64,000 nt of DNA from Flavobacteriaceae bacterium 3519-10 (GTDB lineage: Bacteria > Bacteroidota > Bacteroidia > Flavobacteriales > Weeksellaceae), in NCBI GenBank assembly GCA_000023725.1, contig CP001673.1:630342-694341 (forward strand). Direction: 5' to 3'. The notes beneath the pieces were generated by a model. That model made no database searches. It saw only the letters and a program-made list of their open reading frames with translations, and had not been told where the DNA came from. Each line of letters starts with the position of its first letter. Positions within the stretch are counted from its first letter, which is position 1. Both the position numbers and the translations under genes were made by a program. Shown in pieces: positions 1 through 64,000 of this stretch.

Positions 1-246
1 GATACGTGCGCGGTGGCGTGCGGCGAAATACTGCAGTGCGGGGATGCCCATTGCATGCAACACCCGGAGCCGGAAAATTTTTTCGCGGCTGCTGACCAGT
101 CCGAATTCTTTGGCTGAATCTTTGGTGCGCTGCGACTGTTTTACGATATCGGGTTTAGCGCGAACAAACACGCGGTCGCCGTCATTTACAAAAACAATAT
201 TGCCTATTGCCCCGCTCAGGTTGCCGTTTTTCTTTATATTTGCCAT
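1..246 (-). CDS. Conserved Bacteroidota hypothetical protein, 3' part cut by the window edge
   Basis: An open frame starts at ATG 246 (complement) and runs off the left edge, giving the first 82 residues. The N-terminus MANIKKNGNLSGAIGNIVFV followed by a basic stretch (FVRAKPDIVKQSQRTKDSAK) matches, from memory, a family common in Chryseobacterium-like genomes with no assigned function. It has no signal peptide or membrane segment. G/C content and codon use look chromosomal, unlike the cassettes to the right, so it probably marks the ancestral chromosome beside the recombinase. Confidence 0.6.
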   Translation of the reverse strand, partial: MANIKKNGNLSGAIGNIVFVNDGDRVFVRAKPDIVKQSQRTKDSAKEFGLVSSREKIFRLRVLHAMGIPALQYFAARHRARI

Positions 247-697
247 AGCATTTCAGCGATGTGGGTTATACTTTAAAAACCTTTGCTGAAGATCTGCTAC
301 GTCCTGACCTTCAACGGGTTCCGTCCGATAAAGATACAACATTAAAGCATTGTTACAGCATTGAATCTCCAATAATCTATTGGAGATTCATTGCACCTAT
401 ATTGGACCCATATTGCAGATATGTGCACTATGGGTAGGACAGAACAGCGGGTTGACATGGGTGATACAGCGGTGATGTAAAAGGTTGCCGGGGAAGAATT
501 GGCCGCAAGAAGTATGTCCGTCCGGTTCATACCCGATAGTAAGTATAATTGAAAATTACTGCATCTGTCTGCCCTCCTACTATGCCTGAGCATCCTGTGA
601 CATGAAGCCACGTTGATTAAGCATTCTGCCCAACTTTATCAGTGTTCCCGGTGTTATGACAGGAAGGTCCTACTATCATGCAACCTGTCTGCAAGTA
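247..697. other. Gene-free gap left of the recombinase
   Basis: No convincing gene is visible. The longest frame (342-611, minus) has no homology I recognise and no ribosome binding site. The only structure seen is the perfect 13-bp inverted repeat at 362-390. The gap lies between the 5' end of the MANIKK gene and the 3' end of the recombinase. Confidence 0.5.
362..390. repeat. Perfect 13-bp inverted repeat
   Basis: TGAATCTCCAATA (362-374) and its exact complement (378-390) are separated by ATC. There is no T-run on either side, so a standard intrinsic terminator is unlikely. A dimeric regulator site or a recombination relic is possible. Confidence 0.5.
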
Positions 698-1768
698 TTA
701 CAGCGTATCGAGAGGGCTCTTAATCTGCGCTTTCGCTATATCGGTAACGTGGGTGTAGATCTGAGTGGTTTTGATGGAGTTGTGCCCCAGCAGTTCCTGT
801 ATAAAGCGGATGTCGGTGCCCGTTTCCAGCAGATGAGTGGCAAAGCTGTGGCGGAGACCATGGATTCCTAATTTCCTGTGGATGCCCGCCTTTTCCACTG
901 CTTTTTTAAAAACGGCCTGCGCTGAGCGTACGGAATACTGACCGCCATGCTGGCCTTCAAAAAGAAAGGTTTTCGGCCGGTATGCCAGATAGTATGCGCG
1001 AAGTTCTGGAAGCAGACTTTCGGGCAGAACGGTGATGCGGTCTTTTTTGCCTTTTGCCTGTTCGATGCGCACGCGTTTTCCAGCACCATCGATATCCGTC
1101 AGTTTCAATGCTACCACTTCGCTTACACGCAGCCCCATGCCGTAACATACTTTCAGAATCATCAAATGTTTAGGATTTTCTACGGACAATATTATTTTTT
1201 TTATTTCGGCTTTGCTCAGCATTTTTGGCAGCTGCTGCTTTTTTTTAGGCCGCGGGATGTCGAAAAACATTTTGTGGCGGTGCAGCACCTGTTCGAAGTA
1301 GAATTTTACTGCATTGATCCGGCTGTGGATTTCGCTTTCGGAGAGTTTCAGGTTTTCGTGGCAGTACAGAAAATAGGCGCGGAGGCGTTCTGGTGACAGT
1401 TCGTTGACGGGATGACCTTTCAGCACATAGAGCAGTTGGGCAAATTCGATGCTATAGGTGCGCAGGGTACTTTGGCTATAACCCTTCAGGACGAGATGTT
1501 CCTGAAAACGTTTGAATTCGGGCAAATTGATGAGGTTAATTTTTGCGAGTACGGCTTTGCCGGTTATTTCTTCGGGGAGGCCGAAAAGTTCGCGGTAGTG
1601 TCTACGGTCTGCCACATACCATTTTTTCTGTGTAGCGGACCACCGGGCTTTGGTTTGTGCCCGGAGGTGGGCGATAAGCTCGTGATCCTTTTCGAATGCT
1701 ATCCAGATCACGCTGGAGCCATGATGGCTACCCGGCGAAAATCGGTATCTTTTATCGGTGAAATCCAT
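698..1768 (-). CDS. Tyrosine recombinase (Xer-like), putative cassette recombinase
   Basis: The 356-residue protein has all catalytic residues of the tyrosine recombinase family: Arg214 in GLRVSE, Lys239 in KGKKDR, His303 and Arg306 in HGLRHSFATHLL, His329 in LLGHN and the nucleophile Tyr338 in TTQIYTHV. Residues about 1-65 form a small extra N-terminal module common in Bacteroidota integrases; a SAM-like core-binding domain follows (about 83-165). Only 58 residues separate KGKKDR from HGLRH, so the insertion that marks IntI is absent. It points away from the cassettes, with its promoter and an attI-like core between. Excision and integration of cassettes is inferred from this arrangement. 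An unrelated resident recombinase beside the array is the alternative. Confidence 0.9.
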   Translation of the reverse strand: MDFTDKRYRFSPGSHHGSSVIWIAFEKDHELIAHLRAQTKARWSATQKKWYVADRRHYRELFGLPEEITGKAVLAKINLINLPEFKRFQEHLVLKGYSQSTLRTYSIEFAQLLYVLKGHPVNELSPERLRAYFLYCHENLKLSESEIHSRINAVKFYFEQVLHRHKMFFDIPRPKKKQQLPKMLSKAEIKKIILSVENPKHLMILKVCYGMGLRVSEVVALKLTDIDGAGKRVRIEQAKGKKDRITVLPESLLPELRAYYLAYRPKTFLFEGQHGGQYSVRSAQAVFKKAVEKAGIHRKLGIHGLRHSFATHLLETGTDIRFIQELLGHNSIKTTQIYTHVTDIAKAQIKSPLDTL

Positions 1769-1859
1769 AGGTGAGGCTTCGTTTTTGGGATATGTTAAAA
1801 AAAGATTATCTGGTACGGCGGACGCAGAATATGGTGGTAATAATATGTTTTACGCAATT

Positions 1860-1889
1860 CAAAAGTACATATAAAGCGTTAGAAAGCAA
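1860..1889 (-). promoter_or_regulatory. Promoter of the recombinase
   Basis: On the minus strand, TTG (1887-1889) and TACTTTTG (1860-1867) are 19 bp apart, matching the Bacteroidota consensus TTG-N19-TAnnTTTG. Transcription should begin near 1853, leaving a leader of about 85 nt before ATG 1768. A GCGTTAG motif (1876-1882) lies in the spacer, so recombinase binding there could repress its own promoter; that is inference. Confidence 0.65.
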
Positions 1890-1970
1890 TAGATTAGAAG
1901 TGTTTTTATTTTTGGATGAGAAACAATCGGTATTTCGGATAATATACATATATTTACGCGTTAGCCGCAA
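1876..1970 (+). other. attI-like region with two GCGTTAG cores
   Basis: GCGTTAG occurs at 1876-1882 and 1958-1964, 82 bp apart in direct orientation. The second is where cassette 1 begins (G1960|T1961). Both fit the cassette core G|TT-N7-A (TTAGAAAGCA and TTAGCCGCAA). Neither is preceded by an attC-type palindrome, as expected for a primary insertion site. The first copy could be an accessory binding site or the remnant of a lost cassette. Confidence 0.6.
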
Positions 1971-2001
1971 GCACTCCAAAAATGCCGCATAAAAACTTAC
2001 C

Positions 2002-2490
2002 ATGGGAAATCTAGTTCATTTAATAATTAGGAATTACAATCAGTTCTTGAAAGATTCAGACCCGAAATTGAGATTCGTTGGTGATAATTTATCTTCTAAT
2101 AATTTGGAGGATATAGTAAATGACTTTTATCAATCGAATTGGGAGATATTTGTTGAATCAGCTATTTGCATTCCAGGTAAAGAGTATCTTCAAATTTATG
2201 GAGAAGGCGCTGATTGCAACGATAATAGCAGTCGTGTTTCATTCCCTGATAAATTTGCAACGCATCGAATAATATGTATATCTAAAAACGGACAAAAAAT
2301 AATAGATCTATTTTCAAATGTGGTTGTCGAACTTGAACATTATACCTTTAATTCTTTCGCCAATATTCCGGATGCTGAAGGTGTAAATTCGAGATTCAAT
2401 GGCATTTTATTGGAACATAATGTTAAAGATGAATACATCCTTATAGATTTAGATAAAGTTGATTTTGAAAAAGCTACTATTTTACCATAA
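2002..2490 (+). CDS. Cassette 1: unknown 162-residue protein, paralogue of the cassette 40 protein
   Basis: Soluble acidic protein without a signal peptide. It shares long stretches with the cassette 40 product (33127-33606), including IYGEGADCN followed by SSRV and the block YTFNSFA; both proteins end shortly after a GILLEHN/AILLEHN motif. The function is not recognised. As the first cassette it should be closest to any array promoter. Cassette span 1961-2630, ATG 41 nt after the junction. Confidence 0.75.
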   Translation: MGNLVHLIIRNYNQFLKDSDPKLRFVGDNLSSNNLEDIVNDFYQSNWEIFVESAICIPGKEYLQIYGEGADCNDNSSRVSFPDKFATHRIICISKNGQKIIDLFSNVVVELEHYTFNSFANIPDAEGVNSRFNGILLEHNVKDEYILIDLDKVDFEKATILP

Positions 2491-2505
2491 ATATCATGTG
2501 CCAGC

Positions 2506-2636
2506 GGCTAACAATGGCTATAAAAAATTGCTGGTTTTCAACGCTTTAAGACAATACTCAGGTATTTGAAAGTTTGCGATGTTTTATTATCTTTCCGGTT
2601 CGATGCCGCAACTTCTCATAGCCGAAACCGTTAGCT
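2506..2636 (+). repeat. attC-1
   Basis: R'' GCGGCTAAC is complementary to the cassette 1 start TTAGCCGC. Inner arms TGGCTAT and ATAGCC pair. Sequence is unlike the main families but the length (131 bp) is typical. Cassette 2 begins at T2631. Confidence 0.8.
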
Positions 2637-2649
2637 GCTATCTGACAAA

Positions 2650-3180
2650 ATGACTTTATTACAATTTAAGAAATATTTAGATCAAGAGTATCTGTTCAAT
2701 AAAGTTCTTGATTATATACTTGCGGTTTTGATTCTAAGCTGCGGACTGTTTCTTATTTATGAATCTTTGCTAACTGATTGGTCAAATCAGCTGAGTTTGG
2801 GACTATTTATATCTACTTTACTTCTGGCAACATATTGTGTTTATTTTGGTATAGTTGGTTTCTTTAGAATTCCAAACGTGACACAAATTCACTCAATAAT
2901 AAATAATGATGGAAGAGAAAATAATAGAAAAAGAGTTTATGATCTCGCAAAGAAGTTTAATTTGTTTACTTATCCATACGAAATAAGAGATAATATTATA
3001 ATGTTCGATACAAAGAAGATTTTATTTGGAAACAAAGAATTGTTCTTCTATTATAACGATAAGGGAATTTATTTTAACGTACAGCACAAAAATTATAGAG
3101 ATCCAAAATATGGATATTATTATTCTACCAAGAAATTAACAAACAGAATTATATCGGAATTGAAAGACAGCAGCAGCTAA
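2650..3180 (+). CDS. Cassette 2: membrane protein of unknown function
   Basis: 176 residues with two hydrophobic helices (about 21-39 and 48-71) and a charged, tyrosine-rich cytosolic or periplasmic C-terminal half. No family is recognised. The stop codon TAA lies inside the R'' box AGCTAAC of attC-2, so the gene fills its cassette completely. ATG is 19 nt after the cassette junction, a typical leader length here. Confidence 0.75.
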   Translation: MTLLQFKKYLDQEYLFNKVLDYILAVLILSCGLFLIYESLLTDWSNQLSLGLFISTLLLATYCVYFGIVGFFRIPNVTQIHSIINNDGRENNRKRVYDLAKKFNLFTYPYEIRDNIIMFDTKKILFGNKELFFYYNDKGIYFNVQHKNYRDPKYGYYYSTKKLTNRIISELKDSSS

Positions 3181-3306
3181 CAAGCTATTTCTATTAGCGG
3201 GGTTGAAGTTTACATTTATAAAGATTTTCGCTAATTGATCATTTTGGTATATTTACAAAGACCTGTTATAAAAAGCCCCGCCAACAGAAATACCCAAACG
3301 TTGGCA
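3175..3306 (+). repeat. attC-2 (family A)
   Basis: R'' AGCAGCTAAC complements the cassette 2 start TTAGCTGCT. Arms TATTTCTATTAGCGGGG and CCCCGCCAACAGAAATA pair apart from a small internal bulge; this is the commonest type in the array. Confidence 0.9.
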
Positions 3307-3351
3307 GTAATTTTACTGAAGCGAATTTTGCATTATTTAAAACCATTTAAT

Positions 3352-3774
3352 ATGAAATTAAAATATTTCTCGTTTCTTCTAATTCTCTTTACTTTGGAAA
3401 GTTGCTCAATCCCAACTGGAATCTATATTCAAAACTTAACATCGAAATGTATAACATTAAAAGTGAAATTTAAAAAGCCTTTTAAGGAATTTTATATCGG
3501 AGATGGAGTAAAATTTTTCAATTTGAGTGAAATCACAACAGTGAAGAATTGGAGTAATAAAAAGAATGCTACAAAATTAAATTTCGTAGAAATTGACGAT
3601 AAAACTTTTGTAATACATTTACCACCAAATTCAACGACGGTAATTGAAAGAACTCATAACTTTAATTTTAATCTTGAGAAAATAGAGTTTAACGGAGACG
3701 AAAGAGAGATAGAGGATTTGCTAATAAATTCTACAAAGAAAAGAGACAATTATATATACCAAATTAAGAATTAA
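3352..3774 (+). CDS. Cassette 3: small lipoprotein, unknown function
   Basis: 140 residues from ATG 3352. An upstream in-frame start at 3235 lies inside attC-2 and would precede the signal peptide, so it is rejected. The N-terminus MKLKYFSFLLILFTLESCS is a lipoprotein signal with the acceptor Cys at residue 18. The mature part (about 120 residues) is lysine- and asparagine-rich with no recognised domain. Probably anchored in the cell envelope. Confidence 0.75.
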   Translation: MKLKYFSFLLILFTLESCSIPTGIYIQNLTSKCITLKVKFKKPFKEFYIGDGVKFFNLSEITTVKNWSNKKNATKLNFVEIDDKTFVIHLPPNSTTVIERTHNFNFNLEKIEFNGDEREIEDLLINSTKKRDNYIYQIKN

Positions 3775-3781
3775 AAACTAC

Positions 3782-3914
3782 TGCCAACACGGTATTTCTA
3801 TTAGCGGGGTCGGAAGTTTCTATCATCAAGATTTTTGTTAATTGTTCTATTTGTTATATTTACAAAGACCTGTTATCATAATCCCCGCCAACAGAAATAC
3901 CCAAACCGTTAGCT
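3782..3914 (+). repeat. attC-3 (family A)
   Basis: R'' TACTGCCAAC complements the cassette 3 start TTGGCAGTA; the next pair is the A/C mismatch. The site ends CCG|TTAGCTGC at 3908/3909, the left edge of the duplicated segment. Confidence 0.9.
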
Positions 3915-3966
3915 GCAACCAATTGAAACCAACGTGACAAAAAATTTACCATATAAAGTATCTTTA

Positions 3967-4096
3967 TGCTAACAGTTGGATATTTCTGTTGGCGGGGATT
4001 ATGATAACTTGTTTTTGTAAATATCATAAAAAAACAACTAGCGAAAATCTTGATGATGTAGACTTCAACTCCGCTAATAGAAATATCTTGTTAGCT
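3967..4096 (-). repeat. Inverted attC (family A), copy 1
   Basis: Read on the minus strand this is a complete family A site: TGCAGCTAAC on the R'' side, GCGGAG and CCCCGCC arms, and GTTAGCA at the R' side. R'' matches the cassette start TTAGCTGCA at 3909, so the site belongs to that cassette and was reversed with it. Confidence 0.85.
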
Positions 4097-4106
4097 GCAG
4101 CCAAAA

Positions 4107-4592
4107 TTAGAGATAAACTCTATCATCTTCTTTGGAAGCTATCTTTTTCTTTATTTTTTGAAATTCCTTATTGTTTTCAAGTATTTTATACGCTTTTGAT
4201 TCAAACCTGAGATAGGGAATGTGGGTCTCTCTTACTTTTAACGAATCTGCAAAGCCAGAAATACTAACTGTTGATTTATCTATCGCAAAATATTTAATAC
4301 GTATTGAAGTTCCAATATCTGGATGAATACTTATTCCATCATTATTATAAATTACTAAATCCCCATTTAATTTCTTCAGGTTATTATCAAAGAATAATTT
4401 AGCAAATTCTATTTTTTCCTTTTTAGAAAACTTAATAGAATCCATCATTTTAAAATAATCACTTTCAATTTTACCATTTTTTAGATTAATATCAAAGTCA
4501 CTATTTGAAAGTGTGACATCATAATTTTTAAAATCATCTAAATACTCTTCATTACTTTTTTCACAATGTGTAAAAAGCATAAATAATATAAA
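4107..4592 (-). pseudogene. Inverted lipoprotein gene body, cut from its start, copy 1
   Basis: The minus frame encodes FILFMLFTHC then EKSNEEYLDD and about 140 more residues, that is, the second half of a lipoprotein signal peptide plus the mature protein, with no proper start. The missing start lies on the plus strand at 3934-3966 (GTG, reading MTKNLPYKVSL). Joined, they give a 172-residue lipoprotein with acceptor Cys21. In the present orientation the gene should be silent, unless translation begins at the internal ATG 4580, which would give a form without a signal peptide. Function unknown. Confidence 0.75.
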
Positions 4593-4604
4593 CCAATATT
4601 AAGA

Positions 4605-5375
4605 ATGACTGAACAGACAACACATATTGACGTAGGACAAAGTAAAATTTTAAACCTTGACGCTGACGACCAAGGAAATTTCATTGCGTTTACTGACACG
4701 AAAACGGTCATAACAAACGAGCATAACTTAAAAATCGACATCGAAATTCGCTTCCCAATTATTCGCAGACTAAATAATGAAACATTTTTAATCGCAGACA
4801 GTAGGACGGACAATAGTGTTAATGGATATATTTACAATTTCGGTGGACAACTAGTAAAATCATTTTTAGTTGGAGATGGAATAGAAAATATAGTTGTCCA
4901 TCGAGACAAAATTGTAATTACTTATTTTGACGAAGGTGTTTTAGGCGATGACGGACCAAACAACGACGGACTTGCTGTCTTTAATTTTTCAGGTGGACAA
5001 ATTTTCGGATTTAATTCAAGTAAAATTTATGGTAATATACTTGACTGCTATTGCATTTGTATGCATGGAGCAAACGAAATTTTGTTTTACGCATATACTG
5101 ACCTAAAAGTATTTGAACTTAATCTTGACACTTTTAAAGTTGAAAGTTTTGAAACACCAAATGACTTTTTGGGAACATCAGCAATTTCAAGTACCGCTGA
5201 CAAAATTATTTTTCATTCAAGCTATGACGATAAAAGAAGTTTTTTTTTGTGGGACAGAAATAAAAGTGAGGTAATAAAGTTTGGAGACTATTCGCCACGA
5301 TTGACAGGAATAAAAAATGGCAAATTTTTAATTTATGGCGACAGTGGATACACAATTGTTAGTCCGACAGAATAA
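4605..5375 (+). CDS. Cassette 4 (downstream part): beta-rich protein, propeller-like
   Basis: 256 residues, cytosolic. Repeated short strands around D-x-x-G-N-F, N-F-G-G and N-F-S-G-G, about 45 residues apart, suggest a beta-propeller-like fold; no catalytic motif is seen. The CCAATATTAAG leader before ATG continues what would have been TTAGCA, which now sits reversed at 3967-3972. The gene therefore belongs to a cassette whose first bases were carried off by the inversion. Confidence 0.7.
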   Translation: MTEQTTHIDVGQSKILNLDADDQGNFIAFTDTKTVITNEHNLKIDIEIRFPIIRRLNNETFLIADSRTDNSVNGYIYNFGGQLVKSFLVGDGIENIVVHRDKIVITYFDEGVLGDDGPNNDGLAVFNFSGGQIFGFNSSKIYGNILDCYCICMHGANEILFYAYTDLKVFELNLDTFKVESFETPNDFLGTSAISSTADKIIFHSSYDDKRSFFLWDRNKSEVIKFGDYSPRLTGIKNGKFLIYGDSGYTIVSPTE

Positions 5376-5384
5376 AAATACTGG

Positions 5385-5516
5385 TGCTAACAGGGGTTTT
5401 GCAATGGTGGGGCGAAACTGCAAAGTTCAACGGTATTTCTTCGATTGAACTTTTGTACAAAATTGAAGATTTGTGCTTCGATTGCCCCACCATCGCAAAG
5501 CCCCGAAACGTTATCT
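5385..5516 (+). repeat. attC-4 (family C)
   Basis: Arms TTTTGCAATGGTGGGGCG and GCCCCACCATCGCAAAG. R'' side ACTGGTGCTAAC fits a cassette start TTAGCACCA, which is supplied only if the upstream inversion is undone. Confidence 0.85.
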
Positions 5517-5539
5517 GCAATACTTTTACAACTATACGT

Positions 5540-6133
5540 ATGAATATTAAAACTATTTTTTTCTATTTGCTGATTGGAACAATTTTAAGTTGCAAAGGTC
5601 AGAAGTCGGACAAATCAATTAAAATTGTTGATAAAAACACTGGTTTTCAAATGAATTTGCCAAAAGGATTTGAAGAACTAACAGAAAATGAGTCAAGTAA
5701 AATTTTATCTGATGGTAAGAAAAACATTGACCAAATTTATGATACAGATGTGGAAATCAGTGATATAAAACCAAAACTTTTCAAATTCGATGATAATAAT
5801 TATTTCTTAATTAATATTCGAGAATATGATCCAAAAATTGATGGAGATTATTCAAAAGCAGTAAATGAATCAAACGGCTTATTATATCGAACATATATTA
5901 GAAGTTTTGAAAATGCTAAAGTTGATTCGTTAAATGAACAAAAAAGGATTGATAATATTAATTTTACAAAATATTCATTGTTTGTAAATATCCCACCTAA
6001 AACTAAAATGAAAGTTATAAATTATACTAGTTTTGTGAAAAATAGAGATTTAACAATTGCTTTAGTTTTTAAAGACGAAAATTTGGGAAGTGAAGTAATA
6101 AATGCTATTGAGACTGCAAAATTTAAAAAATAG
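5540..6133 (+). CDS. Cassette 5: lipoprotein, unknown function
   Basis: 197 residues from ATG 5540; the longer frame from 5384 begins inside attC-4 and is rejected. The signal MNIKTIFFYLLIGTILSCKG has acceptor Cys18. The mature region reads like a small single-domain envelope protein (a GFQMNLPKGFEEL segment, later FVKNRDLTIALVFKDE). It shares this plan with the cassette 22 protein: a signal, a short F-x-x-P-x-x-F/Y motif and a C-terminal AxxxxxFK end. No function assigned. Confidence 0.75.
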   Translation: MNIKTIFFYLLIGTILSCKGQKSDKSIKIVDKNTGFQMNLPKGFEELTENESSKILSDGKKNIDQIYDTDVEISDIKPKLFKFDDNNYFLINIREYDPKIDGDYSKAVNESNGLLYRTYIRSFENAKVDSLNEQKRIDNINFTKYSLFVNIPPKTKMKVINYTSFVKNRDLTIALVFKDENLGSEVINAIETAKFKK

Positions 6134-6139
6134 TACTGC

Positions 6140-6335
6140 AGATAACATAGGTTTTGCAAAAGCGGGGTGAATTTCTCTTGCGTTGAAGTTTTTATCATAT
6201 TTTGTCGCAAAAAACCATTTTATTCCGCTAATTTTTGTATTTTATCAAAAGAAAATGGTTTTTTGCTAAGATTTGTGTTTATAGAAAGTTTCGTCTTTCT
6301 TTTCCCCGCCTTCGCAAAGCCTTTTTCCGTTACCT
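6140..6335 (+). repeat. attC-5, long form
   Basis: 196 bp. Outer arms GGTTTTGCAAAAGCGGGG and CCCCGCCTTCGCAAAGCC. The centre holds a perfect 15-bp inverted repeat (6207-6221 with 6252-6266, a 30-nt loop). R'' TGCAGATAAC complements the start TTATCTGCA. Confidence 0.85.
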
Positions 6336-6362
6336 GCAATTTTAAAGAACCGAACGCAAAAG

Positions 6363-6641
6363 ATGAAAAATCTGATTAAGACGACTTCAATAATTTCTTA
6401 TTTGCTAATCATTCTGGCTGGACAAATGATTGGACTTCCATTTATTCTATAGCTAATCTTTACAATGTTTGACTTTGGAAATGTTGACCAAGTTTTTGCA
6501 ATTCTTGGAATTTTAGGAATTATTTTAAATCTAACTAAATGGAAAACCAATACAGCTGTGATCATTCTAAGTTTCATACTTATGTTATCGCCCATAGTTA
6601 GCAGATTAGTTCAAATTCCTATCGAAATGTTCAACTATTAA
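6363..6641 (+). pseudogene. Cassette 6: small membrane protein split by an in-frame TAG
   Basis: From ATG 6363 one frame runs to TAA 6639-6641 (92 codons before it) but is broken by TAG at 6450-6452 after 29 codons. Both halves are hydrophobic (SYLLIILAGQMIGLPFIL, then AILGILGIILNL and VIILSFILMLS), as expected for a three-helix membrane protein. This is probably a recent nonsense mutation. Readthrough or a sequencing error cannot be excluded. Confidence 0.55.
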
Positions 6642-6709
6642 CATTTCAAATTCCTTTGATAATAACGTATTTATCATACATAATAATTAACGCAAAAGAA
6701 AAAAACTGC

Positions 6710-6836
6710 AGGTAACAAAGTATTTCTACAAGCGGGTAGGAAGTTTTCATCAAAGATTTTAGCGGTTAATTAAGTTTTCAGCAAGTACAAGTTTTCGTAT
6801 TTTTATCCCGCCTGCAGAAATACCCGGCCGTTATAG
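6710..6836 (+). repeat. attC-6 (family B)
   Basis: Arms TATTTCTACAAGCGGG and CCCGCCTGCAGAAATA. R'' TGCAGGTAAC complements the cassette 6 start TTACCTGCA, with the A/C mismatch next. Confidence 0.9.
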
Positions 6837-6844
6837 GGCATAGT

Positions 6845-7492
6845 ATGACGACACAGACGACTGACATAAAACGAGAATTTAAGACACCTTTGGGGGTAGT
6901 TCGTTGCGGACTTATCTGTAACCGACAAGACAATGCTATTGAGACAAAGAAATATGAAAATGGTAGTTCGGAAATCTTTAATACTGACGGACACAAAATT
7001 GAAATCGTTTCATTTAAAATAAGAGTTCCACTTTATAATGGCGACACCCTGACTGACAGTTTCGGCTGGATTTTTAGGATTGAAAAAACGGCTGACGTTG
7101 ACGAAAAGATTGAAACTTATTGTTTGCTTGACAAAATAAATGACGAAGTAACTTATGACACAGCGACTGGAGAGCACTTAGACGCAATACAAGCAGACAG
7201 TAATGAGTGGACTTTGCACATTGGGACTGAAGATGGAGAAGTTTTAAATTCAAGAGCTGAAAATGACGACTGGTTTCCGCCAAGACTAAAACACAAAGTG
7301 GACTTCTATCAGTCAATAACAGAAATGAAACAAAACGGATTTGTGACAAAAATTCCCGACCTAAAAAATGGAGAGAAAATTCACATTCAATACTTGACGG
7401 CATACGACAAAAAAGACGAACAAAAAGTAAACACTTGGCTTGCGGTGGACGAGTTTAAAGGAAAATTAGAAAACTGGATTGGAATATGGTGA
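6845..7492 (+). CDS. Cassette 7: unknown 215-residue soluble protein
   Basis: Cytosolic, acidic and tryptophan-rich at the end (NTWLAVDEFKGKLENWIGIW). No signal peptide, membrane segment or recognised domain. The gene starts 14 nt after its cassette junction and ends shortly before attC-7, so it fills its cassette. The short leader leaves little room for a promoter, so it probably depends on upstream transcription. Confidence 0.7.
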   Translation: MTTQTTDIKREFKTPLGVVRCGLICNRQDNAIETKKYENGSSEIFNTDGHKIEIVSFKIRVPLYNGDTLTDSFGWIFRIEKTADVDEKIETYCLLDKINDEVTYDTATGEHLDAIQADSNEWTLHIGTEDGEVLNSRAENDDWFPPRLKHKVDFYQSITEMKQNGFVTKIPDLKNGEKIHIQYLTAYDKKDEQKVNTWLAVDEFKGKLENWIGIW

Positions 7493-7505
7493 CAAGAACT
7501 ACGCC

Positions 7506-7637
7506 CTATAACAGCACCTACCCAAAAGGCGGGGTTTCGTGTTCCAAAGACAGTTTTGTGATTAATCAAACATTAGTTTTTCAAATCAAGTTTTGTGGTA
7601 AAAGTCCCGCCCTTCGGGTAGCTGCAAAACGTTACCA
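7506..7637 (+). repeat. attC-7 (family D)
   Basis: Arms CACCTACCCAAAAGGCGGGG and CCCGCCCTTCGGGTAGCTGC. R'' GCCCTATAAC complements the start TTATAGGGC. Confidence 0.85.
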
Positions 7638-7678
7638 GCAATATTAAAACGACACCCTACAATAAATAAACAGAATAA

Positions 7679-9145
7679 ATGAGAAAAACGCTTTTTATCT
7701 TTTTTGCAGGTTTGACACTTCAAGCAAATGCACAAAACATATTCCCTGTAAAACTCGAAAATTGTAAGACAGAAAAGTTTTGCCTTGACTGTGGAGACAC
7801 AAAAGCAGGTTATGACCAAAATGAGTTTACAAAATTACAAGAAAAACTAAACAACGAATTGAACTTACAAGGAATAAAAGGTGCTGTAAAATTTCAGGTT
7901 CTTGTTGACGCAAAAGGTCGAGCTTGTGTATTAAGTCATACTGACAAATCAAACAATCCTATTTCCTTGAAAATTATTGAAGAACTTAACAAGTTCAAGA
8001 AATGGATACCAGCAATAACAAGTGGAAAGCATGAAGAAAAATCCTCAATCAATTTAATTTTTGCAATAAGTGACAACAAAATTTCGGGACAGATTGAACG
8101 GGTTGATATGAATGCTTTCAAAAAATCTTTTGATAAACCTAACAGTCCTGAGATTTACAATAAAACATACGAATACAAAAACGAAAATCTAAAGAATTAC
8201 AAAATAACCGTTTGGAACTCGAATAATTCAAATCTTCCAAACAATACGAACGACAATATTACAATCGACAAAAACGGACTTGTTTGGTTGACTGTTGATG
8301 AAGGACTAGTAACTTTTGACGGGAAAGAATTTAAGAATGCTGAACAAAATATTACTGACAAAGGAAAATTCTTTTCTTATTATGCATTAGCAACGGACAA
8401 CAACAATGTTAAATGGGTTTATGGAACTAAAAATATTTACAGTTTCGACAATGCTAAATGGAAAAAGTATGACTCAACGGAAATCGGAATAGATGGAGCG
8501 TATGAAATTGTTAATAATGAAAGAACAGGAGAAGTGTTTTTCTGCTCTGACGAAGGCGTGACAATTTACAAAGACGGGAAATGGACAAACCTAAATAACA
8601 GCAAATTCAAAGACCTGCCTTCAAACAGAGTAACATTTGCAAAGAGAGATTCAAAAAATAGAATTTGGATTGGAACCTTTAGCGGCACAGCTATGATTGA
8701 CGAAAATAATCAAGTAACAAACTTTGAAAACACAAATACGGTTTTGAAAGGAAAATGTATTACTTCAATGGATGAAGACGAAAATGGTAATCTTTTTTTC
8801 ACGCTTTACGAGTTTGACAGAAAGGAAAAAGGAAAAGTAAACAATAACGAAGGAATTGCAATTCGTTATACAGATGGGACTTTTAAACAGTTTACGACCG
8901 AAAATTCTGGAATGCCTTTCAACCATACAAACTGCGTGCTTTATGACAAATCAGAAAAAGTTCTTTGGATTTCTACTGACAGAGCAGGCTTAGTAAGATA
9001 CGACTTAAAAAATGGTTGGGAGAATTATCATAATGAAAATTCTGACATTCCAACTTCTTATATTTCGACAATGACTTTTGACGATAAAGGAAATTTGTAT
9101 TTAGCGACACGACAAGGATTGGTGAAAATTGAAAGAAAACAATAA
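7679..9145 (+). CDS. Cassette 8: secreted protein with TonB-C-like domain and Reg_prop propeller
   Basis: At 488 residues this is the largest cassette product. Signal peptide about 1-19 (MRKTLFIFFAGLTLQANAQ). Residues about 60-115 resemble the C-terminal domain of TonB-type proteins (VKFQVLVDAKGRACV, then KKWIPA). From about 185 onward, repeats of the two-component-regulator propeller type occur (DKNGLVWLTVDEGL, DSKNRIWIGTFSG, DDKGNLYLATRQGL). There is no kinase or DNA-binding part, so it is a sensor-like or binding module alone, probably periplasmic or surface exposed. Confidence 0.75.
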   Translation: MRKTLFIFFAGLTLQANAQNIFPVKLENCKTEKFCLDCGDTKAGYDQNEFTKLQEKLNNELNLQGIKGAVKFQVLVDAKGRACVLSHTDKSNNPISLKIIEELNKFKKWIPAITSGKHEEKSSINLIFAISDNKISGQIERVDMNAFKKSFDKPNSPEIYNKTYEYKNENLKNYKITVWNSNNSNLPNNTNDNITIDKNGLVWLTVDEGLVTFDGKEFKNAEQNITDKGKFFSYYALATDNNNVKWVYGTKNIYSFDNAKWKKYDSTEIGIDGAYEIVNNERTGEVFFCSDEGVTIYKDGKWTNLNNSKFKDLPSNRVTFAKRDSKNRIWIGTFSGTAMIDENNQVTNFENTNTVLKGKCITSMDEDENGNLFFTLYEFDRKEKGKVNNNEGIAIRYTDGTFKQFTTENSGMPFNHTNCVLYDKSEKVLWISTDRAGLVRYDLKNGWENYHNENSDIPTSYISTMTFDDKGNLYLATRQGLVKIERKQ

Positions 9146-9152
9146 ATACTGC

Positions 9153-9284
9153 TGGTAACAAGGTATTGCCAAAAGCGGGACTGAACGGCTTCGATTGGAC
9201 ACTTGTACAAGGTTCAACATTCGTTCTTCGATTGACCTTTTGTTATAAAATTCCCCGCCTTCGGCAATACCCAAACCGTTACCA
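9153..9284 (+). repeat. attC-8 (family G)
   Basis: Arms GGTATTGCCAAAAGCGGG and CCCCGCCTTCGGCAATACC. R'' TGCTGGTAAC complements the start TTACCAGCA. Confidence 0.85.
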
Positions 9285-9292
9285 GCAATCCT

Positions 9293-9793
9293 ATGAAAAA
9301 CAACAGGTTTAAAATACTTTCTACGATTTTGATTCTATGTATATTTTATAGTTGTAATAAAGAAAAAGAATTCACAAAAATTATTTACAATTATTACGGA
9401 GGGTTTGACGGCCCTGTTTATCATCTTTTGATAAATAACAACAAGAATTTCACTTTAAATAGAGAATTAATCTATAAGGATGGAACAACAATATTTGATT
9501 TTGATTATGATTCTACAAAAATTGGATATTTTAAAGGAAAAATATCGGAAGAACAGATGCTCGAGGTTAAGTATGCTCTTTCCAAAATTTCAAAAAAAGA
9601 TTATCAATATAATAATACTGAATCAGTAACTGATATTCCACACTTAGACTTGACAATATTTACTGAAAATGATACCATTATTTTTGAAACTTTGAATGCA
9701 ACAGAACATTTTGAAAATGACATTTTGAAAGGTCTAAATAAAATTTGTGAAACGAATAAGGTTGTTAGAATTAAACCAGTTATTATTAAATAA
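9293..9793 (+). CDS. Cassette 9: lipoprotein, unknown function
   Basis: 166 residues. Signal MKNNRFKILSTILILCIFYS is followed by acceptor Cys21. The mature domain starts with a tyrosine/glycine-rich strand (IIYNYYGGFDGPVYHLLIN) and has a Asp/Glu-rich centre. Starts 15 nt after the junction. No family recognised. Confidence 0.75.
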   Translation: MKNNRFKILSTILILCIFYSCNKEKEFTKIIYNYYGGFDGPVYHLLINNNKNFTLNRELIYKDGTTIFDFDYDSTKIGYFKGKISEEQMLEVKYALSKISKKDYQYNNTESVTDIPHLDLTIFTENDTIIFETLNATEHFENDILKGLNKICETNKVVRIKPVIIK

Positions 9794-9805
9794 TAAAACG
9801 TCTGC

Positions 9806-9933
9806 AGGTAACACGGTATTTCTACAAGCGGGTTTGAAGGTTTCAGCGAAGGTTTCAGCGAGTAATTCAGTTTTTAGCAAGTAGAAAGTTTTCGTATTTT
9901 TATCCCGCCTGCAGAAATACCCAACCGTTGTAC
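9806..9933 (+). repeat. attC-9 (family B)
   Basis: Arms TATTTCTACAAGCGGG and CCCGCCTGCAGAAATA; the centre has a short tandem duplication (GGTTTCAGCGA-like). R'' TGCAGGTAAC differs from the cassette start TTACCAGCA at one position beyond the fixed mismatch. Confidence 0.85.
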
Positions 9934-9941
9934 GACATTTT

Positions 9942-10466
9942 ATGCATACCGTTATCCTAACAATTATTTTAATCATTATTCCAGTTTTCATTTTTGGACA
10001 AACTGAAGACATAGACTCTAGAAAATATCATCCTGCAAAAGAAATTTTTGAAATTAAGTACGAAAAAGTACACTACCCTAAATTTTTAAAATCTCAAATT
10101 AGAACTATTGGAAACAAAGTGATTTTAGGAGAAATGAAATTTCTGGAATTTAACGAAGAGAGTGATGAAAAAACTAAAATAATTTTAAAAAGCGGTTTAC
10201 TAGATCCTTATTTGATTAATGGAACCTATCATTTAAAAATTGGATGGATCGACGAACTTACTTTACTTAATCCGAATAGTCAAACCAAAAGATTCAAATT
10301 TTGGGTTTTTTATACTGTCCACAATAATCCGTTATTGAACAGCGTAAACCCGCACGAATATTATATTGAATTTTATAATGCCAAAGCAACTGAAAACACA
10401 ACGTTTATTAACTTTATGGAAAATGCACACTTGACTTTGATAAAGTACGGAGGTATAATCCTATAA
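9942..10466 (+). CDS. Cassette 10: secreted protein, unknown function
   Basis: 174 residues with a clear signal peptide (MHTVILTIILIIIPVFIFGQ, cleavage after about 20). No lipobox. The mature part is basic and rich in Phe and Tyr, with no recognised motif. ATG is 15 nt after the junction. Confidence 0.7.
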   Translation: MHTVILTIILIIIPVFIFGQTEDIDSRKYHPAKEIFEIKYEKVHYPKFLKSQIRTIGNKVILGEMKFLEFNEESDEKTKIILKSGLLDPYLINGTYHLKIGWIDELTLLNPNSQTKRFKFWVFYTVHNNPLLNSVNPHEYYIEFYNAKATENTTFINFMENAHLTLIKYGGIIL

Positions 10467-10473
10467 AAACGTC

Positions 10474-10603
10474 GTACAACACGCTATTTCTATTAGCGGG
10501 GTTGAAGTTTACATCATGATGATATCGCTAGTTGTTCATGTTGTTATATTTACAAAGACCAGTTATCATAATCCCCGCCAACAGAAATACCCAACCGTTA
10601 CCT
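10474..10603 (+). repeat. attC-10 (family A)
   Basis: R'' GTCGTACAAC complements the start TTGTACGAC over nine bases, an unusual barcode that shows how strictly the two cassette ends match. Confidence 0.9.
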
Positions 10604-10638
10604 GCAAGCATAGACAACACAATCACGAAAGAAAAACA

Positions 10639-11694
10639 ATGAGAGACGACTTTACTCTAGAGACAAAAATTCAGCTTGCAAAAAGAGTAAGCTATCATTG
10701 TTCATTTCCTGGTTGTGGTTCATTGACGGTTGGACCCAGTGACGAAAGTGAAAAATCTACAAGTAGTGTTGGAACAGCTTGCCACATTTCTGCTGCTTCT
10801 GAAGGAAAAGGTGCAAGAAGATATGATGCTAATTTATCTCCAGAGGAGCGGAAGCATATTTCAAACGGTATTTGGATGTGCGACAAACACGGAAAATTAA
10901 TTGATACTGACGAAACAAGATTTTCAACGGAATTATTAAAGACTTGGAAAGAACTTGCAGAAAATGTTGCCAGCTTTATGGTGCAAAAGGGTTATGACTA
11001 CCAGACGGCTCTTAAACTACTTGAAGGAAAAAAATTGGCTAACAATGATGTTACAATAGAGCAAACAGGAACTGAAAATGAAAAAATCGGGAATTTAATA
11101 ACCGACAGTTGCATATCAATTGTATGGGGCAAACAAATCTCCGATGCAATTCGAGATTATCTTATTGAACATTTCCGAAATTCTTTTGGACACGGAAATG
11201 CAACCTCATTTGAGATTATAATAAACGAAAACAAAATAACCATTTCGGACAACGGCACAGAATTCAATCCGCAACAGTTAATAGAAAATGAAGAAAAGAC
11301 TGGCGGAACAATTGCAATTAAAAATTTACTTCTCCAACATTCAGACAAATTGATTTTTACTACACAGAGAAATGGGGATAGTAACAGGACAATAATTACA
11401 ATCTTAGACAATGCGGATGCTATCTTTTCAATCACACCTTGCAGTGTTCAATTGACATTTGAAGAATTTCACTACGGCAACTCGACAATTACAATTTCAA
11501 AGGACTGTAATGAGTTTTATATAGTTCTTCCACCATATTTTGCACTCAGCGATGTGAGGTTTATGCCTAAAAAATTTCCGCAGTTTGACAGGACAGGCAA
11601 ATCTTTAGTTTTTATAGTAGAACATATTTCTGACGGTGTGCAGACACTGTTGCGTGAGAATTATCCAGAGTGCAGAATAATAGGAATAAAATGA
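10639..11694 (+). CDS. Cassette 11: HNH-like nuclease fused to a GHKL-type ATPase domain
   Basis: 351 residues from ATG 10639; the in-frame start at 10516 is inside attC-10. Residues 15-105 form an HNH/zinc-finger-like module with Cys21, Cys26, His49, Cys81 and His84 (CSFPGC, GTACHISAAS, NGIWMCDKHGKLID). Residues about 150-260 read as a GHKL ATP-binding fold: N-box HFRNSFGHGNA with Asn181, DNGTEF at 204-209, GGTIAIKNL from 222. The C-terminal 90 residues are unassigned. Similar HNH modules occur in anti-phage and polymorphic toxin proteins, so defence is a plausible role; no experimental basis. It has no obvious partner gene. Confidence 0.7.
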   Translation: MRDDFTLETKIQLAKRVSYHCSFPGCGSLTVGPSDESEKSTSSVGTACHISAASEGKGARRYDANLSPEERKHISNGIWMCDKHGKLIDTDETRFSTELLKTWKELAENVASFMVQKGYDYQTALKLLEGKKLANNDVTIEQTGTENEKIGNLITDSCISIVWGKQISDAIRDYLIEHFRNSFGHGNATSFEIIINENKITISDNGTEFNPQQLIENEEKTGGTIAIKNLLLQHSDKLIFTTQRNGDSNRTIITILDNADAIFSITPCSVQLTFEEFHYGNSTITISKDCNEFYIVLPPYFALSDVRFMPKKFPQFDRTGKSLVFIVEHISDGVQTLLRENYPECRIIGIK

Positions 11695-11722
11695 CAACAC
11701 TGACTGACGATAGAATGCCAGC

Positions 11723-11854
11723 AAGTAACAGCACCTACCCAAAAGTGGCGGTTCAGTGGTTAAATCAAGCTTTGTGCTACTATCAAAGTTTGTGCTTGGT
11801 TGACAGTGAAGTGCTTCGAAATCGCCACCTTCGGGTAGCTGCAAAACGTTAGCA
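11723..11854 (+). repeat. attC-11 (family D variant)
   Basis: Arms CACCTACCCAAAAGTGGCGG and CGCCACCTTCGGGTAGCTGC. R'' side CAGCAAGTAAC fits the start TTACCTGCAA with extra mismatches. Confidence 0.8.
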
Positions 11855-11864
11855 GAAATGTTAA

Positions 11865-12413
11865 ATGACAACGTTTAAAATATTTACCGCATCTGAAAAA
11901 TTTGTTTGGACAAGAAAAAGAATTCTATTTGGAATCTTTTTACTTTCCTCTGCATTATTAATGTTTAAAGTTTATGTAATCAGGGATTCAGATTTTTTTA
12001 ATGACAGTTTAGCACAAGTTTTTGGATTTATTTCTGTGGTTGCAATAATATTAGGACTACTAAACTCTTTTTTTCCTGAAGAGCTAAAAGGAAAATTGAA
12101 TGGAGAACTAATTCTTGATTATTCAAAAATTAAAATAAATGACAAGGTTTATGAATTAAATGACATTCAGTCAATAAAAATCAATACTGGACCTTTTAAC
12201 GGTCAATTAATATGGGGCTATAATGCATTTTCTGAAAAAGTTTCAAATGGAATTTATAATGATTTTACAATTAAACTAAAATCAGGCAAAGAAGAGAAAT
12301 ATTATTTTCAAATAGACCACAAACGAAAAATGCTAGAAGCGACTGGTGAATTAAAGAAATACGTTGACGAAGGTTTACTATCATACGAAAATTTTGTCGA
12401 AATAAATATATAA
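11865..12413 (+). CDS. Cassette 12: two-helix membrane protein, PH-like C-terminal part
   Basis: 182 residues: two membrane helices (about 20-38 and 48-68), then a domain with alternating strands (GELILDYSKIKINDKVYELNDIQSIKINTG) like bacterial PH-fold proteins. Probably inner membrane with a cytosolic domain. Function unknown. Confidence 0.7.
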   Translation: MTTFKIFTASEKFVWTRKRILFGIFLLSSALLMFKVYVIRDSDFFNDSLAQVFGFISVVAIILGLLNSFFPEELKGKLNGELILDYSKIKINDKVYELNDIQSIKINTGPFNGQLIWGYNAFSEKVSNGIYNDFTIKLKSGKEEKYYFQIDHKRKMLEATGELKKYVDEGLLSYENFVEINI

Positions 12414-12423
12414 AAAACACTTC

Positions 12424-12554
12424 TGCTAACAAGGTATTTCTATTAGCGGGGGTGAAGTTTGCATCATAAAGATTTTCGCTTGTTGTTCATTTAGTTATAT
12501 TTATAAAAACCAGTTATAATAATCCCCGCCAACAGAAATACCCAACCGTTGGTG
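12424..12554 (+). repeat. attC-12 (family A)
   Basis: Typical A arms. R'' CTTCTGCTAAC complements the start TTAGCAGAA; A/C mismatch at position 10. Confidence 0.9.
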
Positions 12555-12597
12555 GCAATATTGACAGACCAAACAGAACGAAATAACTTTAAAGCAA

Positions 12598-13251
12598 ATG
12601 ACTAAAAAATTAACAATATTAATTATGGGACTATTTTCACTTTTCGGGTGTGGACAAAAAAACAGTTTAACAAATACTGAAAAAGAACTTCTAAACAAGT
12701 TGACTTTCAATACCGAATTATTGACAGAATTAAAAAGTCTGACTAAAACCGAATTAATACAACTTCCTGCTATTGACCAAGAAACAGGCGATGTACTTAA
12801 TGACAAATTTTTTAATGGAATTTTTACCGAAACAACAGAAGAAAAAGCAATTGAGTATGTGAAAAAATTAAAAACTAAATTTAGAGAAAAAGGCTATCTT
12901 ATTTTTGTATTTGAAGGCGAAGATGACAAAAAAAATATAGCAGTTATTAAAGGAACTGACGATTTAGACATTTTGCGTTATAGACGAACTGATGGAATAA
13001 ATCACGATTTAGAAAACGAAGATATTGTTAAGAAAATTTCGGAATGGAAATCAAAATATGGACTAATTGTAATTGGGTGTAGTAGAGACTGGCTTCAAGT
13101 TGAGTTTGACAAACTTCCAAATGACATAGACGCTTTTGCAAATGAAGTTTATGAATTTTGCCCAGATTCCGTTGACCAAGGAGTTGGGTCAATTGACAAG
13201 TTAAAAGAAGCCATTAAAGAGATGAACGGAATTTGGTTATGGTGGGACTAA
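12598..13251 (+). CDS. Cassette 13: lipoprotein with DUF4253-type C-terminal domain
   Basis: 217 residues. Signal MTKKLTILIMGLFSLFGCG, acceptor Cys18. The C-terminal 80 residues carry the DUF4253 signature: KYGLIVIGCSRDWLQVEF, then a PxD-x-x-x-FAxEVYEFCPDSVDQG block and a terminal WLWWD. DUF4253 proteins are often found near polymorphic toxins and have been suggested to be immunity proteins; an exported lipoprotein form is less usual. No toxin partner lies beside it. Confidence 0.7.
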   Translation: MTKKLTILIMGLFSLFGCGQKNSLTNTEKELLNKLTFNTELLTELKSLTKTELIQLPAIDQETGDVLNDKFFNGIFTETTEEKAIEYVKKLKTKFREKGYLIFVFEGEDDKKNIAVIKGTDDLDILRYRRTDGINHDLENEDIVKKISEWKSKYGLIVIGCSRDWLQVEFDKLPNDIDAFANEVYEFCPDSVDQGVGSIDKLKEAIKEMNGIWLWWD

Positions 13252-13261
13252 AAAATACTGC

Positions 13262-13394
13262 CACCAACAAGGGTTTTGCGTCAGGCGGGCTGAAGTGCAA
13301 AATTCAACAGTAGTTTTTCAATTAAACTTTAGTAATAAAATCAACATTTGTGCTTCGAAATCCCGCCCGAACGCAAAGCCCCAAAACGTTACCT
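13262..13394 (+). repeat. attC-13 (family E)
   Basis: Arms GGGTTTTGCGTCAGGCGGG and CCCGCCCGAACGCAAAGCCC. R'' TGCCACCAAC complements the start TTGGTGGCA. Confidence 0.85.
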
Positions 13395-13428
13395 GCAATT
13401 TTAAAAAATGACCGTTAAATATTAAAAG

Positions 13429-13830
13429 ATGAATTTAGACAATCAATTACTCTATATATATCTTGGCGGAATTACTCATATTACTTTATGGCTTTTTTAT
13501 AAAAAACTGAAAAATACCCCAACATACTTGGTTTTATTAATTCTTACAATTTTCATTGCAATGTTTGGATTTTTTAATTTGGATAGAGAATCATTAAAAA
13601 TGAAAAATGGGAATGCTGCAGAGTGGACTTTTTTTCCTCTACTTTTTATGATTTATTATTTGATTCTAAGACAAATATTTTTAAGAATCTATGGAAATGA
13701 ACCGCTTATGACAGGTTATATGCAATCCAGTTGGGAACAAGGAGAATATCGGAAACTACATATAGGTGATGCATTTTTTACGATTCTGACATTAATATTA
13801 CCTTTTTTGACAACACTAATGTTCAACTAA
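13429..13830 (+). CDS. Cassette 14: small polytopic membrane protein
   Basis: 133 residues with about four hydrophobic segments (residues 7-24, 31-50, 66-88 and 113-131) and short charged loops. No signature motif. ATG 13429 follows a 40-nt leader. Function unknown. Confidence 0.7.
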   Translation: MNLDNQLLYIYLGGITHITLWLFYKKLKNTPTYLVLLILTIFIAMFGFFNLDRESLKMKNGNAAEWTFFPLLFMIYYLILRQIFLRIYGNEPLMTGYMQSSWEQGEYRKLHIGDAFFTILTLILPFLTTLMFN

Positions 13831-13845
13831 ATCAAAAAAAACTGC

Positions 13846-13976
13846 AGGTAACAAGCTATTTCTATTAGCGGCGTTGAAGTTTACATCATAGAGATTTTCG
13901 CTAGTTGTTCTTTTTATTATATTTACAAACACCAGTTATAATAATCCCCGCCAACAGAAATACCCAAACGTTACCT
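13846..13976 (+). repeat. attC-14 (family A)
   Basis: R'' TGCAGGTAAC complements the start TTACCTGCA. The left arm reads GCGGCG instead of GCGGGG, one mismatch in the inner stem. Confidence 0.9.
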
Positions 13977-13998
13977 GCAACTTTAAAAAATCGCTCGA

Positions 13999-14472
13999 AT
14001 GAAACCAAATCCAGTTTTAATAATTTTTGCAGTTATTTATAGCATAATTACTGGAGTTTTTATTCTTAATATATACAATGACCAAAGTTCATCTTTAGGA
14101 TACGTATTAATATACTTTCCTATTTTTTGGATAATTTCAGGTATAATTCTCTTTCTTCTATTCAAACAAAAAATTGTAAATTTCCTTGGAATTACTGACA
14201 AGATTCTTTTCTTTTTTTCAACACCTTTAGCTTTAATATTTTTTTATTTTGTGTATGTACAATTGACAGATGCAAAATATATTATTGGTTCCCGTGAATA
14301 TGATAAAGGAAATCACCGCTATAAAGAAGTTACTTATGACTATGAAGTAGCTGGACAAAATCAAAGAACGGAATTTTACATTTTAAATGATGGATGGACA
14401 AAAGATAGTATTTGGACTTTCTATAATAAAGATGGTAGTATAAAAAAAACTGAAGATTACCGGAAAAAATGA
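13999..14472 (+). CDS. Cassette 15: membrane protein, unknown function
   Basis: 157 residues: three hydrophobic helices (about 5-25, 33-54 and 68-88) followed by a soluble 65-residue tail (REYDKGNHRYKEVTYDYEVA). The tail begins like the DUF3592-type pattern of small membrane proteins (a strand-rich domain after the helices), but the match is weak. ATG is 29 nt after the junction. Confidence 0.65.
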   Translation: MKPNPVLIIFAVIYSIITGVFILNIYNDQSSSLGYVLIYFPIFWIISGIILFLLFKQKIVNFLGITDKILFFFSTPLALIFFYFVYVQLTDAKYIIGSREYDKGNHRYKEVTYDYEVAGQNQRTEFYILNDGWTKDSIWTFYNKDGSIKKTEDYRKK

Positions 14473-14490
14473 AATTATAGAGAAAGCTGC

Positions 14491-14619
14491 AGGTAACTCG
14501 GTATTTCTACAAGCGGGTATGAAGTTTTCAATTGAAGATTTTAGCGGTTAATGAAGTTTTTAGCAAGTAGAATGTTTTCGTATTTTTAGCCCGCCTGCAG
14601 AAATACCCAACCGTTATGT
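14491..14619 (+). repeat. attC-15 (family B)
   Basis: R'' GCTGCAGGTAAC complements the start TTACCTGCA. It is followed by TCGG rather than the usual ACGG or AAGG. Confidence 0.9.
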
Positions 14620-14638
14620 GCAACCTTAAAAGACGACA

Positions 14639-15157
14639 ATGCCGACAATAGAAATAGCATCTATCAACTCAATAGGACTTGGGCTTAACCAAGCGGACTT
14701 TGACGTTGCTATTGTCGAAGAAAACAAACTTGAAAGTCATCGTGGATTGTTTTACGACTTACTTCGACAACAAAACGGTATAATAGTTCACATTGGTAAT
14801 CCTGACTGCAAAGACGATGAAAACGCTGGTTATTTTGCAGGAGCAATTGTTGACTGGAGTTTTGAGCCAGGCGACATAATTATTCCTGAATATGACGAAA
14901 ATGACCCGATATACAATAGTGGAGCGAACCAGCAATTTAGGTTTAAGTTTTTAGAACAATTCAAACAAGACATAGACAAGTTGCTAAAAATTGCACTTGA
15001 CAATTCGCCAATTAAAAAAGTGTGTTTTCTAACGGACTATCAATTTGGACCTGAAAACGGTACGACAGAAATAATTTATACAATCACAGACTTTTGGACA
15101 CAACACGACAATGAAGGACTTGGATTAAATACCTTGTATGAAATGTATGGACAATAG
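14639..15157 (+). CDS. Cassette 16: unknown 172-residue soluble protein
   Basis: Cytosolic and acidic. Starts MPTIEIASINSIGLGL; contains RGLFYDLLRQQNGIIVHIG and, near the end, VCFLTDYQFGPENGTTEI. The pattern suggests a compact alpha/beta domain. No family recognised. Confidence 0.7.
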   Translation: MPTIEIASINSIGLGLNQADFDVAIVEENKLESHRGLFYDLLRQQNGIIVHIGNPDCKDDENAGYFAGAIVDWSFEPGDIIIPEYDENDPIYNSGANQQFRFKFLEQFKQDIDKLLKIALDNSPIKKVCFLTDYQFGPENGTTEIIYTITDFWTQHDNEGLGLNTLYEMYGQ

Positions 15158-15166
15158 AAAGGCAGC

Positions 15167-15297
15167 ACATAACACGGGTTTTGCGTCAGGCGGGTGACGT
15201 GCAAACTTGGAGCTTTGTGCTTCTATTCAAGTTTAGTGCTGGCAGACAGTTTTGTGCTCCGAAACCCGCCCGAACGCAAAGCCCGAAAACGTTATGT
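15167..15297 (+). repeat. attC-16 (family E)
   Basis: Arms GGGTTTTGCGTCAGGCGGG and CCCGCCCGAACGCAAAGCCC. R'' GCACATAAC complements the start TTATGTGC. Confidence 0.85.
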
Positions 15298-15305
15298 GCA
15301 ACCGT

Positions 15306-15851
15306 ATGAAAACAATTCCGATAACAATTTTATTTGCATTTATCACAATTCTGTTAGGTTGTTCCAAGGAAAGTAAAACCATTAAAGAAGACGATGAAAA
15401 AATCCTAATTAATGCAAAAGAAATTCTTGAAAACAAAAATCTTGCTGGCTTAATTACTAAACTTGAAAACACAGAATTGACGGAAGAAACCGATATTAAC
15501 AAAATTCCAAAGGTTATATTAAACTTCCTAAATGCAATATTAGAAGATAAACCTATAGCAAATCCACACGAAAATTGGAATCCTACTGACGTTATTCTCG
15601 ACAAAAAACTGCCAAGAAGAAAATTACAGTATTTTGGCAGTGGAAAAAATATAGCGTTAATGAATTATTTTAAGGGAGGAATAGGAAAATCAACCATAAT
15701 TCTGATTTTTGAATTCAATGAGAAAAAAGTTACAAACTTTTGGTGTGGAAGCGTTTTAGTTGATTTAAATAATAAAGAAACTACCTTAAAATATCTCAAA
15801 GCAAATATTAATAAAGAAAGGGGTTTAAATACGAACATATTAAGTTATTGA
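15306..15851 (+). CDS. Cassette 17: lipoprotein, unknown function
   Basis: 181 residues from ATG 15306; the in-frame start at 15252 lies in attC-16. Signal MKTIPITILFAFITILLGCS with acceptor Cys19, then an acidic helical stretch and a C-terminal strand-rich part (KVTNFWCGSVLVDL). No known domain. Confidence 0.75.
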   Translation: MKTIPITILFAFITILLGCSKESKTIKEDDEKILINAKEILENKNLAGLITKLENTELTEETDINKIPKVILNFLNAILEDKPIANPHENWNPTDVILDKKLPRRKLQYFGSGKNIALMNYFKGGIGKSTIILIFEFNEKKVTNFWCGSVLVDLNNKETTLKYLKANINKERGLNTNILSY

Positions 15852-15864
15852 GAGCCACGGCTGC

Positions 15865-15995
15865 ACATAACAAAGTATTTCTATTAGCGGGGTTGAAGTT
15901 TACATCATAAAGATTTTCGCTAGTTGTTCATTTTGTTATATTTACAAAAACCAATTATAATAATCCCCGCCAACAGAAATACCCGGCCGTTAGCT
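15865..15995 (+). repeat. attC-17 (family A)
   Basis: R'' GCTGCACATAAC complements the start TTATGTGCA. Confidence 0.9.
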
Positions 15996-16122
15996 GTAAT
16001 GCGACAAAAATCTCGTCAAGTAACATGTAATTGAAAATTTATTATTCTCTGAAAAAATTAGGAATGAATTAAAAATTTCAAAACGTTCCTAACGATTTGT
16101 TAGCATTAAAAACTCAAAATAC

Positions 16123-16350
16123 TTGAACTCATTTATGAATGAAAATTTACAAATAATTTTAATTATTCTTTCTTCCATACTTCTAATTAGTTGGTCAATT
16201 TTTGACGGTCTAAAATTAGGTCGAAAAATCAAACGCAAAAAAGCAGGTGATAAAAAAGATGAAATCAAAGCACTTAGAAATTACGGGAGCGAAAATATGC
16301 TAATAAGCTCATTAGAAATTATCGGTAGTTTTTTGAAGAAAATATTTTAA
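16123..16350 (+). CDS. Cassette 18: single-helix membrane peptide
   Basis: 75 residues, or 71 if translation starts at ATG 16135. One membrane helix (about 8-27), then a strongly basic stretch (KLGRKIKRKKAGDKKDE) and an amphipathic tail. The leader is long (133 nt from the junction) and contains a stray GTTAGCA at 16099-16105. Short hydrophobic-plus-basic proteins can be toxins or envelope factors; nothing here decides. Confidence 0.55.
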   Translation: MNSFMNENLQIILIILSSILLISWSIFDGLKLGRKIKRKKAGDKKDEIKALRNYGSENMLISSLEIIGSFLKKIF

Positions 16351-16360
16351 AAAGCACTAC

Positions 16361-16554
16361 AGCTAACAGTGTATTTGCAAAAAACGGGCTTGACGGTTTC
16401 TTTCGGAATCTAGTTAATAAAATATGCAAAAATGCTTTTCATCTTTCTATTTTTACTAATTTAGAAAGCTGAAAAAGCATTTTGCTCCGGGTGATTTACC
16501 TTTCCACTTTTGGTTTGCAGTAGCCCGTTCTTCGCAAATACTTTTTCGTTGTCC
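16361..16554 (+). repeat. attC-18, long form
   Basis: 194 bp. Outer arms GTATTTGCAAAAAACGGGC and GCCCGTTCTTCGCAAATAC. A long internal hairpin (GCAAAAATGCTTTTCA against TGAAAAAGCATTTTGC) extends the centre, as in attC-5. R'' CTACAGCTAAC complements the start TTAGCTGTA. Confidence 0.85.
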
Positions 16555-16573
16555 GCCATTTTAAAAACATCGC

Positions 16574-17119
16574 ATGAATAGAATATTAGGAATTTTAATT
16601 ACTTTTTTGTTCATGTGCTGTAGTAAAAGTCCGAAGGACATTTATGAGTTAAGACCTGACAAAAGTTTTTACTTTTTAAAAAAAGAAAATGGTGATTCCA
16701 TAAAAACATTCGCCGAACCATTTTTGTTAGATTACTCAAAGCCTAAGTTTCTTAAAATTTCACGGTATAATTCTAATTCGAAGAAATTTGAATTAGAGAT
16801 GACTTTATTAAATGTAAAAGGTGAATACTATAACTACTATAACCTTCAAAATAAAGATAGTATTGATGAAGGCTCATTTGTCTTTTTGACAAAAGAAGCC
16901 AAAGTTCTTGAAAATATCATTGACACCAATCCACTGAATTACTGGAAAAAAGGAACCGAAATATTTAAAGCAGAGTCAAACGGAGTCTATTCCAGACAAT
17001 TGTATTTTACAAGTCCGAAAAATTATATTCTAGATTTTGGTAAATATTATTACGATGAAGATTACAAAATTTTAAAAATAGTGGAAACTATTGGCAGAGA
17101 TAAGATAACATATGAATAA
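16574..17119 (+). CDS. Cassette 19: lipoprotein, unknown function
   Basis: 181 residues. Signal MNRILGILITFLFMCCSKSP; Cys15 or Cys16 is the acceptor. Mature part is rich in Tyr and Lys with a final GRDKITYE. ATG is 25 nt after the junction. No family recognised. Confidence 0.7.
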   Translation: MNRILGILITFLFMCCSKSPKDIYELRPDKSFYFLKKENGDSIKTFAEPFLLDYSKPKFLKISRYNSNSKKFELEMTLLNVKGEYYNYYNLQNKDSIDEGSFVFLTKEAKVLENIIDTNPLNYWKKGTEIFKAESNGVYSRQLYFTSPKNYILDFGKYYYDEDYKILKIVETIGRDKITYE

Positions 17120-17128
17120 CAAAACGGC

Positions 17129-17259
17129 GTACAACACGGTATTTCTATTAGCGGGGTTGAAATTTACATCATAAAGATTTTCGCTAGTTGTTCATTTTGT
17201 TATATTTACAAAAACCAATTATAATAATCCCCGCCAACAGAAATACCCAACCGTTAGCG
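17129..17259 (+). repeat. attC-19 (family A)
   Basis: R'' GGCGTACAAC against the start TTGTCCGCC: one mismatch inside the barcode plus the fixed A/C pair. Confidence 0.85.
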
Positions 17260-17293
17260 GTCAGGCTAAAAGACGACACCGAAACAGAAACGA

Positions 17294-17932
17294 ATGGAAT
17301 TTATAAAACGACTTTTCAAAACAAACAAAAAACCAAGTGACAGTTGGACAATGTTTAGCACTTCAAAATCAGAAGTGAGAGAATTGCTCGTTTCTACTGG
17401 ACAATTGACAATTGGTGACGACTTTTTAAAAATTGAAAACTATCCATTTGAACCTTCTATCGCATACAGACAAACTATCTTCAAGACAAATCAAATTGAC
17501 GACATAGACTTTAAATCATATCCACCGACATTTAGAGTTGGTAACGAACTAATTTATTTAATGTCCGAAATAAAAGTTGAACTTGAAGAGTTTGCTAAAA
17601 AGAATAATATCAAGACAATTGAAAGACCAATGATTTGGGGTTGGATACTTGAACCATTTTTAGACACAGAATTTACAACCGAAACAGACCAAAGACTAAC
17701 AAAATTATTAGAAAGTTATGGTTTGACAACTGACCAGGTTAAATCGTTGCGGACAGAAGTAGAAACTCAAATGTTGAAATATAACTTTGATACAATGCTT
17801 TGGGAATGGGGTGGTTTTGACGCTTTGGCCGTTCTAAAAGCAATGCGGACAAAATACAAAAAGGAAGAGTTTGGCGTTTTCTACAGACGAGTTATGGAAA
17901 TAGCGTTACTAACCAAAAAAACTGGCGAATGA
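17294..17932 (+). CDS. Cassette 20: unknown 212-residue soluble protein
   Basis: No signal peptide. Contains a strand-rich N-terminal part (LTIGDDFLKIENYPFEPSIA) and a helical C-terminal half beginning WGWILEPFLDTEF and ending YRRVMEIALLTKKTGE. Domain order suggests two small modules. No family recognised. Confidence 0.7.
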   Translation: MEFIKRLFKTNKKPSDSWTMFSTSKSEVRELLVSTGQLTIGDDFLKIENYPFEPSIAYRQTIFKTNQIDDIDFKSYPPTFRVGNELIYLMSEIKVELEEFAKKNNIKTIERPMIWGWILEPFLDTEFTTETDQRLTKLLESYGLTTDQVKSLRTEVETQMLKYNFDTMLWEWGGFDALAVLKAMRTKYKKEEFGVFYRRVMEIALLTKKTGE

Positions 17933-17945
17933 AAGAAGCCCGAAC

Positions 17946-18077
17946 CGCTAACAGCCGTTTTGCAAAAGCGGGGGTTTCGTGCTTCTATGACAGTGAAGTG
18001 CTAAATTCAATCTTTGTGCATCTAATGAACTTTAGTGCTGAAAAACCCCGCCTTCGCAAAGCGGCCAAACGTTATAG
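17946..18077 (+). repeat. attC-20 (family H-like)
   Basis: Arms GCCGTTTTGCAAAAGCGGGG and CCCCGCCTTCGCAAAGCGGC. R'' ACCGCTAAC complements the start TTAGCGGT; one of three sites where the mismatch is offset by one base. Confidence 0.8.
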
Positions 18078-18096
18078 GGCATTTTAAAAAACGACA

Positions 18097-18645
18097 ATGA
18101 CAGATACAAAGTCAGAATATAGAGACCAACTTTTAAGGACAATTCAAATACAGAATGACCTACTAAATGACTTTGATTTATTTGACCCTAGGACGAAAGA
18201 AGCAATAATCAATCTCGGAATTTATTGGACTGAAAGACTTAAAAGCGAACATTTCACATTGACTCAATTAAAATCCATTACAAATGACATACTGACAATG
18301 TGGAAAGAGACTATTGGAATTGCCACAGAAATGTTTTGGAGCGAACTGAAAAAGAACAACATTGACTTTGAACGAAAAGATGAACTTAACTTCGCCCTAC
18401 AAAAAGGACGATTCAGAAGAGTGGACATTGGAATGGGGGCAAAAATTGACTTGGACGAAAAGACCAGACTTGAAATCTTGAAAAATTGTTTAAAGAAAAA
18501 AGAAATTCCACAATCCCAATACCTCAAATTTGGAGAGTGTATGGCGTATATGAGCAATTGTGGACTTTGGGACAAATATTTCGCCAAGACAGAAGTAAAA
18601 GAACTTTATGATATTTGGGGTATAAAATACGACTCAGAAAACTAA
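18097..18645 (+). CDS. Cassette 21: helical soluble protein, unknown function
   Basis: 182 residues, mostly helical and highly charged; no signal peptide. Contains LGIYWTERLKSEHFTLTQLK and a late cysteine pair region (FGECMAYMSNCGLWDKYF). No family recognised. ATG is 26 nt after the junction. Confidence 0.7.
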   Translation: MTDTKSEYRDQLLRTIQIQNDLLNDFDLFDPRTKEAIINLGIYWTERLKSEHFTLTQLKSITNDILTMWKETIGIATEMFWSELKKNNIDFERKDELNFALQKGRFRRVDIGMGAKIDLDEKTRLEILKNCLKKKEIPQSQYLKFGECMAYMSNCGLWDKYFAKTEVKELYDIWGIKYDSEN

Positions 18646-18663
18646 CAGACAGAAAAAAACGCC

Positions 18664-18795
18664 CTATAACAGGCGTTTGGCTCAATGGCGGGTGTCGTGG
18701 TTAATTGAACATTCTACCTCGCATCAACTTTTGTGGTGTATTGACAGTTTTGAGCTCCGAAATCCGCCACTGCGCCAAGCGCCAAACCGTTAGCA
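18664..18795 (+). repeat. attC-21 (family F)
   Basis: Arms GGCGTTTGGCTCAATGGCGG and CCGCCACTGCGCCAAGCGCC. R'' GCCCTATAAC complements the start TTATAGGGC. Confidence 0.85.
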
Positions 18796-18825
18796 GAAAT
18801 GATCCGAAACATACATAAATACAAT

Positions 18826-19404
18826 ATGAAATTAAAAATATACTTTATATTATTTCTAATTTTTCCCTTGCAGAATATTTACTCTCAATCAAATGAGATA
18901 AAAATATACAATGAACTATTTAAATGGACTTTTTCAATTCCTGACTATTTTGAAAATGTCAGTCCAAATGAATCTGAGAAAAACCAACTTTTAGGTAAAA
19001 AAATATTGGAACAAAAAATTGGTAAAGAACTGGTAAATAAGTCAATTAAAATTTACGGTTTCAAAAGTGGAAATTACAATCAACTGGTTGTAAATTATCA
19101 GCCAATTAAATCAAAGAAAAATTTTACTGAATCTTTTAAGCAGATGTCAGAAGTTCTGTACGAAACTTTGAAGATGGAATTACCAAATTCAGTAATCACT
19201 CATTCCTATTCAACAGAAGTAATAAGTAACATTAAATTTGAGGTTTTTGATGTAAATATTACTGGCGACAATAAAAATATGAATATGAAATGTTTCAGCG
19301 CAATCATTAATGGTAAAATACTAAATGTACAAATTGTAGATCAAGATAAAGAAAAAGGTCAAGCATTAATATCTGCATTTAGAAAATCAACATTTAAACT
19401 TTAA
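18826..19404 (+). CDS. Cassette 22: secreted protein, unknown function
   Basis: 192 residues from ATG 18826, chosen over 18799 because it starts directly on the signal peptide (MKLKIYFILFLIFPLQNIYS). The mature protein begins with a FKWTFSIPDYFENV segment and ends ISAFRKSTFKL, the same plan as the cassette 5 lipoprotein, suggesting a shared envelope-protein family. Function unknown. Confidence 0.7.
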   Translation: MKLKIYFILFLIFPLQNIYSQSNEIKIYNELFKWTFSIPDYFENVSPNESEKNQLLGKKILEQKIGKELVNKSIKIYGFKSGNYNQLVVNYQPIKSKKNFTESFKQMSEVLYETLKMELPNSVITHSYSTEVISNIKFEVFDVNITGDNKNMNMKCFSAIINGKILNVQIVDQDKEKGQALISAFRKSTFKL

Positions 19405-19411
19405 TCACTTC

Positions 19412-19541
19412 TGCTAACAGCGGTTTTGCAATAGTGCGAAATTTTTACAAGTGTGAAGATTTTAGATATTTCAAAGTTTAGTTATAATAGAAAGATTTGT
19501 CATATTAAGCCGCACCATCGCAAAGCCGCAAACCGTTATAG
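19412..19541 (+). repeat. attC-22 (family H)
   Basis: Arms CGGTTTTGCAATAGTGCG and CGCACCATCGCAAAGCCG. R'' CTTCTGCTAAC complements the start TTAGCAGAA. Confidence 0.85.
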
Positions 19542-19562
19542 GGCATTTTAAAAGACGACACT

Positions 19563-20237
19563 ATGCAGACAAGAAAACATACAGCTTGGAAGAAAAACCG
19601 AAAGTTTGGTGACGTTTGGGGTGGACGGACTTTTCCAAAACTTGCGGACAAAATTTTTAACCGACAACATAATTTATCTGCACCAAAAAATGATGAAACA
19701 ACGCCAATTTATATTATTGACAATCCTTCAAGAGACTTCTATTTCCCCATAACTGTTGACGAAATAAAATCGACACTTGAGAAGTTACCGAAAGACCACA
19801 CCGACCATTTAACGCATATTTGGTTGCAGAAAATTAAAAAGACAGATTATGTAAACGGAGATACTTTTCAAGGTTCATTTATTTGTGGTAGTAAAGTGTA
19901 TTTAATTGTTTTGCATCCATTCCCGACTGACAACAAAATGAGACTTGGGAAAAGCAAACCGTTAAAAAAGACTTTAAACTACTACAAAAACTACACGACA
20001 GACTTAAAAGAAGATAAAGACAGTTGGTATTTACAATGGACAGAGGAATTGATTAAAAAATATTTTTTAGAAAGTTTATTGCTTCACGAAATTGGACATT
20101 CCATCGACAGTTTTTATAAACGATATTGGAGTAAAGCAATAAAAGTGAAAAGTGAAAATTTTGCCGACAATTATGTAGCTGTCTGGGCAGACAAAGTACG
20201 AGAAACATATGAACCGAAAGAGAAAAACGCCCTATAA
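19563..20237 (+). CDS. Cassette 23: putative zinc metallopeptidase (HExxH)
   Basis: 224 residues, no signal peptide. Contains LLLHEIGHSID with His175, Glu176 and His179, followed by ENFADNYVAVWADK (198-211), whose Glu198 or Asp202 could be the third zinc ligand. This layout is gluzincin-like. The substrate is unknown; such small cytosolic peptidases can be toxins, toxin-processing enzymes or ImmA-like regulators. The stop TAA lies within the R'' box of attC-23, so the gene fills the cassette to its end. Confidence 0.65.
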   Translation: MQTRKHTAWKKNRKFGDVWGGRTFPKLADKIFNRQHNLSAPKNDETTPIYIIDNPSRDFYFPITVDEIKSTLEKLPKDHTDHLTHIWLQKIKKTDYVNGDTFQGSFICGSKVYLIVLHPFPTDNKMRLGKSKPLKKTLNYYKNYTTDLKEDKDSWYLQWTEELIKKYFLESLLLHEIGHSIDSFYKRYWSKAIKVKSENFADNYVAVWADKVRETYEPKEKNAL

Positions 20238-20363
20238 CACGGGTTTTGCATCAGGCGGGCTGACGTGCAAACTTGGAGCTTTGTGCATCTAACGAACTTT
20301 AGTAATAAATTGAAACTTTGTGCTCCGAAACCCGCCCGAACGCAAAGCCCGAAAACGTTAGTG
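20232..20363 (+). repeat. attC-23 (family E)
   Basis: Arms GGGTTTTGCATCAGGCGGG and CCCGCCCGAACGCAAAGCCC. R'' GCCCTATAAC complements the start TTATAGGGC; the stop codon of the upstream gene overlaps it. Confidence 0.85.
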
Positions 20364-20383
20364 GCAACTCTAAAAGACAGACA

Positions 20384-21070
20384 GTGAAACTATTCAACTT
20401 CATAAAAAGACAATCTAAAACGGACTTCTCACCTGAGCAGACTATAAGACGTTTGGTTGACTATATGCCAGACTTTTACAAGACACAAAGACAGTTTATT
20501 AATTGCGTTGAATTTTTAGAGAACAGAGAATGGGAACTTGCACTAGACAGTTTAATTGAACTTGCTGACGAAACAGAACACTATTTTTCTGAAGACTTTT
20601 GGCTTGGACTGGCAGACTCTGCCGACAAAATGAACTTAACAGACAAAGCAAATTATTGTAGAAAACAAATCAAGCGAAACGTAGAAGACATAAAATCAAA
20701 GACACCATTTGGTTGGACAACAATAAAATTTGACGACACGCATTTTCAACATCACATTTCGGAGAAACTTAAAGAAGAATGGGCGACCGAAAGACGGGAA
20801 AAAGATAAGGTTCAAGAATTGTTAACGAAAGAAGGAGTGCATTTAAAATCACACGGGCGAAGTGGATTTTTATACATTACCGAAAATGGGAAAATTGCCG
20901 AAGTTGAATTTGAATTAGGAATGAATGGACTTATCCTTTATTTCAACAGTTTGACAAATTGGTCATTACCGACAAAGCAAACACTAACGGCTGACGAGAA
21001 ACAGAAAATTAAAATTGATATTAATAACTGGTCGACAAAGACAAAAAATGCAATCGAATTTGACGACTGA
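20384..21070 (+). CDS. Cassette 24: unknown 228-residue protein, GTG start
   Basis: Start GTG 20384 is inferred: the only upstream in-frame start (20318) is within attC-23, and GTG lies at the usual leader distance (26 nt). Residues about 25-105 look helical and TPR-like (EFLENREWELALDSLIELAD). The C-terminal part has a strand-rich domain (SGFLYITENGKIAEVEFELG). No family recognised. Confidence 0.65.
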   Translation: MKLFNFIKRQSKTDFSPEQTIRRLVDYMPDFYKTQRQFINCVEFLENREWELALDSLIELADETEHYFSEDFWLGLADSADKMNLTDKANYCRKQIKRNVEDIKSKTPFGWTTIKFDDTHFQHHISEKLKEEWATERREKDKVQELLTKEGVHLKSHGRSGFLYITENGKIAEVEFELGMNGLILYFNSLTNWSLPTKQTLTADEKQKIKIDINNWSTKTKNAIEFDD

Positions 21071-21082
21071 AAGAAGAGCAGC

Positions 21083-21214
21083 CACTAACAGCAGCTACAA
21101 GAAATTGGCGGTTCAGTGGTTAAATAAAGCTTTGTGCTTCGTAGCAAGTTCAGTGCTGGCAGACAGTTTTGTGCTCCGAAATCGCCAACTTCTTGTAGCT
21201 GCAAACCGTTAGCG
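21083..21214 (+). repeat. attC-24 (family D variant)
   Basis: Arms GCAGCTACAAGAAATTGGCG and CGCCAACTTCTTGTAGCTGC; compared with attC-11 both arms changed together, keeping the pairing. R'' GCCACTAAC complements the start TTAGTGGC. Confidence 0.85.
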
Positions 21215-21222
21215 GTAATATT

Positions 21223-22197
21223 ATGAAGCGACATAGATACATATTGACATTAATTTTAGTTCTGACTTTTGGGACTGTATTTGCACATCAAGATTTTTGG
21301 ATGACAAAGGATTTCGGCAATGTAAAAGTTCGAATTAAAACAGGCTTTGAATATGAAGAAATAAACAAAGTATTCATAATTGGAAAATTAGCTGAACAAT
21401 TTTCAAAACAATTAAAATATACTGACAAAATCTTTCTTGACTTTAACCATCATTATACGGGAAATTGCGAACCTGATTATTTTATTTCATACGACAAAGG
21501 CAAAATACAGAACTCTTGGAATGGTGCTCAAAAAGAAATAGATTTTTTAAAAGAAAAATCTATAGTTGTTAGACAAGTTTCAAGAAGATTTGATGCTGAA
21601 ACAACTTTGAAACTTTTAGAGTACTCAATCCAAAATGTAGAACAAATCAAATCTTTACAAAAAGAAATAGATTACAACAAAAATTATTGCCAATGGATTA
21701 TCAATTCTATTGACACCACACAAATTAATACAATTTTATTAGAGCCAGTAAGCAATCAAATAAAAATTGCTTTAAAATCAAAAATTGAAAAACCTGAAAA
21801 GGAATTCAAATACGGACTTTCATATTTTTTTAAGGACAATAAAAATTCAATTTTTTCAAGAGAATACAACAAGGACGATAAAACATTATTAACACTTGAC
21901 AACATATATGATATTAAAAAAATCGGGAGTTCTTCAATGATAATTTTCGACACTGATAGTAGTTTTTATTACGTAAATCAATATCAAAATGTTGTATCAA
22001 AACGACATCATATTAGTAACAGTTACGACTATTATCGACCGTATAAAGTAGAAAATATTGATGGAGATAAAATTTCTATAAACTTTTCCTATTACTCGAA
22101 AGAAGAAGGAAGGCAACTGAAAAGTCGGACATTGCTTTATTTAATAGAAAAAGATGAACTAATACAAGACTTGGATAAACTAATTGAAAAAAGGTAA
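21223..22197 (+). CDS. Cassette 25: secreted protein, unknown function
   Basis: 324 residues. Signal peptide about 1-21 (MKRHRYILTLILVLTFGTVF-A). The mature protein starts HQDFWMTKDFGNVKVRIKTG and is Lys/Asn-rich with several Tyr-rich stretches. No lipobox, no sorting tail, no recognised domain. ATG is 14 nt after the junction. Confidence 0.7.
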   Translation: MKRHRYILTLILVLTFGTVFAHQDFWMTKDFGNVKVRIKTGFEYEEINKVFIIGKLAEQFSKQLKYTDKIFLDFNHHYTGNCEPDYFISYDKGKIQNSWNGAQKEIDFLKEKSIVVRQVSRRFDAETTLKLLEYSIQNVEQIKSLQKEIDYNKNYCQWIINSIDTTQINTILLEPVSNQIKIALKSKIEKPEKEFKYGLSYFFKDNKNSIFSREYNKDDKTLLTLDNIYDIKKIGSSSMIIFDTDSSFYYVNQYQNVVSKRHHISNSYDYYRPYKVENIDGDKISINFSYYSKEEGRQLKSRTLLYLIEKDELIQDLDKLIEKR

Positions 22198-22210
22198 AAA
22201 GAAATACTAC

Positions 22211-22342
22211 CGCTAACAAGGGCTTTGCAATAGTGGGGCGAAACTGCAAAGTTCAAAGGGAGTTCTTCAGTTCAACTCTTGTACAAAATTGAAGATTTGT
22301 GCTTCGATTTCCCCACCATCGCAAAGCCCCGAAACGTTAGCT
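22211..22342 (+). repeat. attC-25 (family C)
   Basis: Arms GGCTTTGCAATAGTGGGGCG and CCCCACCATCGCAAAGCCCC. R'' TACCGCTAAC complements the start TTAGCGGTA. Confidence 0.85.
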
Positions 22343-22372
22343 GTGATTTTATAACGACCTACCGCAATCAAA

Positions 22373-22987
22373 ATGAAGACAGTATCAGAAACTAAGTTTG
22401 ACAAAATAATTAAGAACGGATTTCACGAAGTATTGAAACCATTGGGATTTAAGAAAAAGGAAAATAATTTTTATTTGAAACTTGATAGAATCGGACAAAT
22501 CATTAATGTTCAGAAAAGTGTTTGGGGAAATAAAAACAATATAGATTTTACTATAAACACAGGAATATTTGTACCAGAGTATTGGCTTGCATTTTATGAT
22601 TTTATAAATAAAGGACTTCCAGACTATCCAACCGAACCAGAATGTTTGATTAGAAAAAGAATTGGAACTATAAGAAATCAACACGACACTTGGTATCATA
22701 TCAAAGAGACTACAGACGAAGAACAACTAATTGTAGAAATGAGAAAAAATTTGACAGAATTTATTTTGCCATATTTTGACCGACTAAATAGTACTGAAAA
22801 AATGCTTCAGGAGTTGGAGAAAGCAGATATGATGATGACACCTCTAGGAAAACTAATTGTTTATGGAGAGCTTAATCAATTTGACAAAGCTAAACGTGAG
22901 TATGAAATATTGCTGAATAATAAAACAAATCCTCATTTTTTAATGACAGTAAAAGAATATGGACAGAAATATAAACTTGATAAATAA
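22373..22987 (+). CDS. Cassette 26: DUF4304-type protein
   Basis: 204 residues, cytosolic. The N-terminal 130 residues fit DUF4304: a FHEVLKPLGFKKKENNFYLK start, then IINVQKSVWGNKNNIDFTIN. DUF4304 proteins frequently lie in toxin-immunity loci and are often treated as candidate immunity proteins. The last 60 residues form an extra helical tail. No toxin gene is adjacent. Confidence 0.7.
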   Translation: MKTVSETKFDKIIKNGFHEVLKPLGFKKKENNFYLKLDRIGQIINVQKSVWGNKNNIDFTINTGIFVPEYWLAFYDFINKGLPDYPTEPECLIRKRIGTIRNQHDTWYHIKETTDEEQLIVEMRKNLTEFILPYFDRLNSTEKMLQELEKADMMMTPLGKLIVYGELNQFDKAKREYEILLNNKTNPHFLMTVKEYGQKYKLDK

Positions 22988-22995
22988 AAAACCAC

Positions 22996-23127
22996 AGCTA
23001 ACAAGGTATTGCCAAAAGCGGGGCTGAACGTATTCGATTGGACATTTGTGCAAGGTTCAGCATTCGTTCTTCGATTGAACTTTTGTGCTACAAATCCCCG
23101 CCTTCGGCAATACCCAAAACGTTATAA
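22996..23127 (+). repeat. attC-26 (family G)
   Basis: Arms GGTATTGCCAAAAGCGGGG and CCCCGCCTTCGGCAATACC. R'' CCACAGCTAAC complements the start TTAGCTGTG. Confidence 0.85.
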
Positions 23128-23200
23128 GTAACTTTAACCGAAGCTGTCCAAAAGATAATTCTGCTAAAAAGCTGTATAAATTTCTTTCTGCTTCGGTAAG

Positions 23201-23344
23201 CTACTTTTCTTCATCAGTTATAATATAAGTGTTTTTAAAAACTATAAAAGCCTTGTAACCATTAATAGTTGTTCTTTCACCAAATGTTTTTCCTAACCAT
23301 TCCACTATAAAAAATGGTAGTATTTTATAAATATTTCGTATCAT
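23201..23344 (-). CDS. Cassette 27, second antisense gene: 47-residue protein
   Basis: A short minus-strand frame starting at 23344, MIRNIYKILPFFIVEWLGKT, and ending at TAG 23201-23203. Its ATG overlaps the TGA of the upstream DUF551 gene (ATGA), a hallmark of translational coupling. It lies wholly within cassette 27 and was likely missed because of its size. Function unknown. Confidence 0.6.
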   Translation of the reverse strand: MIRNIYKILPFFIVEWLGKTFGERTTINGYKAFIVFKNTYIITDEEK

Positions 23345-23565
23345 AAAATAATATTATTAGGGGGTTTTGGCAATTCCATCCAATGAGAAATATATAGTAT
23401 TTCATCTAAATTTTTAGAGTTTAAATACCAATCATCATCTTCTAAATATCCAACATTTATCTCAAATCCTAAAATATCGTCATCATCTCTATATTTAGGC
23501 ACACAATAAACCAATACAGACTTACCTGACTTTGGTTTTTCTATTTTAACATTTATCCAATCCAT
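23341..23565 (-). CDS. Cassette 27, first antisense gene: DUF551-type protein
   Basis: 74 residues: MDWINVKIEKPKSGKSVLVY at the start and ISHWMELPKPP near the end, the two ends of the small DUF551 domain known mainly from phage genomes. It runs against the direction of the array, starting just inside the R'' end of its cassette, and is followed by a 47-residue gene in ATGA overlap. The pair therefore needs its own promoter or faces the array transcript as antisense. Confidence 0.65.
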   Translation of the reverse strand: MDWINVKIEKPKSGKSVLVYCVPKYRDDDDILGFEINVGYLEDDDWYLNSKNLDEILYISHWMELPKPPNNIIL

Positions 23566-23577
23566 AATAAAAGCTAC

Positions 23578-23710
23578 TTATAACAGCAATTACACGCTAT
23601 TGCTACATTGTGATTAATTTAATTTTGGTTTTGTACCTTAAAGTTTCGTGTTAAACCGAAAGATAGTTTTGGTTTTTACGCAACAGACGTGTAGTTGCAA
23701 TACGTTACCA
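23578..23710 (+). repeat. attC-27 (singleton family)
   Basis: Arms CAGCAATTACACG and CGTGTAGTTGC, unlike all others, but 133 bp long as usual. R'' GCTACTTATAAC complements the start TTATAAGTA. Confidence 0.8.
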
Positions 23711-24160
23711 GCAATACGCCTAAAAACGCAAAAAATGAAAAATAGAAAAATTAAATGAAAAAGATTCTCTTAATGCTTTTTGTGATTTTACAATTCAGTT
23801 GTAATAAAGTTTCACATAATAAATTAGGTATAGATAACGCAAAAAAAGAACTTGAAAGTGCATTAAAAGACACAACAAAAATAGCTATTCTTGATAATAA
23901 TGAACTTTTAATTAAAGAAGAAAATACAGCTATAAAAGTAGCTGAACCAATATTATTTGAAATTTATGGAAGATCAAAAATTGAAGGTGAAAAACCATAC
24001 GAAGCGTATTTGATAAAAAATTATTGGGTAATTAATGGAACTGTAGACAGATATTCTTTTGGTGGAGCTTTTTCAATTATTATTGACGCAAGAAACTCAA
24101 AAGTTATTAACGTAATCCATTATAAATAAAATAAGTACTGCTGGTAACAAGATATTTCTA
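23702..24160 (+). repeat. Duplicated cassette (copy 1 of 2; other at 28109-28567)
   Basis: About 459 bp appear identical to 28109-28567: the complete gene, the cassette start and the R'' side through GATATTTCTA of the attC left arm. Beyond that, copy 1 continues as family A (TTAGCGGG) and copy 2 as family B (CAAGCGGG). Confidence 0.85.
23755..24129 (+). CDS. Cassette 28: lipoprotein with NTF2-fold immunity-like domain, copy 1
   Basis: 124 residues. Signal MKKILLMLFVILQFSCNK, acceptor Cys16. The mature domain fits the NTF2-fold immunity protein pattern: AEPILFEIYGRSKIEG, PYEAYLIKNYWVINGT, then GGAFSIIIDARNSKVINV with a final HYK. Such proteins protect against secreted polymorphic toxins; here it is exported and has no toxin neighbour. 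An identical copy is at 28162-28536. Confidence 0.7.
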   Translation: MKKILLMLFVILQFSCNKVSHNKLGIDNAKKELESALKDTTKIAILDNNELLIKEENTAIKVAEPILFEIYGRSKIEGEKPYEAYLIKNYWVINGTVDRYSFGGAFSIIIDARNSKVINVIHYK

Positions 24161-24272
24161 TTAGCGGGATTGAAGTTTACATCATAGAAATTTTCGCAAA
24201 TTGTTCTTACCTTATTATTTACAAAAAGCAGTTATCATAATCCCCGCCAACAGAAATACCCAACCGTTGGCA
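24142..24272 (+). repeat. attC-28 (family A)
   Basis: R'' TACTGCTGGTAAC complements the start TTACCAGCA. Shares its first bases with attC-33 because of the cassette duplication. Confidence 0.85.
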
Positions 24273-24294
24273 GTAATTTTAGAAATGACCGGAA

Positions 24295-24894
24295 ATGAAA
24301 GTAACAAGACAAAATTTAATAGAACTTTGCGACAGTTTTTTAGAAAATAAAATTGACAAAACTGCAATTCAAAATTTTGCTTGGACTGCAATTAGCGATG
24401 ATGATTTCGAATGGGACGAAGACGAAATTATTTCAGACACAATTTTTGAGTGGGATAACGAAGACATTAATTTTGAAATTAACAGAACAAATGTTTCACT
24501 TTGGAAAAAACGTTTATTGACTGAAAAAGACGATTTGCTAATTCATAATAACTGGAATGTACACATTGAAGCACAAAAAGAAATTTGCGAAAAATGCAAC
24601 TCAACTTGGAAACCAATCAATAAGAAATTAAATATCGGAGTTTCTACAAACCTTGAAAAAGACCCAATTAATGGACTAAGACATCCAGCCGAAAAAGGAA
24701 CAACGGGTTGGTTTATATGGACAGGCGAATATTCCGAAGCAAACGATTTTTTCCAACCAATATGTGCAGAACATCTGCTACAACAAAGACCAGAAATAAT
24801 TAAGTATTTAGGACTTGACGTTGGTTTCAGATTTTTAACTGACATTAAAGGTTATGAAGATATTTGGTATGACGAAAAACTTAAAAACATATAA
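24295..24894 (+). CDS. Cassette 29: Imm33-like protein
   Basis: 199 residues, cytosolic. The N-terminal half is acidic (DDDFEWDEDEII). The C-terminal half contains GLRHPAEKGTTGWFIWTGEY, DFFQPICAEHL and KYLGLDVGFRFLTD, with a final VWYD-like IWYDEKL. From memory this matches the Imm33/DUF2185 type of immunity-related module; the assignment needs a profile search. No toxin nearby. Confidence 0.55.
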   Translation: MKVTRQNLIELCDSFLENKIDKTAIQNFAWTAISDDDFEWDEDEIISDTIFEWDNEDINFEINRTNVSLWKKRLLTEKDDLLIHNNWNVHIEAQKEICEKCNSTWKPINKKLNIGVSTNLEKDPINGLRHPAEKGTTGWFIWTGEYSEANDFFQPICAEHLLQQRPEIIKYLGLDVGFRFLTDIKGYEDIWYDEKLKNI

Positions 24895-24913
24895 TAACGA
24901 ATAAAAAAACTAC

Positions 24914-25046
24914 TGCCAACAAGGGTTTTGCAATAGTGGGGCGAAACTGCAAAGTTCAACGGTAGTTCTTCAGTTCAACTGTTGTGCTAAATTGAAGATT
25001 TGTGCTTCGGTTTCCCGCCCGAACGCAAAGCCCCGAAACGTTACAG
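24914..25046 (+). repeat. attC-29 (hybrid of families C and E)
   Basis: Left arm TTTTGCAATAGTGGGGCG is family C; right arm CCCGCCCGAACGCAAAGCCC is family E. The inner stem therefore pairs less well. R'' TACTGCCAAC complements the start TTGGCAGTA. Confidence 0.8.
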
Positions 25047-25069
25047 GCAATACTATCAAAAGCACGAAT

Positions 25070-25648
25070 ATGAAGTTTATCTTGTACATTTTCACAATTT
25101 TTTACGTGTTTGCAGGTTGTAGCGAAAAAAAGGAAATGAAATTATCAAATGAAAAGCAGTCAGGAATAGTTTCTGACGAATTCATTTATAGTTTTGTAAA
25201 CGATGCTTTATCACAAAATGATATTTACAAATATTGTGAAAATATTATTGATATAAAGACTTTCATTGCAACAAATGGTGATAGTACTTTAATCTCTAAA
25301 ATCGATACAATTTTTTCGCAAGAGGATAAAACATTTATCGGCGAGCAGTATTTACGAGGAAACAAGTTTGTTTGGAAGAATAAACTGAGAAATAAAAAAA
25401 TTATTAAGGTTGACACAACTATAAATAATGAAGACTCAAGTAAAGAATATTGGAAAAACCTTTTACAGGAAAAAAAATGCTTCGGATATTTGGAATTACC
25501 TTTGTTCAATAAGGCCAAAAATATGGCAATAGTAACTATCAGTTACAATTGCGGAATGCTTTGCGCTGAAGGAGGAACTTATATATATAAACTTGACAAA
25601 AAAAATCAATGGAAATTGTATTTGACTTTAGAACACTGGATTAGCTAA
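25070..25648 (+). CDS. Cassette 30: lipoprotein, unknown function
   Basis: 192 residues from ATG 25070; the in-frame start at 24992 lies in attC-29. Signal MKFILYIFTIFYVFAGCSEK, acceptor Cys17. The mature part has a lysine-rich centre and a C-terminal strand region with a CGMLCAEGGTYIYKLDKKNQ motif. No known family. Confidence 0.75.
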   Translation: MKFILYIFTIFYVFAGCSEKKEMKLSNEKQSGIVSDEFIYSFVNDALSQNDIYKYCENIIDIKTFIATNGDSTLISKIDTIFSQEDKTFIGEQYLRGNKFVWKNKLRNKKIIKVDTTINNEDSSKEYWKNLLQEKKCFGYLELPLFNKAKNMAIVTISYNCGMLCAEGGTYIYKLDKKNQWKLYLTLEHWIS

Positions 25649-25656
25649 AGTACTAC

Positions 25657-25787
25657 CTGTAACAGTGTATTTCTATTAGCGGGGTTGAAGTTTACATCAT
25701 AGAGATTTTTGCTAGTTGTTCTTTCTACTATATTTACAAAGAGCAACTATAATAATCCCCGCCAACAGAAATACCCAAACGTTAGCT
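25657..25787 (+). repeat. attC-30 (family A)
   Basis: R'' TACCTGTAAC against the start TTACAGGCA: one barcode mismatch. Ends ACG|TTAGCTGC at 25781/25782, the left edge of the second inverted cassette. Confidence 0.85.
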
Positions 25788-25839
25788 GCAACCAATTGAA
25801 ACCAACGTGACAAAAAATTTACCATATAAAGTATCTTTA

Positions 25840-25969
25840 TGCTAACAGTTGGATATTTCTGTTGGCGGGGATTATGATAACTTGTTTTTGTAAATATCAT
25901 AAAAAAACAACTAGCGAAAATCTTGATGATGTAGACTTCAACTCCGCTAATAGAAATATCTTGTTAGCT
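25840..25969 (-). repeat. Inverted attC (family A), copy 2
   Basis: Same as 3967-4096. Its minus-strand R'' (TGCAGCTAAC) matches the cassette start TTAGCTGCA at 25782. Confidence 0.85.
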
Positions 25970-25979
25970 GCAGCCAAAA

Positions 25980-26465
25980 TTAGAGATAAACTCTATCATC
26001 TTCTTTGGAAGCTATCTTTTTCTTTATTTTTTGAAATTCCTTATTGTTTTCAAGTATTTTATACGCTTTTGATTCAAACCTGAGATAGGGAATGTGGGTC
26101 TCTCTTACTTTTAACGAATCTGCAAAGCCAGAAATACTAACTGTTGATTTATCTATCGCAAAATATTTAATACGTATTGAAGTTCCAATATCTGGATGAA
26201 TACTTATTCCATCATTATTATAAATTACTAAATCCCCATTTAATTTCTTCAGGTTATTATCAAAGAATAATTTAGCAAATTCTATTTTTTCCTTTTTAGA
26301 AAACTTAATAGAATCCATCATTTTAAAATAATCACTTTCAATTTTACCATTTTTTAGATTAATATCAAAGTCACTATTTGAAAGTGTGACATCATAATTT
26401 TTAAAATCATCTAAATACTCTTCATTACTTTTTTCACAATGTGTAAAAAGCATAAATAATATAAA
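25980..26465 (-). pseudogene. Inverted lipoprotein gene body, cut from its start, copy 2
   Basis: Same 162 codons as 4107-4592. In this copy the frame happens to stay open into the neighbouring cassette, giving an apparent 199-residue protein from 26579 whose first part is antisense to the cassette 31 gene and not real. The true start (GTG, MTKNLPYKVSL) is on the plus strand at 25807-25839. Confidence 0.75.
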
Positions 26466-26487
26466 ACAATTTGAACAAAACAAGAAA

Positions 26488-26976
26488 ATGGGAATATTTG
26501 ACTTATTTAAGAAAGACAAAGAAAGTATAGATTGTAATACGATTAAAGATTCAACGGACTTATATCCGCAGAATTCCATTTCAGTTGTTATGGTTCAAAC
26601 GGACTCTGGAAAACCAGCAACCGGGTGGGTCGACTTGGCTTATGTCGATTATAAATACAAAAAATGCTGTCCTTTTAATTTGCAATTCAATATTGAGATT
26701 TCTGACAATCAAGTAGAATCGGATGAATTAGACTTTGGAACCATAGAAGACTACTTTATAAATGAACTAAAAAAGGGTTGTATTACTCATCCTGTTGCAA
26801 GAGTTGCAACGGACTTTGGATTTATTATGGATATGTATGTGGACAATGCCGAATTTGCATCACAAAAACTTGCTGAAATGTATGAAGACCCAAATAAACT
26901 GGTTGAATTTGGATGCGGATTTAATAATGACCCGAAATGGAAAGAATATAATAGAATAACTAAACTAACGAAATAA
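26488..26976 (+). CDS. Cassette 31 (downstream part): RraB/DUF695-like protein
   Basis: 162 residues, soluble. Middle region FINELKKGCITHPVARVATD then FGFIMDMYVDN and a final GFNNDPKWKEYNRITKL recall the small RraB/DUF695-type fold; weak match from memory. The cassette start is displaced by the inversion just upstream. Confidence 0.55.
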   Translation: MGIFDLFKKDKESIDCNTIKDSTDLYPQNSISVVMVQTDSGKPATGWVDLAYVDYKYKKCCPFNLQFNIEISDNQVESDELDFGTIEDYFINELKKGCITHPVARVATDFGFIMDMYVDNAEFASQKLAEMYEDPNKLVEFGCGFNNDPKWKEYNRITKLTK

Positions 26977-26983
26977 AAACTGT

Positions 26984-27115
26984 TGCTAACAGCAGCTACC
27001 CAAAAGTGGCGGTTCAGTGGTTAAACCAAGCATTGTGCTTATATCAAAGTTTCTGCTTGGTTGAAAGTGAATCGCTTCGAAATCGCCACCTTCGGGTAGC
27101 TGCAAAACGTTACCA
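26984..27115 (+). repeat. attC-31 (family D variant)
   Basis: Arms CAGCTACCCAAAAGTGGCGG and CGCCACCTTCGGGTAGCTGC. R'' CTGTTGCTAAC fits TTAGCAACA, the start that appears only after undoing the inversion. Confidence 0.85.
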
Positions 27116-27139
27116 CCAATGCTAAAAGACAGACAACGT

Positions 27140-27976
27140 ATGAAAAGAATAAACCAAATCGTATTGACAATCTTAATGGTAAGTTTACTGACCAGTTGCG
27201 ATTTTATTAAAAACTCCTTCACCTACAAAGACAAAACAAAAGATTTTGTAGAGACATTGATAAAAGAAGACTATACAAAATGTGTAGACCAAATGGCAAT
27301 GACCCATGAAATGGCTGAGAATACCAACATTGACACAATGAAAATTGGATTAGCCAATTTCAGGCAACTAATAGTGAATAATTGGGGAACAGAATTGGAA
27401 TACTCTTTTATGAAGTCTGAAAAGAAATTTTCAACTGTCGAAGCTGACAACACTCCTCCGAATACAACACTTGCTTTAATTGAGTTTAATAACAAAAAGG
27501 AGTTCGGTGTTCTTGAAGTTTTGTTTGATGACAAATCCCAAAAGATATTAAACATAAAAACACTTGATGTAAAAGCTCCAATTCCCACAATGACATATTT
27601 TTGGTTATTCGGGCTTCTCGCCATTTGCATTCCAATATTCAACATTTATGTTATCAGACAAATAAAGCGTAGCGACTTAAAAAAGAAGTGGCTAAAATAC
27701 ATTGCTGTTATTTTCTTGAACACTCCGGCAATAACTTATGCCGCTGTTAGCGGACTTTCATTTAAACTAATAAATCTTCAAATTCTTTTAGGAGTGAGTT
27801 TTGGTTATATGGGCTTTCTTAATTCTTACTGGACATTTGGAATTCCGCTTGGCGGACTGTATTGGTTTTGGAAACTTAGACAACAAAAAAATGAAGTAAC
27901 AGAAACCGAATTAACGACTGACCAAAATATTAACACAGAACCTATAATTGACAATGATAAACCAACGACAGAATAG
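27140..27976 (+). CDS. Cassette 32: lipoprotein with C-terminal membrane helices
   Basis: 278 residues from ATG 27140, chosen over 27119 because the signal starts there (MKRINQIVLTILMVSLLTSC, acceptor Cys20). A periplasmic domain of about 130 residues has a DUF3887-like pattern (FVETLIKEDYTKCVDQMA, weak). Then come three or four helices from about 155 (YFWLFGLLAICIPIFNIYVI onward) and an acidic tail. The combination of lipid anchor and helices is unusual. Confidence 0.65.
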   Translation: MKRINQIVLTILMVSLLTSCDFIKNSFTYKDKTKDFVETLIKEDYTKCVDQMAMTHEMAENTNIDTMKIGLANFRQLIVNNWGTELEYSFMKSEKKFSTVEADNTPPNTTLALIEFNNKKEFGVLEVLFDDKSQKILNIKTLDVKAPIPTMTYFWLFGLLAICIPIFNIYVIRQIKRSDLKKKWLKYIAVIFLNTPAITYAAVSGLSFKLINLQILLGVSFGYMGFLNSYWTFGIPLGGLYWFWKLRQQKNEVTETELTTDQNINTEPIIDNDKPTTE

Positions 27977-27985
27977 AAGCACTGG

Positions 27986-28117
27986 TGGTAACAGGCGTTT
28001 GGCAAAAAAGCGGGTTCTGTGCTTAAATGAAGATTTGTGCTTCGTATCAAGTTCAGTGCTGGCAAACAGTTTAGTGCTTCGAAATCCGCTTCTTCGCCAA
28101 GCGCCAAAACGTTACCA
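27986..28117 (+). repeat. attC-32 (family F variant)
   Basis: Arms GGCGTTTGGCAAAAAAGCGG and CCGCTTCTTCGCCAAGCGCC. R'' ACTGGTGGTAAC complements the start TTACCACCA. Confidence 0.85.
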
Positions 28118-28567
28118 GCAATACGCCTAAAAACGCAAAAAATGAAAAATAGAAAAATTAAATGAAAAAGATTCTCTTAATGCTTTTTGTGATTTTACAA
28201 TTCAGTTGTAATAAAGTTTCACATAATAAATTAGGTATAGATAACGCAAAAAAAGAACTTGAAAGTGCATTAAAAGACACAACAAAAATAGCTATTCTTG
28301 ATAATAATGAACTTTTAATTAAAGAAGAAAATACAGCTATAAAAGTAGCTGAACCAATATTATTTGAAATTTATGGAAGATCAAAAATTGAAGGTGAAAA
28401 ACCATACGAAGCGTATTTGATAAAAAATTATTGGGTAATTAATGGAACTGTAGACAGATATTCTTTTGGTGGAGCTTTTTCAATTATTATTGACGCAAGA
28501 AACTCAAAAGTTATTAACGTAATCCATTATAAATAAAATAAGTACTGCTGGTAACAAGATATTTCTA
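28109..28567 (+). repeat. Duplicated cassette (copy 2 of 2; other at 23702-24160)
   Basis: Identical over about 459 bp to 23702-24160, diverging inside the left arm of the attC. Normal cassette movement would carry the whole attC, so the swap points to exchange within attC. Confidence 0.85.
28162..28536 (+). CDS. Cassette 33: lipoprotein with NTF2-fold immunity-like domain, copy 2
   Basis: Residue-for-residue identical to the cassette 28 protein (23755-24129), including the 50-nt leader. The lack of any substitution implies a recent duplication or gene conversion. Two copies could raise dosage or simply mark a mobile cassette. Confidence 0.7.
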   Translation: MKKILLMLFVILQFSCNKVSHNKLGIDNAKKELESALKDTTKIAILDNNELLIKEENTAIKVAEPILFEIYGRSKIEGEKPYEAYLIKNYWVINGTVDRYSFGGAFSIIIDARNSKVINVIHYK

Positions 28568-28676
28568 CAAGCGGGTATGCTGCTTTCATCGAAGATTTTA
28601 GCGATCAATTAAGATTTTAGCAAGTAGAAAGTTTTCGTGTTTTTATCCCGCCTGCAGAAATACCCAACCGTTATCT
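28549..28676 (+). repeat. attC-33 (family B)
   Basis: Begins like attC-28 (TAACAAGATATTTCTA) and continues as family B (CAAGCGGG). R'' TGCTGGTAAC complements the start TTACCAGCA. Confidence 0.85.
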
Positions 28677-28703
28677 GTAATCGCATAAAAAGCACGTTAT
28701 CAA

Positions 28704-29237
28704 ATGGAATTTAAAGAAAAAAATATTCAAACCATCATAGATTTAAGTTTAGGATATTTTATGATAACAACAGTTTCAGTAAATACCAAAATTTCAAAAT
28801 CAGATCAAGCAAATATCATTTCAGAATTTTTAAAAACCAAATATTTTGTGTGGAATTACGAAAATGAACCTTATGGACAAAACGTAATAATAACAGACGA
28901 AAACGGAAAAATATCTGAATATTTCAACGAAAAATTTTTTGGATTTTACGAAACTAAAAAATTAGAGTATTCTGATTTTAAAGATATTGCATTTGAATCT
29001 TTTGAGAGTAATATTAAAAATAAAGTGTTGCAAGAGACAAATAATGACTTCTTAAATAATTGCTTGAAAATACTTAAAAATATAAATTCGAAATCTGATT
29101 TCTATATTTTAAACCCGCCTAAAAATAAAATTCCACAATTTGTAAAAGATTTTCCGATTTATACATTCTTTTATTCTTATTTAAATTTCGATGAAGAAAA
29201 TTGTGAAATCAAACTTATTGAGTTTGGACTTGACTAA
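28704..29237 (+). CDS. Cassette 34: unknown 177-residue soluble protein
   Basis: No signal peptide. Rich in Phe, Asn and Lys; contains KTKYFVWNYENEPYGQNVII and ends NCEIKLIEFGLD. No family recognised. ATG is 33 nt after the junction. Confidence 0.7.
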   Translation: MEFKEKNIQTIIDLSLGYFMITTVSVNTKISKSDQANIISEFLKTKYFVWNYENEPYGQNVIITDENGKISEYFNEKFFGFYETKKLEYSDFKDIAFESFESNIKNKVLQETNNDFLNNCLKILKNINSKSDFYILNPPKNKIPQFVKDFPIYTFFYSYLNFDEENCEIKLIEFGLD

Positions 29238-29250
29238 TAATTGCGACTAC

Positions 29251-29381
29251 AGATAACAGCGGTTTTGCAATAGTGCGGGATTTCCGCAAGTTTAAAGATT
29301 TTAGATATTTCGACGTTTAGTTTATAATAAAAAGATTTGGCATATTTAGCCGCACCATCGCAAAGCAGCAAACCGTTACCT
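29251..29381 (+). repeat. attC-34 (family H)
   Basis: Arms CGGTTTTGCAATAGTGCGG and CGCACCATCGCAAAGC. R'' CTACAGATAAC complements the start TTATCTGTA. Confidence 0.85.
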
Positions 29382-29456
29382 GCTATGTTAAAAATAATCG
29401 TCAAAAATTGCTTTAAAATACAGTTACATAAAATATTGTATTAAAAAAATGAGTAA

Positions 29457-29834
29457 ATGGATAAGGAATTAAATCAAATTAATTTTAGAAAACAGGATAA
29501 AATAATTCTTCTATTTTTCTTCCTTTTCATCTTTGGACTGATTACCTTACTTGGCATTTTTGGATATTTCAAAGATGATTATCGAAATCAAATTTTAAAT
29601 GAACAATATTCAGGAAAAGTAATTGAATTGTTTCACGACAAATCTGACCACAACAATTACAAAGCAAAATTATCATCCGGCAAAATTATATACGTTTACT
29701 TTCCTCTTGAGACAAATTTCATTACATTAAATGTAAATGACAGTATTGTAAAACAGAAAAACTCAGTTTACATTTTACTTTTTAAAAATGGCAAATTTCA
29801 ACAAACAATAAATTCATTAACAAAAGAAAAATAA
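29457..29834 (+). CDS. Cassette 35: single-helix membrane protein
   Basis: 125 residues. One long hydrophobic helix (about 17-40, IILLFFFLFIFGLITLLGIF) followed by a strand-rich domain. An ATG at 29449 stops after seven codons and is rejected. No family recognised. Confidence 0.65.
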   Translation: MDKELNQINFRKQDKIILLFFFLFIFGLITLLGIFGYFKDDYRNQILNEQYSGKVIELFHDKSDHNNYKAKLSSGKIIYVYFPLETNFITLNVNDSIVKQKNSVYILLFKNGKFQQTINSLTKEK

Positions 29835-29843
29835 AAACACAGC

Positions 29844-29972
29844 AGGTAACACGGTATTTCTACAAGCGGGTATGAAGTTTTCATCGAAGATTTTAGCGGT
29901 TAATTAAGTTTTTAGCAAGTAGAAAGATTTCGTATTTTTAGCCCGCCTGCAGAAATACCCAAAAAGTTACCA
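29844..29972 (+). repeat. attC-35 (family B)
   Basis: R'' CAGCAGGTAAC complements the start TTACCTGCT. The right end reads AAG|TT rather than CG|TT, the only such variant. Confidence 0.85.
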
Positions 29973-29996
29973 GCAATATCACAAACCACGTCTAAA

Positions 29997-31076
29997 ATGA
30001 AAAGCCATCTCAAATTTTTAATTTTATTTATCTTTTTTTCTGCGATTTCTTTTGCACAAAACAATAAAGAAGTTGCTTTGAAAAAAGGCAGCGAAGCAAT
30101 TAAACTGATGGACGCAGGAAAAATAGAAGAAAGTATAATACTTCTTCAAGAAAGTCAAAAATTAGACCCAGAGAACTTTGATTATCCTTACGAAACTGCT
30201 TATGCAAACTATCTAAAAAAAGATTATAAAACAGCAATCGAAATTTTACAAAAATTAGATAACTATAAAAATACAAACGCGCAACTTTATACACTTTGGG
30301 GAAATTCTTATGACAATCTCGGAAATCCAAAAAAAGCAATAGAAATTTATGACAACGGTATTAAGAAATTTCCAAACAAAGGTTTGCTATATTTAGAAAA
30401 AGGTGTCGTTTATGAGTTCGAAAAAGATTACAATAAAGCAATTGAAAATTATCAAAAAGGAATTTCTTTAGACCCAAAATACCCATCGAATTATTTCAGA
30501 ATGGCAAATCTCTATTTAAATTCGGATGACAAAGTTCCTGGTTTAATATACGGAGAAATCTTCCTTAATCTTGAAAGAACAACAAATCGTACAAAAGAAA
30601 TGAGCAAAAGTCTTTATGATGCATATAAAAATTCGATTGTTTTTATAAATGGAGAATGGAAAGAACTGAATCTATGTAAAAACCTTACGTTAGATTTAGA
30701 GCAATATGATAAAACCAAAAAACTTCCTTTATGCGTGATTTACGGGAAATGGTTTATTTACGGATTATTAAATTCTAATGTGAAAGAAATTAACTTAGAT
30801 TCACTCTCTAAAATTAGACAAGAATTTATTAAGAATTATTTTGAAAAAGATAATAAAGATTATCCAAATATTCTTTTTGACTATCAAAAACAAATGGCAG
30901 ATAATAATATTTTCGACGCATATAATCATTACATTTTCCAAATGGGAGCGCCAGAAGAGTTTGGTGAATGGTTGAAAACCAATCAAACTGAATATGATAA
31001 GTTCGTAGATTGGTATATAAAAAATGAAAATATAATTAAGCCGACTGCAAAAAATTACTTTCATGCGACAAACTGA
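29997..31076 (+). CDS. Cassette 36: secreted TPR-repeat protein
   Basis: 359 residues. Signal peptide about 1-20 (MKSHLKFLILFIFFSAISFA). Tetratricopeptide-like repeats occupy about 25-190: AIKLMDAGKIEESIILLQES, AIEILQKLDN, KKAIEIYDNGIKKFPN and YNKAIENYQKGISLDPKYPS. The C-terminal 150 residues are unassigned. Probably periplasmic and involved in protein-protein contact. Confidence 0.75.
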   Translation: MKSHLKFLILFIFFSAISFAQNNKEVALKKGSEAIKLMDAGKIEESIILLQESQKLDPENFDYPYETAYANYLKKDYKTAIEILQKLDNYKNTNAQLYTLWGNSYDNLGNPKKAIEIYDNGIKKFPNKGLLYLEKGVVYEFEKDYNKAIENYQKGISLDPKYPSNYFRMANLYLNSDDKVPGLIYGEIFLNLERTTNRTKEMSKSLYDAYKNSIVFINGEWKELNLCKNLTLDLEQYDKTKKLPLCVIYGKWFIYGLLNSNVKEINLDSLSKIRQEFIKNYFEKDNKDYPNILFDYQKQMADNNIFDAYNHYIFQMGAPEEFGEWLKTNQTEYDKFVDWYIKNENIIKPTAKNYFHATN

Positions 31077-31089
31077 AAATAGATACTGC

Positions 31090-31220
31090 TGGTAACAGAG
31101 TATTTCTATTAGCGGGGTTGAAGTTTACATCATAAAGATTTTTGCTAATTGTTCATTTTGTTACATTTACAAAGACCGGTTATCAGAATCCCCGCCAACA
31201 GAAATACCCAACCGTTGGCA
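31090..31220 (+). repeat. attC-36 (family A)
   Basis: R'' TACTGCTGGTAAC complements the start TTACCAGCA. Confidence 0.9.
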
Positions 31221-31245
31221 GCAATTTCAGAAAAGCTCGTTTAGG

Positions 31246-31752
31246 ATGAGATGGACCAGAATTAAAAAAGAACTTGAAAATAAACTTTCCCCGAATTTAC
31301 AGGGACGGCTGAATTATCACATTACCGTTTATACAAAAGATTATTCTGCAAGTAAATCAGCAAATCGTGCTTGGATAACTTTCGACAAAAAGGAAATTGT
31401 AAATATATCTACCGAAGATTTCTTTAAATTTAATAGATATTTTTATAACAAATCAACTCCGACCTCCTGCGCCACTTCCGAAAGTGAAATAACAGAAAGA
31501 AGCGAAGGCAACATAATTGAAAAAGGTGAATTTTCAGCATATGATTTTACAGAATGTTCATATCACTTTTTAAATATGAATATCGAAGAAGCGCTGACAC
31601 ACGAAAGTCCCATAATAAATATGTTCGCGGTTTTGGACAAAAGAGTTGGAAAAAGAAGACTCTTAAAACTTACTGAAAAGGATTTGCATCCGCTAGTTAT
31701 GAATTTTCTACAATTACGCATTGAAAACGAGGGTTTTGTAACAATACATTAA
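31246..31752 (+). CDS. Cassette 37: SF0329-family protein
   Basis: 168 residues, cytosolic. Starts MRWTRIKKELENKLSPNLQG and later has HESPIINMFAVLDKRVGKRR, both typical of the SF0329 family of unknown role, widespread in accessory regions and often next to toxin or immunity genes. No partner here. Confidence 0.7.
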   Translation: MRWTRIKKELENKLSPNLQGRLNYHITVYTKDYSASKSANRAWITFDKKEIVNISTEDFFKFNRYFYNKSTPTSCATSESEITERSEGNIIEKGEFSAYDFTECSYHFLNMNIEEALTHESPIINMFAVLDKRVGKRRLLKLTEKDLHPLVMNFLQLRIENEGFVTIH

Positions 31753-31761
31753 AGAAACTAC

Positions 31762-31888
31762 TGCCAACACGGTATTTCTACAAGCGGGTAGGAAGTTTTC
31801 ATCAAAGATTTTAGCGGTTAATTAAGTTTTGAGCAAGTAGAAAGATTTCGTATTTTATCCCGCCTGCAGAAATACCCAACCGTTATGC
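31762..31888 (+). repeat. attC-37 (family B)
   Basis: R'' TACTGCCAAC against the start TTGGCAGCA: one barcode mismatch. Confidence 0.85.
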
Positions 31889-31912
31889 GAAAGCAATTCA
31901 GACTCCGCAAAA

Positions 31913-32431
31913 ATGAAAACAATAGAAAAGATTTTACTGATTGTAATTTTAGAAATAATTATATTTTGGATTTTGGTTCGTTATTATTATCTGCCAAAAT
32001 TATATTCAAATCCTGATGTGATTACGGCACAGAATCTTATTATTATTACAGTAATAATCAACGTGATTATCTTCGGAATTCTTTATTTCACAAAGAAAAC
32101 AAAATTTAAGAATGCTTTCTTGGCGAATATCATTTTAGCACCGATTATTCTTCTCCTTGTTCTTAGCAAAGCGCACAAAACCTTTAGGCAGGAAAATTTT
32201 TCAAGTGGAAGTTTTCAATATAAGGGGTCAAAATTTTCAGTTTTTGTTGATAAGAAAAAAAATAACTTTACCATTTTTAAAACTGACATAAATACCAATG
32301 AAACTAATATTATTGCAGGTGACATAGAACTGCAAAATGATAAAATTCTTCTAAAAAGTAGAAATGAAGAATACCTAATTGAAAATGATACAATAAAAGG
32401 AATTGAAGGTAAAAATTTCAAACTAAAATAA
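31913..32431 (+). CDS. Cassette 38: membrane protein, unknown function
   Basis: 172 residues with three hydrophobic helices (about 6-24, 42-58 and 67-85) and a soluble strand-rich tail (SKFSVFVDKKKNNFTIFKTD). Layout resembles the cassette 12 and 15 proteins: helices first, small soluble domain last. ATG is 30 nt after the junction. Confidence 0.7.
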   Translation: MKTIEKILLIVILEIIIFWILVRYYYLPKLYSNPDVITAQNLIIITVIINVIIFGILYFTKKTKFKNAFLANIILAPIILLLVLSKAHKTFRQENFSSGSFQYKGSKFSVFVDKKKNNFTIFKTDINTNETNIIAGDIELQNDKILLKSRNEEYLIENDTIKGIEGKNFKLK

Positions 32432-32442
32432 CATTTGCCTTC

Positions 32443-32573
32443 GCATAACACGGTATTTCTATTAGCGGGGTTGAAGTTTACAGCATAAAGATTTTCGCTT
32501 ATTGTTCATTTGGTTATATTTACAAAGATTAGTTATAAAAATCCCCGCCAACAGAAATACCCAACCGTTAGCA
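32443..32573 (+). repeat. attC-38 (family A)
   Basis: R'' CTTCGCATAAC complements the start TTATGCGAA. Confidence 0.9.
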
Positions 32574-32618
32574 GAAAGCGCAGAAAATTCGCGTAAATAA
32601 GATCTATGACACATCATC

Positions 32619-32918
32619 ATGAAAACAGATAAAAAAGCCAAAAAAATATGTGAAGCAGATTGGCTTTACGACAATTTTAAGCCGATGAAAGTTCAAGTTT
32701 TTAAAATCAACTATGATTTTTTCTTTGATCAAGATGTGGGTTTTAATGATGAAGGCGAAACTCCAGAATTAAGTGAAAATGGCGAACAGTACGTGTTATT
32801 GAATAATGAGGCAACATTTGACTTTAGGGATTCATCACCTTGGCATACTTCAACTAGTTTAAACGAAATAAAAAAATACGCAGAAGAAACTCTAAAGCAA
32901 AAACTAGATTGGTATTAA
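32619..32918 (+). CDS. Cassette 39: small soluble protein, unknown function
   Basis: 99 residues, acidic in the middle (DVGFNDEGETPELSENGEQY), with a final helix (SLNEIKKYAEETLKQKLDWY). No signal peptide. No family recognised. Confidence 0.65.
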   Translation: MKTDKKAKKICEADWLYDNFKPMKVQVFKINYDFFFDQDVGFNDEGETPELSENGEQYVLLNNEATFDFRDSSPWHTSTSLNEIKKYAEETLKQKLDWY

Positions 32919-32961
32919 TAAAGTTATTTTCAAACACGTTAAATGAAAAAGTAGCGCCATC

Positions 32962-33094
32962 TGCTAACCGCCGCTAACCAAAATTGCCGAGTTTTCGGTA
33001 GCCGGAAGTTGCGATTTCACGAAGAAACATTATCTTGGCAGAAGAACTCAGTCCTCTTTCATCGGCAACTTCGGTTAGCGGCCAAACGTTAGCC
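32962..33094 (+). repeat. attC-39 (singleton family)
   Basis: Arms CCGCTAACCAAAATTGCCGA and TCGGCAACTTCGGTTAGCGG. R'' TCTGCTAAC complements the start TTAGCAGA. The arm itself contains a second CTAAC, so two R''-like cores lie 11 bp apart. Confidence 0.8.
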
Positions 33095-33126
33095 GCAAGC
33101 ACCAGAAAACCATGTAAACTAGCAAA

Positions 33127-33606
33127 ATGGAAAATAGAGTAAATACAGTTATTAAAAATTTTGCGGACTTTTTAAATCTTTCAAATACTTCTTTAAAGCT
33201 TGTAAAAGATAATTTAGTTGCTGATAATTTCGCAGATATTCAAAATGACTTTTATCAGGTGAACTGGGAAATTTTAGTAGAATCGGCTGTTTGTATTCCT
33301 GGTGAAGAGTGGTTGCAAATTTATGGTGAAGGTGCAGATTGTAACTCAGGCAGTAGTCGCGTCACGTTTCCTGAAAAACTTCCGACACATAAAATAATTT
33401 GTAGATCTGAAGAAAATATAATTGATCTTTTAACCAACAAAATTGTGGATTTTGAGAATTACACATTTAATTCGTTTGCAGAGATACCAATAGATGAGAA
33501 TCTTGTTACCAAATTTAATGCAATCCTACTTGAGCATAATTCAGAAAATGAATATATATTAATTAACATGAAGAAGAATATATATTTCTATAAGGTGAAA
33601 AAATAA
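33127..33606 (+). CDS. Cassette 40: unknown 159-residue protein, paralogue of cassette 1
   Basis: Closely related to 2002-2490: shared NDFYQ.NWEI, ESA.CIPG, QIYGEGADCN, SSRV and YTFNSFA blocks. Both cassettes also begin with the same 14 bases (TTAGCCGCAAGCAC), so the whole cassette, not just the gene, descends from a common ancestor. Function unknown. Confidence 0.75.
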   Translation: MENRVNTVIKNFADFLNLSNTSLKLVKDNLVADNFADIQNDFYQVNWEILVESAVCIPGEEWLQIYGEGADCNSGSSRVTFPEKLPTHKIICRSEENIIDLLTNKIVDFENYTFNSFAEIPIDENLVTKFNAILLEHNSENEYILINMKKNIYFYKVKK

Positions 33607-33620
33607 ACAAGCGTGCCAGC

Positions 33621-33750
33621 GGTTAACCTTACCTAACTGCCATGGCTGGTTTTGAGTATATTAATGTTTATATTTATCAGGAATAATTATCTTGGCAGAC
33701 GATACTCAGTTATTAATTCCGCCACGAGCAGTTAGCCCTAGTCGTTGGTG
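33621..33750 (+). repeat. attC-40 (singleton family)
   Basis: Arms CTAACTGC and GCAGTTAG. R'' GCGGTTAAC against the start TTAGCCGC: one mismatch. Cassette 41 begins at T33745. Confidence 0.75.
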
Positions 33751-33786
33751 GCAAGTGTAACGGACGACAAAAACAAATGAAATTAG

Positions 33787-34464
33787 ATGGGAAAATACGA
33801 ACTTGAAAAGAAAATATGGACTGAAACCGACTTTGAAAAAATGGGTTGGCACGACTGTCGTATTTATAAAATCAGGTTGACAGACAATCTTGAATTAGAC
33901 ATTGACTATATTTTACAATGGAATAAGCCAGACATTGAAGGATTACCATTTACTTTTTGGGCTGCACCTGCGACTTTGGTTTTTAAGAAAATTAGTAACA
34001 TTCAATTTGAAATTGATACTGCTTTTGACGAAGCCGTTGAGATTGAAGATATTGAATTAAGCAAGTCAGACAACAAACTTCAATGGACAATTATTACTCA
34101 ACAAGGCGACATTGAGTTTGAAGCAGACGGATTTACACAATGGATTAGGCAAGAGCCCTTTTTTCAATTCGGACAGACAATCTCATATATTGAGAGATGT
34201 GGATTTTCACTAGAACAAACGACTGACCAAGATAACCCGAATAGAATTAGACAAGACATTGTTGAACAACAAAAAAAGGATTTTGAGCATTACGAAAACG
34301 TCAAAAAAAGACAGTTAAAGAGAAAAGAGAAATCAGACCTTGAAGACCAAAGAGAAAACGGAAAAATTGACTTGAAAGACTATTTGACCAAGAAAAAGGA
34401 AATCAAGGAAATGCTTGACTATTATGATTATTGGTTAAAAAATACACGATTTGAAAATTGGTAA
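33787..34464 (+). CDS. Cassette 41: unknown 225-residue protein
   Basis: Soluble. N-terminal domain about 1-145 with FEKMGWHDCRIYKIRL and DIDYILQWN, then a highly charged helical region (about 155-225, KKRQLKRKEKSDLEDQRENG). The first part recalls a recurrent accessory-genome family without assigned function. ATG is 42 nt after the junction. Confidence 0.7.
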   Translation: MGKYELEKKIWTETDFEKMGWHDCRIYKIRLTDNLELDIDYILQWNKPDIEGLPFTFWAAPATLVFKKISNIQFEIDTAFDEAVEIEDIELSKSDNKLQWTIITQQGDIEFEADGFTQWIRQEPFFQFGQTISYIERCGFSLEQTTDQDNPNRIRQDIVEQQKKDFEHYENVKKRQLKRKEKSDLEDQRENGKIDLKDYLTKKKEIKEMLDYYDYWLKNTRFENW

Positions 34465-34491
34465 CCAAATGGGACAGACAAGAACACCAGC

Positions 34492-34623
34492 CACCAACAG
34501 GCGTTTGGCTCAATGGCGGGTGACGTGGCTAATTGAACATTCTACCTCGCATCAACTTTTGTAGTATATTGACAGTTTAGTGCTCCGAATTCCGCCACTG
34601 CGCCAAGCGCCAAAACGTTATGC
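34492..34623 (+). repeat. attC-41 (family F)
   Basis: Arms GGCGTTTGGCTCAATGGCGG and CCGCCACTGCGCCAAGCGCC. R'' GCCACCAAC complements the start TTGGTGGC. Confidence 0.85.
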
Positions 34624-34661
34624 GTAAGCGTAGGACGACCGACAAACAAACCAAATAGAAT

Positions 34662-35114
34662 ATGCCATTAATACGTTGTTCCGAACAAAAAAGACTAACA
34701 TTGGAAGAGTTCTACAAAGAATTCATACCTAATAAAATTGACACTTTTGCTGACGTTGGCACCCCGATGCTTAATGTGCTAAAACTCATCAATGACACTT
34801 TTAAAGAAACAACTATTTATGGACTAACATCGCATGCGACTTTGTTACTTCTTAACCGAGACAGTTCATTGAGTCCTTGGTTTGTTGCTTTGAATGGAGT
34901 CGAAACTTCACCAAATGGACAAAGGAACGAGTATTACATAGAATACTTAATGACGTCAGACAAACAACCTTGGCCAGACGCTAAAATTAAAGGTGCCACA
35001 ACCTCTTTGGACGAGTTAAGAAAATATATAATCATTGCAATGAACGAAAGTAAAGGCTGGTCGGACAGTAACGAACTTGAAGAACTTTATAAAAGCATAA
35101 AACATGCTGGCTAA
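34662..35114 (+). CDS. Cassette 42: unknown 150-residue soluble protein
   Basis: Starts MPLIRCSEQKRLTLEEFYKE; contains a central YGLTSHATLLLLN strand-helix region and a C-terminal helix. No signal peptide and no recognised family. Confidence 0.65.
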   Translation: MPLIRCSEQKRLTLEEFYKEFIPNKIDTFADVGTPMLNVLKLINDTFKETTIYGLTSHATLLLLNRDSSLSPWFVALNGVETSPNGQRNEYYIEYLMTSDKQPWPDAKIKGATTSLDELRKYIIIAMNESKGWSDSNELEELYKSIKHAG

Positions 35115-35126
35115 GAAACGCCATAC

Positions 35127-35258
35127 GCATAACAGCACCTACCCAAATGGCGGGGTTTCGTGTTCCAAAGACAGTTTTGTGATTAATCAAACATTAGTTT
35201 TTCAAATCAAGTTTTGTGGTAAAAGTCCCGCCCTTCGGGTAGCTGCAAACCGTTAGCC
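35127..35258 (+). repeat. attC-42 (family D)
   Basis: Arms CACCTACCCAAATGGCGGGG and CCCGCCCTTCGGGTAGCTGC. R'' ATACGCATAAC complements the start TTATGCGTA; the mismatch is offset by one base. Confidence 0.8.
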
Positions 35259-35292
35259 GTCAGTTTACAGAACGACAACCCATAGACAAACA

Positions 35293-35958
35293 ATGACAGT
35301 AGAATTAATACCCGTAATAGAAATTGGATATAACAATCAGGACGTTCCGACACCTGACAAATATCCATATTGGGATTATGCTGAATTATGGGATAAATAC
35401 AATTCTGACAGTTACAAGAAAGCAGGTTTTAAAGACGAAATAAAACCATATTTAGCGGGTTCATCATTTTACAGACTTTCTGAAATCACAGACAATAATT
35501 TGACGAAGCTTGTAATTGACCATACTCAAGAAATGAGAGACGGGAAGTACGAACGTGAACAAGCAAGTGCATTATTTGGTGGTTATGTTCTTCGAATTGA
35601 CGGACATGACAAATATTTTCCACAATGTTGTGGCGACCTTTCGGACATTCATTATTGGGAAAAACTCACAAATGGGAAAAACGGTTTTTATGCGGGACAT
35701 CCACAACCACAAGTAAAAATTGACGCTGATAAAATTATACTTGATTTTTCAGTAAATGAGTATGACGAACACTTTGTGCCGACACCAAAAGACGTAGTAG
35801 TTTCACTTGACATTCTACCCCTAAAGACAGCAATTGAAATTGCAAAAAAAGAGCTAGAAACTTTTGAACTTAGAATTGAAAAAATAAATAGGGACAACAA
35901 GCTAAATATTGACAAAATTTGTGAACTCTTAATATGGAATGACGAAAACTATCTATAA
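35293..35958 (+). CDS. Cassette 43: unknown 221-residue soluble protein
   Basis: Cytosolic and acidic. Contains KYPYWDYAELWDKYN, a central RIDGHDKYFPQCCGDLSDIH segment with a Cys pair, and a helical end. No family recognised. Confidence 0.65.
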   Translation: MTVELIPVIEIGYNNQDVPTPDKYPYWDYAELWDKYNSDSYKKAGFKDEIKPYLAGSSFYRLSEITDNNLTKLVIDHTQEMRDGKYEREQASALFGGYVLRIDGHDKYFPQCCGDLSDIHYWEKLTNGKNGFYAGHPQPQVKIDADKIILDFSVNEYDEHFVPTPKDVVVSLDILPLKTAIEIAKKELETFELRIEKINRDNKLNIDKICELLIWNDENYL

Positions 35959-35971
35959 AACAAAACCGAAC

Positions 35972-36103
35972 GGCTAACAAGGGTTTTGCAATAGTGGGGC
36001 GAAACTGCAAAGTTCAACGGTATTTCTTCGATTGAACTTTTGTGCAAAATTGAAGATTTGTGCTTCGATTGCCCCACCATCGCAAAGCCCCGAAACGTTA
36101 CAC
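35972..36103 (+). repeat. attC-43 (family C)
   Basis: Arms TTTTGCAATAGTGGGGCG and GCCCCACCATCGCAAAG. R'' ACGGCTAAC complements the start TTAGCCGT; the mismatch is offset by one base. Confidence 0.8.
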
Positions 36104-36136
36104 GAAAGCGCATACCCAAAGCCGAACAAAACTCTT

Positions 36137-36718
36137 ATGAAAAGAATATATCTAATTTTTTTGTTAATAATAGCTCAAACAGTATTTTCACAAAAAGATA
36201 ATAGAATTGAAAATATTGGTGAAGCCACCTCTCAATTATTAATAAAAGGAGACGATATTGACAATTTTAAGTATGCAATTAAAATACAAAGTTTGTATCC
36301 TAACGAAGATTTTTCAAAATTTAAAGATAGTCCAGCAGAAGTTATTTTAAACATGCTACATGGAGCAGAATTGGAGTTGCCAAAAGCATGGAATGAAGTA
36401 GTAAAAGAATCTGGCGAATACAAAATTGATAAAACTTCGAAATATGTTTTTACCTATAGTCATAAAATGGGAGTTGACAACTATATAGCAACTTCTGTCA
36501 TAGAGAGTCAATCAAAATATTATGCATTTAGTTACAATTTATTGCAATGGGGAGAGGATATTTACATTTCTCGCTTTTACAAAAAAGTAATGGAATTTGA
36601 AACTGTTGAACAGATAGATTCAAATCCCTTCGTAATTATTCATGATGAAATGCAAAAGGAATTAAATGAAATCGATGAAAATCACTCTGAGGAAATTTTA
36701 ATTGGTCCCCAAAATTAG
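36137..36718 (+). CDS. Cassette 44: secreted protein, unknown function
   Basis: 193 residues from ATG 36137; the in-frame start at 36032 lies in attC-43. Signal peptide MKRIYLIFLLIIAQTVFSQ. The mature part is a small alpha/beta domain (LYPNEDFSKFKDSPAEVILN, GVDNYIATSVIES). No family recognised. Confidence 0.7.
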   Translation: MKRIYLIFLLIIAQTVFSQKDNRIENIGEATSQLLIKGDDIDNFKYAIKIQSLYPNEDFSKFKDSPAEVILNMLHGAELELPKAWNEVVKESGEYKIDKTSKYVFTYSHKMGVDNYIATSVIESQSKYYAFSYNLLQWGEDIYISRFYKKVMEFETVEQIDSNPFVIIHDEMQKELNEIDENHSEEILIGPQN

Positions 36719-36735
36719 CAAATCATTGCGCCTTC

Positions 36736-36866
36736 GTGTAACATGTTATTTCTATTAGCGGGGTTGAAGTCTACATCATAAAGGTTTTCGCTAATTGTTC
36801 ATTTCGTTATATTTACAAAAACCAGTTATAAAAATCCCCGCCAACAGAAATACCCAACCGTTATCT
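36736..36866 (+). repeat. attC-44 (family A)
   Basis: R'' CTTCGTGTAAC complements the start TTACACGAA. Confidence 0.9.
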
Positions 36867-37079
36867 GCCACGGCACCAAAAATTACACCTACATCACCGT
36901 CAGTTTTAGATGGTGATTTTTTGAATCCGTTTTACCTCGCACGGAAATGCCGCGGCAGATAACAGCGGTTTGGCAAAAAAGCGGGAGGAAGTTTTCCGTT
37001 TGGAAATTTTGTTTAGATTTGAAAGGCGGTTTTATTAAGAAGATTCTCGCAGCCCGCTTCTGCGCCAAGCCGCCGACCG
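36861..37079 (+). other. Cassette 45: gene-less cassette
   Basis: Only 96 bp lie between the junction and the R'' box at 36957, with no open frame longer than a few codons. The cassette start TTATCTGCC and R'' GGCAGATAAC match, so it is a true cassette. Its one recognisable content is the intrinsic terminator at 36893-36922. Confidence 0.75.
36893..36922 (+). terminator. Intrinsic terminator carried by cassette 45
   Basis: Nine-pair stem (36893-36901 with 36909-36917, one G-T pair), 7-nt loop and six T (36917-36922). It faces with the array and would stop readthrough from upstream cassettes. Confidence 0.7.
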
Positions 37080-37085
37080 TTGTGC
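36957..37085 (+). repeat. attC-45 (family F variant)
   Basis: Arms GCGGTTTGGCAAAAAAGCGG and CCGCTTCTGCGCCAAGCCGC. R'' GGCAGATAAC complements the start TTATCTGCC. Confidence 0.85.
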
Positions 37086-37111
37086 GCTATTTTAATCCAT
37101 CATACCGAAAG

Positions 37112-37780
37112 ATGAACGAAATATTAGAAATTAACGGTACAATATTTTTAAAAATTAATTCTGATTCCATCGAGGAAAATCTAAGGTTTGCTGAAAAAAA
37201 TAAAATCTTTAATTTTCTTATTTCAGCAAGAATTGGAAACTATAAACTGAATAATATTGACTTTGTAAAAGATTTTTCTCAGCTAGAAATGCTTTATATT
37301 TCAGTTTATGAAAATATAAATTATCAAGCTATTAAACACCTAAAAAATCTTAATACTTTAAGTATTGATGTGTTATCTAATGACACCCAGGAAATTGACT
37401 TTTCTAACTTATTAAATCTCCAAAAACTTGTTTTTACCTGGCGCCCAAAAGCTAAAAATATTCATAGTTTAAAACTATTAAAGGACTTAACAATAACAAA
37501 GTTTTCAAAAATTAATCTGGCATTACTCTCATCTTTAGAAAACTTAGAAGATTTAGGAATTTTTCAGTCTAAAATTGAGAATTTAGAAGGAGCAGAAAAA
37601 TTACTTAATTTAAAAAAACTAACTATTGTTGATTGTAAAAAACTTGAAAACATTGATTCGCTTGGAAGTTTAGAAAATCTTCATCAAATCAAAATACATA
37701 ATTGTGGGAATATTAAAAAGCCAGAAAATATTACGTTCATTAACAAAATAGAACTTCTCGAATCATCAAAATTTATATAA
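37112..37780 (+). CDS. Cassette 46: leucine-rich-repeat protein
   Basis: 222 residues from ATG 37112; the in-frame start at 36947 precedes attC-45. Irregular leucine-rich repeats of about 22 residues run through the protein: LKNLNTLSIDVLS, LLNLQKLVFTWR, LENLEDLGIFQSKI, LLNLKKLTIVDCKKL, LENLHQIKIHNCGNI. No signal peptide, so a cytosolic binding protein is likely. Confidence 0.75.
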   Translation: MNEILEINGTIFLKINSDSIEENLRFAEKNKIFNFLISARIGNYKLNNIDFVKDFSQLEMLYISVYENINYQAIKHLKNLNTLSIDVLSNDTQEIDFSNLLNLQKLVFTWRPKAKNIHSLKLLKDLTITKFSKINLALLSSLENLEDLGIFQSKIENLEGAEKLLNLKKLTIVDCKKLENIDSLGSLENLHQIKIHNCGNIKKPENITFINKIELLESSKFI

Positions 37781-37785
37781 ACATC

Positions 37786-37917
37786 GCACAACACGCTATT
37801 TCTATTAGCGGGGTTGAAGTTTACAACATAAAATTTTTCGCGAGTTGTTCTTTTAGTTATATTTTACAAAAACCAATTATCATAATCCCCGCCAACAGAA
37901 ATCCCCAATCGTTAGCT
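37786..37917 (+). repeat. attC-46 (family A), last attC of the array
   Basis: R'' TCGCACAAC against the start TTGTGCGCT, nearly complementary. The right arm has CC in place of the usual TACCC. Last palindrome before the chromosome. Confidence 0.85.
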
Positions 37918-37944
37918 GCAAGCATTCCCAAACTCACGCAAAAA

Positions 37945-38364
37945 ATGAATATTGAAATTTTAACAATAACACCAATTTCTGGACAGTTTGTAGAATTCCA
38001 TTTTGGAGAAAATTTCATTGAATCTTTATGGGTTGATTTTAATATTTCTGAAGAAAATCATTCGATAGGATGTTTTTCAAAAGATTACGAGAATGCAATA
38101 AATAAAGTCTTATACAATGAAAAAGACAAAACTTGTTGCGTAGTTGCTGGCGGTAAATGTTATTTGCTAAACTTTGAAAACAAAAACTTGATTTTTGAAA
38201 CTGATGAATATCCAATTATCCAAAGTTTAGTTCAATCCTCTGAATATTACTTCTTAGGAAATTATTATAGTGTTTACATTTTAAACCAAAATGGATTAGT
38301 AAAGGAAATTGAACCTGATATAATGGTAGATGGAATTTATTTAGAGCATAAAGAAAGTGGATGA
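37945..38364 (+). CDS. Cassette 47: truncated last cassette gene
   Basis: 139 residues, soluble, strand-rich (FLGNYYSVYILNQNGLVKEI). The cassette starts normally (TTAGCTGCAAGC) but has no attC: after GIYLEHKESG the sequence changes to chromosomal character and the frame ends at TGA 38362-38364. The protein is probably missing its C-terminus, and the cassette should be immobile. Confidence 0.6.
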   Translation: MNIEILTITPISGQFVEFHFGENFIESLWVDFNISEENHSIGCFSKDYENAINKVLYNEKDKTCCVVAGGKCYLLNFENKNLIFETDEYPIIQSLVQSSEYYFLGNYYSVYILNQNGLVKEIEPDIMVDGIYLEHKESG

Positions 38365-38513
38365 GGTTGCCGAGGTACATAAAACCCTGCGACAGGGCGT
38401 TCAAGTGACATTGCGGTAAACGCTTGTTTTTATGTTTAAATCCATCGGTGAAGTGTTGGGTCACTTGATTTTTCTCATCCCGCATGCCCGAATAAATTCC
38501 TTATTTTTGCAGG
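38365..38513. other. Junction between the array and the chromosome
   Basis: The base composition changes here. A short hairpin (CCCTG-CGA-CAGGG, 38384-38396) lies near the junction. TATTTTTG at 38502-38509 resembles the -7 promoter box of the next gene, though it is only five bases from ATG, so that transcript would be nearly leaderless. Confidence 0.5.
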
Positions 38514-39893
38514 ATGAATACTTCACTCATCGATAAATATAATATTCCCGGGCCTCGCTACACATCATATCCCACCGTTCCTTTTTGGGATGAAACTTCG
38601 TTTACGCCAGAATTATGGCAGCAGTCGGTTATAAAATCCTATAACGAAAGCAATGATGCTGAGGGAATTTCAATATACATTCATCTCCCTTTTTGCGAGC
38701 AGCTCTGCACTTTCTGCGCTTGTCATAAGCGGATTACGAAGCAACATTCAGTAGAAATTCCTTATCTCGAAAGTGTTCTGAAGGAGTGGGATTTATATTT
38801 GGATCTTCTTCAGGGTGAAGGAAGCATCGGTGGCAAACCCAAAATAAAGGAACTTCACTTAGGTGGCGGAACACCTACGTTTTTTTCGCCTGCAAACCTC
38901 AAAACTTTGCTTGAAGGTATTTTTTCGAAAGCTGATATCGCCGAAAATCCCGAATTTTCATTTGAAGGCCATCCCAACAACACCACGCGCGAACATTTGC
39001 AGACTCTATACGATCTAGGCTTCCGCCGCGCAAGTTTTGGCGTTCAGGATTATGACCCGCAGGTTCAGAAAGCCATCAACCGGATTCAGCCTTTTGAAAA
39101 TGTTGAAAGAGTGACTAACTGGGCGCGCGAGATCGGTTATAAGGGCATTTCGCACGATCTGGTTTTCGGTTTGCCATTCCATACCTGGGAGAAAATGGAG
39201 TTTACCATCCGTAAAACGCTCGAGTTGAAACCTGACCGTCTGGCGTTTTATTCGTACGCACACGTGCCATGGATTAAAGGCGTCGGCCAGAGAGGTTTTG
39301 ATGAAAATGACCTGCCAAGCGGTGAAGAAAAACGTAAACTTTACGAAAACGGAAAACGTTTACTCGAAGAACTCGGCTACATCGAGATCGGGATGGATCA
39401 TTTCGCACTTCCGCACGACGATCTTTACCAATCAATGGTTTCAGGAGATATCCACCGGAATTTCATGGGCTATTCTTCAGGTAAAACCCAACTGATGATC
39501 GGACTTGGTATGAGCGCGATTTCAGATTCCTGGTATGCATTCGGGCAAAACGAAAAAACTGTTGAAGGCTACCAGAAAATGGTCGAGGAGGGGAGAATTC
39601 CGGTTGTTAAAGGCCATATTCTGAATGGCGAAGATTTAAATATCCGCCAGCATATTCTTAATTTAATGTGCCGCCTCGAAACATCGTGGGATCTTGGAAC
39701 CAGTTTTCCGGAGATCGGCGATGCGCTTGAAGCATTAAAGGAAATGGAAAATGACGGACTCGTAACCCTTACGGACAATTCGATCACCATCACCGATAAA
39801 GGCCGCGCATTCACCAGAAACGTGGCGATGACGTTCGATTTACGCATGATGCGCAACAAACCCGAGACGCGAATTTTTTCAATGACGATATAA
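38514..39893 (+). CDS. hemN: Oxygen-independent coproporphyrinogen III oxidase
   Basis: 459 residues. Radical SAM enzyme that converts coproporphyrinogen III to protoporphyrinogen IX in haem synthesis without oxygen. The cluster motif CEQLCTFC (Cys61, Cys65, Cys68) is followed by Cys70; GPRYTSYPTVPFW near the start and LGGGTPTF at about 116 are typical of HemN proper rather than the HemW homologue. Full length for the family. First chromosomal gene after the array. Cytosolic. Confidence 0.9.
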   Translation: MNTSLIDKYNIPGPRYTSYPTVPFWDETSFTPELWQQSVIKSYNESNDAEGISIYIHLPFCEQLCTFCACHKRITKQHSVEIPYLESVLKEWDLYLDLLQGEGSIGGKPKIKELHLGGGTPTFFSPANLKTLLEGIFSKADIAENPEFSFEGHPNNTTREHLQTLYDLGFRRASFGVQDYDPQVQKAINRIQPFENVERVTNWAREIGYKGISHDLVFGLPFHTWEKMEFTIRKTLELKPDRLAFYSYAHVPWIKGVGQRGFDENDLPSGEEKRKLYENGKRLLEELGYIEIGMDHFALPHDDLYQSMVSGDIHRNFMGYSSGKTQLMIGLGMSAISDSWYAFGQNEKTVEGYQKMVEEGRIPVVKGHILNGEDLNIRQHILNLMCRLETSWDLGTSFPEIGDALEALKEMENDGLVTLTDNSITITDKGRAFTRNVAMTFDLRMMRNKPETRIFSMTI

Positions 39894-40111
39894 TCCGGTC
39901 GGCTTATCTCGCGGAGATCTCACAGACGGAAATACTGTTAATTCTTTTACACGAATAAAAATCTGCATTAATCGGCGAAATCTGCGGGCTGATTTTTCGC
40001 GCACAGATCGCACAGATTTACACGGATATGCGTGCTGATAATACTTTTTACAGGAATAAATTTAAACGGATATATTCTCCTGCTTACATTTTATCAGATA
40101 CTGCCTCCACG

Positions 40112-41470
40112 CTATTTTACGATCACAGTCTGCGAATATATTTTTAAGCCGTCAGATTTGATAGTTACATAATACACTCCCGCATTCAAACGTGTAATAT
40201 CGATGCTTCCATCACCGTTTACGGCGACTTCAGAGACCTTTCTTCCTTCCGGATTTATAAATTCCGCACTGTTGTTTTTAGATTGTAAACCTTTAACATA
40301 GAGCGTGCCTGAGGCAGGATTAGGATATAACTGAATTTTAGCTGAAGCCTGATCATCCGTCGCTAAGCTTGAGGTTATCACTTTATACAGCGTTCCGTCG
40401 TTTACAGCCGCTACATACAACTCATTATTCATGTCTATGCCAAAAGTGGAGAAATTTTTACCATTAAAAGGGAGGGACCAGGTAATAGCGTTAGCGGAGT
40501 CCATGATACCGATCTGGGTAGAACAGTAATCTGCAAAAATATATTTTCCCTCAAACGCCGGATAGTTGTTGCCACGGTACACATATCCACCAGTAATCGA
40601 ACATCTTCCGCCCGAGTGGTTATAAACTGCAACAGGGAAAGTCATTGTAGAGGCTGCCGCACATCCGGTGGAGTTGTAAACACTGTTTCCCTCGTAGCAG
40701 CGCCAGCCGTAGTTTACGCCAGCCGTAGAAATAGGCACGCGGTTAATTTCTTCGATCGCACCCTGGCCTACATCCGCGACCATCACATTTCCGGCTTGGG
40801 TATCAAATGAAAATTTCCAGGCGTTTCTCATTCCGTAAGACCATACTTCATCGGCACCGTCTACACCAATGAAAGGATTTCCGGGAGGTATCGTGTAAGT
40901 TCCCGTGGTGTTCACATCGATTCTGAGCATCTTCCCGAGCAGCGAATTTTTGTTCTGGCCGTTGTTATTCGGGTCTCCGCCACTTCCGCCGTCACCGGTC
41001 GAAATCCACAGATAGCCGTCTGGTGCAAAATGAATGCTTCCACCATTATGATTAGAAAAAGGCTTGGTGATATTCAGCAGGATTTTTTCCGTCGCTATAT
41101 CCGCGACATCCGGATCTGTGCTGCCCACCGTATATCTTGCGATTGTGATATTGCCCGCAGTATTGTTGTAAAATACGTAAAAGTAACCGTTGGTGGCGTA
41201 GTTCGGGTGGAAGGCCAGGCCCAGCAGACCTCTTTCACCATTAAAGGTGATCTTTGAGCTGATGTTCAGGAAGTTGGCAGTATTCACTGAACCGTCCGGC
41301 TGCACGATTTTAATCAAGCCATTCTGCTGCACAACGAAAAGGCGGCTGTCGTTCGCATTGGTAATTTCTACCGGCGCCGTAAAGCCGGATGCAAAGCCGG
41401 CGAGCGATACATTCTGAGCCTCAAAAAGGCCTGCGCCAAGCAGCGCCAAGGATAAAAGTAGATTTTTCAT
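40112..41470 (-). CDS. PQQ-type sugar dehydrogenase with type IX secretion tail
   Basis: 452 residues. Signal peptide about 1-19 (MKNLLLSLALLGAGLFEAQ). The main domain is the glucose/sorbosone dehydrogenase beta-propeller: ERGLLGLAFHPNYATNGYFY, NHNGGSIHFAPDGYLWISTG, LLGKMLRIDV. Residues about 378-452 form a Por secretion tail (LYPNPASGTLYVKGL onward, ending VIVK), marking export by the Bacteroidota type IX system. Probably oxidises sugars outside the cell; the substrate is unknown. Confidence 0.85.
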   Translation of the reverse strand: MKNLLLSLALLGAGLFEAQNVSLAGFASGFTAPVEITNANDSRLFVVQQNGLIKIVQPDGSVNTANFLNISSKITFNGERGLLGLAFHPNYATNGYFYVFYNNTAGNITIARYTVGSTDPDVADIATEKILLNITKPFSNHNGGSIHFAPDGYLWISTGDGGSGGDPNNNGQNKNSLLGKMLRIDVNTTGTYTIPPGNPFIGVDGADEVWSYGMRNAWKFSFDTQAGNVMVADVGQGAIEEINRVPISTAGVNYGWRCYEGNSVYNSTGCAAASTMTFPVAVYNHSGGRCSITGGYVYRGNNYPAFEGKYIFADYCSTQIGIMDSANAITWSLPFNGKNFSTFGIDMNNELYVAAVNDGTLYKVITSSLATDDQASAKIQLYPNPASGTLYVKGLQSKNNSAEFINPEGRKVSEVAVNGDGSIDITRLNAGVYYVTIKSDGLKIYSQTVIVK

Positions 41471-41684
41471 AATAAAGTGTGTTTTAAGGTATTGTGAAGT
41501 TATGGAATTTCCGGATACACTTAAAATACTATTTGAAAAATTGAGTTTCGGCTTATTTTAATCGCTGCTTTTGAGGAGGTTACGGCCGTGCGGATGCCGT
41601 TAAAATAATTTGTTAAATATTCTTAATTCTGCTGAAAAACATTATATTTGCCGACTATAATTTTAATGTTGTAAAATACTCACA

Positions 41685-44600
41685 ATGCAAGGAAAAGGAC
41701 TGATTACGCTGGTTGCGGTTATTCTGGGACTTATTTGTCTTAATGAATTATTACCCACCTGGTATGCAAGTAAAATAGAAAAACAGGCCACTGAGCTTGC
41801 CGGAGGTAATCCGGAAAAGTATCAGAAAGAAATGGCGCGTCTATCTAAAGATACCCTTAATCTGGGTTTTACGAAGCTATACTACTCGAAGTCTAAGGAA
41901 AAGGAGATGAAGCTTGGCCTCGATCTGAAAGGCGGAATCAACGTGCTTCTCGAGATCAACCAAAGAGATCTGGTAAATAACCTTACGAACTATTCTACAA
42001 ATCCTGTGCTTATTGAGGCACTCGACAGAACAGACCAACTGCAGAAAAATTCAACCAATCCGTACATCAAAGACTTTTTCACGATGTTCGATGTTGTGAA
42101 CAAAGAGAAAAATGCAAATCTGAAGTTAGCCGATCCTGAAATCTTCGGTAATACCAATCTTTCAGAAATAAAATTCAACACACCTGATGAGCAGGTGAAG
42201 AATATTATAGAGAACAGAATAGAACTTTCTACAGGTACAGCTTACGAAGTGATCCGTACGCGTATCGATAAGATGGGTGTTACGCAGCCTAACGTGCAGC
42301 GTGTACCGAGAACCGGAAGAATTTCTGTCGAGATGCCGGGCGTGAAAGATATTGACCGTGTGAAGAAAATGCTTCAGACTTCTGCAAAACTTCAGTTTTG
42401 GGAAGTGCAGCAGGTTCAGGAAATCCTTCCTTATTTCGAGCAGCTTAACAGCGTGATCGGTGCAAAAGCTGATTCAATCGGGGTACCCGGAAATACAAAT
42501 CTTGTGAGCCTTTTACAGCTGAACACACTCAAATCCAATGGTGTAGCGAACGTAAAACTTTCCGACACAGCTGCCGTAAACAAAATTCTCAAAAGCCAGA
42601 CCGCAAAAGATCTAAGGCCGCAAAACATAAAATACACCCAGTTCATGTGGGGTTATAAGCCTGAACTGAGTGATCCTAACAATCTTGTACTTTACGCGGT
42701 TCGTGGAAATATCAACCAGAAAGCTCCGGTAGACGGTGCTGTGGAGTCTGCAAGAGTGAATTATGATGATCTTGGAAGAATTGTAGTGGACATGCAGATG
42801 GACTCTAAAGGTTCAAAAGACTGGAAAACACTTACAGGCAAGAACGTTAACAAGCCGGTTGCCGTTACTTTAGATGAAGTGGTGTACACCGCGCCGAATG
42901 TAGTGAACGAAATTCCGAACGGAAGAACACAGATCTCCGGAAGTTTCTCACAAGAAGAAGCACAGGATCTCGTGAATGTTTTGGGAGCAGGAAAACTGCC
43001 CGCAGGCGCAAAGATTGTACAGGCAGAAGTAGTAGGGCCATCATTAGGTGCTGAATCTGTGGACGCGGGGATGTATTCATTCATCATCGCATTCGTAATC
43101 ATTATTTTATACATGCTGTTCTATTACGGTGGTGCAGGTGTTTATGCGGTAATCGCAATTTCGATCAACCTTTTCTACCTGATGGGAATCATGGATTCTG
43201 TGGATGCAACACTCACGCTTCCCGGTATCGCGGGTATCGTACTGTCAATGGCGATGTCGATTGATGCGAACGTAATTGTATATGAACGGACCAAAGAAGA
43301 ACTCTTTGCCGGTAAAAATATCCGTGAGGCATATAATGAAGGTTTCAAATTCTCGCTTTCGGCGATTATCGATGGTAACATCACCTCGTTGCTGACAGCG
43401 GTAGTGCTCTATATTTTCGGTACAGGACCTATTCAGGGGTTTGCCGTAACCCTGGGAATCGGTATTATTCTTTCGATGTTTACGTGTGTACTTCTTACCA
43501 GGGTTCTTATTTTCAGCCGACTCGAGAAAGGTAAAGGTCTTTCTGTATGGACTAAATTCAGTAAGAATATCTTCAGAAATACATGGGTAGATTTTATCGG
43601 AAAAAGAAAATATGCATATATCTTCTCCGGAATCGTAACACTGATCTGTCTGGCTTCAATCTTCACACAAGGCTTTAAGTACGGTGTCGATTTCAAAGGT
43701 GGAAGAAGTTATGTGGTGCGTTTTGCAAATCCTGTAGTTGCCGATCAGGCCGCTGAAAGTTTAGAAAAGCAGTTCATCAACAGTGAAGGTCAGGTTAACG
43801 CGGTAGATGTAAAAACCTACGGAAGCAATAACCAGTTGAAGATCACCACAGATTACCGTGTAGATGAAGAAAGCCTCGAAGCTGATCAGGATGTAGAAAG
43901 TAAACTGTTCGCCGGGCTTAAGCAATATCTTCCGGCAGATGCAAAAATGTCTGAATTTAAAGATTCTGGTGCCAACAATTATGGGGTGATCAGCTCTGTG
44001 AAAGTCGGTCCTACCGTTGCAGATGATATCAAATCAGGCGGTGTAATCGCGATGTTTGTAGCGTTGGCAGGTATCTTCCTGTATATCCTGTTCCGTTTCA
44101 AGAGATGGCAGTTTTCCACAGGCGCTATTGCATCTCTTGTACACGATGCGATCGTAATCCTCGGTGTATATTCATTGCTTAAAAATGTGATGCCGTTCAA
44201 TATGGAGATTAATCAGGATTTTATCGCCGCGATTCTTACGGTGCTTGGTTACTCCATTAATGATACCGTAATTATTTTCGACAGGATTCGTGAATATTTA
44301 GGTGAGAAAAAGTCGCTTACACTTGAAGGGCTTTTCAATGATTCAATCTCAAGTACATTGGGCAGAACTTTTAACACCGCTTTCATGACCTTCCTTGTAA
44401 TTCTCGCAATCTTTATATTTGGAGGTGAGAACTTAAGAGGATTTATGTTTGCGCTGTTGATTGGGGTTGGCTTTGGTACCTATTCAACGTGGTTTATTGC
44501 CTCGGCAGTTTCTTATGATCTGCTTAAGAAGAAAGGCGTTGAAGGCACCAAGAAAAGCCTCATTGCAGAAAAACCTGTTGTGGCAGACACAGGAGAGTAA
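41685..44600 (+). CDS. secDF: Fused protein translocase subunit SecDF
   Basis: 971 residues, a natural fusion of SecD and SecF as in most Bacteroidota. It sits in the inner membrane with SecYEG and uses the proton gradient to pull exported proteins across. SecD part: LGLDLKGGINVLLEI near residue 75, the large periplasmic domain, and six helices from about 460. SecF part begins near 640 with KYGVDFKGGRSYVVRF and holds six more helices. TATATTTG at 41643-41650 fits a promoter -7 box. A terminator follows. Confidence 0.95.
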   Translation: MQGKGLITLVAVILGLICLNELLPTWYASKIEKQATELAGGNPEKYQKEMARLSKDTLNLGFTKLYYSKSKEKEMKLGLDLKGGINVLLEINQRDLVNNLTNYSTNPVLIEALDRTDQLQKNSTNPYIKDFFTMFDVVNKEKNANLKLADPEIFGNTNLSEIKFNTPDEQVKNIIENRIELSTGTAYEVIRTRIDKMGVTQPNVQRVPRTGRISVEMPGVKDIDRVKKMLQTSAKLQFWEVQQVQEILPYFEQLNSVIGAKADSIGVPGNTNLVSLLQLNTLKSNGVANVKLSDTAAVNKILKSQTAKDLRPQNIKYTQFMWGYKPELSDPNNLVLYAVRGNINQKAPVDGAVESARVNYDDLGRIVVDMQMDSKGSKDWKTLTGKNVNKPVAVTLDEVVYTAPNVVNEIPNGRTQISGSFSQEEAQDLVNVLGAGKLPAGAKIVQAEVVGPSLGAESVDAGMYSFIIAFVIIILYMLFYYGGAGVYAVIAISINLFYLMGIMDSVDATLTLPGIAGIVLSMAMSIDANVIVYERTKEELFAGKNIREAYNEGFKFSLSAIIDGNITSLLTAVVLYIFGTGPIQGFAVTLGIGIILSMFTCVLLTRVLIFSRLEKGKGLSVWTKFSKNIFRNTWVDFIGKRKYAYIFSGIVTLICLASIFTQGFKYGVDFKGGRSYVVRFANPVVADQAAESLEKQFINSEGQVNAVDVKTYGSNNQLKITTDYRVDEESLEADQDVESKLFAGLKQYLPADAKMSEFKDSGANNYGVISSVKVGPTVADDIKSGGVIAMFVALAGIFLYILFRFKRWQFSTGAIASLVHDAIVILGVYSLLKNVMPFNMEINQDFIAAILTVLGYSINDTVIIFDRIREYLGEKKSLTLEGLFNDSISSTLGRTFNTAFMTFLVILAIFIFGGENLRGFMFALLIGVGFGTYSTWFIASAVSYDLLKKKGVEGTKKSLIAEKPVVADTGE

Positions 44601-44620
44601 TCTTACATATATAATATCTG

Positions 44621-44648
44621 AAGTCCTTCGCAAGAAGGACTTTTTTTT
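44621..44648 (+). terminator. Terminator after secDF
   Basis: Nine-pair stem AAGTCCTTC/GAAGGACTT closed by a GCAA tetraloop, followed by a run of T. Confidence 0.9.
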
Positions 44649-44697
44649 GATTTTGTTTAATTAATTATTTGCGCAACCACTATCTTTGCACTCTGCA

Positions 44698-45921
44698 ATG
44701 AAAAAAAATCAAAAATCAGCGGCCGTCGGTTTCATTTTTATTACTCTTCTCATCGACATTACAGGTTGGGGAATCGTAATTCCGGTGGTACCTAAGCTCA
44801 TACAGGAACTCATCCACAATTCAGATCTCAGTGTGGCCTCCAAATATGGCGGCTGGCTAAGCTTTGCATACGCGGCAATGCAGTTCATTTTTGCCTCAAT
44901 CTTGGGCGGTTTAAGCGATAAATACGGACGCAGACCCATCATCCTGTTCTCGCTGCTCGGTTTTTCATTTAATTTCTTAATCCAGGCCCTTGCGCCCACG
45001 ATATTCTGGCTTTTTGTAGGCCGTATTTTTTCGGGTGTCACCGGTGCGAGCATCACCACCGCCAGCGCATACATTGCCGATGTATCTACGGATGAAGACC
45101 GTGCCAAGAACTTCGGAATGATTGGCGCCGCATTTGGTCTCGGCTTCATCATCGGACCTGTAATTGGTGGTATTTTAGGACAATATGGTGCACGGGTCCC
45201 ATTCTACGCGGCTTCCATACTGTGTTTAGTCAATTTTCTGTATGGCTGGTTTATCCTGCCGGAAAGTCTCGAAAAAGAGAACCGAAGGCCCTTCAACTGG
45301 CGGCGTGCAAACCCGGTCGGTTCGCTGCTTCAACTCAGGAAATATCCTAAGATTTTAGGCCTCATTGCCGCACTGGTTTTCGTTTATATCGCCTCGCATG
45401 CCGTGCAGACCAACTGGACCTTCTTCACCATGTATAAATTCAACTGGACCGAAACGCTCGTTGGGATTTCTCTTGGGGTTTCAGGCTTTATGGCAGCATT
45501 AGTCCAGGGATATCTCATCCGTTTCATTCAGCCCAAAATCGGCAACGAAAAAAGTATTTTTTACGGACTTACGCTGTACGCCATCGGCATGGTGCTGTTC
45601 GCGTTCGCAAACCAAAGTTGGATGATGTTCGCATTTCTGATCCCATACGGGTTGGGCGGAATTGCGGGCCCTGCGCTACAGTCGGTGATTTCTGCCGATG
45701 TGCCGAAAAACGAGCAGGGCGAACTGCAGGGCGCACTCGCCAGTCTGGTGAGTTTGACGGCTATTATCGGCCCGCCACTGATGACGAACACGTTCTATTA
45801 TTTTACGCACGAGGAAGCACCTTTTATATTTCCGGGGGCTCCGTTTTTCCTCGGATTTTTGCTGATGGCGACGAGCGCGGTTATCGTATACCGTGTCTTT
45901 AAAAATAAACGCCTGAATTGA
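44698..45921 (+). CDS. MFS transporter of the TCR/Tet type
   Basis: 407 residues from ATG 44698; a TTG 12 nt earlier overlaps the TATCTTTG promoter box (44681-44688), so it is rejected. Twelve membrane helices. The motif [11 protein letters not shown] after helix 2 and [20 protein letters not shown] after it are typical of the drug-proton antiporters related to TetA. Substrate unknown; actual tetracycline export is not implied. Confidence 0.85.
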
Positions 45922-45984
45922 TTGAGCTTTGATTAAAAACATAGAGATGGAAACCGGTTGCATAAACTTTTGTAATTTTACCAA

Positions 45985-46308
45985 ATGGAATTAAGTATAG
46001 GCGAAATGCTTTTGATTGGAGTGGCTATCGTGGTACTTTTTGGTCCCGATAAGCTGCCGCAGATTGCGCGCGACCTCGGACAGGGTATGCGGAAGATGCG
46101 CGGCGCGATGGAAGACGTGAAAACCGAAATCCTCAAAGAAACCGACAATCCGATCTCTGAGATTAAAAAAGAAATCGACCGCGTGAAGCAGGCCGCAAAG
46201 GATTATAATCCGGTCGCCGATCTGGATAAAGAAGCTTACGCAAAACGCGACGAACCCAAGGTAAACGTCGCCGACAACGACCTGCACGAAGGTCCCGTAA
46301 GCCGATAA
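45985..46308 (+). CDS. tatA: Twin-arginine translocase subunit TatA/E
   Basis: 107 residues: one N-terminal helix (about 6-20, GEMLLIGVAIVVLFGPDKLP), the FGPDKLP hinge, an amphipathic helix (RDLGQGMRKMRGAMEDV) and an acidic tail. Forms the pore that exports folded proteins. Only one base separates it from the PAP2 gene, so the two are likely co-transcribed. Confidence 0.85.
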   Translation: MELSIGEMLLIGVAIVVLFGPDKLPQIARDLGQGMRKMRGAMEDVKTEILKETDNPISEIKKEIDRVKQAAKDYNPVADLDKEAYAKRDEPKVNVADNDLHEGPVSR

Positions 46309-46309
46309 T

Positions 46310-46879
46310 ATGCACGAAGTAATTCAGGAAGACAAAGAGATTTTTCTTTATCTCAACAATCTCGGAAGCCAGCCTTTCGACCAGTTTTGGATTATGGTCT
46401 CGGAAACCTGGATCTGGGTGCCACTTTATGTGATTTTTCTGTATCTCCTTTATAAGAATTTCGGGCTGCGGAATGTAATATTCATCCTTATTTTCATTGC
46501 ACTCGGCGTCACGGTTTCAGATCAGCTGGCCGGAATTTTCAAGACCGGAATTGCACGCCTGAGGCCTTGCCACGACCCATCCCTTGACCAACTCGTCCGT
46601 GAAGTGAAATGTGGCGGACAGTTTGGGTTTTATTCAAGCCATGCTTCCAACACCTTTTTCATCGCTACTTTAATGAGTTTGCTGCTGTATAGAAAACATC
46701 GTTTCCTGCCGTATTTTCTATTTTTCTGGGCCGCCGTTGTTTCATACAGCCGCATTTATCTGGGTGTACATTTTCCGATGGATATTATGATGGGCGCTGC
46801 GATGGGCTTCCTGCTGGGCGGCTTTTTTGCTACACTTTCACGCAAAGTGATCCGCGATGATATTCGCCATGTAAAATAA
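46310..46879 (+). CDS. PAP2-family phosphatase
   Basis: 189 residues, integral membrane. Shows the three phosphatase motifs: KTGIARLRP (78-86), YSSHASN (108-114, catalytic His111) and SRIYLGVHFPMD (147-158, His154). Substrate probably a lipid phosphate such as undecaprenyl pyrophosphate or phosphatidic acid. Confidence 0.85.
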   Translation: MHEVIQEDKEIFLYLNNLGSQPFDQFWIMVSETWIWVPLYVIFLYLLYKNFGLRNVIFILIFIALGVTVSDQLAGIFKTGIARLRPCHDPSLDQLVREVKCGGQFGFYSSHASNTFFIATLMSLLLYRKHRFLPYFLFFWAAVVSYSRIYLGVHFPMDIMMGAAMGFLLGGFFATLSRKVIRDDIRHVK

Positions 46880-46916
46880 ACTTGCTGTATTTTTTAGAAA
46901 AAATCAGAAGGTTATT

Positions 46917-49736
46917 TTAAAACCATCCGCGCCGGAAATAATCCGTTACCGCACCGAAGTTCAGAACCAGTGTGAAACGTATTCGCTGGGCGTAATCTTT
47001 AAATGAAGGTTCAAAACCAAGTGAACTCTGCACCGGGAAATAAACTTCGAGAAAATCGGGGATCACTTTTACCTTTACGCCGGAATCCCAAATGAATTCA
47101 GGACTTCGGTATTTGTTTTTGTACATACCCGCGTCTGCATATACATTAAACCAGCGCCAGACGTGCGAATCCACATTCACCGCACCGATCCATTGGTTCG
47201 CAGATCGCCCCACATAAGATTTGAAACCGCCTTCCGCCAGAATAAACTGCTGTGCCAGCAAACCGGAAGTTGCGCTCTGCCCCAAAAGTCCGTAGGAAAA
47301 AGAGTAGTTGGATACACGCGAGATGCCGTAATCAAATAGGTTGTTCTGTGTGCTGTTGCTGATGAAATAACCGCCGAAAAAGCGGAAGTTAATCTTCTGG
47401 TCGTCTGCAAACTCCCATCGGTAGGAGGCTTCAGCTGAAATCTTCTGAAAATCTTCCATCCACTGCAGATTGGCTCCGAAATATTTCTCATGAATGACCC
47501 GGCGGTCAGAATAACCGTAACCGATATTCCAGAGGTTATATTTTGCGTACTCTTTTCTCGCGATCATCGCTGGATTAAGGTCCTTTTCGAAATAATTGTA
47601 AGAAAAGGCGAGGCTGCGGCCAATATCGCTGCGTGGGTCTTTCGAAAAATTAATGGCTGCGCCCGCAGAGATTTTGCGGTACGTAAGGTCGTAATCATAA
47701 TGAAAGTGCGACGCAGAAACGGCGAAATCCAGCGAGCGGTAAAAGCTTTCCGCCGGCTGAAAGGTGTAGCCCACAGCGCCCGAACCTGTAAGTTTTCCGG
47801 TACCTGAACTGAAATAAGGCGTTACGGAATAATTGAATTTACGCTGAAAAAATGAAGTGTTTTTAAAATTAAGGCCCACCAGAACTTTATCATACGCATT
47901 AAAAGTAACACGCGGATTAAGATAAATCTCGTTGTATTCGGGGTTGGGGATGTCCTTAAAAAATTTTAACCTGATTTTCTTAGTATTTGCGAACAGACCT
48001 TTGGTGTAAAGATAATTATCGCGGAAGTTGGTTTCAGGGAAGATATATTCGCTGTTCACCACTATTTTTGTGGCGTCAGACTGTGGGATCCGGTAACTTG
48101 TGTTTTTTCGGGAATCGTCGGTATCAAACCAAAACGCGTGCGTTGTGCCGTCATCAGAAGCAGTTTCTATTTTAAATGGAATTGGAAGTGGTGTGTTTTT
48201 CGAGATTTTAACTTCAAACTCGTCATCCTTTTTGCTGAATCTTTTTAACTTAAAATTTACTCTGTTTTTATGCTGAATGAAGGGTTCAAGAAAATCTGCG
48301 GAATAACCTGACGCTACCGAGAGCGCATCAGTAAACGCTTTTGAGTCGGGTTTTGAATGGGCATTCTTTGAAAAGAAATCCCGCAGAAACGCATCAAAAT
48401 TTTCCTTGCCCATTTTTTCAGCTATAAATGAAAGCAGGCTGCCAGTTTCGAAATGGCTGATCGTCATCGCATTGAAATTGCTCAGGTTTTCAAACGGAAT
48501 GTCAATCGCTTGATCCAGATTTTGCGTGAGGATGTACTGGTAGGCAAGTCCGTAACGCTCTGAAAGTTTAATTTTTGAGGCATGAAAAAACTTCAGCGGC
48601 TTCATTCCGAATATTTTTGCATTTTCAGGCAGGTCGCCTAGCAGTTTGCGTTCTTTGTAATATTGGTCGATATACTGTATTTCAAGGTAGGTTTTCACGC
48701 CGTTAATAATCCAGTGATCTTCACTTTTATTGAAAATTGAAGACTGTTCAACGATGTTTTTAGAGAGAACGCTGAAATAGTTCAGGTCGGCCTGTTCAAG
48801 ATCGCTGAACAACTTATAGCGGAATTTCCAGAACTTGATGTCGTCAATACCGGTGAAGTTTTCATCCTGCCTGAACTTTTGTGAAATAAATATCTTAGCC
48901 GGCAAAAATCCGATTCTGTCTTTGATAAACCTCAGATGTTGAGGCAGGTAAAACTCAAGGTTTGTTTTTTCATCCTCGTTAATCTGATAACCGAAACCGA
49001 CTGAGATTTTCTGGCCGTCGATCTCCGTTTCAATTGAAGGAAAGCGGCTTTCTGTGATCAGAAATTCAGGGTCGTCATTAAGTTTTCCCTCAAAACTGTT
49101 AGGTTGTATCTCCGGCAGATTGCTGTATGAATAGTATTGAGCCGGCAAATCGAGGTGTACTTTCCAGTAATTTGCGGCGCTTTGCTTTTCTTCGATGTCA
49201 ATGAAATAGCGTTCGTTTGGCGTGTCGGTTTCAAAACCGTCCGGCACGATAAAGAAATATTTGAGTTGCCACGATTTTCCGTCGCTGCCATAACCGGTGA
49301 ATTTTTGCAGCGGCAGATTAAGTTTATATTGTAATGAAATCGTGATTTTTTCGCCTTGCTTCAATGGTTTAGAAAGCGGGATGAAAAGGTTTTCCTTCGT
49401 AAGATCAGGGCGCTGAACTGAAGAATCACCGATTTTGATTTCGAGATCAGATGTACTGCCAAGTTCACCAGCTTTGGCGAAGTGCATTTCGGTTTTGCGG
49501 TCTTCTAGTTTGCGGTAAACAAGCGGGGTAGACTGGCTTTTGTAGGCCGCAATCCAATTGAGGAGTTTTATGTTTTGTAAAAGCGAGGCGGTTTTATTGG
49601 TGTAGATAATTTCCTGATTAACTGTAACCTGCCGCTGGTTTGGCGAGAATTTGGCGTTAATATAAATACTGTCCTGCTGCGCGTCGACAGCAACAAAATT
49701 CGTGATCAGCATTAAACCCCAGAGAAATCTTTTCAT
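46917..49736 (-). CDS. M1-aminopeptidase-like outer-membrane protein lacking HExxH
   Basis: 939 residues from ATG 49736; the TTG at 49751 is part of a TATATTTG promoter box (49749-49756) and is rejected. Signal peptide MKRFLWGLMLITNFVAVDA. The N-terminal half has the M1 peptidase layout (QRQVTVNQEIIYTNKT; a helical region DHWIINGVKTYLE in the place of the NEG-x-A-x-x-x-E part), but no HExxH zinc motif is present anywhere, so peptidase activity is unlikely. From about 600 the sequence becomes beta-barrel-like with alternating aromatic strands and ends in TDYFRRGWF. Probably an outer-membrane protein of unknown role. Confidence 0.65.
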   Translation of the reverse strand: MKRFLWGLMLITNFVAVDAQQDSIYINAKFSPNQRQVTVNQEIIYTNKTASLLQNIKLLNWIAAYKSQSTPLVYRKLEDRKTEMHFAKAGELGSTSDLEIKIGDSSVQRPDLTKENLFIPLSKPLKQGEKITISLQYKLNLPLQKFTGYGSDGKSWQLKYFFIVPDGFETDTPNERYFIDIEEKQSAANYWKVHLDLPAQYYSYSNLPEIQPNSFEGKLNDDPEFLITESRFPSIETEIDGQKISVGFGYQINEDEKTNLEFYLPQHLRFIKDRIGFLPAKIFISQKFRQDENFTGIDDIKFWKFRYKLFSDLEQADLNYFSVLSKNIVEQSSIFNKSEDHWIINGVKTYLEIQYIDQYYKERKLLGDLPENAKIFGMKPLKFFHASKIKLSERYGLAYQYILTQNLDQAIDIPFENLSNFNAMTISHFETGSLLSFIAEKMGKENFDAFLRDFFSKNAHSKPDSKAFTDALSVASGYSADFLEPFIQHKNRVNFKLKRFSKKDDEFEVKISKNTPLPIPFKIETASDDGTTHAFWFDTDDSRKNTSYRIPQSDATKIVVNSEYIFPETNFRDNYLYTKGLFANTKKIRLKFFKDIPNPEYNEIYLNPRVTFNAYDKVLVGLNFKNTSFFQRKFNYSVTPYFSSGTGKLTGSGAVGYTFQPAESFYRSLDFAVSASHFHYDYDLTYRKISAGAAINFSKDPRSDIGRSLAFSYNYFEKDLNPAMIARKEYAKYNLWNIGYGYSDRRVIHEKYFGANLQWMEDFQKISAEASYRWEFADDQKINFRFFGGYFISNSTQNNLFDYGISRVSNYSFSYGLLGQSATSGLLAQQFILAEGGFKSYVGRSANQWIGAVNVDSHVWRWFNVYADAGMYKNKYRSPEFIWDSGVKVKVIPDFLEVYFPVQSSLGFEPSFKDYAQRIRFTLVLNFGAVTDYFRRGWF

Positions 49737-49829
49737 TTTAGTAACGCTCAAATATAATGATGTTTTTATAAACTTATATTAAATAATATTATTTCGGAAT
49801 TATAGCTAATTTTGGACAAACATCCTCTA

Positions 49830-50681
49830 TTGATCAAACTTCGACATATCGTTTTACTCTCACTGCTTACTATACAGGGTCTTCATTCGCAGGTCGTTGA
49901 AACTACTGAGCCGTTGGTAATCGATCCGGGTAAATCCAAAATCAACACCCGTTTTTCACCACCGAAAGGGTATGTTTGGGTAAAGCAGGCTAAGGGAAGT
50001 TTTAGCGAATATCTGGTGAATTTTCCGCTTCATCCACCCGGTTTTCCGATTCGCGATTATCGTGCCGTTCCGGTCGAAAATCAGGAAAATCATCTCGCAA
50101 TTCTAAAAATTGATGTAGGTGATAAAGATTTGCAGCAGTGTGCCGATGCGTGGATGCGCCTTTACGCGGAATATCTGTGGTCGCAGAAGCGATTTGATGA
50201 AATCGGTTTTGAATTTACCAGCAAACAGTTTTTTTCGTGGAACGATTACCGACGCGGCATCCGCACCAGAGAAGTGAAAAAGCGTGTAACCTTTTATGAA
50301 ACCGGAATTGCCGACGAATCTTACCTTGCGTTTCGGCAGTATCTGAATGTTATTTTCCGTTACGCGGGAACCATTTCGCTAGACCGTGAATCGGTGGCGG
50401 TGCGTTCAAACTCCGATATTAAGCCCGGCGATCTGATCATAAAACCCGGCAGCCCGGGGCATTCGGTGATTATTGTTGGCGTCGCGCGGAACAGTTTGGG
50501 CAAGCGCCTCTATCTTCTGGCGGAGAGTTTTATGCCCGCACAGGACGTTCATCTGCTTAAAAACCTCGGAAATCCGGAAATTTCACCATGGTATGAACTC
50601 GATGTTGATGCGCCGAAAACTGTTACGGCAAAGTACACCTTCAAGCCGACTTTAATTAAACGCTTTCACGCGATTAAATAA
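49830..50681 (+). CDS. DUF4846-type secreted protein
   Basis: About 283 residues if TTG 49830 is the start (reading MIKLRHIVLLSLLTIQGLHS, a good signal peptide). The TTG at 49812 overlaps a TAATTTTG promoter box (49807-49814), so transcription should start after it. The domain matches DUF4846: CADAWMRLYAEYLWSQKRFD, FTSKQFFSWNDYRRG, and KPGDLIIKPGSPGHSVIIVG. A conserved Bacteroidota exported protein of unknown activity. Confidence 0.75.
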   Translation: MIKLRHIVLLSLLTIQGLHSQVVETTEPLVIDPGKSKINTRFSPPKGYVWVKQAKGSFSEYLVNFPLHPPGFPIRDYRAVPVENQENHLAILKIDVGDKDLQQCADAWMRLYAEYLWSQKRFDEIGFEFTSKQFFSWNDYRRGIRTREVKKRVTFYETGIADESYLAFRQYLNVIFRYAGTISLDRESVAVRSNSDIKPGDLIIKPGSPGHSVIIVGVARNSLGKRLYLLAESFMPAQDVHLLKNLGNPEISPWYELDVDAPKTVTAKYTFKPTLIKRFHAIK

Positions 50682-50741
50682 AAAAAAAGGAAATCCAGTT
50701 TCCTGAATTCCCATTGATATTTTAAGAATAAATGATCTTTC

Positions 50742-51314
50742 TTACTGAGCAGCAAGTTCGAAATCACCTTTAATACTTACTAAATCACTTAGCATTGCTT
50801 CAGGATACTTTGTTCCGAAGTCGAAATCGGATCTTTTGACCGATCCTGTAATCTGGTAACCGTAAGTTGTTTTTTTGCTGTTTGCATTCACAGTAGATCC
50901 GCGGTACAACAGGTTAAGTGTTACGGGCTTTGTAACGCCATGCATTGTAAGATTACCTTTCAATGTGTAGTAGTTATTTTTTACTTTGGTAAGTGAAGTG
51001 CTGGTGAAATCCATTGTTGGATATTTCTCAACATCAAAGAAATCGGCATTTTTAAGGTGCTTGTCTCTGGCTTCAATGTGCGTGTTCACAGAATTTACGT
51101 CTGCAGAAAATGTGAGTTTTGAATTCACGAAATTTTTCTCGTCTGCATTAATTGTTAGGGAAGCTTTGTCGAAACTTCCGGTAATGTCGTTAATCCCCAA
51201 GTGAACGATTGTAAACTGAATTCTTGAGTGTGCACCGTCGCTTTTAAGCGTTAACTGTGCGAAAGACAAAACGGAAAACATAGCTACCGCTAAGAGTGAT
51301 AATAATTTTTTCAT
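50742..51314 (-). CDS. YceI-family protein
   Basis: 190 residues, signal peptide about 1-19 (MKKLLSLLAVAMFSVLSFA). YceI lipocalin-like barrel: HSRIQFTIVHLGINDITGSF near the start, HLKNADFFDVEKYPTMDFTS in the middle, GNLTMHGVTKPVTL late. Family members bind isoprenoid-type lipids in the periplasm. Confidence 0.9.
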   Translation of the reverse strand: MKKLLSLLAVAMFSVLSFAQLTLKSDGAHSRIQFTIVHLGINDITGSFDKASLTINADEKNFVNSKLTFSADVNSVNTHIEARDKHLKNADFFDVEKYPTMDFTSTSLTKVKNNYYTLKGNLTMHGVTKPVTLNLLYRGSTVNANSKKTTYGYQITGSVKRSDFDFGTKYPEAMLSDLVSIKGDFELAAQ

Positions 51315-51442
51315 AATTAAAAATTGTAATGTTGATTAATTTATTGCAAATCTATCGCAATTAATGCAAACCTGCATTGATGTACATCAAGAAAGCGGCG
51401 CTAACGGTGGATTTTTTTACGTTCAGACGAATGGTTTTGGTT

Positions 51443-51943
51443 TCAGTACCCGATTGATAGTATTTCAAAAATGTTGGTTTTGTCACCTAACTGTAATGTT
51501 ACTTTTTCGCCCACTTTGCTGTTTATCAGGGCTTTGGCTAAAGGCGTGGTGAAGGCTAACTTCCCTTTGGAAATGTTCGCTTCATCTACGCCCACGAGCT
51601 GAAACGTCTGCCTCAGGTTATTGTTCAGATTTTTAAATGTTACCGTCGCGCCAAAATGCACTTCGCCCTGCGAAAGCCGGGCCGTGTCAATTATTTTAGC
51701 TGAAGCCATGCGGCCGTTAAGCAACTGCAGCCTGGCATTGAGGTGATTGAATGCAATTCTGTACTCGCGTTCATGCGAAGGATCGAGTTTTTCCTGTTCC
51801 GAAATCAAATCGGCGCGTTCCTGTTGCAGCGCTTCCATACCCGCAGGTGTTACCCAATTTTCTGCCCAAATCGGTAAATCCGCTCTCGGCGGCACCAATG
51901 GAATCTCTTCCTGATCGTCTTCTTTTACAAATCCCCGACTCAT
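51443..51943 (-). CDS. GreA/GreB-family transcription elongation factor
   Basis: 166 residues from ATG 51943 (MSRGFVKEDDQEEIPLVPPR), favoured over 51994. N-terminal coiled coil about 28-95 (GMEALQQERADLISEQEKLD) with an acidic tip, then the C-terminal FKBP-like domain (FGATVTFKNLNNNLRQTFQL, KLAFTTPLAKALINSKVGE). Rescues stalled RNA polymerase by stimulating transcript cleavage. Confidence 0.85.
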   Translation of the reverse strand: MSRGFVKEDDQEEIPLVPPRADLPIWAENWVTPAGMEALQQERADLISEQEKLDPSHEREYRIAFNHLNARLQLLNGRMASAKIIDTARLSQGEVHFGATVTFKNLNNNLRQTFQLVGVDEANISKGKLAFTTPLAKALINSKVGEKVTLQLGDKTNIFEILSIGY

Positions 51944-52007
51944 TATTGTTCGTTTTAGTAATTTAAAACTGCAATTTTCAGTCCGAACCATCACTCTTAA
52001 TCTTCAC

Positions 52008-52712
52008 TCAGTCACAATTTCCGTCCGTATCGCAGCTTTCGCCACGGCTGATTATCTGAAGGCCTTTGTCGCCCGCAGAAAATTCTTCCCAGGATTTCGA
52101 GAGCACTTCAAGAAAATGCTCTGGTTGCTGCGCCCCAGAAACACCATATTTGTCATTAAACACGAAAAACGGAACCGCGTTGATGCCGAGTTGGCGTGCC
52201 ATTAAACCGTCCTGCGCAACCGCATGTGCAAATTCATCGGATTTAAGCGCGTTTTGGGTTTGCTCTTCACTTAAACCTACAGATCTTGCAATATCATACA
52301 ATGTTTGCTCATCATCAATATTTTGTCCTTTAATAAACTGTGCCGCGAAAAGCGCTTCTTCCATTTGGTTAGCTAAACCCTGCGTTTTGGCAAGCTGAAT
52401 CAGAAGATGCCCTTTGAACGAGTTTGCAATTTTAGACTCGTCGAAATTGAATTCGATTCCTGCTTCTCTGCCCGCATTTTTAGCGTGTTCGTGCATGGCT
52501 TTGGCCTGTTCAACGGGGATGCGTTTGGCTTCTGAGAAATATTCATACGGATTTCTGTCGTGTTGAGTCTCGAGATTGGGATCGAGCTGAAAACTGTGCC
52601 AGATGATCTCAACATTTTCAGCTTCGGGAAACTGCGCGAGTGCTTTTTCGAACTTTTTCTTGCCTACATAACAGAATGGGCAGCGTATGTCGCTCCAGAT
52701 ATCTACTTTCAT
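52008..52712 (-). CDS. DsbA-family (FrnE-like) oxidoreductase
   Basis: 234 residues, no signal peptide. Active site CPFC at 11-14 after MKVDIWSDIR, and VPFFVFNDKYGVSGAQQPE near the C-terminus, typical of the cytosolic FrnE group. Probably a thiol-disulfide exchange enzyme or isomerase in oxidative stress. Confidence 0.9.
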   Translation of the reverse strand: MKVDIWSDIRCPFCYVGKKKFEKALAQFPEAENVEIIWHSFQLDPNLETQHDRNPYEYFSEAKRIPVEQAKAMHEHAKNAGREAGIEFNFDESKIANSFKGHLLIQLAKTQGLANQMEEALFAAQFIKGQNIDDEQTLYDIARSVGLSEEQTQNALKSDEFAHAVAQDGLMARQLGINAVPFFVFNDKYGVSGAQQPEHFLEVLSKSWEEFSAGDKGLQIISRGESCDTDGNCD

Positions 52713-52806
52713 ATCGTTGTTTTTTATTTCAAATTTACGGATGTTATCCTACACATTGCTTGATGTAAGTTAACAACGCGTATTGATGCTGCATTGAGCA
52801 TTGCGG

Positions 52807-52836
52807 TTGATGATGCCACAAAATTCCGTATTTTTG
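52807..52836 (+). promoter_or_regulatory. uvrA promoter
   Basis: TTG (52807-52809), 19-bp spacer and TATTTTTG (52829-52836), a perfect Bacteroidota promoter. It places the transcript start near 52843 and so supports ATG 52875. Confidence 0.8.
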
Positions 52837-52874
52837 CAGATTCCCAAAACCCAAATTTTGAGGAAGTTTTAAAA

Positions 52875-55706
52875 ATGAAAGATTCAAAAGAATATATAGA
52901 AATTTATGGCGCGCGCGAGCATAACCTGAAGAATATTTCGGTTAAAATCCCGCGTAATGAACTGGTAGTGATCACCGGACTTTCAGGCAGCGGAAAATCT
53001 TCGCTCGCGTTTGATACCATCTTCGCTGAGGGACAGCGCAGATACATTGAGACTTTTTCGGCCTATGCCAGACAGTTTCTTGGCGGTCTTGAAAGACCTG
53101 ATGTTGATAAGATCGACGGTCTGTCGCCTGTAATTGCAATTGAGCAGAAAACCACCAACAAAAACCCACGCTCAACGGTGGGAACGGTAACTGAACTTTA
53201 CGATTATCTGCGTCTGCTTTTTGCGCGTGTGTCCGATGCCTACTCACTTAATTCCGGAAAAAAACTGGTGAGTTATACGGAAGAGCAGATTCTGGACGCA
53301 ATAAAGACAAATTATACAGGCGAGAAACTATTGCTTTTGGCACCTGTAGTTACCTCCAGAAAAGGGCATTATCACGAACTTTTCGTGCAGATGGCTAAGA
53401 AAGGCTACAGCCAGGCAAGAATTGACGGCGAACTGCAGGACATCGAATACGATTTAAAACTCGACCGCTACAAAACGCACGACATCGACATCGTGATTGA
53501 CCGCTGGATCATCGGGGAAAACGCGTCCGAAGGCCGCATGGAAAAATCTCTGCGCACCGCCATGCAGATGGGCGAAGGAACGATCGGCATACAGAAATTA
53601 GGCAGCACGGACATCGAATATTTTTCGAAGAACCTGATGGACGCCGAATCCGGGCACTCTCTCGCATTGCCTGAACCGAACACATTTTCATTTAATTCGC
53701 CAAAAGGCAGCTGCCCGCATTGCAAAGGCCTCGGCATTGTGCAGAAAGTGAATACCGGATATTTCGTAGCGAATCCCAAGCTGTCGGTAAATCAGGGTGG
53801 CCTGTTGCCGCTTGAAGACATGAAATCGAACAAATGGATTCTCGGCCAGATTAAAAATATCCTTGAAATTTTTGGACTGAATCTTTCCACACCATTCAAA
53901 GATATTCCCGAAGAAGCCATTGATTATATCTACAACGGCTGCCACCGGGAATTCAGCAAAGATTTAAAATACGCGGGCATTTCAAAAAAAATCAAGGTGA
54001 ATTTTGACGGACTCGTGAACATCATCAATGAGATGATCGGTGATAAAGAAAGTTACGATGCGATCCTGCTCGAGCGGCATTTCACCACCGAAGAAACCTG
54101 CGCTGAATGTGGCGGCACACGTCTTCAGCCTTCAAGCCTAAGTTTTAAAATAGACGGAAAAAATATCGCGCAGATCAGTGCACTCTCACTACTTGATCTG
54201 ATGGAGTGGCTGAATGACATTGAAGATAAATTCAGCACCAAAAACCAGATTATTGCGCACGAAATATTAAAGGAAATCAAAACACGGCTGCAGTTTCTGC
54301 TCGATGTGGGTCTCGATTATTTAAGTTTAAGCCGCAGCTCAAGAACGCTTTCCGGCGGTGAATCCCAGCGGATCAGGCTGGCTACGCAAATTGGTTCCCA
54401 ACTCGTAAACGTACTTTATATTCTGGATGAGCCGTCTATCGGCCTGCATCAGCGCGATAACGAAAGACTCATAAAATCACTTAAAAATCTCCGCGATATC
54501 GGCAATTCTGTGATCGTAGTGGAACATGATAAAGACATGATTCTGGAAGCCGACGAAGTGTTGGATATCGGGCCGCGTGCCGGAAAATTTGGTGGCGAAA
54601 TCTTATGGCAGGGAAAACCGGAGGATTTACTCAAAGCGGACACCGTAACGGCAGATTACATGACAGGCCGGCGCAAAATTGAAGTTCCAACGGAACGACG
54701 TGCAGGTAACGGAAAATCTCTTGTATTGAAAGGCGCCAGCGGTAACAACCTTAAAAATGTAAATATTGAAATTCCGCTGGGTAAACTTGTGGTGGTGACC
54801 GGGATTTCAGGTAGCGGTAAATCTTCGCTGATCAGCGGCACATTATATCCGATCCTAAACCGCCATTTCTACAGGGCACTGCAGGAGCCTTTGCCTTATA
54901 AAAAATTTGAGGGCATTGAAAATATCGACAAAATAGTTGACGTAGATCAGGCACCCATCGGGCGTACGCCAAGATCGAATCCCGCAACGTACACCGGAAT
55001 GTTCACCGACATCCGTAATTTATTTGCTGAACTTCCGGAATCAAAAATCAGGGCGTATAAAGCCGGCAGATTTTCGTTTAATGTGAAAGGCGGACGCTGC
55101 GAAACCTGTCAGGGCGGCGGTTTGAAAGTAATTGAGATGAATTTTCTGCCGGATGTGTATGTACATTGCGAAACCTGCCACGGCAAGCGTTTTAACCGCG
55201 AAACCCTCGAAGTGCGGTATAAAGGAAAATCGATTTCAGACGTGCTCGAAATGACGATTGATGAAGCCACGGAGTTTTTTAAGCCGTTACCCAAAATTTT
55301 CGCGAAAGTTAAGACTCTTCAGGATGTCGGTTTAGGTTACATCACCTTGGGGCAGCAGTCAACGACGCTTTCGGGCGGTGAGGCGCAGCGGATAAAACTC
55401 GCCACCGAACTCGCCAAAAGACAAACCGGAAACACGCTTTATATACTGGATGAACCAACTACCGGGCTGCATTTCGAAGATGTGAAGGTTTTGATGGAAG
55501 CGATCAGTAAGCTGGTCGATCTGGGTAATTCGTTTATTATTATTGAACATAACCTTGATGTTATAAAACTTGCTGACCATATCATCGACGTTGGCATGGA
55601 AGGAGGCAACAAAGGCGGCGAAATTGTGGCCAAAGGAACTCCGGAAGAAGTCGCAAAATCCAGAAAATCGCTCACCGCCAGATTTCTTAAAAAAGAACTC
55701 GAGTAG
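52875..55706 (+). CDS. uvrA: Excinuclease ABC subunit A
   Basis: 943 residues from ATG 52875; an in-frame TTG at 52794 precedes the promoter. UvrA finds bulky DNA lesions and loads UvrB. Two ABC ATPase modules: Walker [10 protein letters not shown] near 35 with signature [11 protein letters not shown], and GISGSGKSS in the second half with [11 protein letters not shown]. Zinc-binding Cys pairs are visible (CPHC, CAEC and CETC types). Normal length. Confidence 0.95.
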
Positions 55707-55725
55707 AAGTGTTAAAATATAGCAG

Positions 55726-55752
55726 GAGCCGGACGTACAGTTCGGTTTTTTT
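55726..55752 (+). terminator. Terminator after uvrA
   Basis: Stem CCGGAC/GTTCGG (one G-T pair) with a 5-nt loop and seven T. Confidence 0.75.
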
Positions 55753-55785
55753 GTATTTTTATTAAAATCTAATTTTAAATATCCC

Positions 55786-56283
55786 ATGAAATTCAGAATA
55801 CGCGAAATGAAACCCTCCGACGGTCCAAATGTGCTCACTATTTTCGGAGAAGGAATCGAAGGTGGAAATGCCACATTCGACCGCGATGTACCTAGCCTCG
55901 AAGCCTGGGACAGTAAGTTTTTTAAATGTTGCCGTTTTGTTGCCGAGGATCAGAACAATAATGTAGCAGGTTGGGCGGCTATTCAGCCCGTGAGCAAACG
56001 CGATTGTTTTACCGGCGTGGCCGAAGTGAGCATCTATATCAGCAATGCAGTTCAGGGCCAGGGTCTTGGTTTGGATTTGCTGCGGAAACTAGTAGAAGAA
56101 AGTGAAGCACACGGCTACTGGACTTTGCAGGCCGGAATTTTCCCTGAGAATGTTGCAAGTATTAAAATTCATGAAAAACTGGGTTTCCGTACTGTGGGCA
56201 TCCGCCAAAGATTAGCGCAGATGAAAGGCGTTTGGCGTGATGTATTACTGATGGAAAGGCGCAGCGAAATTGTTGGTAACTGA
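55786..56283 (+). CDS. GNAT acetyltransferase, phosphinothricin acetyltransferase-like
   Basis: 165 residues. GNAT fold with an acetyl-CoA loop VQGQGLGLDLL after AEVSIYISNA, and IHEKLGFRTVGIRQRLAQMK near the end, which is characteristic of the Pat/Bar subgroup. Acetylates a small amine or amino acid analogue; substrate unknown. Confidence 0.8.
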   Translation: MKFRIREMKPSDGPNVLTIFGEGIEGGNATFDRDVPSLEAWDSKFFKCCRFVAEDQNNNVAGWAAIQPVSKRDCFTGVAEVSIYISNAVQGQGLGLDLLRKLVEESEAHGYWTLQAGIFPENVASIKIHEKLGFRTVGIRQRLAQMKGVWRDVLLMERRSEIVGN

Positions 56284-56365
56284 TTTTGATACACGTAGTG
56301 AAATAAAGGGTTTCCAGAGTTTGGCATTAAGATTGTCAGGTTGCAGGTAATCTAAATCTTTAAAA

Positions 56366-56878
56366 ATGAAAAATTTACTTAAAATCATAGCTGTAGGTGG
56401 ACTGGTTTTCACTTTAGCCTCTTGCGGAACCGCGAACGATGCGTACGGAAACAATTATCCTAATTATCCACAAGGTAACGGCGGAACCTACCGTACACCG
56501 GACGGAAATGTATATAGACAGGGCGAAGTTTACAGGGACAGAAACGGAAACGTTTACGAGAACGGCAGAGTAGTGCGCACCGGAGATGTCCGTAGCCAAC
56601 CCGGAATTTTGGGAAGAAACGGTACGATCCTCTATCCGAACAGAGACGCGCGCAGACTGCCACCCGGACAGGCGAAAAAAATCTATGGCGGTTCAGCCAA
56701 AGATTACGCACCGGGACAGGTGAAGAAAAGAAACAGTTCTTACAACAACGGTACCTGGAGAAATGACGACATCAAGAAAGGTAAGAAAAACAACGACAGG
56801 AAGTTTACCGGTAAAAATGATAAGAACAGCAAAAATCTGAAAGGCAAGAATGGCAAGAAAGCCGGCATGCGAAACTAA
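56366..56878 (+). CDS. Basic low-complexity lipoprotein
   Basis: 170 residues. Lipoprotein signal MKNLLKIIAVGGLVFTLASC, acceptor Cys20. The next 50 residues are Asn/Gly/Tyr-rich with short repeats (TPDGNVYRQGEVY, RDRNGNVYENGRV); the last 40 are almost all Lys, Asn and Gly. Function unknown. A bidirectional terminator follows. Confidence 0.75.
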   Translation: MKNLLKIIAVGGLVFTLASCGTANDAYGNNYPNYPQGNGGTYRTPDGNVYRQGEVYRDRNGNVYENGRVVRTGDVRSQPGILGRNGTILYPNRDARRLPPGQAKKIYGGSAKDYAPGQVKKRNSSYNNGTWRNDDIKKGKKNNDRKFTGKNDKNSKNLKGKNGKKAGMRN

Positions 56879-56885
56879 CATAAAT

Positions 56886-56915
56886 AAAAAAGCGGGAATA
56901 TTTTCCCGCTTTTTC
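56886..56915. terminator. Bidirectional terminator between convergent genes
   Basis: AGCGGGAA/TTCCCGCT stem with a TATT loop, A-run before and T-run after. Serves the lipoprotein gene on the plus strand and the DUF6952 gene on the minus strand. Confidence 0.9.
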
Positions 56916-56932
56916 TATATTAATTGATGTGT

Positions 56933-57181
56933 TTATCGGTCGATTGATCCCAAAACTTTCTGGGCAAACGCATTCAGTGCGTCTCTTTCCGGTTGGCCGT
57001 TCTTCACATTCTGATGCACTTCCAGCGCGCCACAGATGTTGGTAATAAGCTCGCCGGCTACATTCAGGTCTTCTTCCGTTGTTCCCCGGAACTCCGAAAA
57101 CGCTTCAAGCACTTCTAGTGTTTTTTCGAGGTTTTCAGCGGTTTGGGTCTGATAAAACTGTCTGATGATCGGTAGTTTCAT
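56933..57181 (-). CDS. DUF6952-type small protein
   Basis: 82 residues, helical: MKLPIIRQFYQ, then LEVLEAFSEF, GELITNICGALEVHQ and NAFAQKVLGSID. In Bacteroidota this family sits beside a thioredoxin gene, as here (one base apart), implying a shared role in thiol redox. No cysteine pair; Cys50 only. Confidence 0.75.
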   Translation of the reverse strand: MKLPIIRQFYQTQTAENLEKTLEVLEAFSEFRGTTEEDLNVAGELITNICGALEVHQNVKNGQPERDALNAFAQKVLGSIDR

Positions 57182-57182
57182 A

Positions 57183-57491
57183 TTAATTCAGTTCGTTAAA
57201 AAGATTAATAAGACTCTCAGCCTGATTGCTTTGTACCTGATTTACCAGTTCACCGTTCTTAAAGATCGCGAAGGTTGGCAGGTTATCTACTTTGGCAAGT
57301 TTACGGCTTTCGGGAAATTTCTCTGCATCCACGTAAAGAAAAGGGATATCGTCGTTTTCAGAAGCCAATTTCTTAAATTTGGGCTTCATTATACGGCAGT
57401 TCCCACACCATGTAGCACCATACTGTACCACAACTTTTTCATTATCTGCAACCAGTTGCTGCAATGTATCGTCTGCTAATTCTGTGTACAT
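57183..57491 (-). CDS. Thioredoxin-family protein
   Basis: 102 residues. Thioredoxin fold with active site WCGNC (Cys29, Cys32) in place of the usual WCGPC, and a cis-Pro loop LPTFAIFKNG. Upstream of DUF6952 in the same transcription unit and next to a peroxiredoxin gene, which it may reduce. Confidence 0.9.
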   Translation of the reverse strand: MYTELADDTLQQLVADNEKVVVQYGATWCGNCRIMKPKFKKLASENDDIPFLYVDAEKFPESRKLAKVDNLPTFAIFKNGELVNQVQSNQAESLINLFNELN

Positions 57492-57536
57492 TTTGTGTGT
57501 TTTTAAAGTTTAAAAATTTTAATTGAATTGCTTCAA

Positions 57537-58172
57537 TTAGTTCTGAGAAGCTAAATACTCAGCAGTAGACTTTCTGTTAGCCTGCATTGCATCTTTACCT
57601 TCTTCCCAGTTTGCAGGGCAAACTTCGCCGTGTTTCTGCACGTGAGTGTAAGCGTCGATCAATCTTAAAAACTCTTTTACGTTTCTTCCTAAAGGCATAT
57701 CATTCACGGCTTCGTGGAAGATCTTTCCGGTTTCGTCGATCAGGTAAGTAGCTCTGTAAGTTACGTTAGAACCTGTGAAGAACTCATTTCCTTCTTCATC
57801 GAACTCGAAATCCTGATCTACGATACCAAGTTGGTTTGCAAGCTGTCTGTGTGTATCTGCAAGAATCGGGTAAGTTACACCTTCGATCCCGCCATTATCT
57901 TTGGAAGTGTTGAGCCATGCAAAATGCACTTCGTTGGTGTCGCAAGAAGCGCCAATTACTTTAGTGTTTCTTTTTTCGAATTCGCCTAAAGCATCCTGAA
58001 AAGCGTGAAGTTCGGTCGGACAAACAAAAGTGAAATCTTTCGGATACCAGAATAAAAGAACTTTCTGCTGATTTTGGGTTGCTTCTTCAAAAATGTTGAT
58101 CTTCAGATCATCACCCATTTCACTCATTGCGTCGATGGCAATATTTGGGAATTTTTTTCCTACTAATGACAT
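57537..58172 (-). CDS. Typical 2-Cys peroxiredoxin
   Basis: 211 residues from ATG 58172. Peroxidatic Cys51 in DFTFVCPTE and resolving Cys185 in GEVCPANW. Detoxifies hydroperoxides. Upstream start at 58211 is not needed and gives a non-conserved extension. The neighbouring thioredoxin is a likely electron donor. Confidence 0.9.
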   Translation of the reverse strand: MSLVGKKFPNIAIDAMSEMGDDLKINIFEEATQNQQKVLLFWYPKDFTFVCPTELHAFQDALGEFEKRNTKVIGASCDTNEVHFAWLNTSKDNGGIEGVTYPILADTHRQLANQLGIVDQDFEFDEEGNEFFTGSNVTYRATYLIDETGKIFHEAVNDMPLGRNVKEFLRLIDAYTHVQKHGEVCPANWEEGKDAMQANRKSTAEYLASQN

Positions 58173-58363
58173 ATATATTGGTTTTAAAATTTCGTAGTGC
58201 AAATATAGCAAGTTTATATCAATTGGTTTTCGATTTATGATTTATAGTATCTATCACAGCGAATTTTCTGATTTACAATTTCAAACTGATATTTCTCAGA
58301 TGCAGGATGTGCGTTTCATAGAAAATGGCCAGATTTTCGTACTTTCACATGATAAACTATTTT

Positions 58364-58849
58364 ATGAAAAAAATTCTGGCCGTTTTATTCGTGCTTTTTG
58401 TTCTGATCCAGTTCTTTCCAATTGATCAGAAAAATCCTGAACCCACGCCCGGGATGGATTTCCTCACAATAAAAAACACTCCGGAAAAAACTGCAAATAT
58501 CATCCGGAGCAGTTGCTACGACTGCCATAGCAACGAATCTACTTATCCATGGTACGCCAATGTTCAGCCGGTAGGATGGTTTCTCAAAAGTCATATCGAC
58601 GAGGGCAGAAAGAAACTTAATTTTTCAACTTTCGCCACGTACGAACCGAAACGACAGGCACACAAGCTTTTTGAGGCCCGGGAATTGGTGGAGAACGGTG
58701 AGATGCCGTTAGATTCCTATACATTGGGGCACCCCGAAGCAGATTTATCTGAATCTCAGCGGCAGGAACTTATAAAATATTTTAATTTTGTGGAAAGCGA
58801 TATCCGGTTGCTTAATGAACTTCCGGCCGAAAAATCTACCCAACCATGA
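58364..58849 (+). CDS. Haem-binding domain protein (CxxCH)
   Basis: 161 residues from ATG 58364. Membrane anchor or signal MKKILAVLFVLFVLIQFFPI; then CYDCH (Cys51, Cys54, His55) for covalent haem in the context RSSCYDCHSNESTYPWYANV, the hallmark of the haem-binding domain family of Bacteroidota. Periplasmic. Its stop overlaps the next ATG (ATGA). Confidence 0.85.
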   Translation: MKKILAVLFVLFVLIQFFPIDQKNPEPTPGMDFLTIKNTPEKTANIIRSSCYDCHSNESTYPWYANVQPVGWFLKSHIDEGRKKLNFSTFATYEPKRQAHKLFEARELVENGEMPLDSYTLGHPEADLSESQRQELIKYFNFVESDIRLLNELPAEKSTQP

Positions 58850-59253
58850 CAGATCCTACAAAATACTACCTTTTCTACGACGGCGACTGTGGTTTCTGTA
58901 ACCACTGGGTGCAGTGGATCCTCCAAAACGACAGCAAACAACAGTTTATGTTTGCCTCGCTGCAGTCAGAATTCGGGCAAAATTTTCTTGATGAACGGAA
59001 CTTGGACAAAAACCAGTTCAGCACCGTTTACCTGTGGAAACCTGGCAGTTTTTATCACACAAAATCGCGCGCTGCTTTCGAAATCGCTAAAGTATTGGGT
59101 GGAAAATTTACCCTGTTGAGTTATCTGCGCGTACTACCGTCCTCGATTACGGATTTTTTCTATGAAATCGTAGCCAAACACCGCCAGAAACTGGCTACAC
59201 AGAAATGCTTCTTGCCAAGTCCGCAGGAGAGGAAAAGGTTTATAGAAAAGTAA
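58846..59253 (+). CDS. Thiol-disulfide oxidoreductase of the DCC (DUF393) family
   Basis: 135 residues. Opens with the family motif FYDGDCGFCNHWV (Cys15, Cys18). Overlaps the haem-binding gene by four bases and is probably translationally coupled to it. Confidence 0.85.
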   Translation: MTDPTKYYLFYDGDCGFCNHWVQWILQNDSKQQFMFASLQSEFGQNFLDERNLDKNQFSTVYLWKPGSFYHTKSRAAFEIAKVLGGKFTLLSYLRVLPSSITDFFYEIVAKHRQKLATQKCFLPSPQERKRFIEK

Positions 59254-59385
59254 TAACCGCCTGTCTTAATGCTCATTTTGCTGTTCATCCGGCCATATAA
59301 AATGCTTAAGGCTGGCTGATTGGGCTAAAATATTACGTAAGCCCGCCGGCCACAATCTGCCAAACAAATTCTTATATTTGCAGCC

Positions 59386-60039
59386 ATGGAATACAACACC
59401 TCTAGACCACAACTCCACATGCCGGAATACGGCAGAATTATACAGCAGCTCGTAGAGCGTTGCAAAGAACTGGAAACGAAAGAAGAACGTAATGAAATGG
59501 CGGTTGCCATTGTAGATTTTATGGGCCAGCGAAACCCGCAACTTCGCGACGAAGATAATTATAAGCACAAACTTTGGGACCATCTTTTTATCCTGTCGAA
59601 TTACGATCTGGATGTTGATCCTCCGTACCCGTTCCCAACTGAGGAAGAACTGCAGGTGAAACCCAAGAGAATGGAATATCCCAAACTTCAGGGCGATTTT
59701 AAATTTTACGGTAAAAGCATCCTTCAGTTAATTGATAAAGCCATCGAACTGGAAGCGGGCGACGAAAAAGACGCCTTAATTGCAGTGATTGCGAATAACA
59801 TGAAAAAATCCTACAATGTTTATAATAAAGAACATGTGCAGGATGAAGTGATTTTCCGTCACCTCAAGGATCTTTCGCAAAACCGTCTGGATCTTACAGG
59901 GCTTGATTCGCTGGACAGAAGCAAGATCTATTATGCCACCAACCGCAACAACAAAACCAACGGGAGAAACGGCCAGAACCCATCGCAAAACAGCCAAAAC
60001 AAAAAACGTAATTTTCATCAAAACAAAAACCGGAAGTAG
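59386..60039 (+). CDS. DUF4290-type protein
   Basis: 217 residues. Helical domain about 1-180 (MEYNTSRPQLHMPEYGRIIQ, MGQRNPQLRD, KLWDHLFILSNYDLDVD, DPPYPFPT) and an Asn/Lys/Gln-rich tail. Conserved in Bacteroidota just upstream of murA, here with three bases between. TATATTTG at 59373-59380 fits the promoter -7 box. Confidence 0.85.
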   Translation: MEYNTSRPQLHMPEYGRIIQQLVERCKELETKEERNEMAVAIVDFMGQRNPQLRDEDNYKHKLWDHLFILSNYDLDVDPPYPFPTEEELQVKPKRMEYPKLQGDFKFYGKSILQLIDKAIELEAGDEKDALIAVIANNMKKSYNVYNKEHVQDEVIFRHLKDLSQNRLDLTGLDSLDRSKIYYATNRNNKTNGRNGQNPSQNSQNKKRNFHQNKNRK

Positions 60040-60042
60040 GAT

Positions 60043-61350
60043 ATGAGCGGAACATTCAGAATTAAAGGAGGGCAGCAGTTGAAAGGTGAAATTACACCAC
60101 AGGGCGCGAAGAACGAAGCACTTCAGATTTTATGCGCAGTACTGCTCACCAACGAAGAGCTCAGAATTAAAAATATTCCGGACATCCACGATGTAAACAG
60201 GCTGATTGAAATCCTCGGCGATTTTGGCGTTAAAATCACCAAAAATGGCCACGGCGACTACACCTTTCAGGCGGACGCGGTGAATTTCGATTATATTAAA
60301 TCCGCAGATTTCAAGGCTGACGGCTCCAAACTGCGCGGCTCAATTATGCTTCTCGGTCCCATGCTTGCAAGGTTTGGCGAAGCGTATATGCCGACTCCGG
60401 GAGGCGACAAAATTGGCCGGCGACGTTTGGATACCCACTTTCAGGGATTTGTAGAACTTGGTGCTGAATTTTTTTACGACGAGAACGAATACCTTTTTTC
60501 ATTAAAGGCGAAAGAACTTCGCGGCAAATTCATCCTGCTCGAAGAAGCTTCTGTCACCGGAACTGCAAACATCGTGATGGCAGCGGTTTTGGCGAAAGGT
60601 ACAACCAGTATTTATAACGCCGCCTGTGAACCTTACCTGCAGCAGCTGTGCAAAATGCTTAACCGCATGGGTGCTAAAATCACGGGCATTGGTTCTAATC
60701 TGTTGGTGATTGAAGGCGTAACAGAACTTCACGGCACCGAACATACAATGTTGCCTGATATGGTAGAAATCGGCTCGTGGATTGGCCTTGCGGCAATGAC
60801 GAAATCTGAAATTACCATCAAAAATGTAAACTGGAACGAGCTTGGCGTAATTCCTAATACCTTCCGCAAGCTCGGGATTTATCTTGAGCAGCGCGGCGAT
60901 GATATATATATTCCGGCGCAGGAAAACTATAAGATACAGAAGTTTATCGACGGCTCTATCCTCACGGTTTCAGATGCACCGTGGCCGGGTTTTACACCGG
61001 ATTTGCTCTCGATCATTCTGGTAGTTGCCACCCAGGCTAAGGGCACTGTTTTAGTTCATCAGAAAATGTTCGAATCGCGGTTGTTTTTCGTCGATAAACT
61101 TATCGATATGGGCGCGCAGATCATCTTATGTGATCCGCACAGAGCCACAGTGGTGGGTTTAAATCATGAATCGCCGCTTCGCGGAACCACAATGATTTCA
61201 CCCGACATCAGAGCCGGAAATGCTTTGCTGATCGCTGCGCTTTCCGCAGAAGGAAATTCAACGATACATAACATCGAACAGATCGACCGGGGCTATGAAA
61301 ATATCGACGGACGCCTCCGGGCAATCGGCGCTAATATTGAGCGGGTTTAA
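60043..61350 (+). CDS. murA: UDP-N-acetylglucosamine 1-carboxyvinyltransferase (Asp-type MurA)
   Basis: 435 residues. First committed step of peptidoglycan synthesis: transfers enolpyruvate from PEP to UDP-GlcNAc in the cytosol. KNEALQIL near 23 holds the substrate-binding Lys-Asn pair. In the catalytic loop TPGGDKIGRR, Asp122 replaces the Cys found in E. coli (PGGCTIGARP). That change is known from Mycobacterium and Chlamydia to give fosfomycin resistance. Co-transcribed with DUF4290; terminator follows. Confidence 0.95.
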   Translation: MSGTFRIKGGQQLKGEITPQGAKNEALQILCAVLLTNEELRIKNIPDIHDVNRLIEILGDFGVKITKNGHGDYTFQADAVNFDYIKSADFKADGSKLRGSIMLLGPMLARFGEAYMPTPGGDKIGRRRLDTHFQGFVELGAEFFYDENEYLFSLKAKELRGKFILLEEASVTGTANIVMAAVLAKGTTSIYNAACEPYLQQLCKMLNRMGAKITGIGSNLLVIEGVTELHGTEHTMLPDMVEIGSWIGLAAMTKSEITIKNVNWNELGVIPNTFRKLGIYLEQRGDDIYIPAQENYKIQKFIDGSILTVSDAPWPGFTPDLLSIILVVATQAKGTVLVHQKMFESRLFFVDKLIDMGAQIILCDPHRATVVGLNHESPLRGTTMISPDIRAGNALLIAALSAEGNSTIHNIEQIDRGYENIDGRLRAIGANIERV

Positions 61351-61356
61351 AATTTA

Positions 61357-61385
61357 AAAGGCTGGGTTTTCTCAGCCTTTTTTTT
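61357..61385 (+). terminator. Terminator after murA
   Basis: AAAGGCTG/CAGCCTTT stem, 8-nt loop, T-run. Confidence 0.85.
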
Positions 61386-61521
61386 GGTCTTAATTTTACG
61401 GTGTGCGCGTGCTGTTCGGCGTTGCAGCTTTCCTAAAATTAAAAAAACTATCTTTGCAAAAATTTTTGGGCTTCAAACGTTGAAGTAACCCATTAATAAT
61501 TACATTATTAAACAAAATTTA

Positions 61522-62832
61522 ATGAGCAATATCGTTGCAATCGTTGGGCGCCCCAACGTAGGAAAATCAACCCTTTTTAACCGTTTTCTCGAAAGAAGAG
61601 AAGCCATCGTAGATTCTACAGCTGGTGTTACCAGAGACCGCCACTACGGCAAATCTGACTGGAATGGTGTAGAATTCACCGTAATCGACACCGGCGGTTA
61701 TGAGGTAAATACTGAAGACGTTTTCCAGGAAGAAATCACAAAACAGGTTCAGCTCGCAGTGGACGAGGCTACTTCGATTATTTTCATGCTGAATGTTCAG
61801 GATGGATTAACCGATACCGACCAGGATATTTATGAAATGCTTCGCCGGAGCAACAAACCGGTTTACGTAACCATCAACAAAGTAGATTCTGCTACCGACG
61901 AATTAGCCGCTACTGAATTTTATCAGTTGGGTATCGAAAAATATTTCACGCTTTCATCCGCAACAGGTTCCGGAACGGGAGAATTGTTGGATGCTATTGT
62001 AAATGAATTCCCTACAACAGAATATAAAGATCCGTTCGAAGGTTTGCCTAAGATTACAATTGCCGGCCGTCCAAACGTTGGGAAATCTACGCTGACGAAC
62101 GCGTTACTCGATAAACAGCAAAATATTGTGACGGATGTTGCGGGAACCACAAGAGATTCCATCCAAACATTATACAACAAATTCGGACATGAGTTTGTTT
62201 TGGTAGATACAGCCGGGATGCGCCGCAAAGCAAAAGTGAAGGAAGATCTGGAATTCTATTCAGTGATGCGTTCAATCCGTTCGATTGAATACTCCGACGT
62301 TGTAATTATCATGGTGGATGCTACACTCGGTTGGGAATCTCAGGATATGAATATCTTCGGTCTTGCCCAAAAGAACAGAAAAGGTATCGTAATCGTAGTG
62401 AACAAATGGGATTTGGTTGAAGAAAAACACACCAATACCACACGCGATTTCGAAAATGAGATCAAGGAAAGAATTGGTCAGTTTACGGACATTCCGATTT
62501 TGTTTATTTCGGCTTTAACCAAACAGAGGATTCTGAAATCTGTTGAGGTTGCAATGGAAGTGTACGAAAACAGAGCGAAGAAAATCAAAACTTCAAAACT
62601 TAACGAAGTGATGTTGCCGGTATTCGAACACACGCCACCGCCTGCTATCAAAGGTAAATATGTGAAGATTAAATACTGCGTGCAGCTACCCACACCAAGT
62701 CCGCAATTTGTATTTTTCTGCAACCTGCCTCAATATGTAAAAGAGGCTTACAAGCGCTTTACCGAAAACCAACTCAGAAAACACTTCGGGTTTACCGGGG
62801 TTCCAATTGAAGTTTATTTCCGTCAGAAGTAA
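61522..62832 (+). CDS. der: Ribosome-assembly GTPase Der (EngA)
   Basis: 436 residues with two tandem GTPase domains. First: GRPNVGKSTLFNRF at 8 and DTGGYE. Second: GRPNVGKSTLTNAL near 180, DTAGMRRK and NKWD. C-terminal KH-like domain (GVPIEVYFRQK end). Needed for 50S subunit maturation. TATCTTTG at 61449-61456 is the likely -7 box. Confidence 0.95.
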   Translation: MSNIVAIVGRPNVGKSTLFNRFLERREAIVDSTAGVTRDRHYGKSDWNGVEFTVIDTGGYEVNTEDVFQEEITKQVQLAVDEATSIIFMLNVQDGLTDTDQDIYEMLRRSNKPVYVTINKVDSATDELAATEFYQLGIEKYFTLSSATGSGTGELLDAIVNEFPTTEYKDPFEGLPKITIAGRPNVGKSTLTNALLDKQQNIVTDVAGTTRDSIQTLYNKFGHEFVLVDTAGMRRKAKVKEDLEFYSVMRSIRSIEYSDVVIIMVDATLGWESQDMNIFGLAQKNRKGIVIVVNKWDLVEEKHTNTTRDFENEIKERIGQFTDIPILFISALTKQRILKSVEVAMEVYENRAKKIKTSKLNEVMLPVFEHTPPPAIKGKYVKIKYCVQLPTPSPQFVFFCNLPQYVKEAYKRFTENQLRKHFGFTGVPIEVYFRQK

Positions 62833-62838
62833 AAACTC

Positions 62839-62868
62839 AGCCTTTCAGATTTATCTGAAAGGCTTTTT
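62839..62868 (+). terminator. Terminator after der
   Basis: AGCCTTTCAG/CTGAAAGGCT stem with a 6-nt loop, followed by five T. Confidence 0.9.
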
Positions 62869-62918
62869 AATGCCCTATATTTTTACGAACTTTATACCAT
62901 AAAACCTCAAATTAAACT

Positions 62919-63569
62919 ATGACCACCGTTTTATCAGATCAGTTTTCGCTTATCAATACCTGGATCAACGAACTTCGGAATGTCGAACTTCAGGGCGACC
63001 GCATGAGATTCCGTAGAAATATGGAGCGTATCGGCGAGATCGCGGCTTTCGAAATAAGCAAAGGACTCGAGCAGAAAGAAATTGAAATCACCACACCACT
63101 AGACAGGATTAAGGTAAAGGAAATTGCGGTTCAACCTGTGATTACCACGATTTTAAGAGCCGGTGTTCCTCTTTTTCAGGGAATTTTAAATTACCTCGAC
63201 AAAGCTGATTGCGGCTTTGTTGCCGCGTACCGTAAACATGATGCCAACGATTATTTCTCGATCAAACAGGATTATCTTACCTGCCCTAATATCGACGGAA
63301 GGCCGCTGATTGTTGCTGATCCGATGTTGGCTACCGGTGCGAGTTTAATTGAAGCCATCAAAGACTTACTTAACCACGGAAAACCGTCGCAACTGCATAT
63401 TGTTGCCGCAATAGCGTCGAGACAGGGCGTTGAAACGATTCAGAAAGAATATCCTGAGGCTAAGATCTGGGTTGGGGTGATTGACGAGAATCTTACTTCC
63501 AAAGGATATATTACGCCGGGCCTTGGCGACGCCGGAGATCTCAGTTATGGTGAGAAACTGCAGCGTTAA
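62919..63569 (+). CDS. upp: Uracil phosphoribosyltransferase
   Basis: 216 residues. Salvages uracil to UMP using PRPP. PRPP-binding loop DPMLATGASLIEAI near 137, and a C-terminal GYITPGLGDAGDLSYGEKL segment that contacts uracil. Normal length. Confidence 0.95.
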   Translation: MTTVLSDQFSLINTWINELRNVELQGDRMRFRRNMERIGEIAAFEISKGLEQKEIEITTPLDRIKVKEIAVQPVITTILRAGVPLFQGILNYLDKADCGFVAAYRKHDANDYFSIKQDYLTCPNIDGRPLIVADPMLATGASLIEAIKDLLNHGKPSQLHIVAAIASRQGVETIQKEYPEAKIWVGVIDENLTSKGYITPGLGDAGDLSYGEKLQR

Positions 63570-63576
63570 ATCGTTG

Positions 63577-63999
63577 TCAGTCGATTGCCATTACAAGTAC
63601 AGAAACCTGGTTGTTTCCCGCTTTGAGGATTTCCCACGCAACAGAACTCATCGTGTTTCCGGTGGTGAAAACGTCATCGATAATCAGGACATGTTTATTG
63701 TCGATTTTTTGAGTAACTGAAAACATATTTTCGGTTTCGGTGCGGTGTTTTTTATCTTTCAATGCCTGCGCTTTTTTATAGAAATTCCGTTTGATTAAAT
63801 GATGATCATAAGGAATGCTGAAGTTTTCAGATAAAGTTTCGGTAAAAAGATGAAGCTGGTTGTAGCCCCTTTTCTTCAGTTTTTTCGGATGCAGCGGCAC
63901 GGTAATCATCAAATCCGGCTTTGGGTAAATATCAACTCGATCGGTGGTCCATCCAGCAATTATTTTTCCGGCTTTTTCGCGCTGACCATATTTCAGCTG
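63577..63999 (-). CDS. ComF-family phosphoribosyltransferase, 5' part beyond the window
   Basis: Open frame entering from the right edge (LKYGQREKAGKIIAGW onward) and ending at 63577. It shows the C-terminal ComF domain: DLMITVPLHPKKLKKRGYNQ, then the PRPP motif VLIIDDVFTTGNTMSS. ComF-like proteins support DNA uptake in competent bacteria. The start and any N-terminal zinc finger lie outside. Convergent with upp, seven bases apart. Confidence 0.85.
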   Translation of the reverse strand, partial: QLKYGQREKAGKIIAGWTTDRVDIYPKPDLMITVPLHPKKLKKRGYNQLHLFTETLSENFSIPYDHHLIKRNFYKKAQALKDKKHRTETENMFSVTQKIDNKHVLIIDDVFTTGNTMSSVAWEILKAGNNQVSVLVMAID

Positions 64000-64000
64000 G

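What the first reader, a model, noticed from the sequence alone, without database searches (positions are those of the whole stretch)
698..38364. A 47-cassette integron-like array run by a recombinase that is not IntI
Seen: a recombinase diverging from 36 kb of one-gene cassettes, 46 forward attC-like palindromes, starts and ends of each cassette complementary, no transposase. Known: integrons have this layout but use IntI, whose extra insertion lies between the catalytic Lys and the HxxR motif. Here that interval is only 58 residues, shorter even than in XerD-type enzymes, and a Bacteroidota-specific N-terminal module is present. Inference: a second, independently evolved or strongly diverged integron class in Flavobacteriia.
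Basis: partly seen in the sequence, partly recalled or inferred. Interest (0 to 1): 0.95.

Follow-up and report, generated by a model that had tools for sequence, protein, structure and literature searches.

The report
A second kind of integron
This bacterium and many of its relatives carry rows of swappable one-gene cassettes, many of them beside a recombinase that lacks the insertion found in the known integron enzyme; that recombinase is predicted to move the cassettes, which would make this a second, apparently overlooked gene-capture system.

Summary
The window has a divergent recombinase (698-1768, minus), a conserved attI-like block (cut 1960/1961) and 47 units, nearly all one-gene, with 46 forward hairpin sites plus 2 reversed ones. 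The units behave as cassettes: each unit's start is complementary to its own end (6.46 of 7 extension positions), not to its neighbour's (3.50; 0 of 10,000 permutations), and DNA blocks shared between arrays end at the predicted G^TT cut far above shifted controls (61 of 186 ends against a mean of 1.3).

The enzyme is not IntI: it lacks the IntI insertion, fails the curated IntI model and lies outside the IntI clade; 0 of 149 genomes (genus to order) have IntI over that model's cut-off. In 60 of 79 recombinase loci such sites lie beside the gene. In 395 phylum genomes sites occur in 72 of 85 with this recombinase alone, 12 of 77 with IntI alone.

The site differs from attC: long arms and an A.C mismatch present in 150 of 150 aligned sites (G.T on the bottom strand). 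A 2026 paper reports unexplained homology-free insertion in Riemerella anatipestifer; the flanking genes it names surround one of these sites in our array. No enzyme activity is shown. I read it as a distinct integron class.

The parts
698..1768 (-). tyrosine recombinase P0001, 356 aa; R214 K239 H303 R306 H329 Y338 catalytic set (motif recalled, positions from alignments); lacks the IntI insertion
1860..1889 (-). predicted recombinase promoter (TTG-N19-TAnnTTTG read on minus; consensus recalled)
   Evidence: conserved in orthologues; pattern in 20 of 47 platforms against shuffled mean 1.08
1938..1966 (+). predicted attI: conserved CATATATTTACGCGTT, sequence diverges between species right after GTT; predicted cut 1960/1961
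1949..1956 (+). predicted -7 box of a Pc promoter inside attI (TATATTTA here; TATATTTG in many relatives); imperfect in this strain
   Evidence: full TTG-N18-21-TAnnTTTG in 22 of 47 platforms against shuffled mean 0.72, but not in the window's own
1961..38364 (+). array of 47 cassettes; predicted cuts after 1960, 2630, 3300, 3908, 5510, 6329, 6831, 7631, 9278, 9927, 10597, 11848, 12548, 13388, 13970, 14613, 15291, 15989, 16548, 17253, 18071, 18789, 19535, 20357, 21208, 22336, 23121, 23704, 24266, 25040, 25781, 27109, 28111, 28670, 29375, 29966, 31214, 31882, 32567, 33088, 33744, 34617, 35252, 36097, 36860, 37079, 37911; the last unit has no site of its own
   Evidence: own-end complementarity
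2503..2639 (+). hairpin site 1
   Evidence: 80.3 bits (seed)
3172..3309 (+). hairpin site 2
   Evidence: 119.9 bits, not a seed
3779..3917 (+). hairpin site 3
   Evidence: 124 bits (seed)
3964..4099 (-). reversed hairpin site, within a segment duplicated at 25780-26465
5382..5519 (+). hairpin site 4
6137..6338 (+). hairpin site 5, long form (202 nt)
   Evidence: 56.2 bits
6707..6840 (+). hairpin site 6
7503..7640 (+). hairpin site 7
9150..9287 (+). hairpin site 8
9803..9936 (+). hairpin site 9
10471..10606 (+). hairpin site 10
11720..11857 (+). hairpin site 11
12421..12557 (+). hairpin site 12
13259..13397 (+). hairpin site 13
13843..13979 (+). hairpin site 14
14488..14622 (+). hairpin site 15
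15164..15300 (+). hairpin site 16
15862..15998 (+). hairpin site 17
16358..16557 (+). hairpin site 18, long form
   Evidence: 35.7 bits
17126..17262 (+). hairpin site 19
17943..18080 (+). hairpin site 20
18661..18798 (+). hairpin site 21
19409..19544 (+). hairpin site 22
20229..20366 (+). hairpin site 23
21080..21217 (+). hairpin site 24
22208..22345 (+). hairpin site 25
22993..23130 (+). hairpin site 26
23575..23713 (+). hairpin site 27
   Evidence: 47 bits
24139..24275 (+). hairpin site 28
24911..25049 (+). hairpin site 29
25654..25790 (+). hairpin site 30
25837..25972 (-). reversed hairpin site (duplicate of 3964-4099)
26981..27118 (+). hairpin site 31
27983..28120 (+). hairpin site 32
28546..28679 (+). 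hairpin site 33
29248..29384 (+). hairpin site 34
29841..29975 (+). hairpin site 35
31087..31223 (+). hairpin site 36
31759..31891 (+). hairpin site 37
32440..32576 (+). hairpin site 38
32959..33097 (+). hairpin site 39
33618..33753 (+). hairpin site 40
   Evidence: weakest, 31.8 bits
34489..34626 (+). hairpin site 41
35124..35261 (+). hairpin site 42
35969..36106 (+). hairpin site 43
36733..36869 (+). hairpin site 44
36954..37088 (+). hairpin site 45
37783..37920 (+). hairpin site 46

Best explanation
This locus is an integron-like gene-capture platform: 47 cassettes separated by 46 forward hairpin sites, beside a divergent tyrosine recombinase that lacks the IntI insertion and is predicted to excise and insert the cassettes at G^TT. 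Shown by sequence: the cassette is the unit that recurs elsewhere, its ends sit at G^TT, its two ends are complementary to each other, the sites follow this recombinase family and not IntI across the phylum, and a conserved attI-like block ends exactly where the first cassette begins. Inferred: the recombinase is the catalyst; the substrate is the bottom strand folded into a hairpin; A.C mismatches, which become G.T wobbles on the bottom strand, mark which strand and which end is cut, in place of the extrahelical bases of canonical attC; a new cassette circle joins at attI and is transcribed from a promoter (Pc) lying in attI.
For: Array and specificity: 46 forward sites in the array, 0 in the 26 kb to its right. 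Structure: in 149 distinct sites from 36 other loci the inner helix is 97.1% paired with 15 of 16 pairs changed on both sides; for the whole 26-pair structure the covariation score is 0.572 against 0.160 shuffled and at most 0.088 when slid. Unit: own-end complementarity 6.46 of 7 against 3.50, 0 of 10,000 permutations; 6.24 against 3.44 in 186 cassettes elsewhere. Movement: 61 of 186 ends of shared DNA blocks lie within 10 nt of a predicted cut, against a mean of 1.3 and maximum of 8 in 36 shifted controls; window cassettes recur in the genome's second array and in two other genomes. Recombinase link: 60 of 79 loci have sites, 40 only upstream and divergent, 19 only downstream and co-oriented, 1 on both sides; 20 XerC/XerD control loci gave one hit, in a locus that also holds a recombinase remnant with stops. 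Phylum: sites in 72 of 85 genomes with this enzyme alone, 12 of 77 with IntI alone, 24 of 28 with both, 70 of 205 with neither. No IntI over cut-off in 149 genomes of the genus, family and order; IntI1 as positive control scores 508.6 against 265. attI: conserved blocks end at GTT in both layouts. Independent experiment: PMC13148043 reports homology-free insertion in R. anatipestifer at a locus flanked by relE, hthR and cdf; in G085 the same gene order surrounds site 2156955-2157093 of a long array headed by an attI core, and G085 carries the recombinase.
Against: No recombination by this enzyme has been shown; the link is by association. 4 of 79 recombinase loci have no sites despite at least 3 kb on each side, among them G085's. 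70 of 205 genomes with neither enzyme at the thresholds used still have sites, and 12 of 77 IntI-only genomes do. 125 of 186 shared-block ends are not at a predicted cut, and one duplicated cassette diverges inside its hairpin (24160/28567) instead of at the next cut. Two of five covariation measures (pairs with a change on both sides, 22 against 21.3; pair types, 64 against 63.1) do not exceed shuffles. The window's own Pc boxes are imperfect. PMC8138268 calls the IntI insertion essential for integron function, and this enzyme would have to do without it.
Confidence: 0.86

Rival explanations
1. The array is a decayed set of canonical attC cassettes (CALIN), maintained by an IntI elsewhere, and the neighbouring recombinase is a bystander.
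For: Long attC-like arrays with G^TT ends are what IntI makes; canonical IntI occurs in 105 of 395 genomes of the GTDB phylum.
Against: 0 of 149 genomes of the genus, family and order have IntI over cut-off; in 395 genomes sites occur in 72 of 85 with the other enzyme alone and 12 of 77 with IntI alone; the class 1 integron control L132 gives no match to models R1 or R2; the recombinase sits beside the array with sites on one side and in one orientation in 59 of 60 loci with sites.
Confidence: 0.05
2. The recombinase is an IntI descendant that secondarily lost its insertion, so this is a divergent branch of the ordinary integron.
For: It shares a C-terminal SPLD/SPFD tail with IntI1, its best PDB sequence match by E-value is IntI4 2a3v, and the tree places both apart from Xer (96/98).
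Against: IntI is monophyletic (100/99) and the family lies outside it; the AU test rejects IntI plus the family as one clade (p 0.0099, group named after seeing the tree). IntI sampling was narrow: eight IntI1-like rows and IntI4.
Confidence: 0.25
3. The hairpins are a mobile repeat family (BIME- or REP-like), carried between genes and not recombination sites.
For: Sites are similar palindromes between genes.
Against: Repeats do not predict that each gene's start is complementary to its own downstream hairpin end, nor shared blocks ending at G^TT, nor one orientation beside one recombinase family.
Confidence: 0.02

Closest known systems
Integron with IntI, attI and attC (class 1, Vibrio superintegron)
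   Same: Divergent recombinase, attI-like junction, tandem one-gene cassettes, hairpin sites with R/L arms, cut at G^TT, own-end complementarity, arrays without a neighbouring enzyme, reverse-layout variants (reverse intI recalled).
   Different: Enzyme lacks the IntI insertion and is outside the IntI clade; arms pair over 10+4 nt around a fixed mismatch; an A.C mismatch seen in 150 of 150 aligned sites stands where canonical sites use extrahelical bases; the one class 1 integron tried is not matched by the models.
XerA / XerC / XerD dimer-resolution recombinases
   Different: Tree places it apart from Xer (96/98); the genome has a XerD over cut-off and a second Xer, taken here for XerC; Lys-His interval 64 against 70-74; it has an N-terminal module.
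Homology-independent insertion in Riemerella anatipestifer (aph(3')-IVb; lnu(H) and blaRATA as cited there)
   Same: 140-bp attC-like 3' tail, no flanking homology, insertion locus whose named neighbours surround a site found here.
   Different: The paper proposes site-specific recombination but, in the parts I saw, names no recombinase and reports no integron at the locus.

Membership tests
Integron (IntI-type) | IntI integrase with its specific insertion in the catalytic domain | tested here: not met
   TIGR02249 197.6 bits against cut-off 265, aligned in two stretches, 3-176 and 241-315 of the profile; interval 64 against 106 in IntI1; IntI1 control 508.6 in one stretch
Integron (IntI-type) | Recombinase within the IntI clade | tested here: not met
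   IntI clade 100/99 excludes it (nine IntI rows)
Integron (IntI-type) | Tandem cassettes with a recombination site each, same orientation | tested here: met
   47 units, 45 with forward main ORF, 46 forward sites, 2 reversed
Integron (IntI-type) | Cassette ends complementary so that the excised circle carries a full hairpin | tested here: met
Integron (IntI-type) | attI beside the integrase | tested here: met
   conserved block ending at GTT; by conservation only, not by assay
Integron (IntI-type) | Canonical attC extrahelical bases | tested here: inconclusive
   A.C mismatch in 150 of 150 and a second place usually A.C; no fixed single-base bulge in the part of the model alignment printed
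Integron (IntI-type) | Pc promoter driving the first cassettes | tested here: inconclusive
   pattern in 22 of 47 platforms, not in the window's own
Integron (IntI-type) | Integrase-catalysed recombination of folded bottom strand | not testable with these tools
   bottom strand folds more stably in 42 of 46 sites in silico
Xer dimer resolution | Belongs to XerC/XerD/XerA | tested here: not met
   P0001 below the cut-off of each Xer model, though two relatives just pass NF040815; apart from Xer in the tree; two separate Xer genes in the genome

The most novel reading that the evidence does not exclude
Evolution built the integron twice: a recombinase clade outside IntI acquired on its own the ability to shuffle cassettes through folded single-stranded hairpins, with its own strand-marking code, and it stocks Bacteroidota genomes with cassettes and reaches at least one Bacillota.
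Probability: 0.5. Interest if true: 0.96.

Novelty: new variant of a known kind. Interest (0 to 1): 0.93.

Why it matters
The insertion absent here is described as necessary or essential to integron function (passages of PMC9668308 and PMC8138268), and IntegronFinder requires a profile of it to call an IntI (PMC9668308 passage), so a whole class would escape such searches. PMC9024848 (passage) names one complete integron in Bacteroidetes proper, while the sites described here occur in 178 of 395 genomes of the GTDB phylum and the recombinase in 113. The system gives a candidate enzyme and site for the unexplained homology-free gene uptake reported in R. anatipestifer. It also opens a direct test of how a recombinase chooses one strand of a folded site without the IntI insertion and extrahelical bases.
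Full report
What is there. The window lies at 630342-694341 of a 2.77-Mb genome in one contig. Its recombinase is 82% identical to one named Kaistella montana, and a same-genus genome, G011, has a contig of the same length (127,657 bases) as the Kaistella palustris DSM 21579 contig that holds locus L155, so the host is probably Kaistella (Weeksellaceae); this is inference. A recombinase of 356 aa is read leftwards from 1768. To its right runs an array of low G+C, 0.28-0.37 in 2-kb steps against 0.41-0.47 outside. I aligned 24 hand-picked sites, built a covariance model R1 and found 46 plus-strand and two minus-strand sites, none to the right of the array. Of the 46, 22 were not seeds. Cutting at G^TT gives 47 units of median 705 bp, 45 with a forward main ORF.

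Why the units are cassettes. In an integron the circle restores a site whose two arms come from the two ends of the same cassette. That is what is seen. Over the seven positions outside the core AAC/GTT, the end of each unit pairs with its own start at 6.46 of 7 positions and with the next unit's start, its actual neighbour in the array, at 3.50; other units give 3.50; 0 of 10,000 permutations reach the observed value. In 186 cassettes of other loci the figures are 6.24 and 3.44. In eight further loci of other genera own-end means are 4.0-6.6 and neighbour means 2.4-5.0, with 2-11 cassettes each. The pairing covers positions 1-10, is absent at position 11 and returns at positions 12-15; position 11 is C opposite A in 42 of 46 window cassettes and 164 of 193 elsewhere. 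Second, shared DNA: among 93 blocks at least 90% identical and 250-3000 bp long that start within 1500 bp of a cut, 61 of 186 ends lie within 10 nt of a predicted cut, against a mean of 1.3 and a maximum of 8 over 36 shifted controls; several blocks are copies of the same cassette. Window cassettes recur at 97.4-99.6% identity in the genome's second array and in genomes G015 and G028. Against a simple picture: 125 of 186 ends are not at a cut, and one duplicate diverges inside its hairpin.

The site. In an alignment of the best 150 of 200 matches (149 distinct) from 36 other loci, the inner helix is 97.1% paired and 15 of its 16 pairs vary on both sides; for the whole structure 87.4% of cells pair against 62.6 shuffled, and the covariation score is 0.572 against 0.160 shuffled and at most 0.088 when slid; two measures, pairs changed on both sides and pair types, do not exceed the shuffles. 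The alignment was fitted to the model, which favours the structure. Inside this varying helix one A.C mismatch is present in 150 of 150, and a second place is C on one side in 149 of 150 and A opposite in 113. A.C on the top strand is G.T on the bottom strand, so the two strands differ. In silico the bottom strand folds more stably in 42 of 46 sites, and in 43 of 46 in circle form. Canonical attC uses extrahelical bases and an unpaired central spacer, pairs over 7 nt extended to 9-11, and is cut at the same place on the bottom strand (PMC2727003, passages). The present site keeps an asymmetric unpaired spacer; its marking by mismatch is my inference.

Does the site follow the enzyme? Among 149 genomes from genus to order, 67 have the recombinase at E 1e-60 and 95 have sites at 1e-3. 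Of 79 recombinase loci, the places listed other than the window's own, examined with up to about 9 kb on each side, 60 have sites: 40 only upstream and divergent, 19 only downstream and co-oriented, one on both sides; 15 of the 19 without sites have under 3 kb on at least one side. Twenty XerC/XerD neighbourhoods gave one weak hit, in a locus that also has a recombinase remnant with stops. None of the 149 has IntI over cut-off. Across 395 phylum genomes, with the recombinase at 1e-45, IntI over cut-off and sites at 1e-4: sites in 72 of 85 with this enzyme alone, 12 of 77 with IntI alone, 24 of 28 with both, 70 of 205 with neither (odds ratio 13.8 for the enzyme, Fisher p 5.6e-25; 0.54, p 0.012, for IntI; related genomes are not independent). 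IntI is over cut-off in 105 of 395; only one of these, G181, is in the window's class, and it has no sites. Of 80 named loci (the best of 590 relatives, a capped list), 37 have at least one site at E 0.01, among them Flavobacterium, Pedobacter, Chitinophaga, Algoriphagus, Cyclobacterium and Fusibacter.

The platform. In 14 close orthologues the sequence is conserved up to about CRTATATTTGAGTGTT and diverges immediately after; in 17 loci of the co-oriented layout a different block ends, in most, in CATATAAACAAGTT and diverges after it. These are predicted attI sites. A Bacteroidota-type promoter (TTG-N18-21-TAnnTTTG, consensus recalled) is found in 22 of 47 platforms, lying over attI in those I checked, against a shuffled mean of 0.72 (maximum 4), and one for the recombinase in 20 of 47, against 1.08 (maximum 3); several platforms are near-identical, and the window's own Pc is imperfect.

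An outside experiment that fits. PMC13148043 (section 11 read in full) reports that in R. anatipestifer ATCC 11845 a gene with a 140-bp 3' tail, folding like attC, inserts without flanking homology at a locus flanked by relE, hthR and cdf; the authors' scan of the flanking 100 kb found no integron, and they leave the mechanism open. Genome G085 carries a recombinase 98% identical to one named R. anatipestifer and an array with 40 site matches, some repeated at the overlapping contig ends, headed by an attI core at about 2148486; the recombinase is about 0.5 Mb away across the origin, or 1.6 Mb the other way. In the array stand a toxin-like gene (PF05973; RelE-like is my reading), an HTH gene, site 2156955-2157093, and a cation-efflux gene (PF01545), in that order. 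That G085 is the same strain is inference; I did not see the paper's insertion coordinates.

How it likely works. Cassette circles form and insert by recombination at G^TT between a folded bottom-strand hairpin and attI or another hairpin, catalysed by the P0001 family; own-end complementarity ensures that each circle carries a proper hairpin; the fixed mismatches tell the enzyme which strand and end to cut; new genes at attI are read from Pc. Steps shown: units, cut position, complementarity, sharing between arrays, enzyme-site association. Steps inferred: catalysis, single strand, mismatch code, Pc use.

What is known and what is new. Works like an integron: yes. Member of the IntI integron as defined: no, since the IntI insertion and clade were tested and not met. 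PMC9024848 (passages) had found only integrases without cassettes (In0) in Bacteroidetes before, and then one complete integron there, in Salinibacter ruber. PMC8138268 (passages) notes that the insertion is not fully conserved in its integron-like subgroup yet calls it essential. I therefore rate this a new variant of a known kind.

Noticed in passing
G000:C1:1291073-1311272 (L044, L045): A second array of the same sites on the minus strand, without a family recombinase, broken by two copies of an element that looks IS91-like and has its own tyrosine recombinase ORF; dndC- and dndD-like genes lie just beyond it (names from reading the sequence).
   Followed up: partly
window 3907-4592 and 25780-26465: A 686-bp exact duplicate that starts at a cut and holds a reversed site and, in the first copy at least, a minus-strand ORF (4107-4580): looks like a cassette inserted backwards and then copied.
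   Followed up: partly
window 23702-24160 and 28109-28567: Exact 459-bp cassette duplicate that starts at G^TT but diverges inside the hairpin, suggesting exchange between hairpins as well as at the cut.
   Followed up: partly
window cassettes: 43 cassette proteins match few Pfam families; among those are immunity-type domains (Imm33-like, Imm-NTF2-2, Imm74), and PADLOC lists SAVED/HNH effector, SduA and PDC-M68A matches, one member each.
   Followed up: partly
window 23122-23704 and 36861-37079: Two cassettes without a clear forward gene; one is only 219 bp.
   Followed up: no
L193 (Fusibacter sp. 3D3): A Bacillota genome with a 39% identical relative followed by a row of sites, several of them near-copies.
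   Followed up: partly
L211, L212: Archaeal (Pacearchaeota, Aenigmatarchaeota) relatives of the recombinase with the KSPLD tail; no sites found by the models.
   Followed up: no
L133 (plasmid NZ_CP041688.1, Chryseobacterium sp. SNU WT5): The system also sits on a plasmid: recombinase followed by co-oriented cassettes and five sites.
   Followed up: partly
sites of about 200 nt, e.g. L084, L094, window 6137-6338: A second length class of the hairpin, about 60 nt longer.
   Followed up: no
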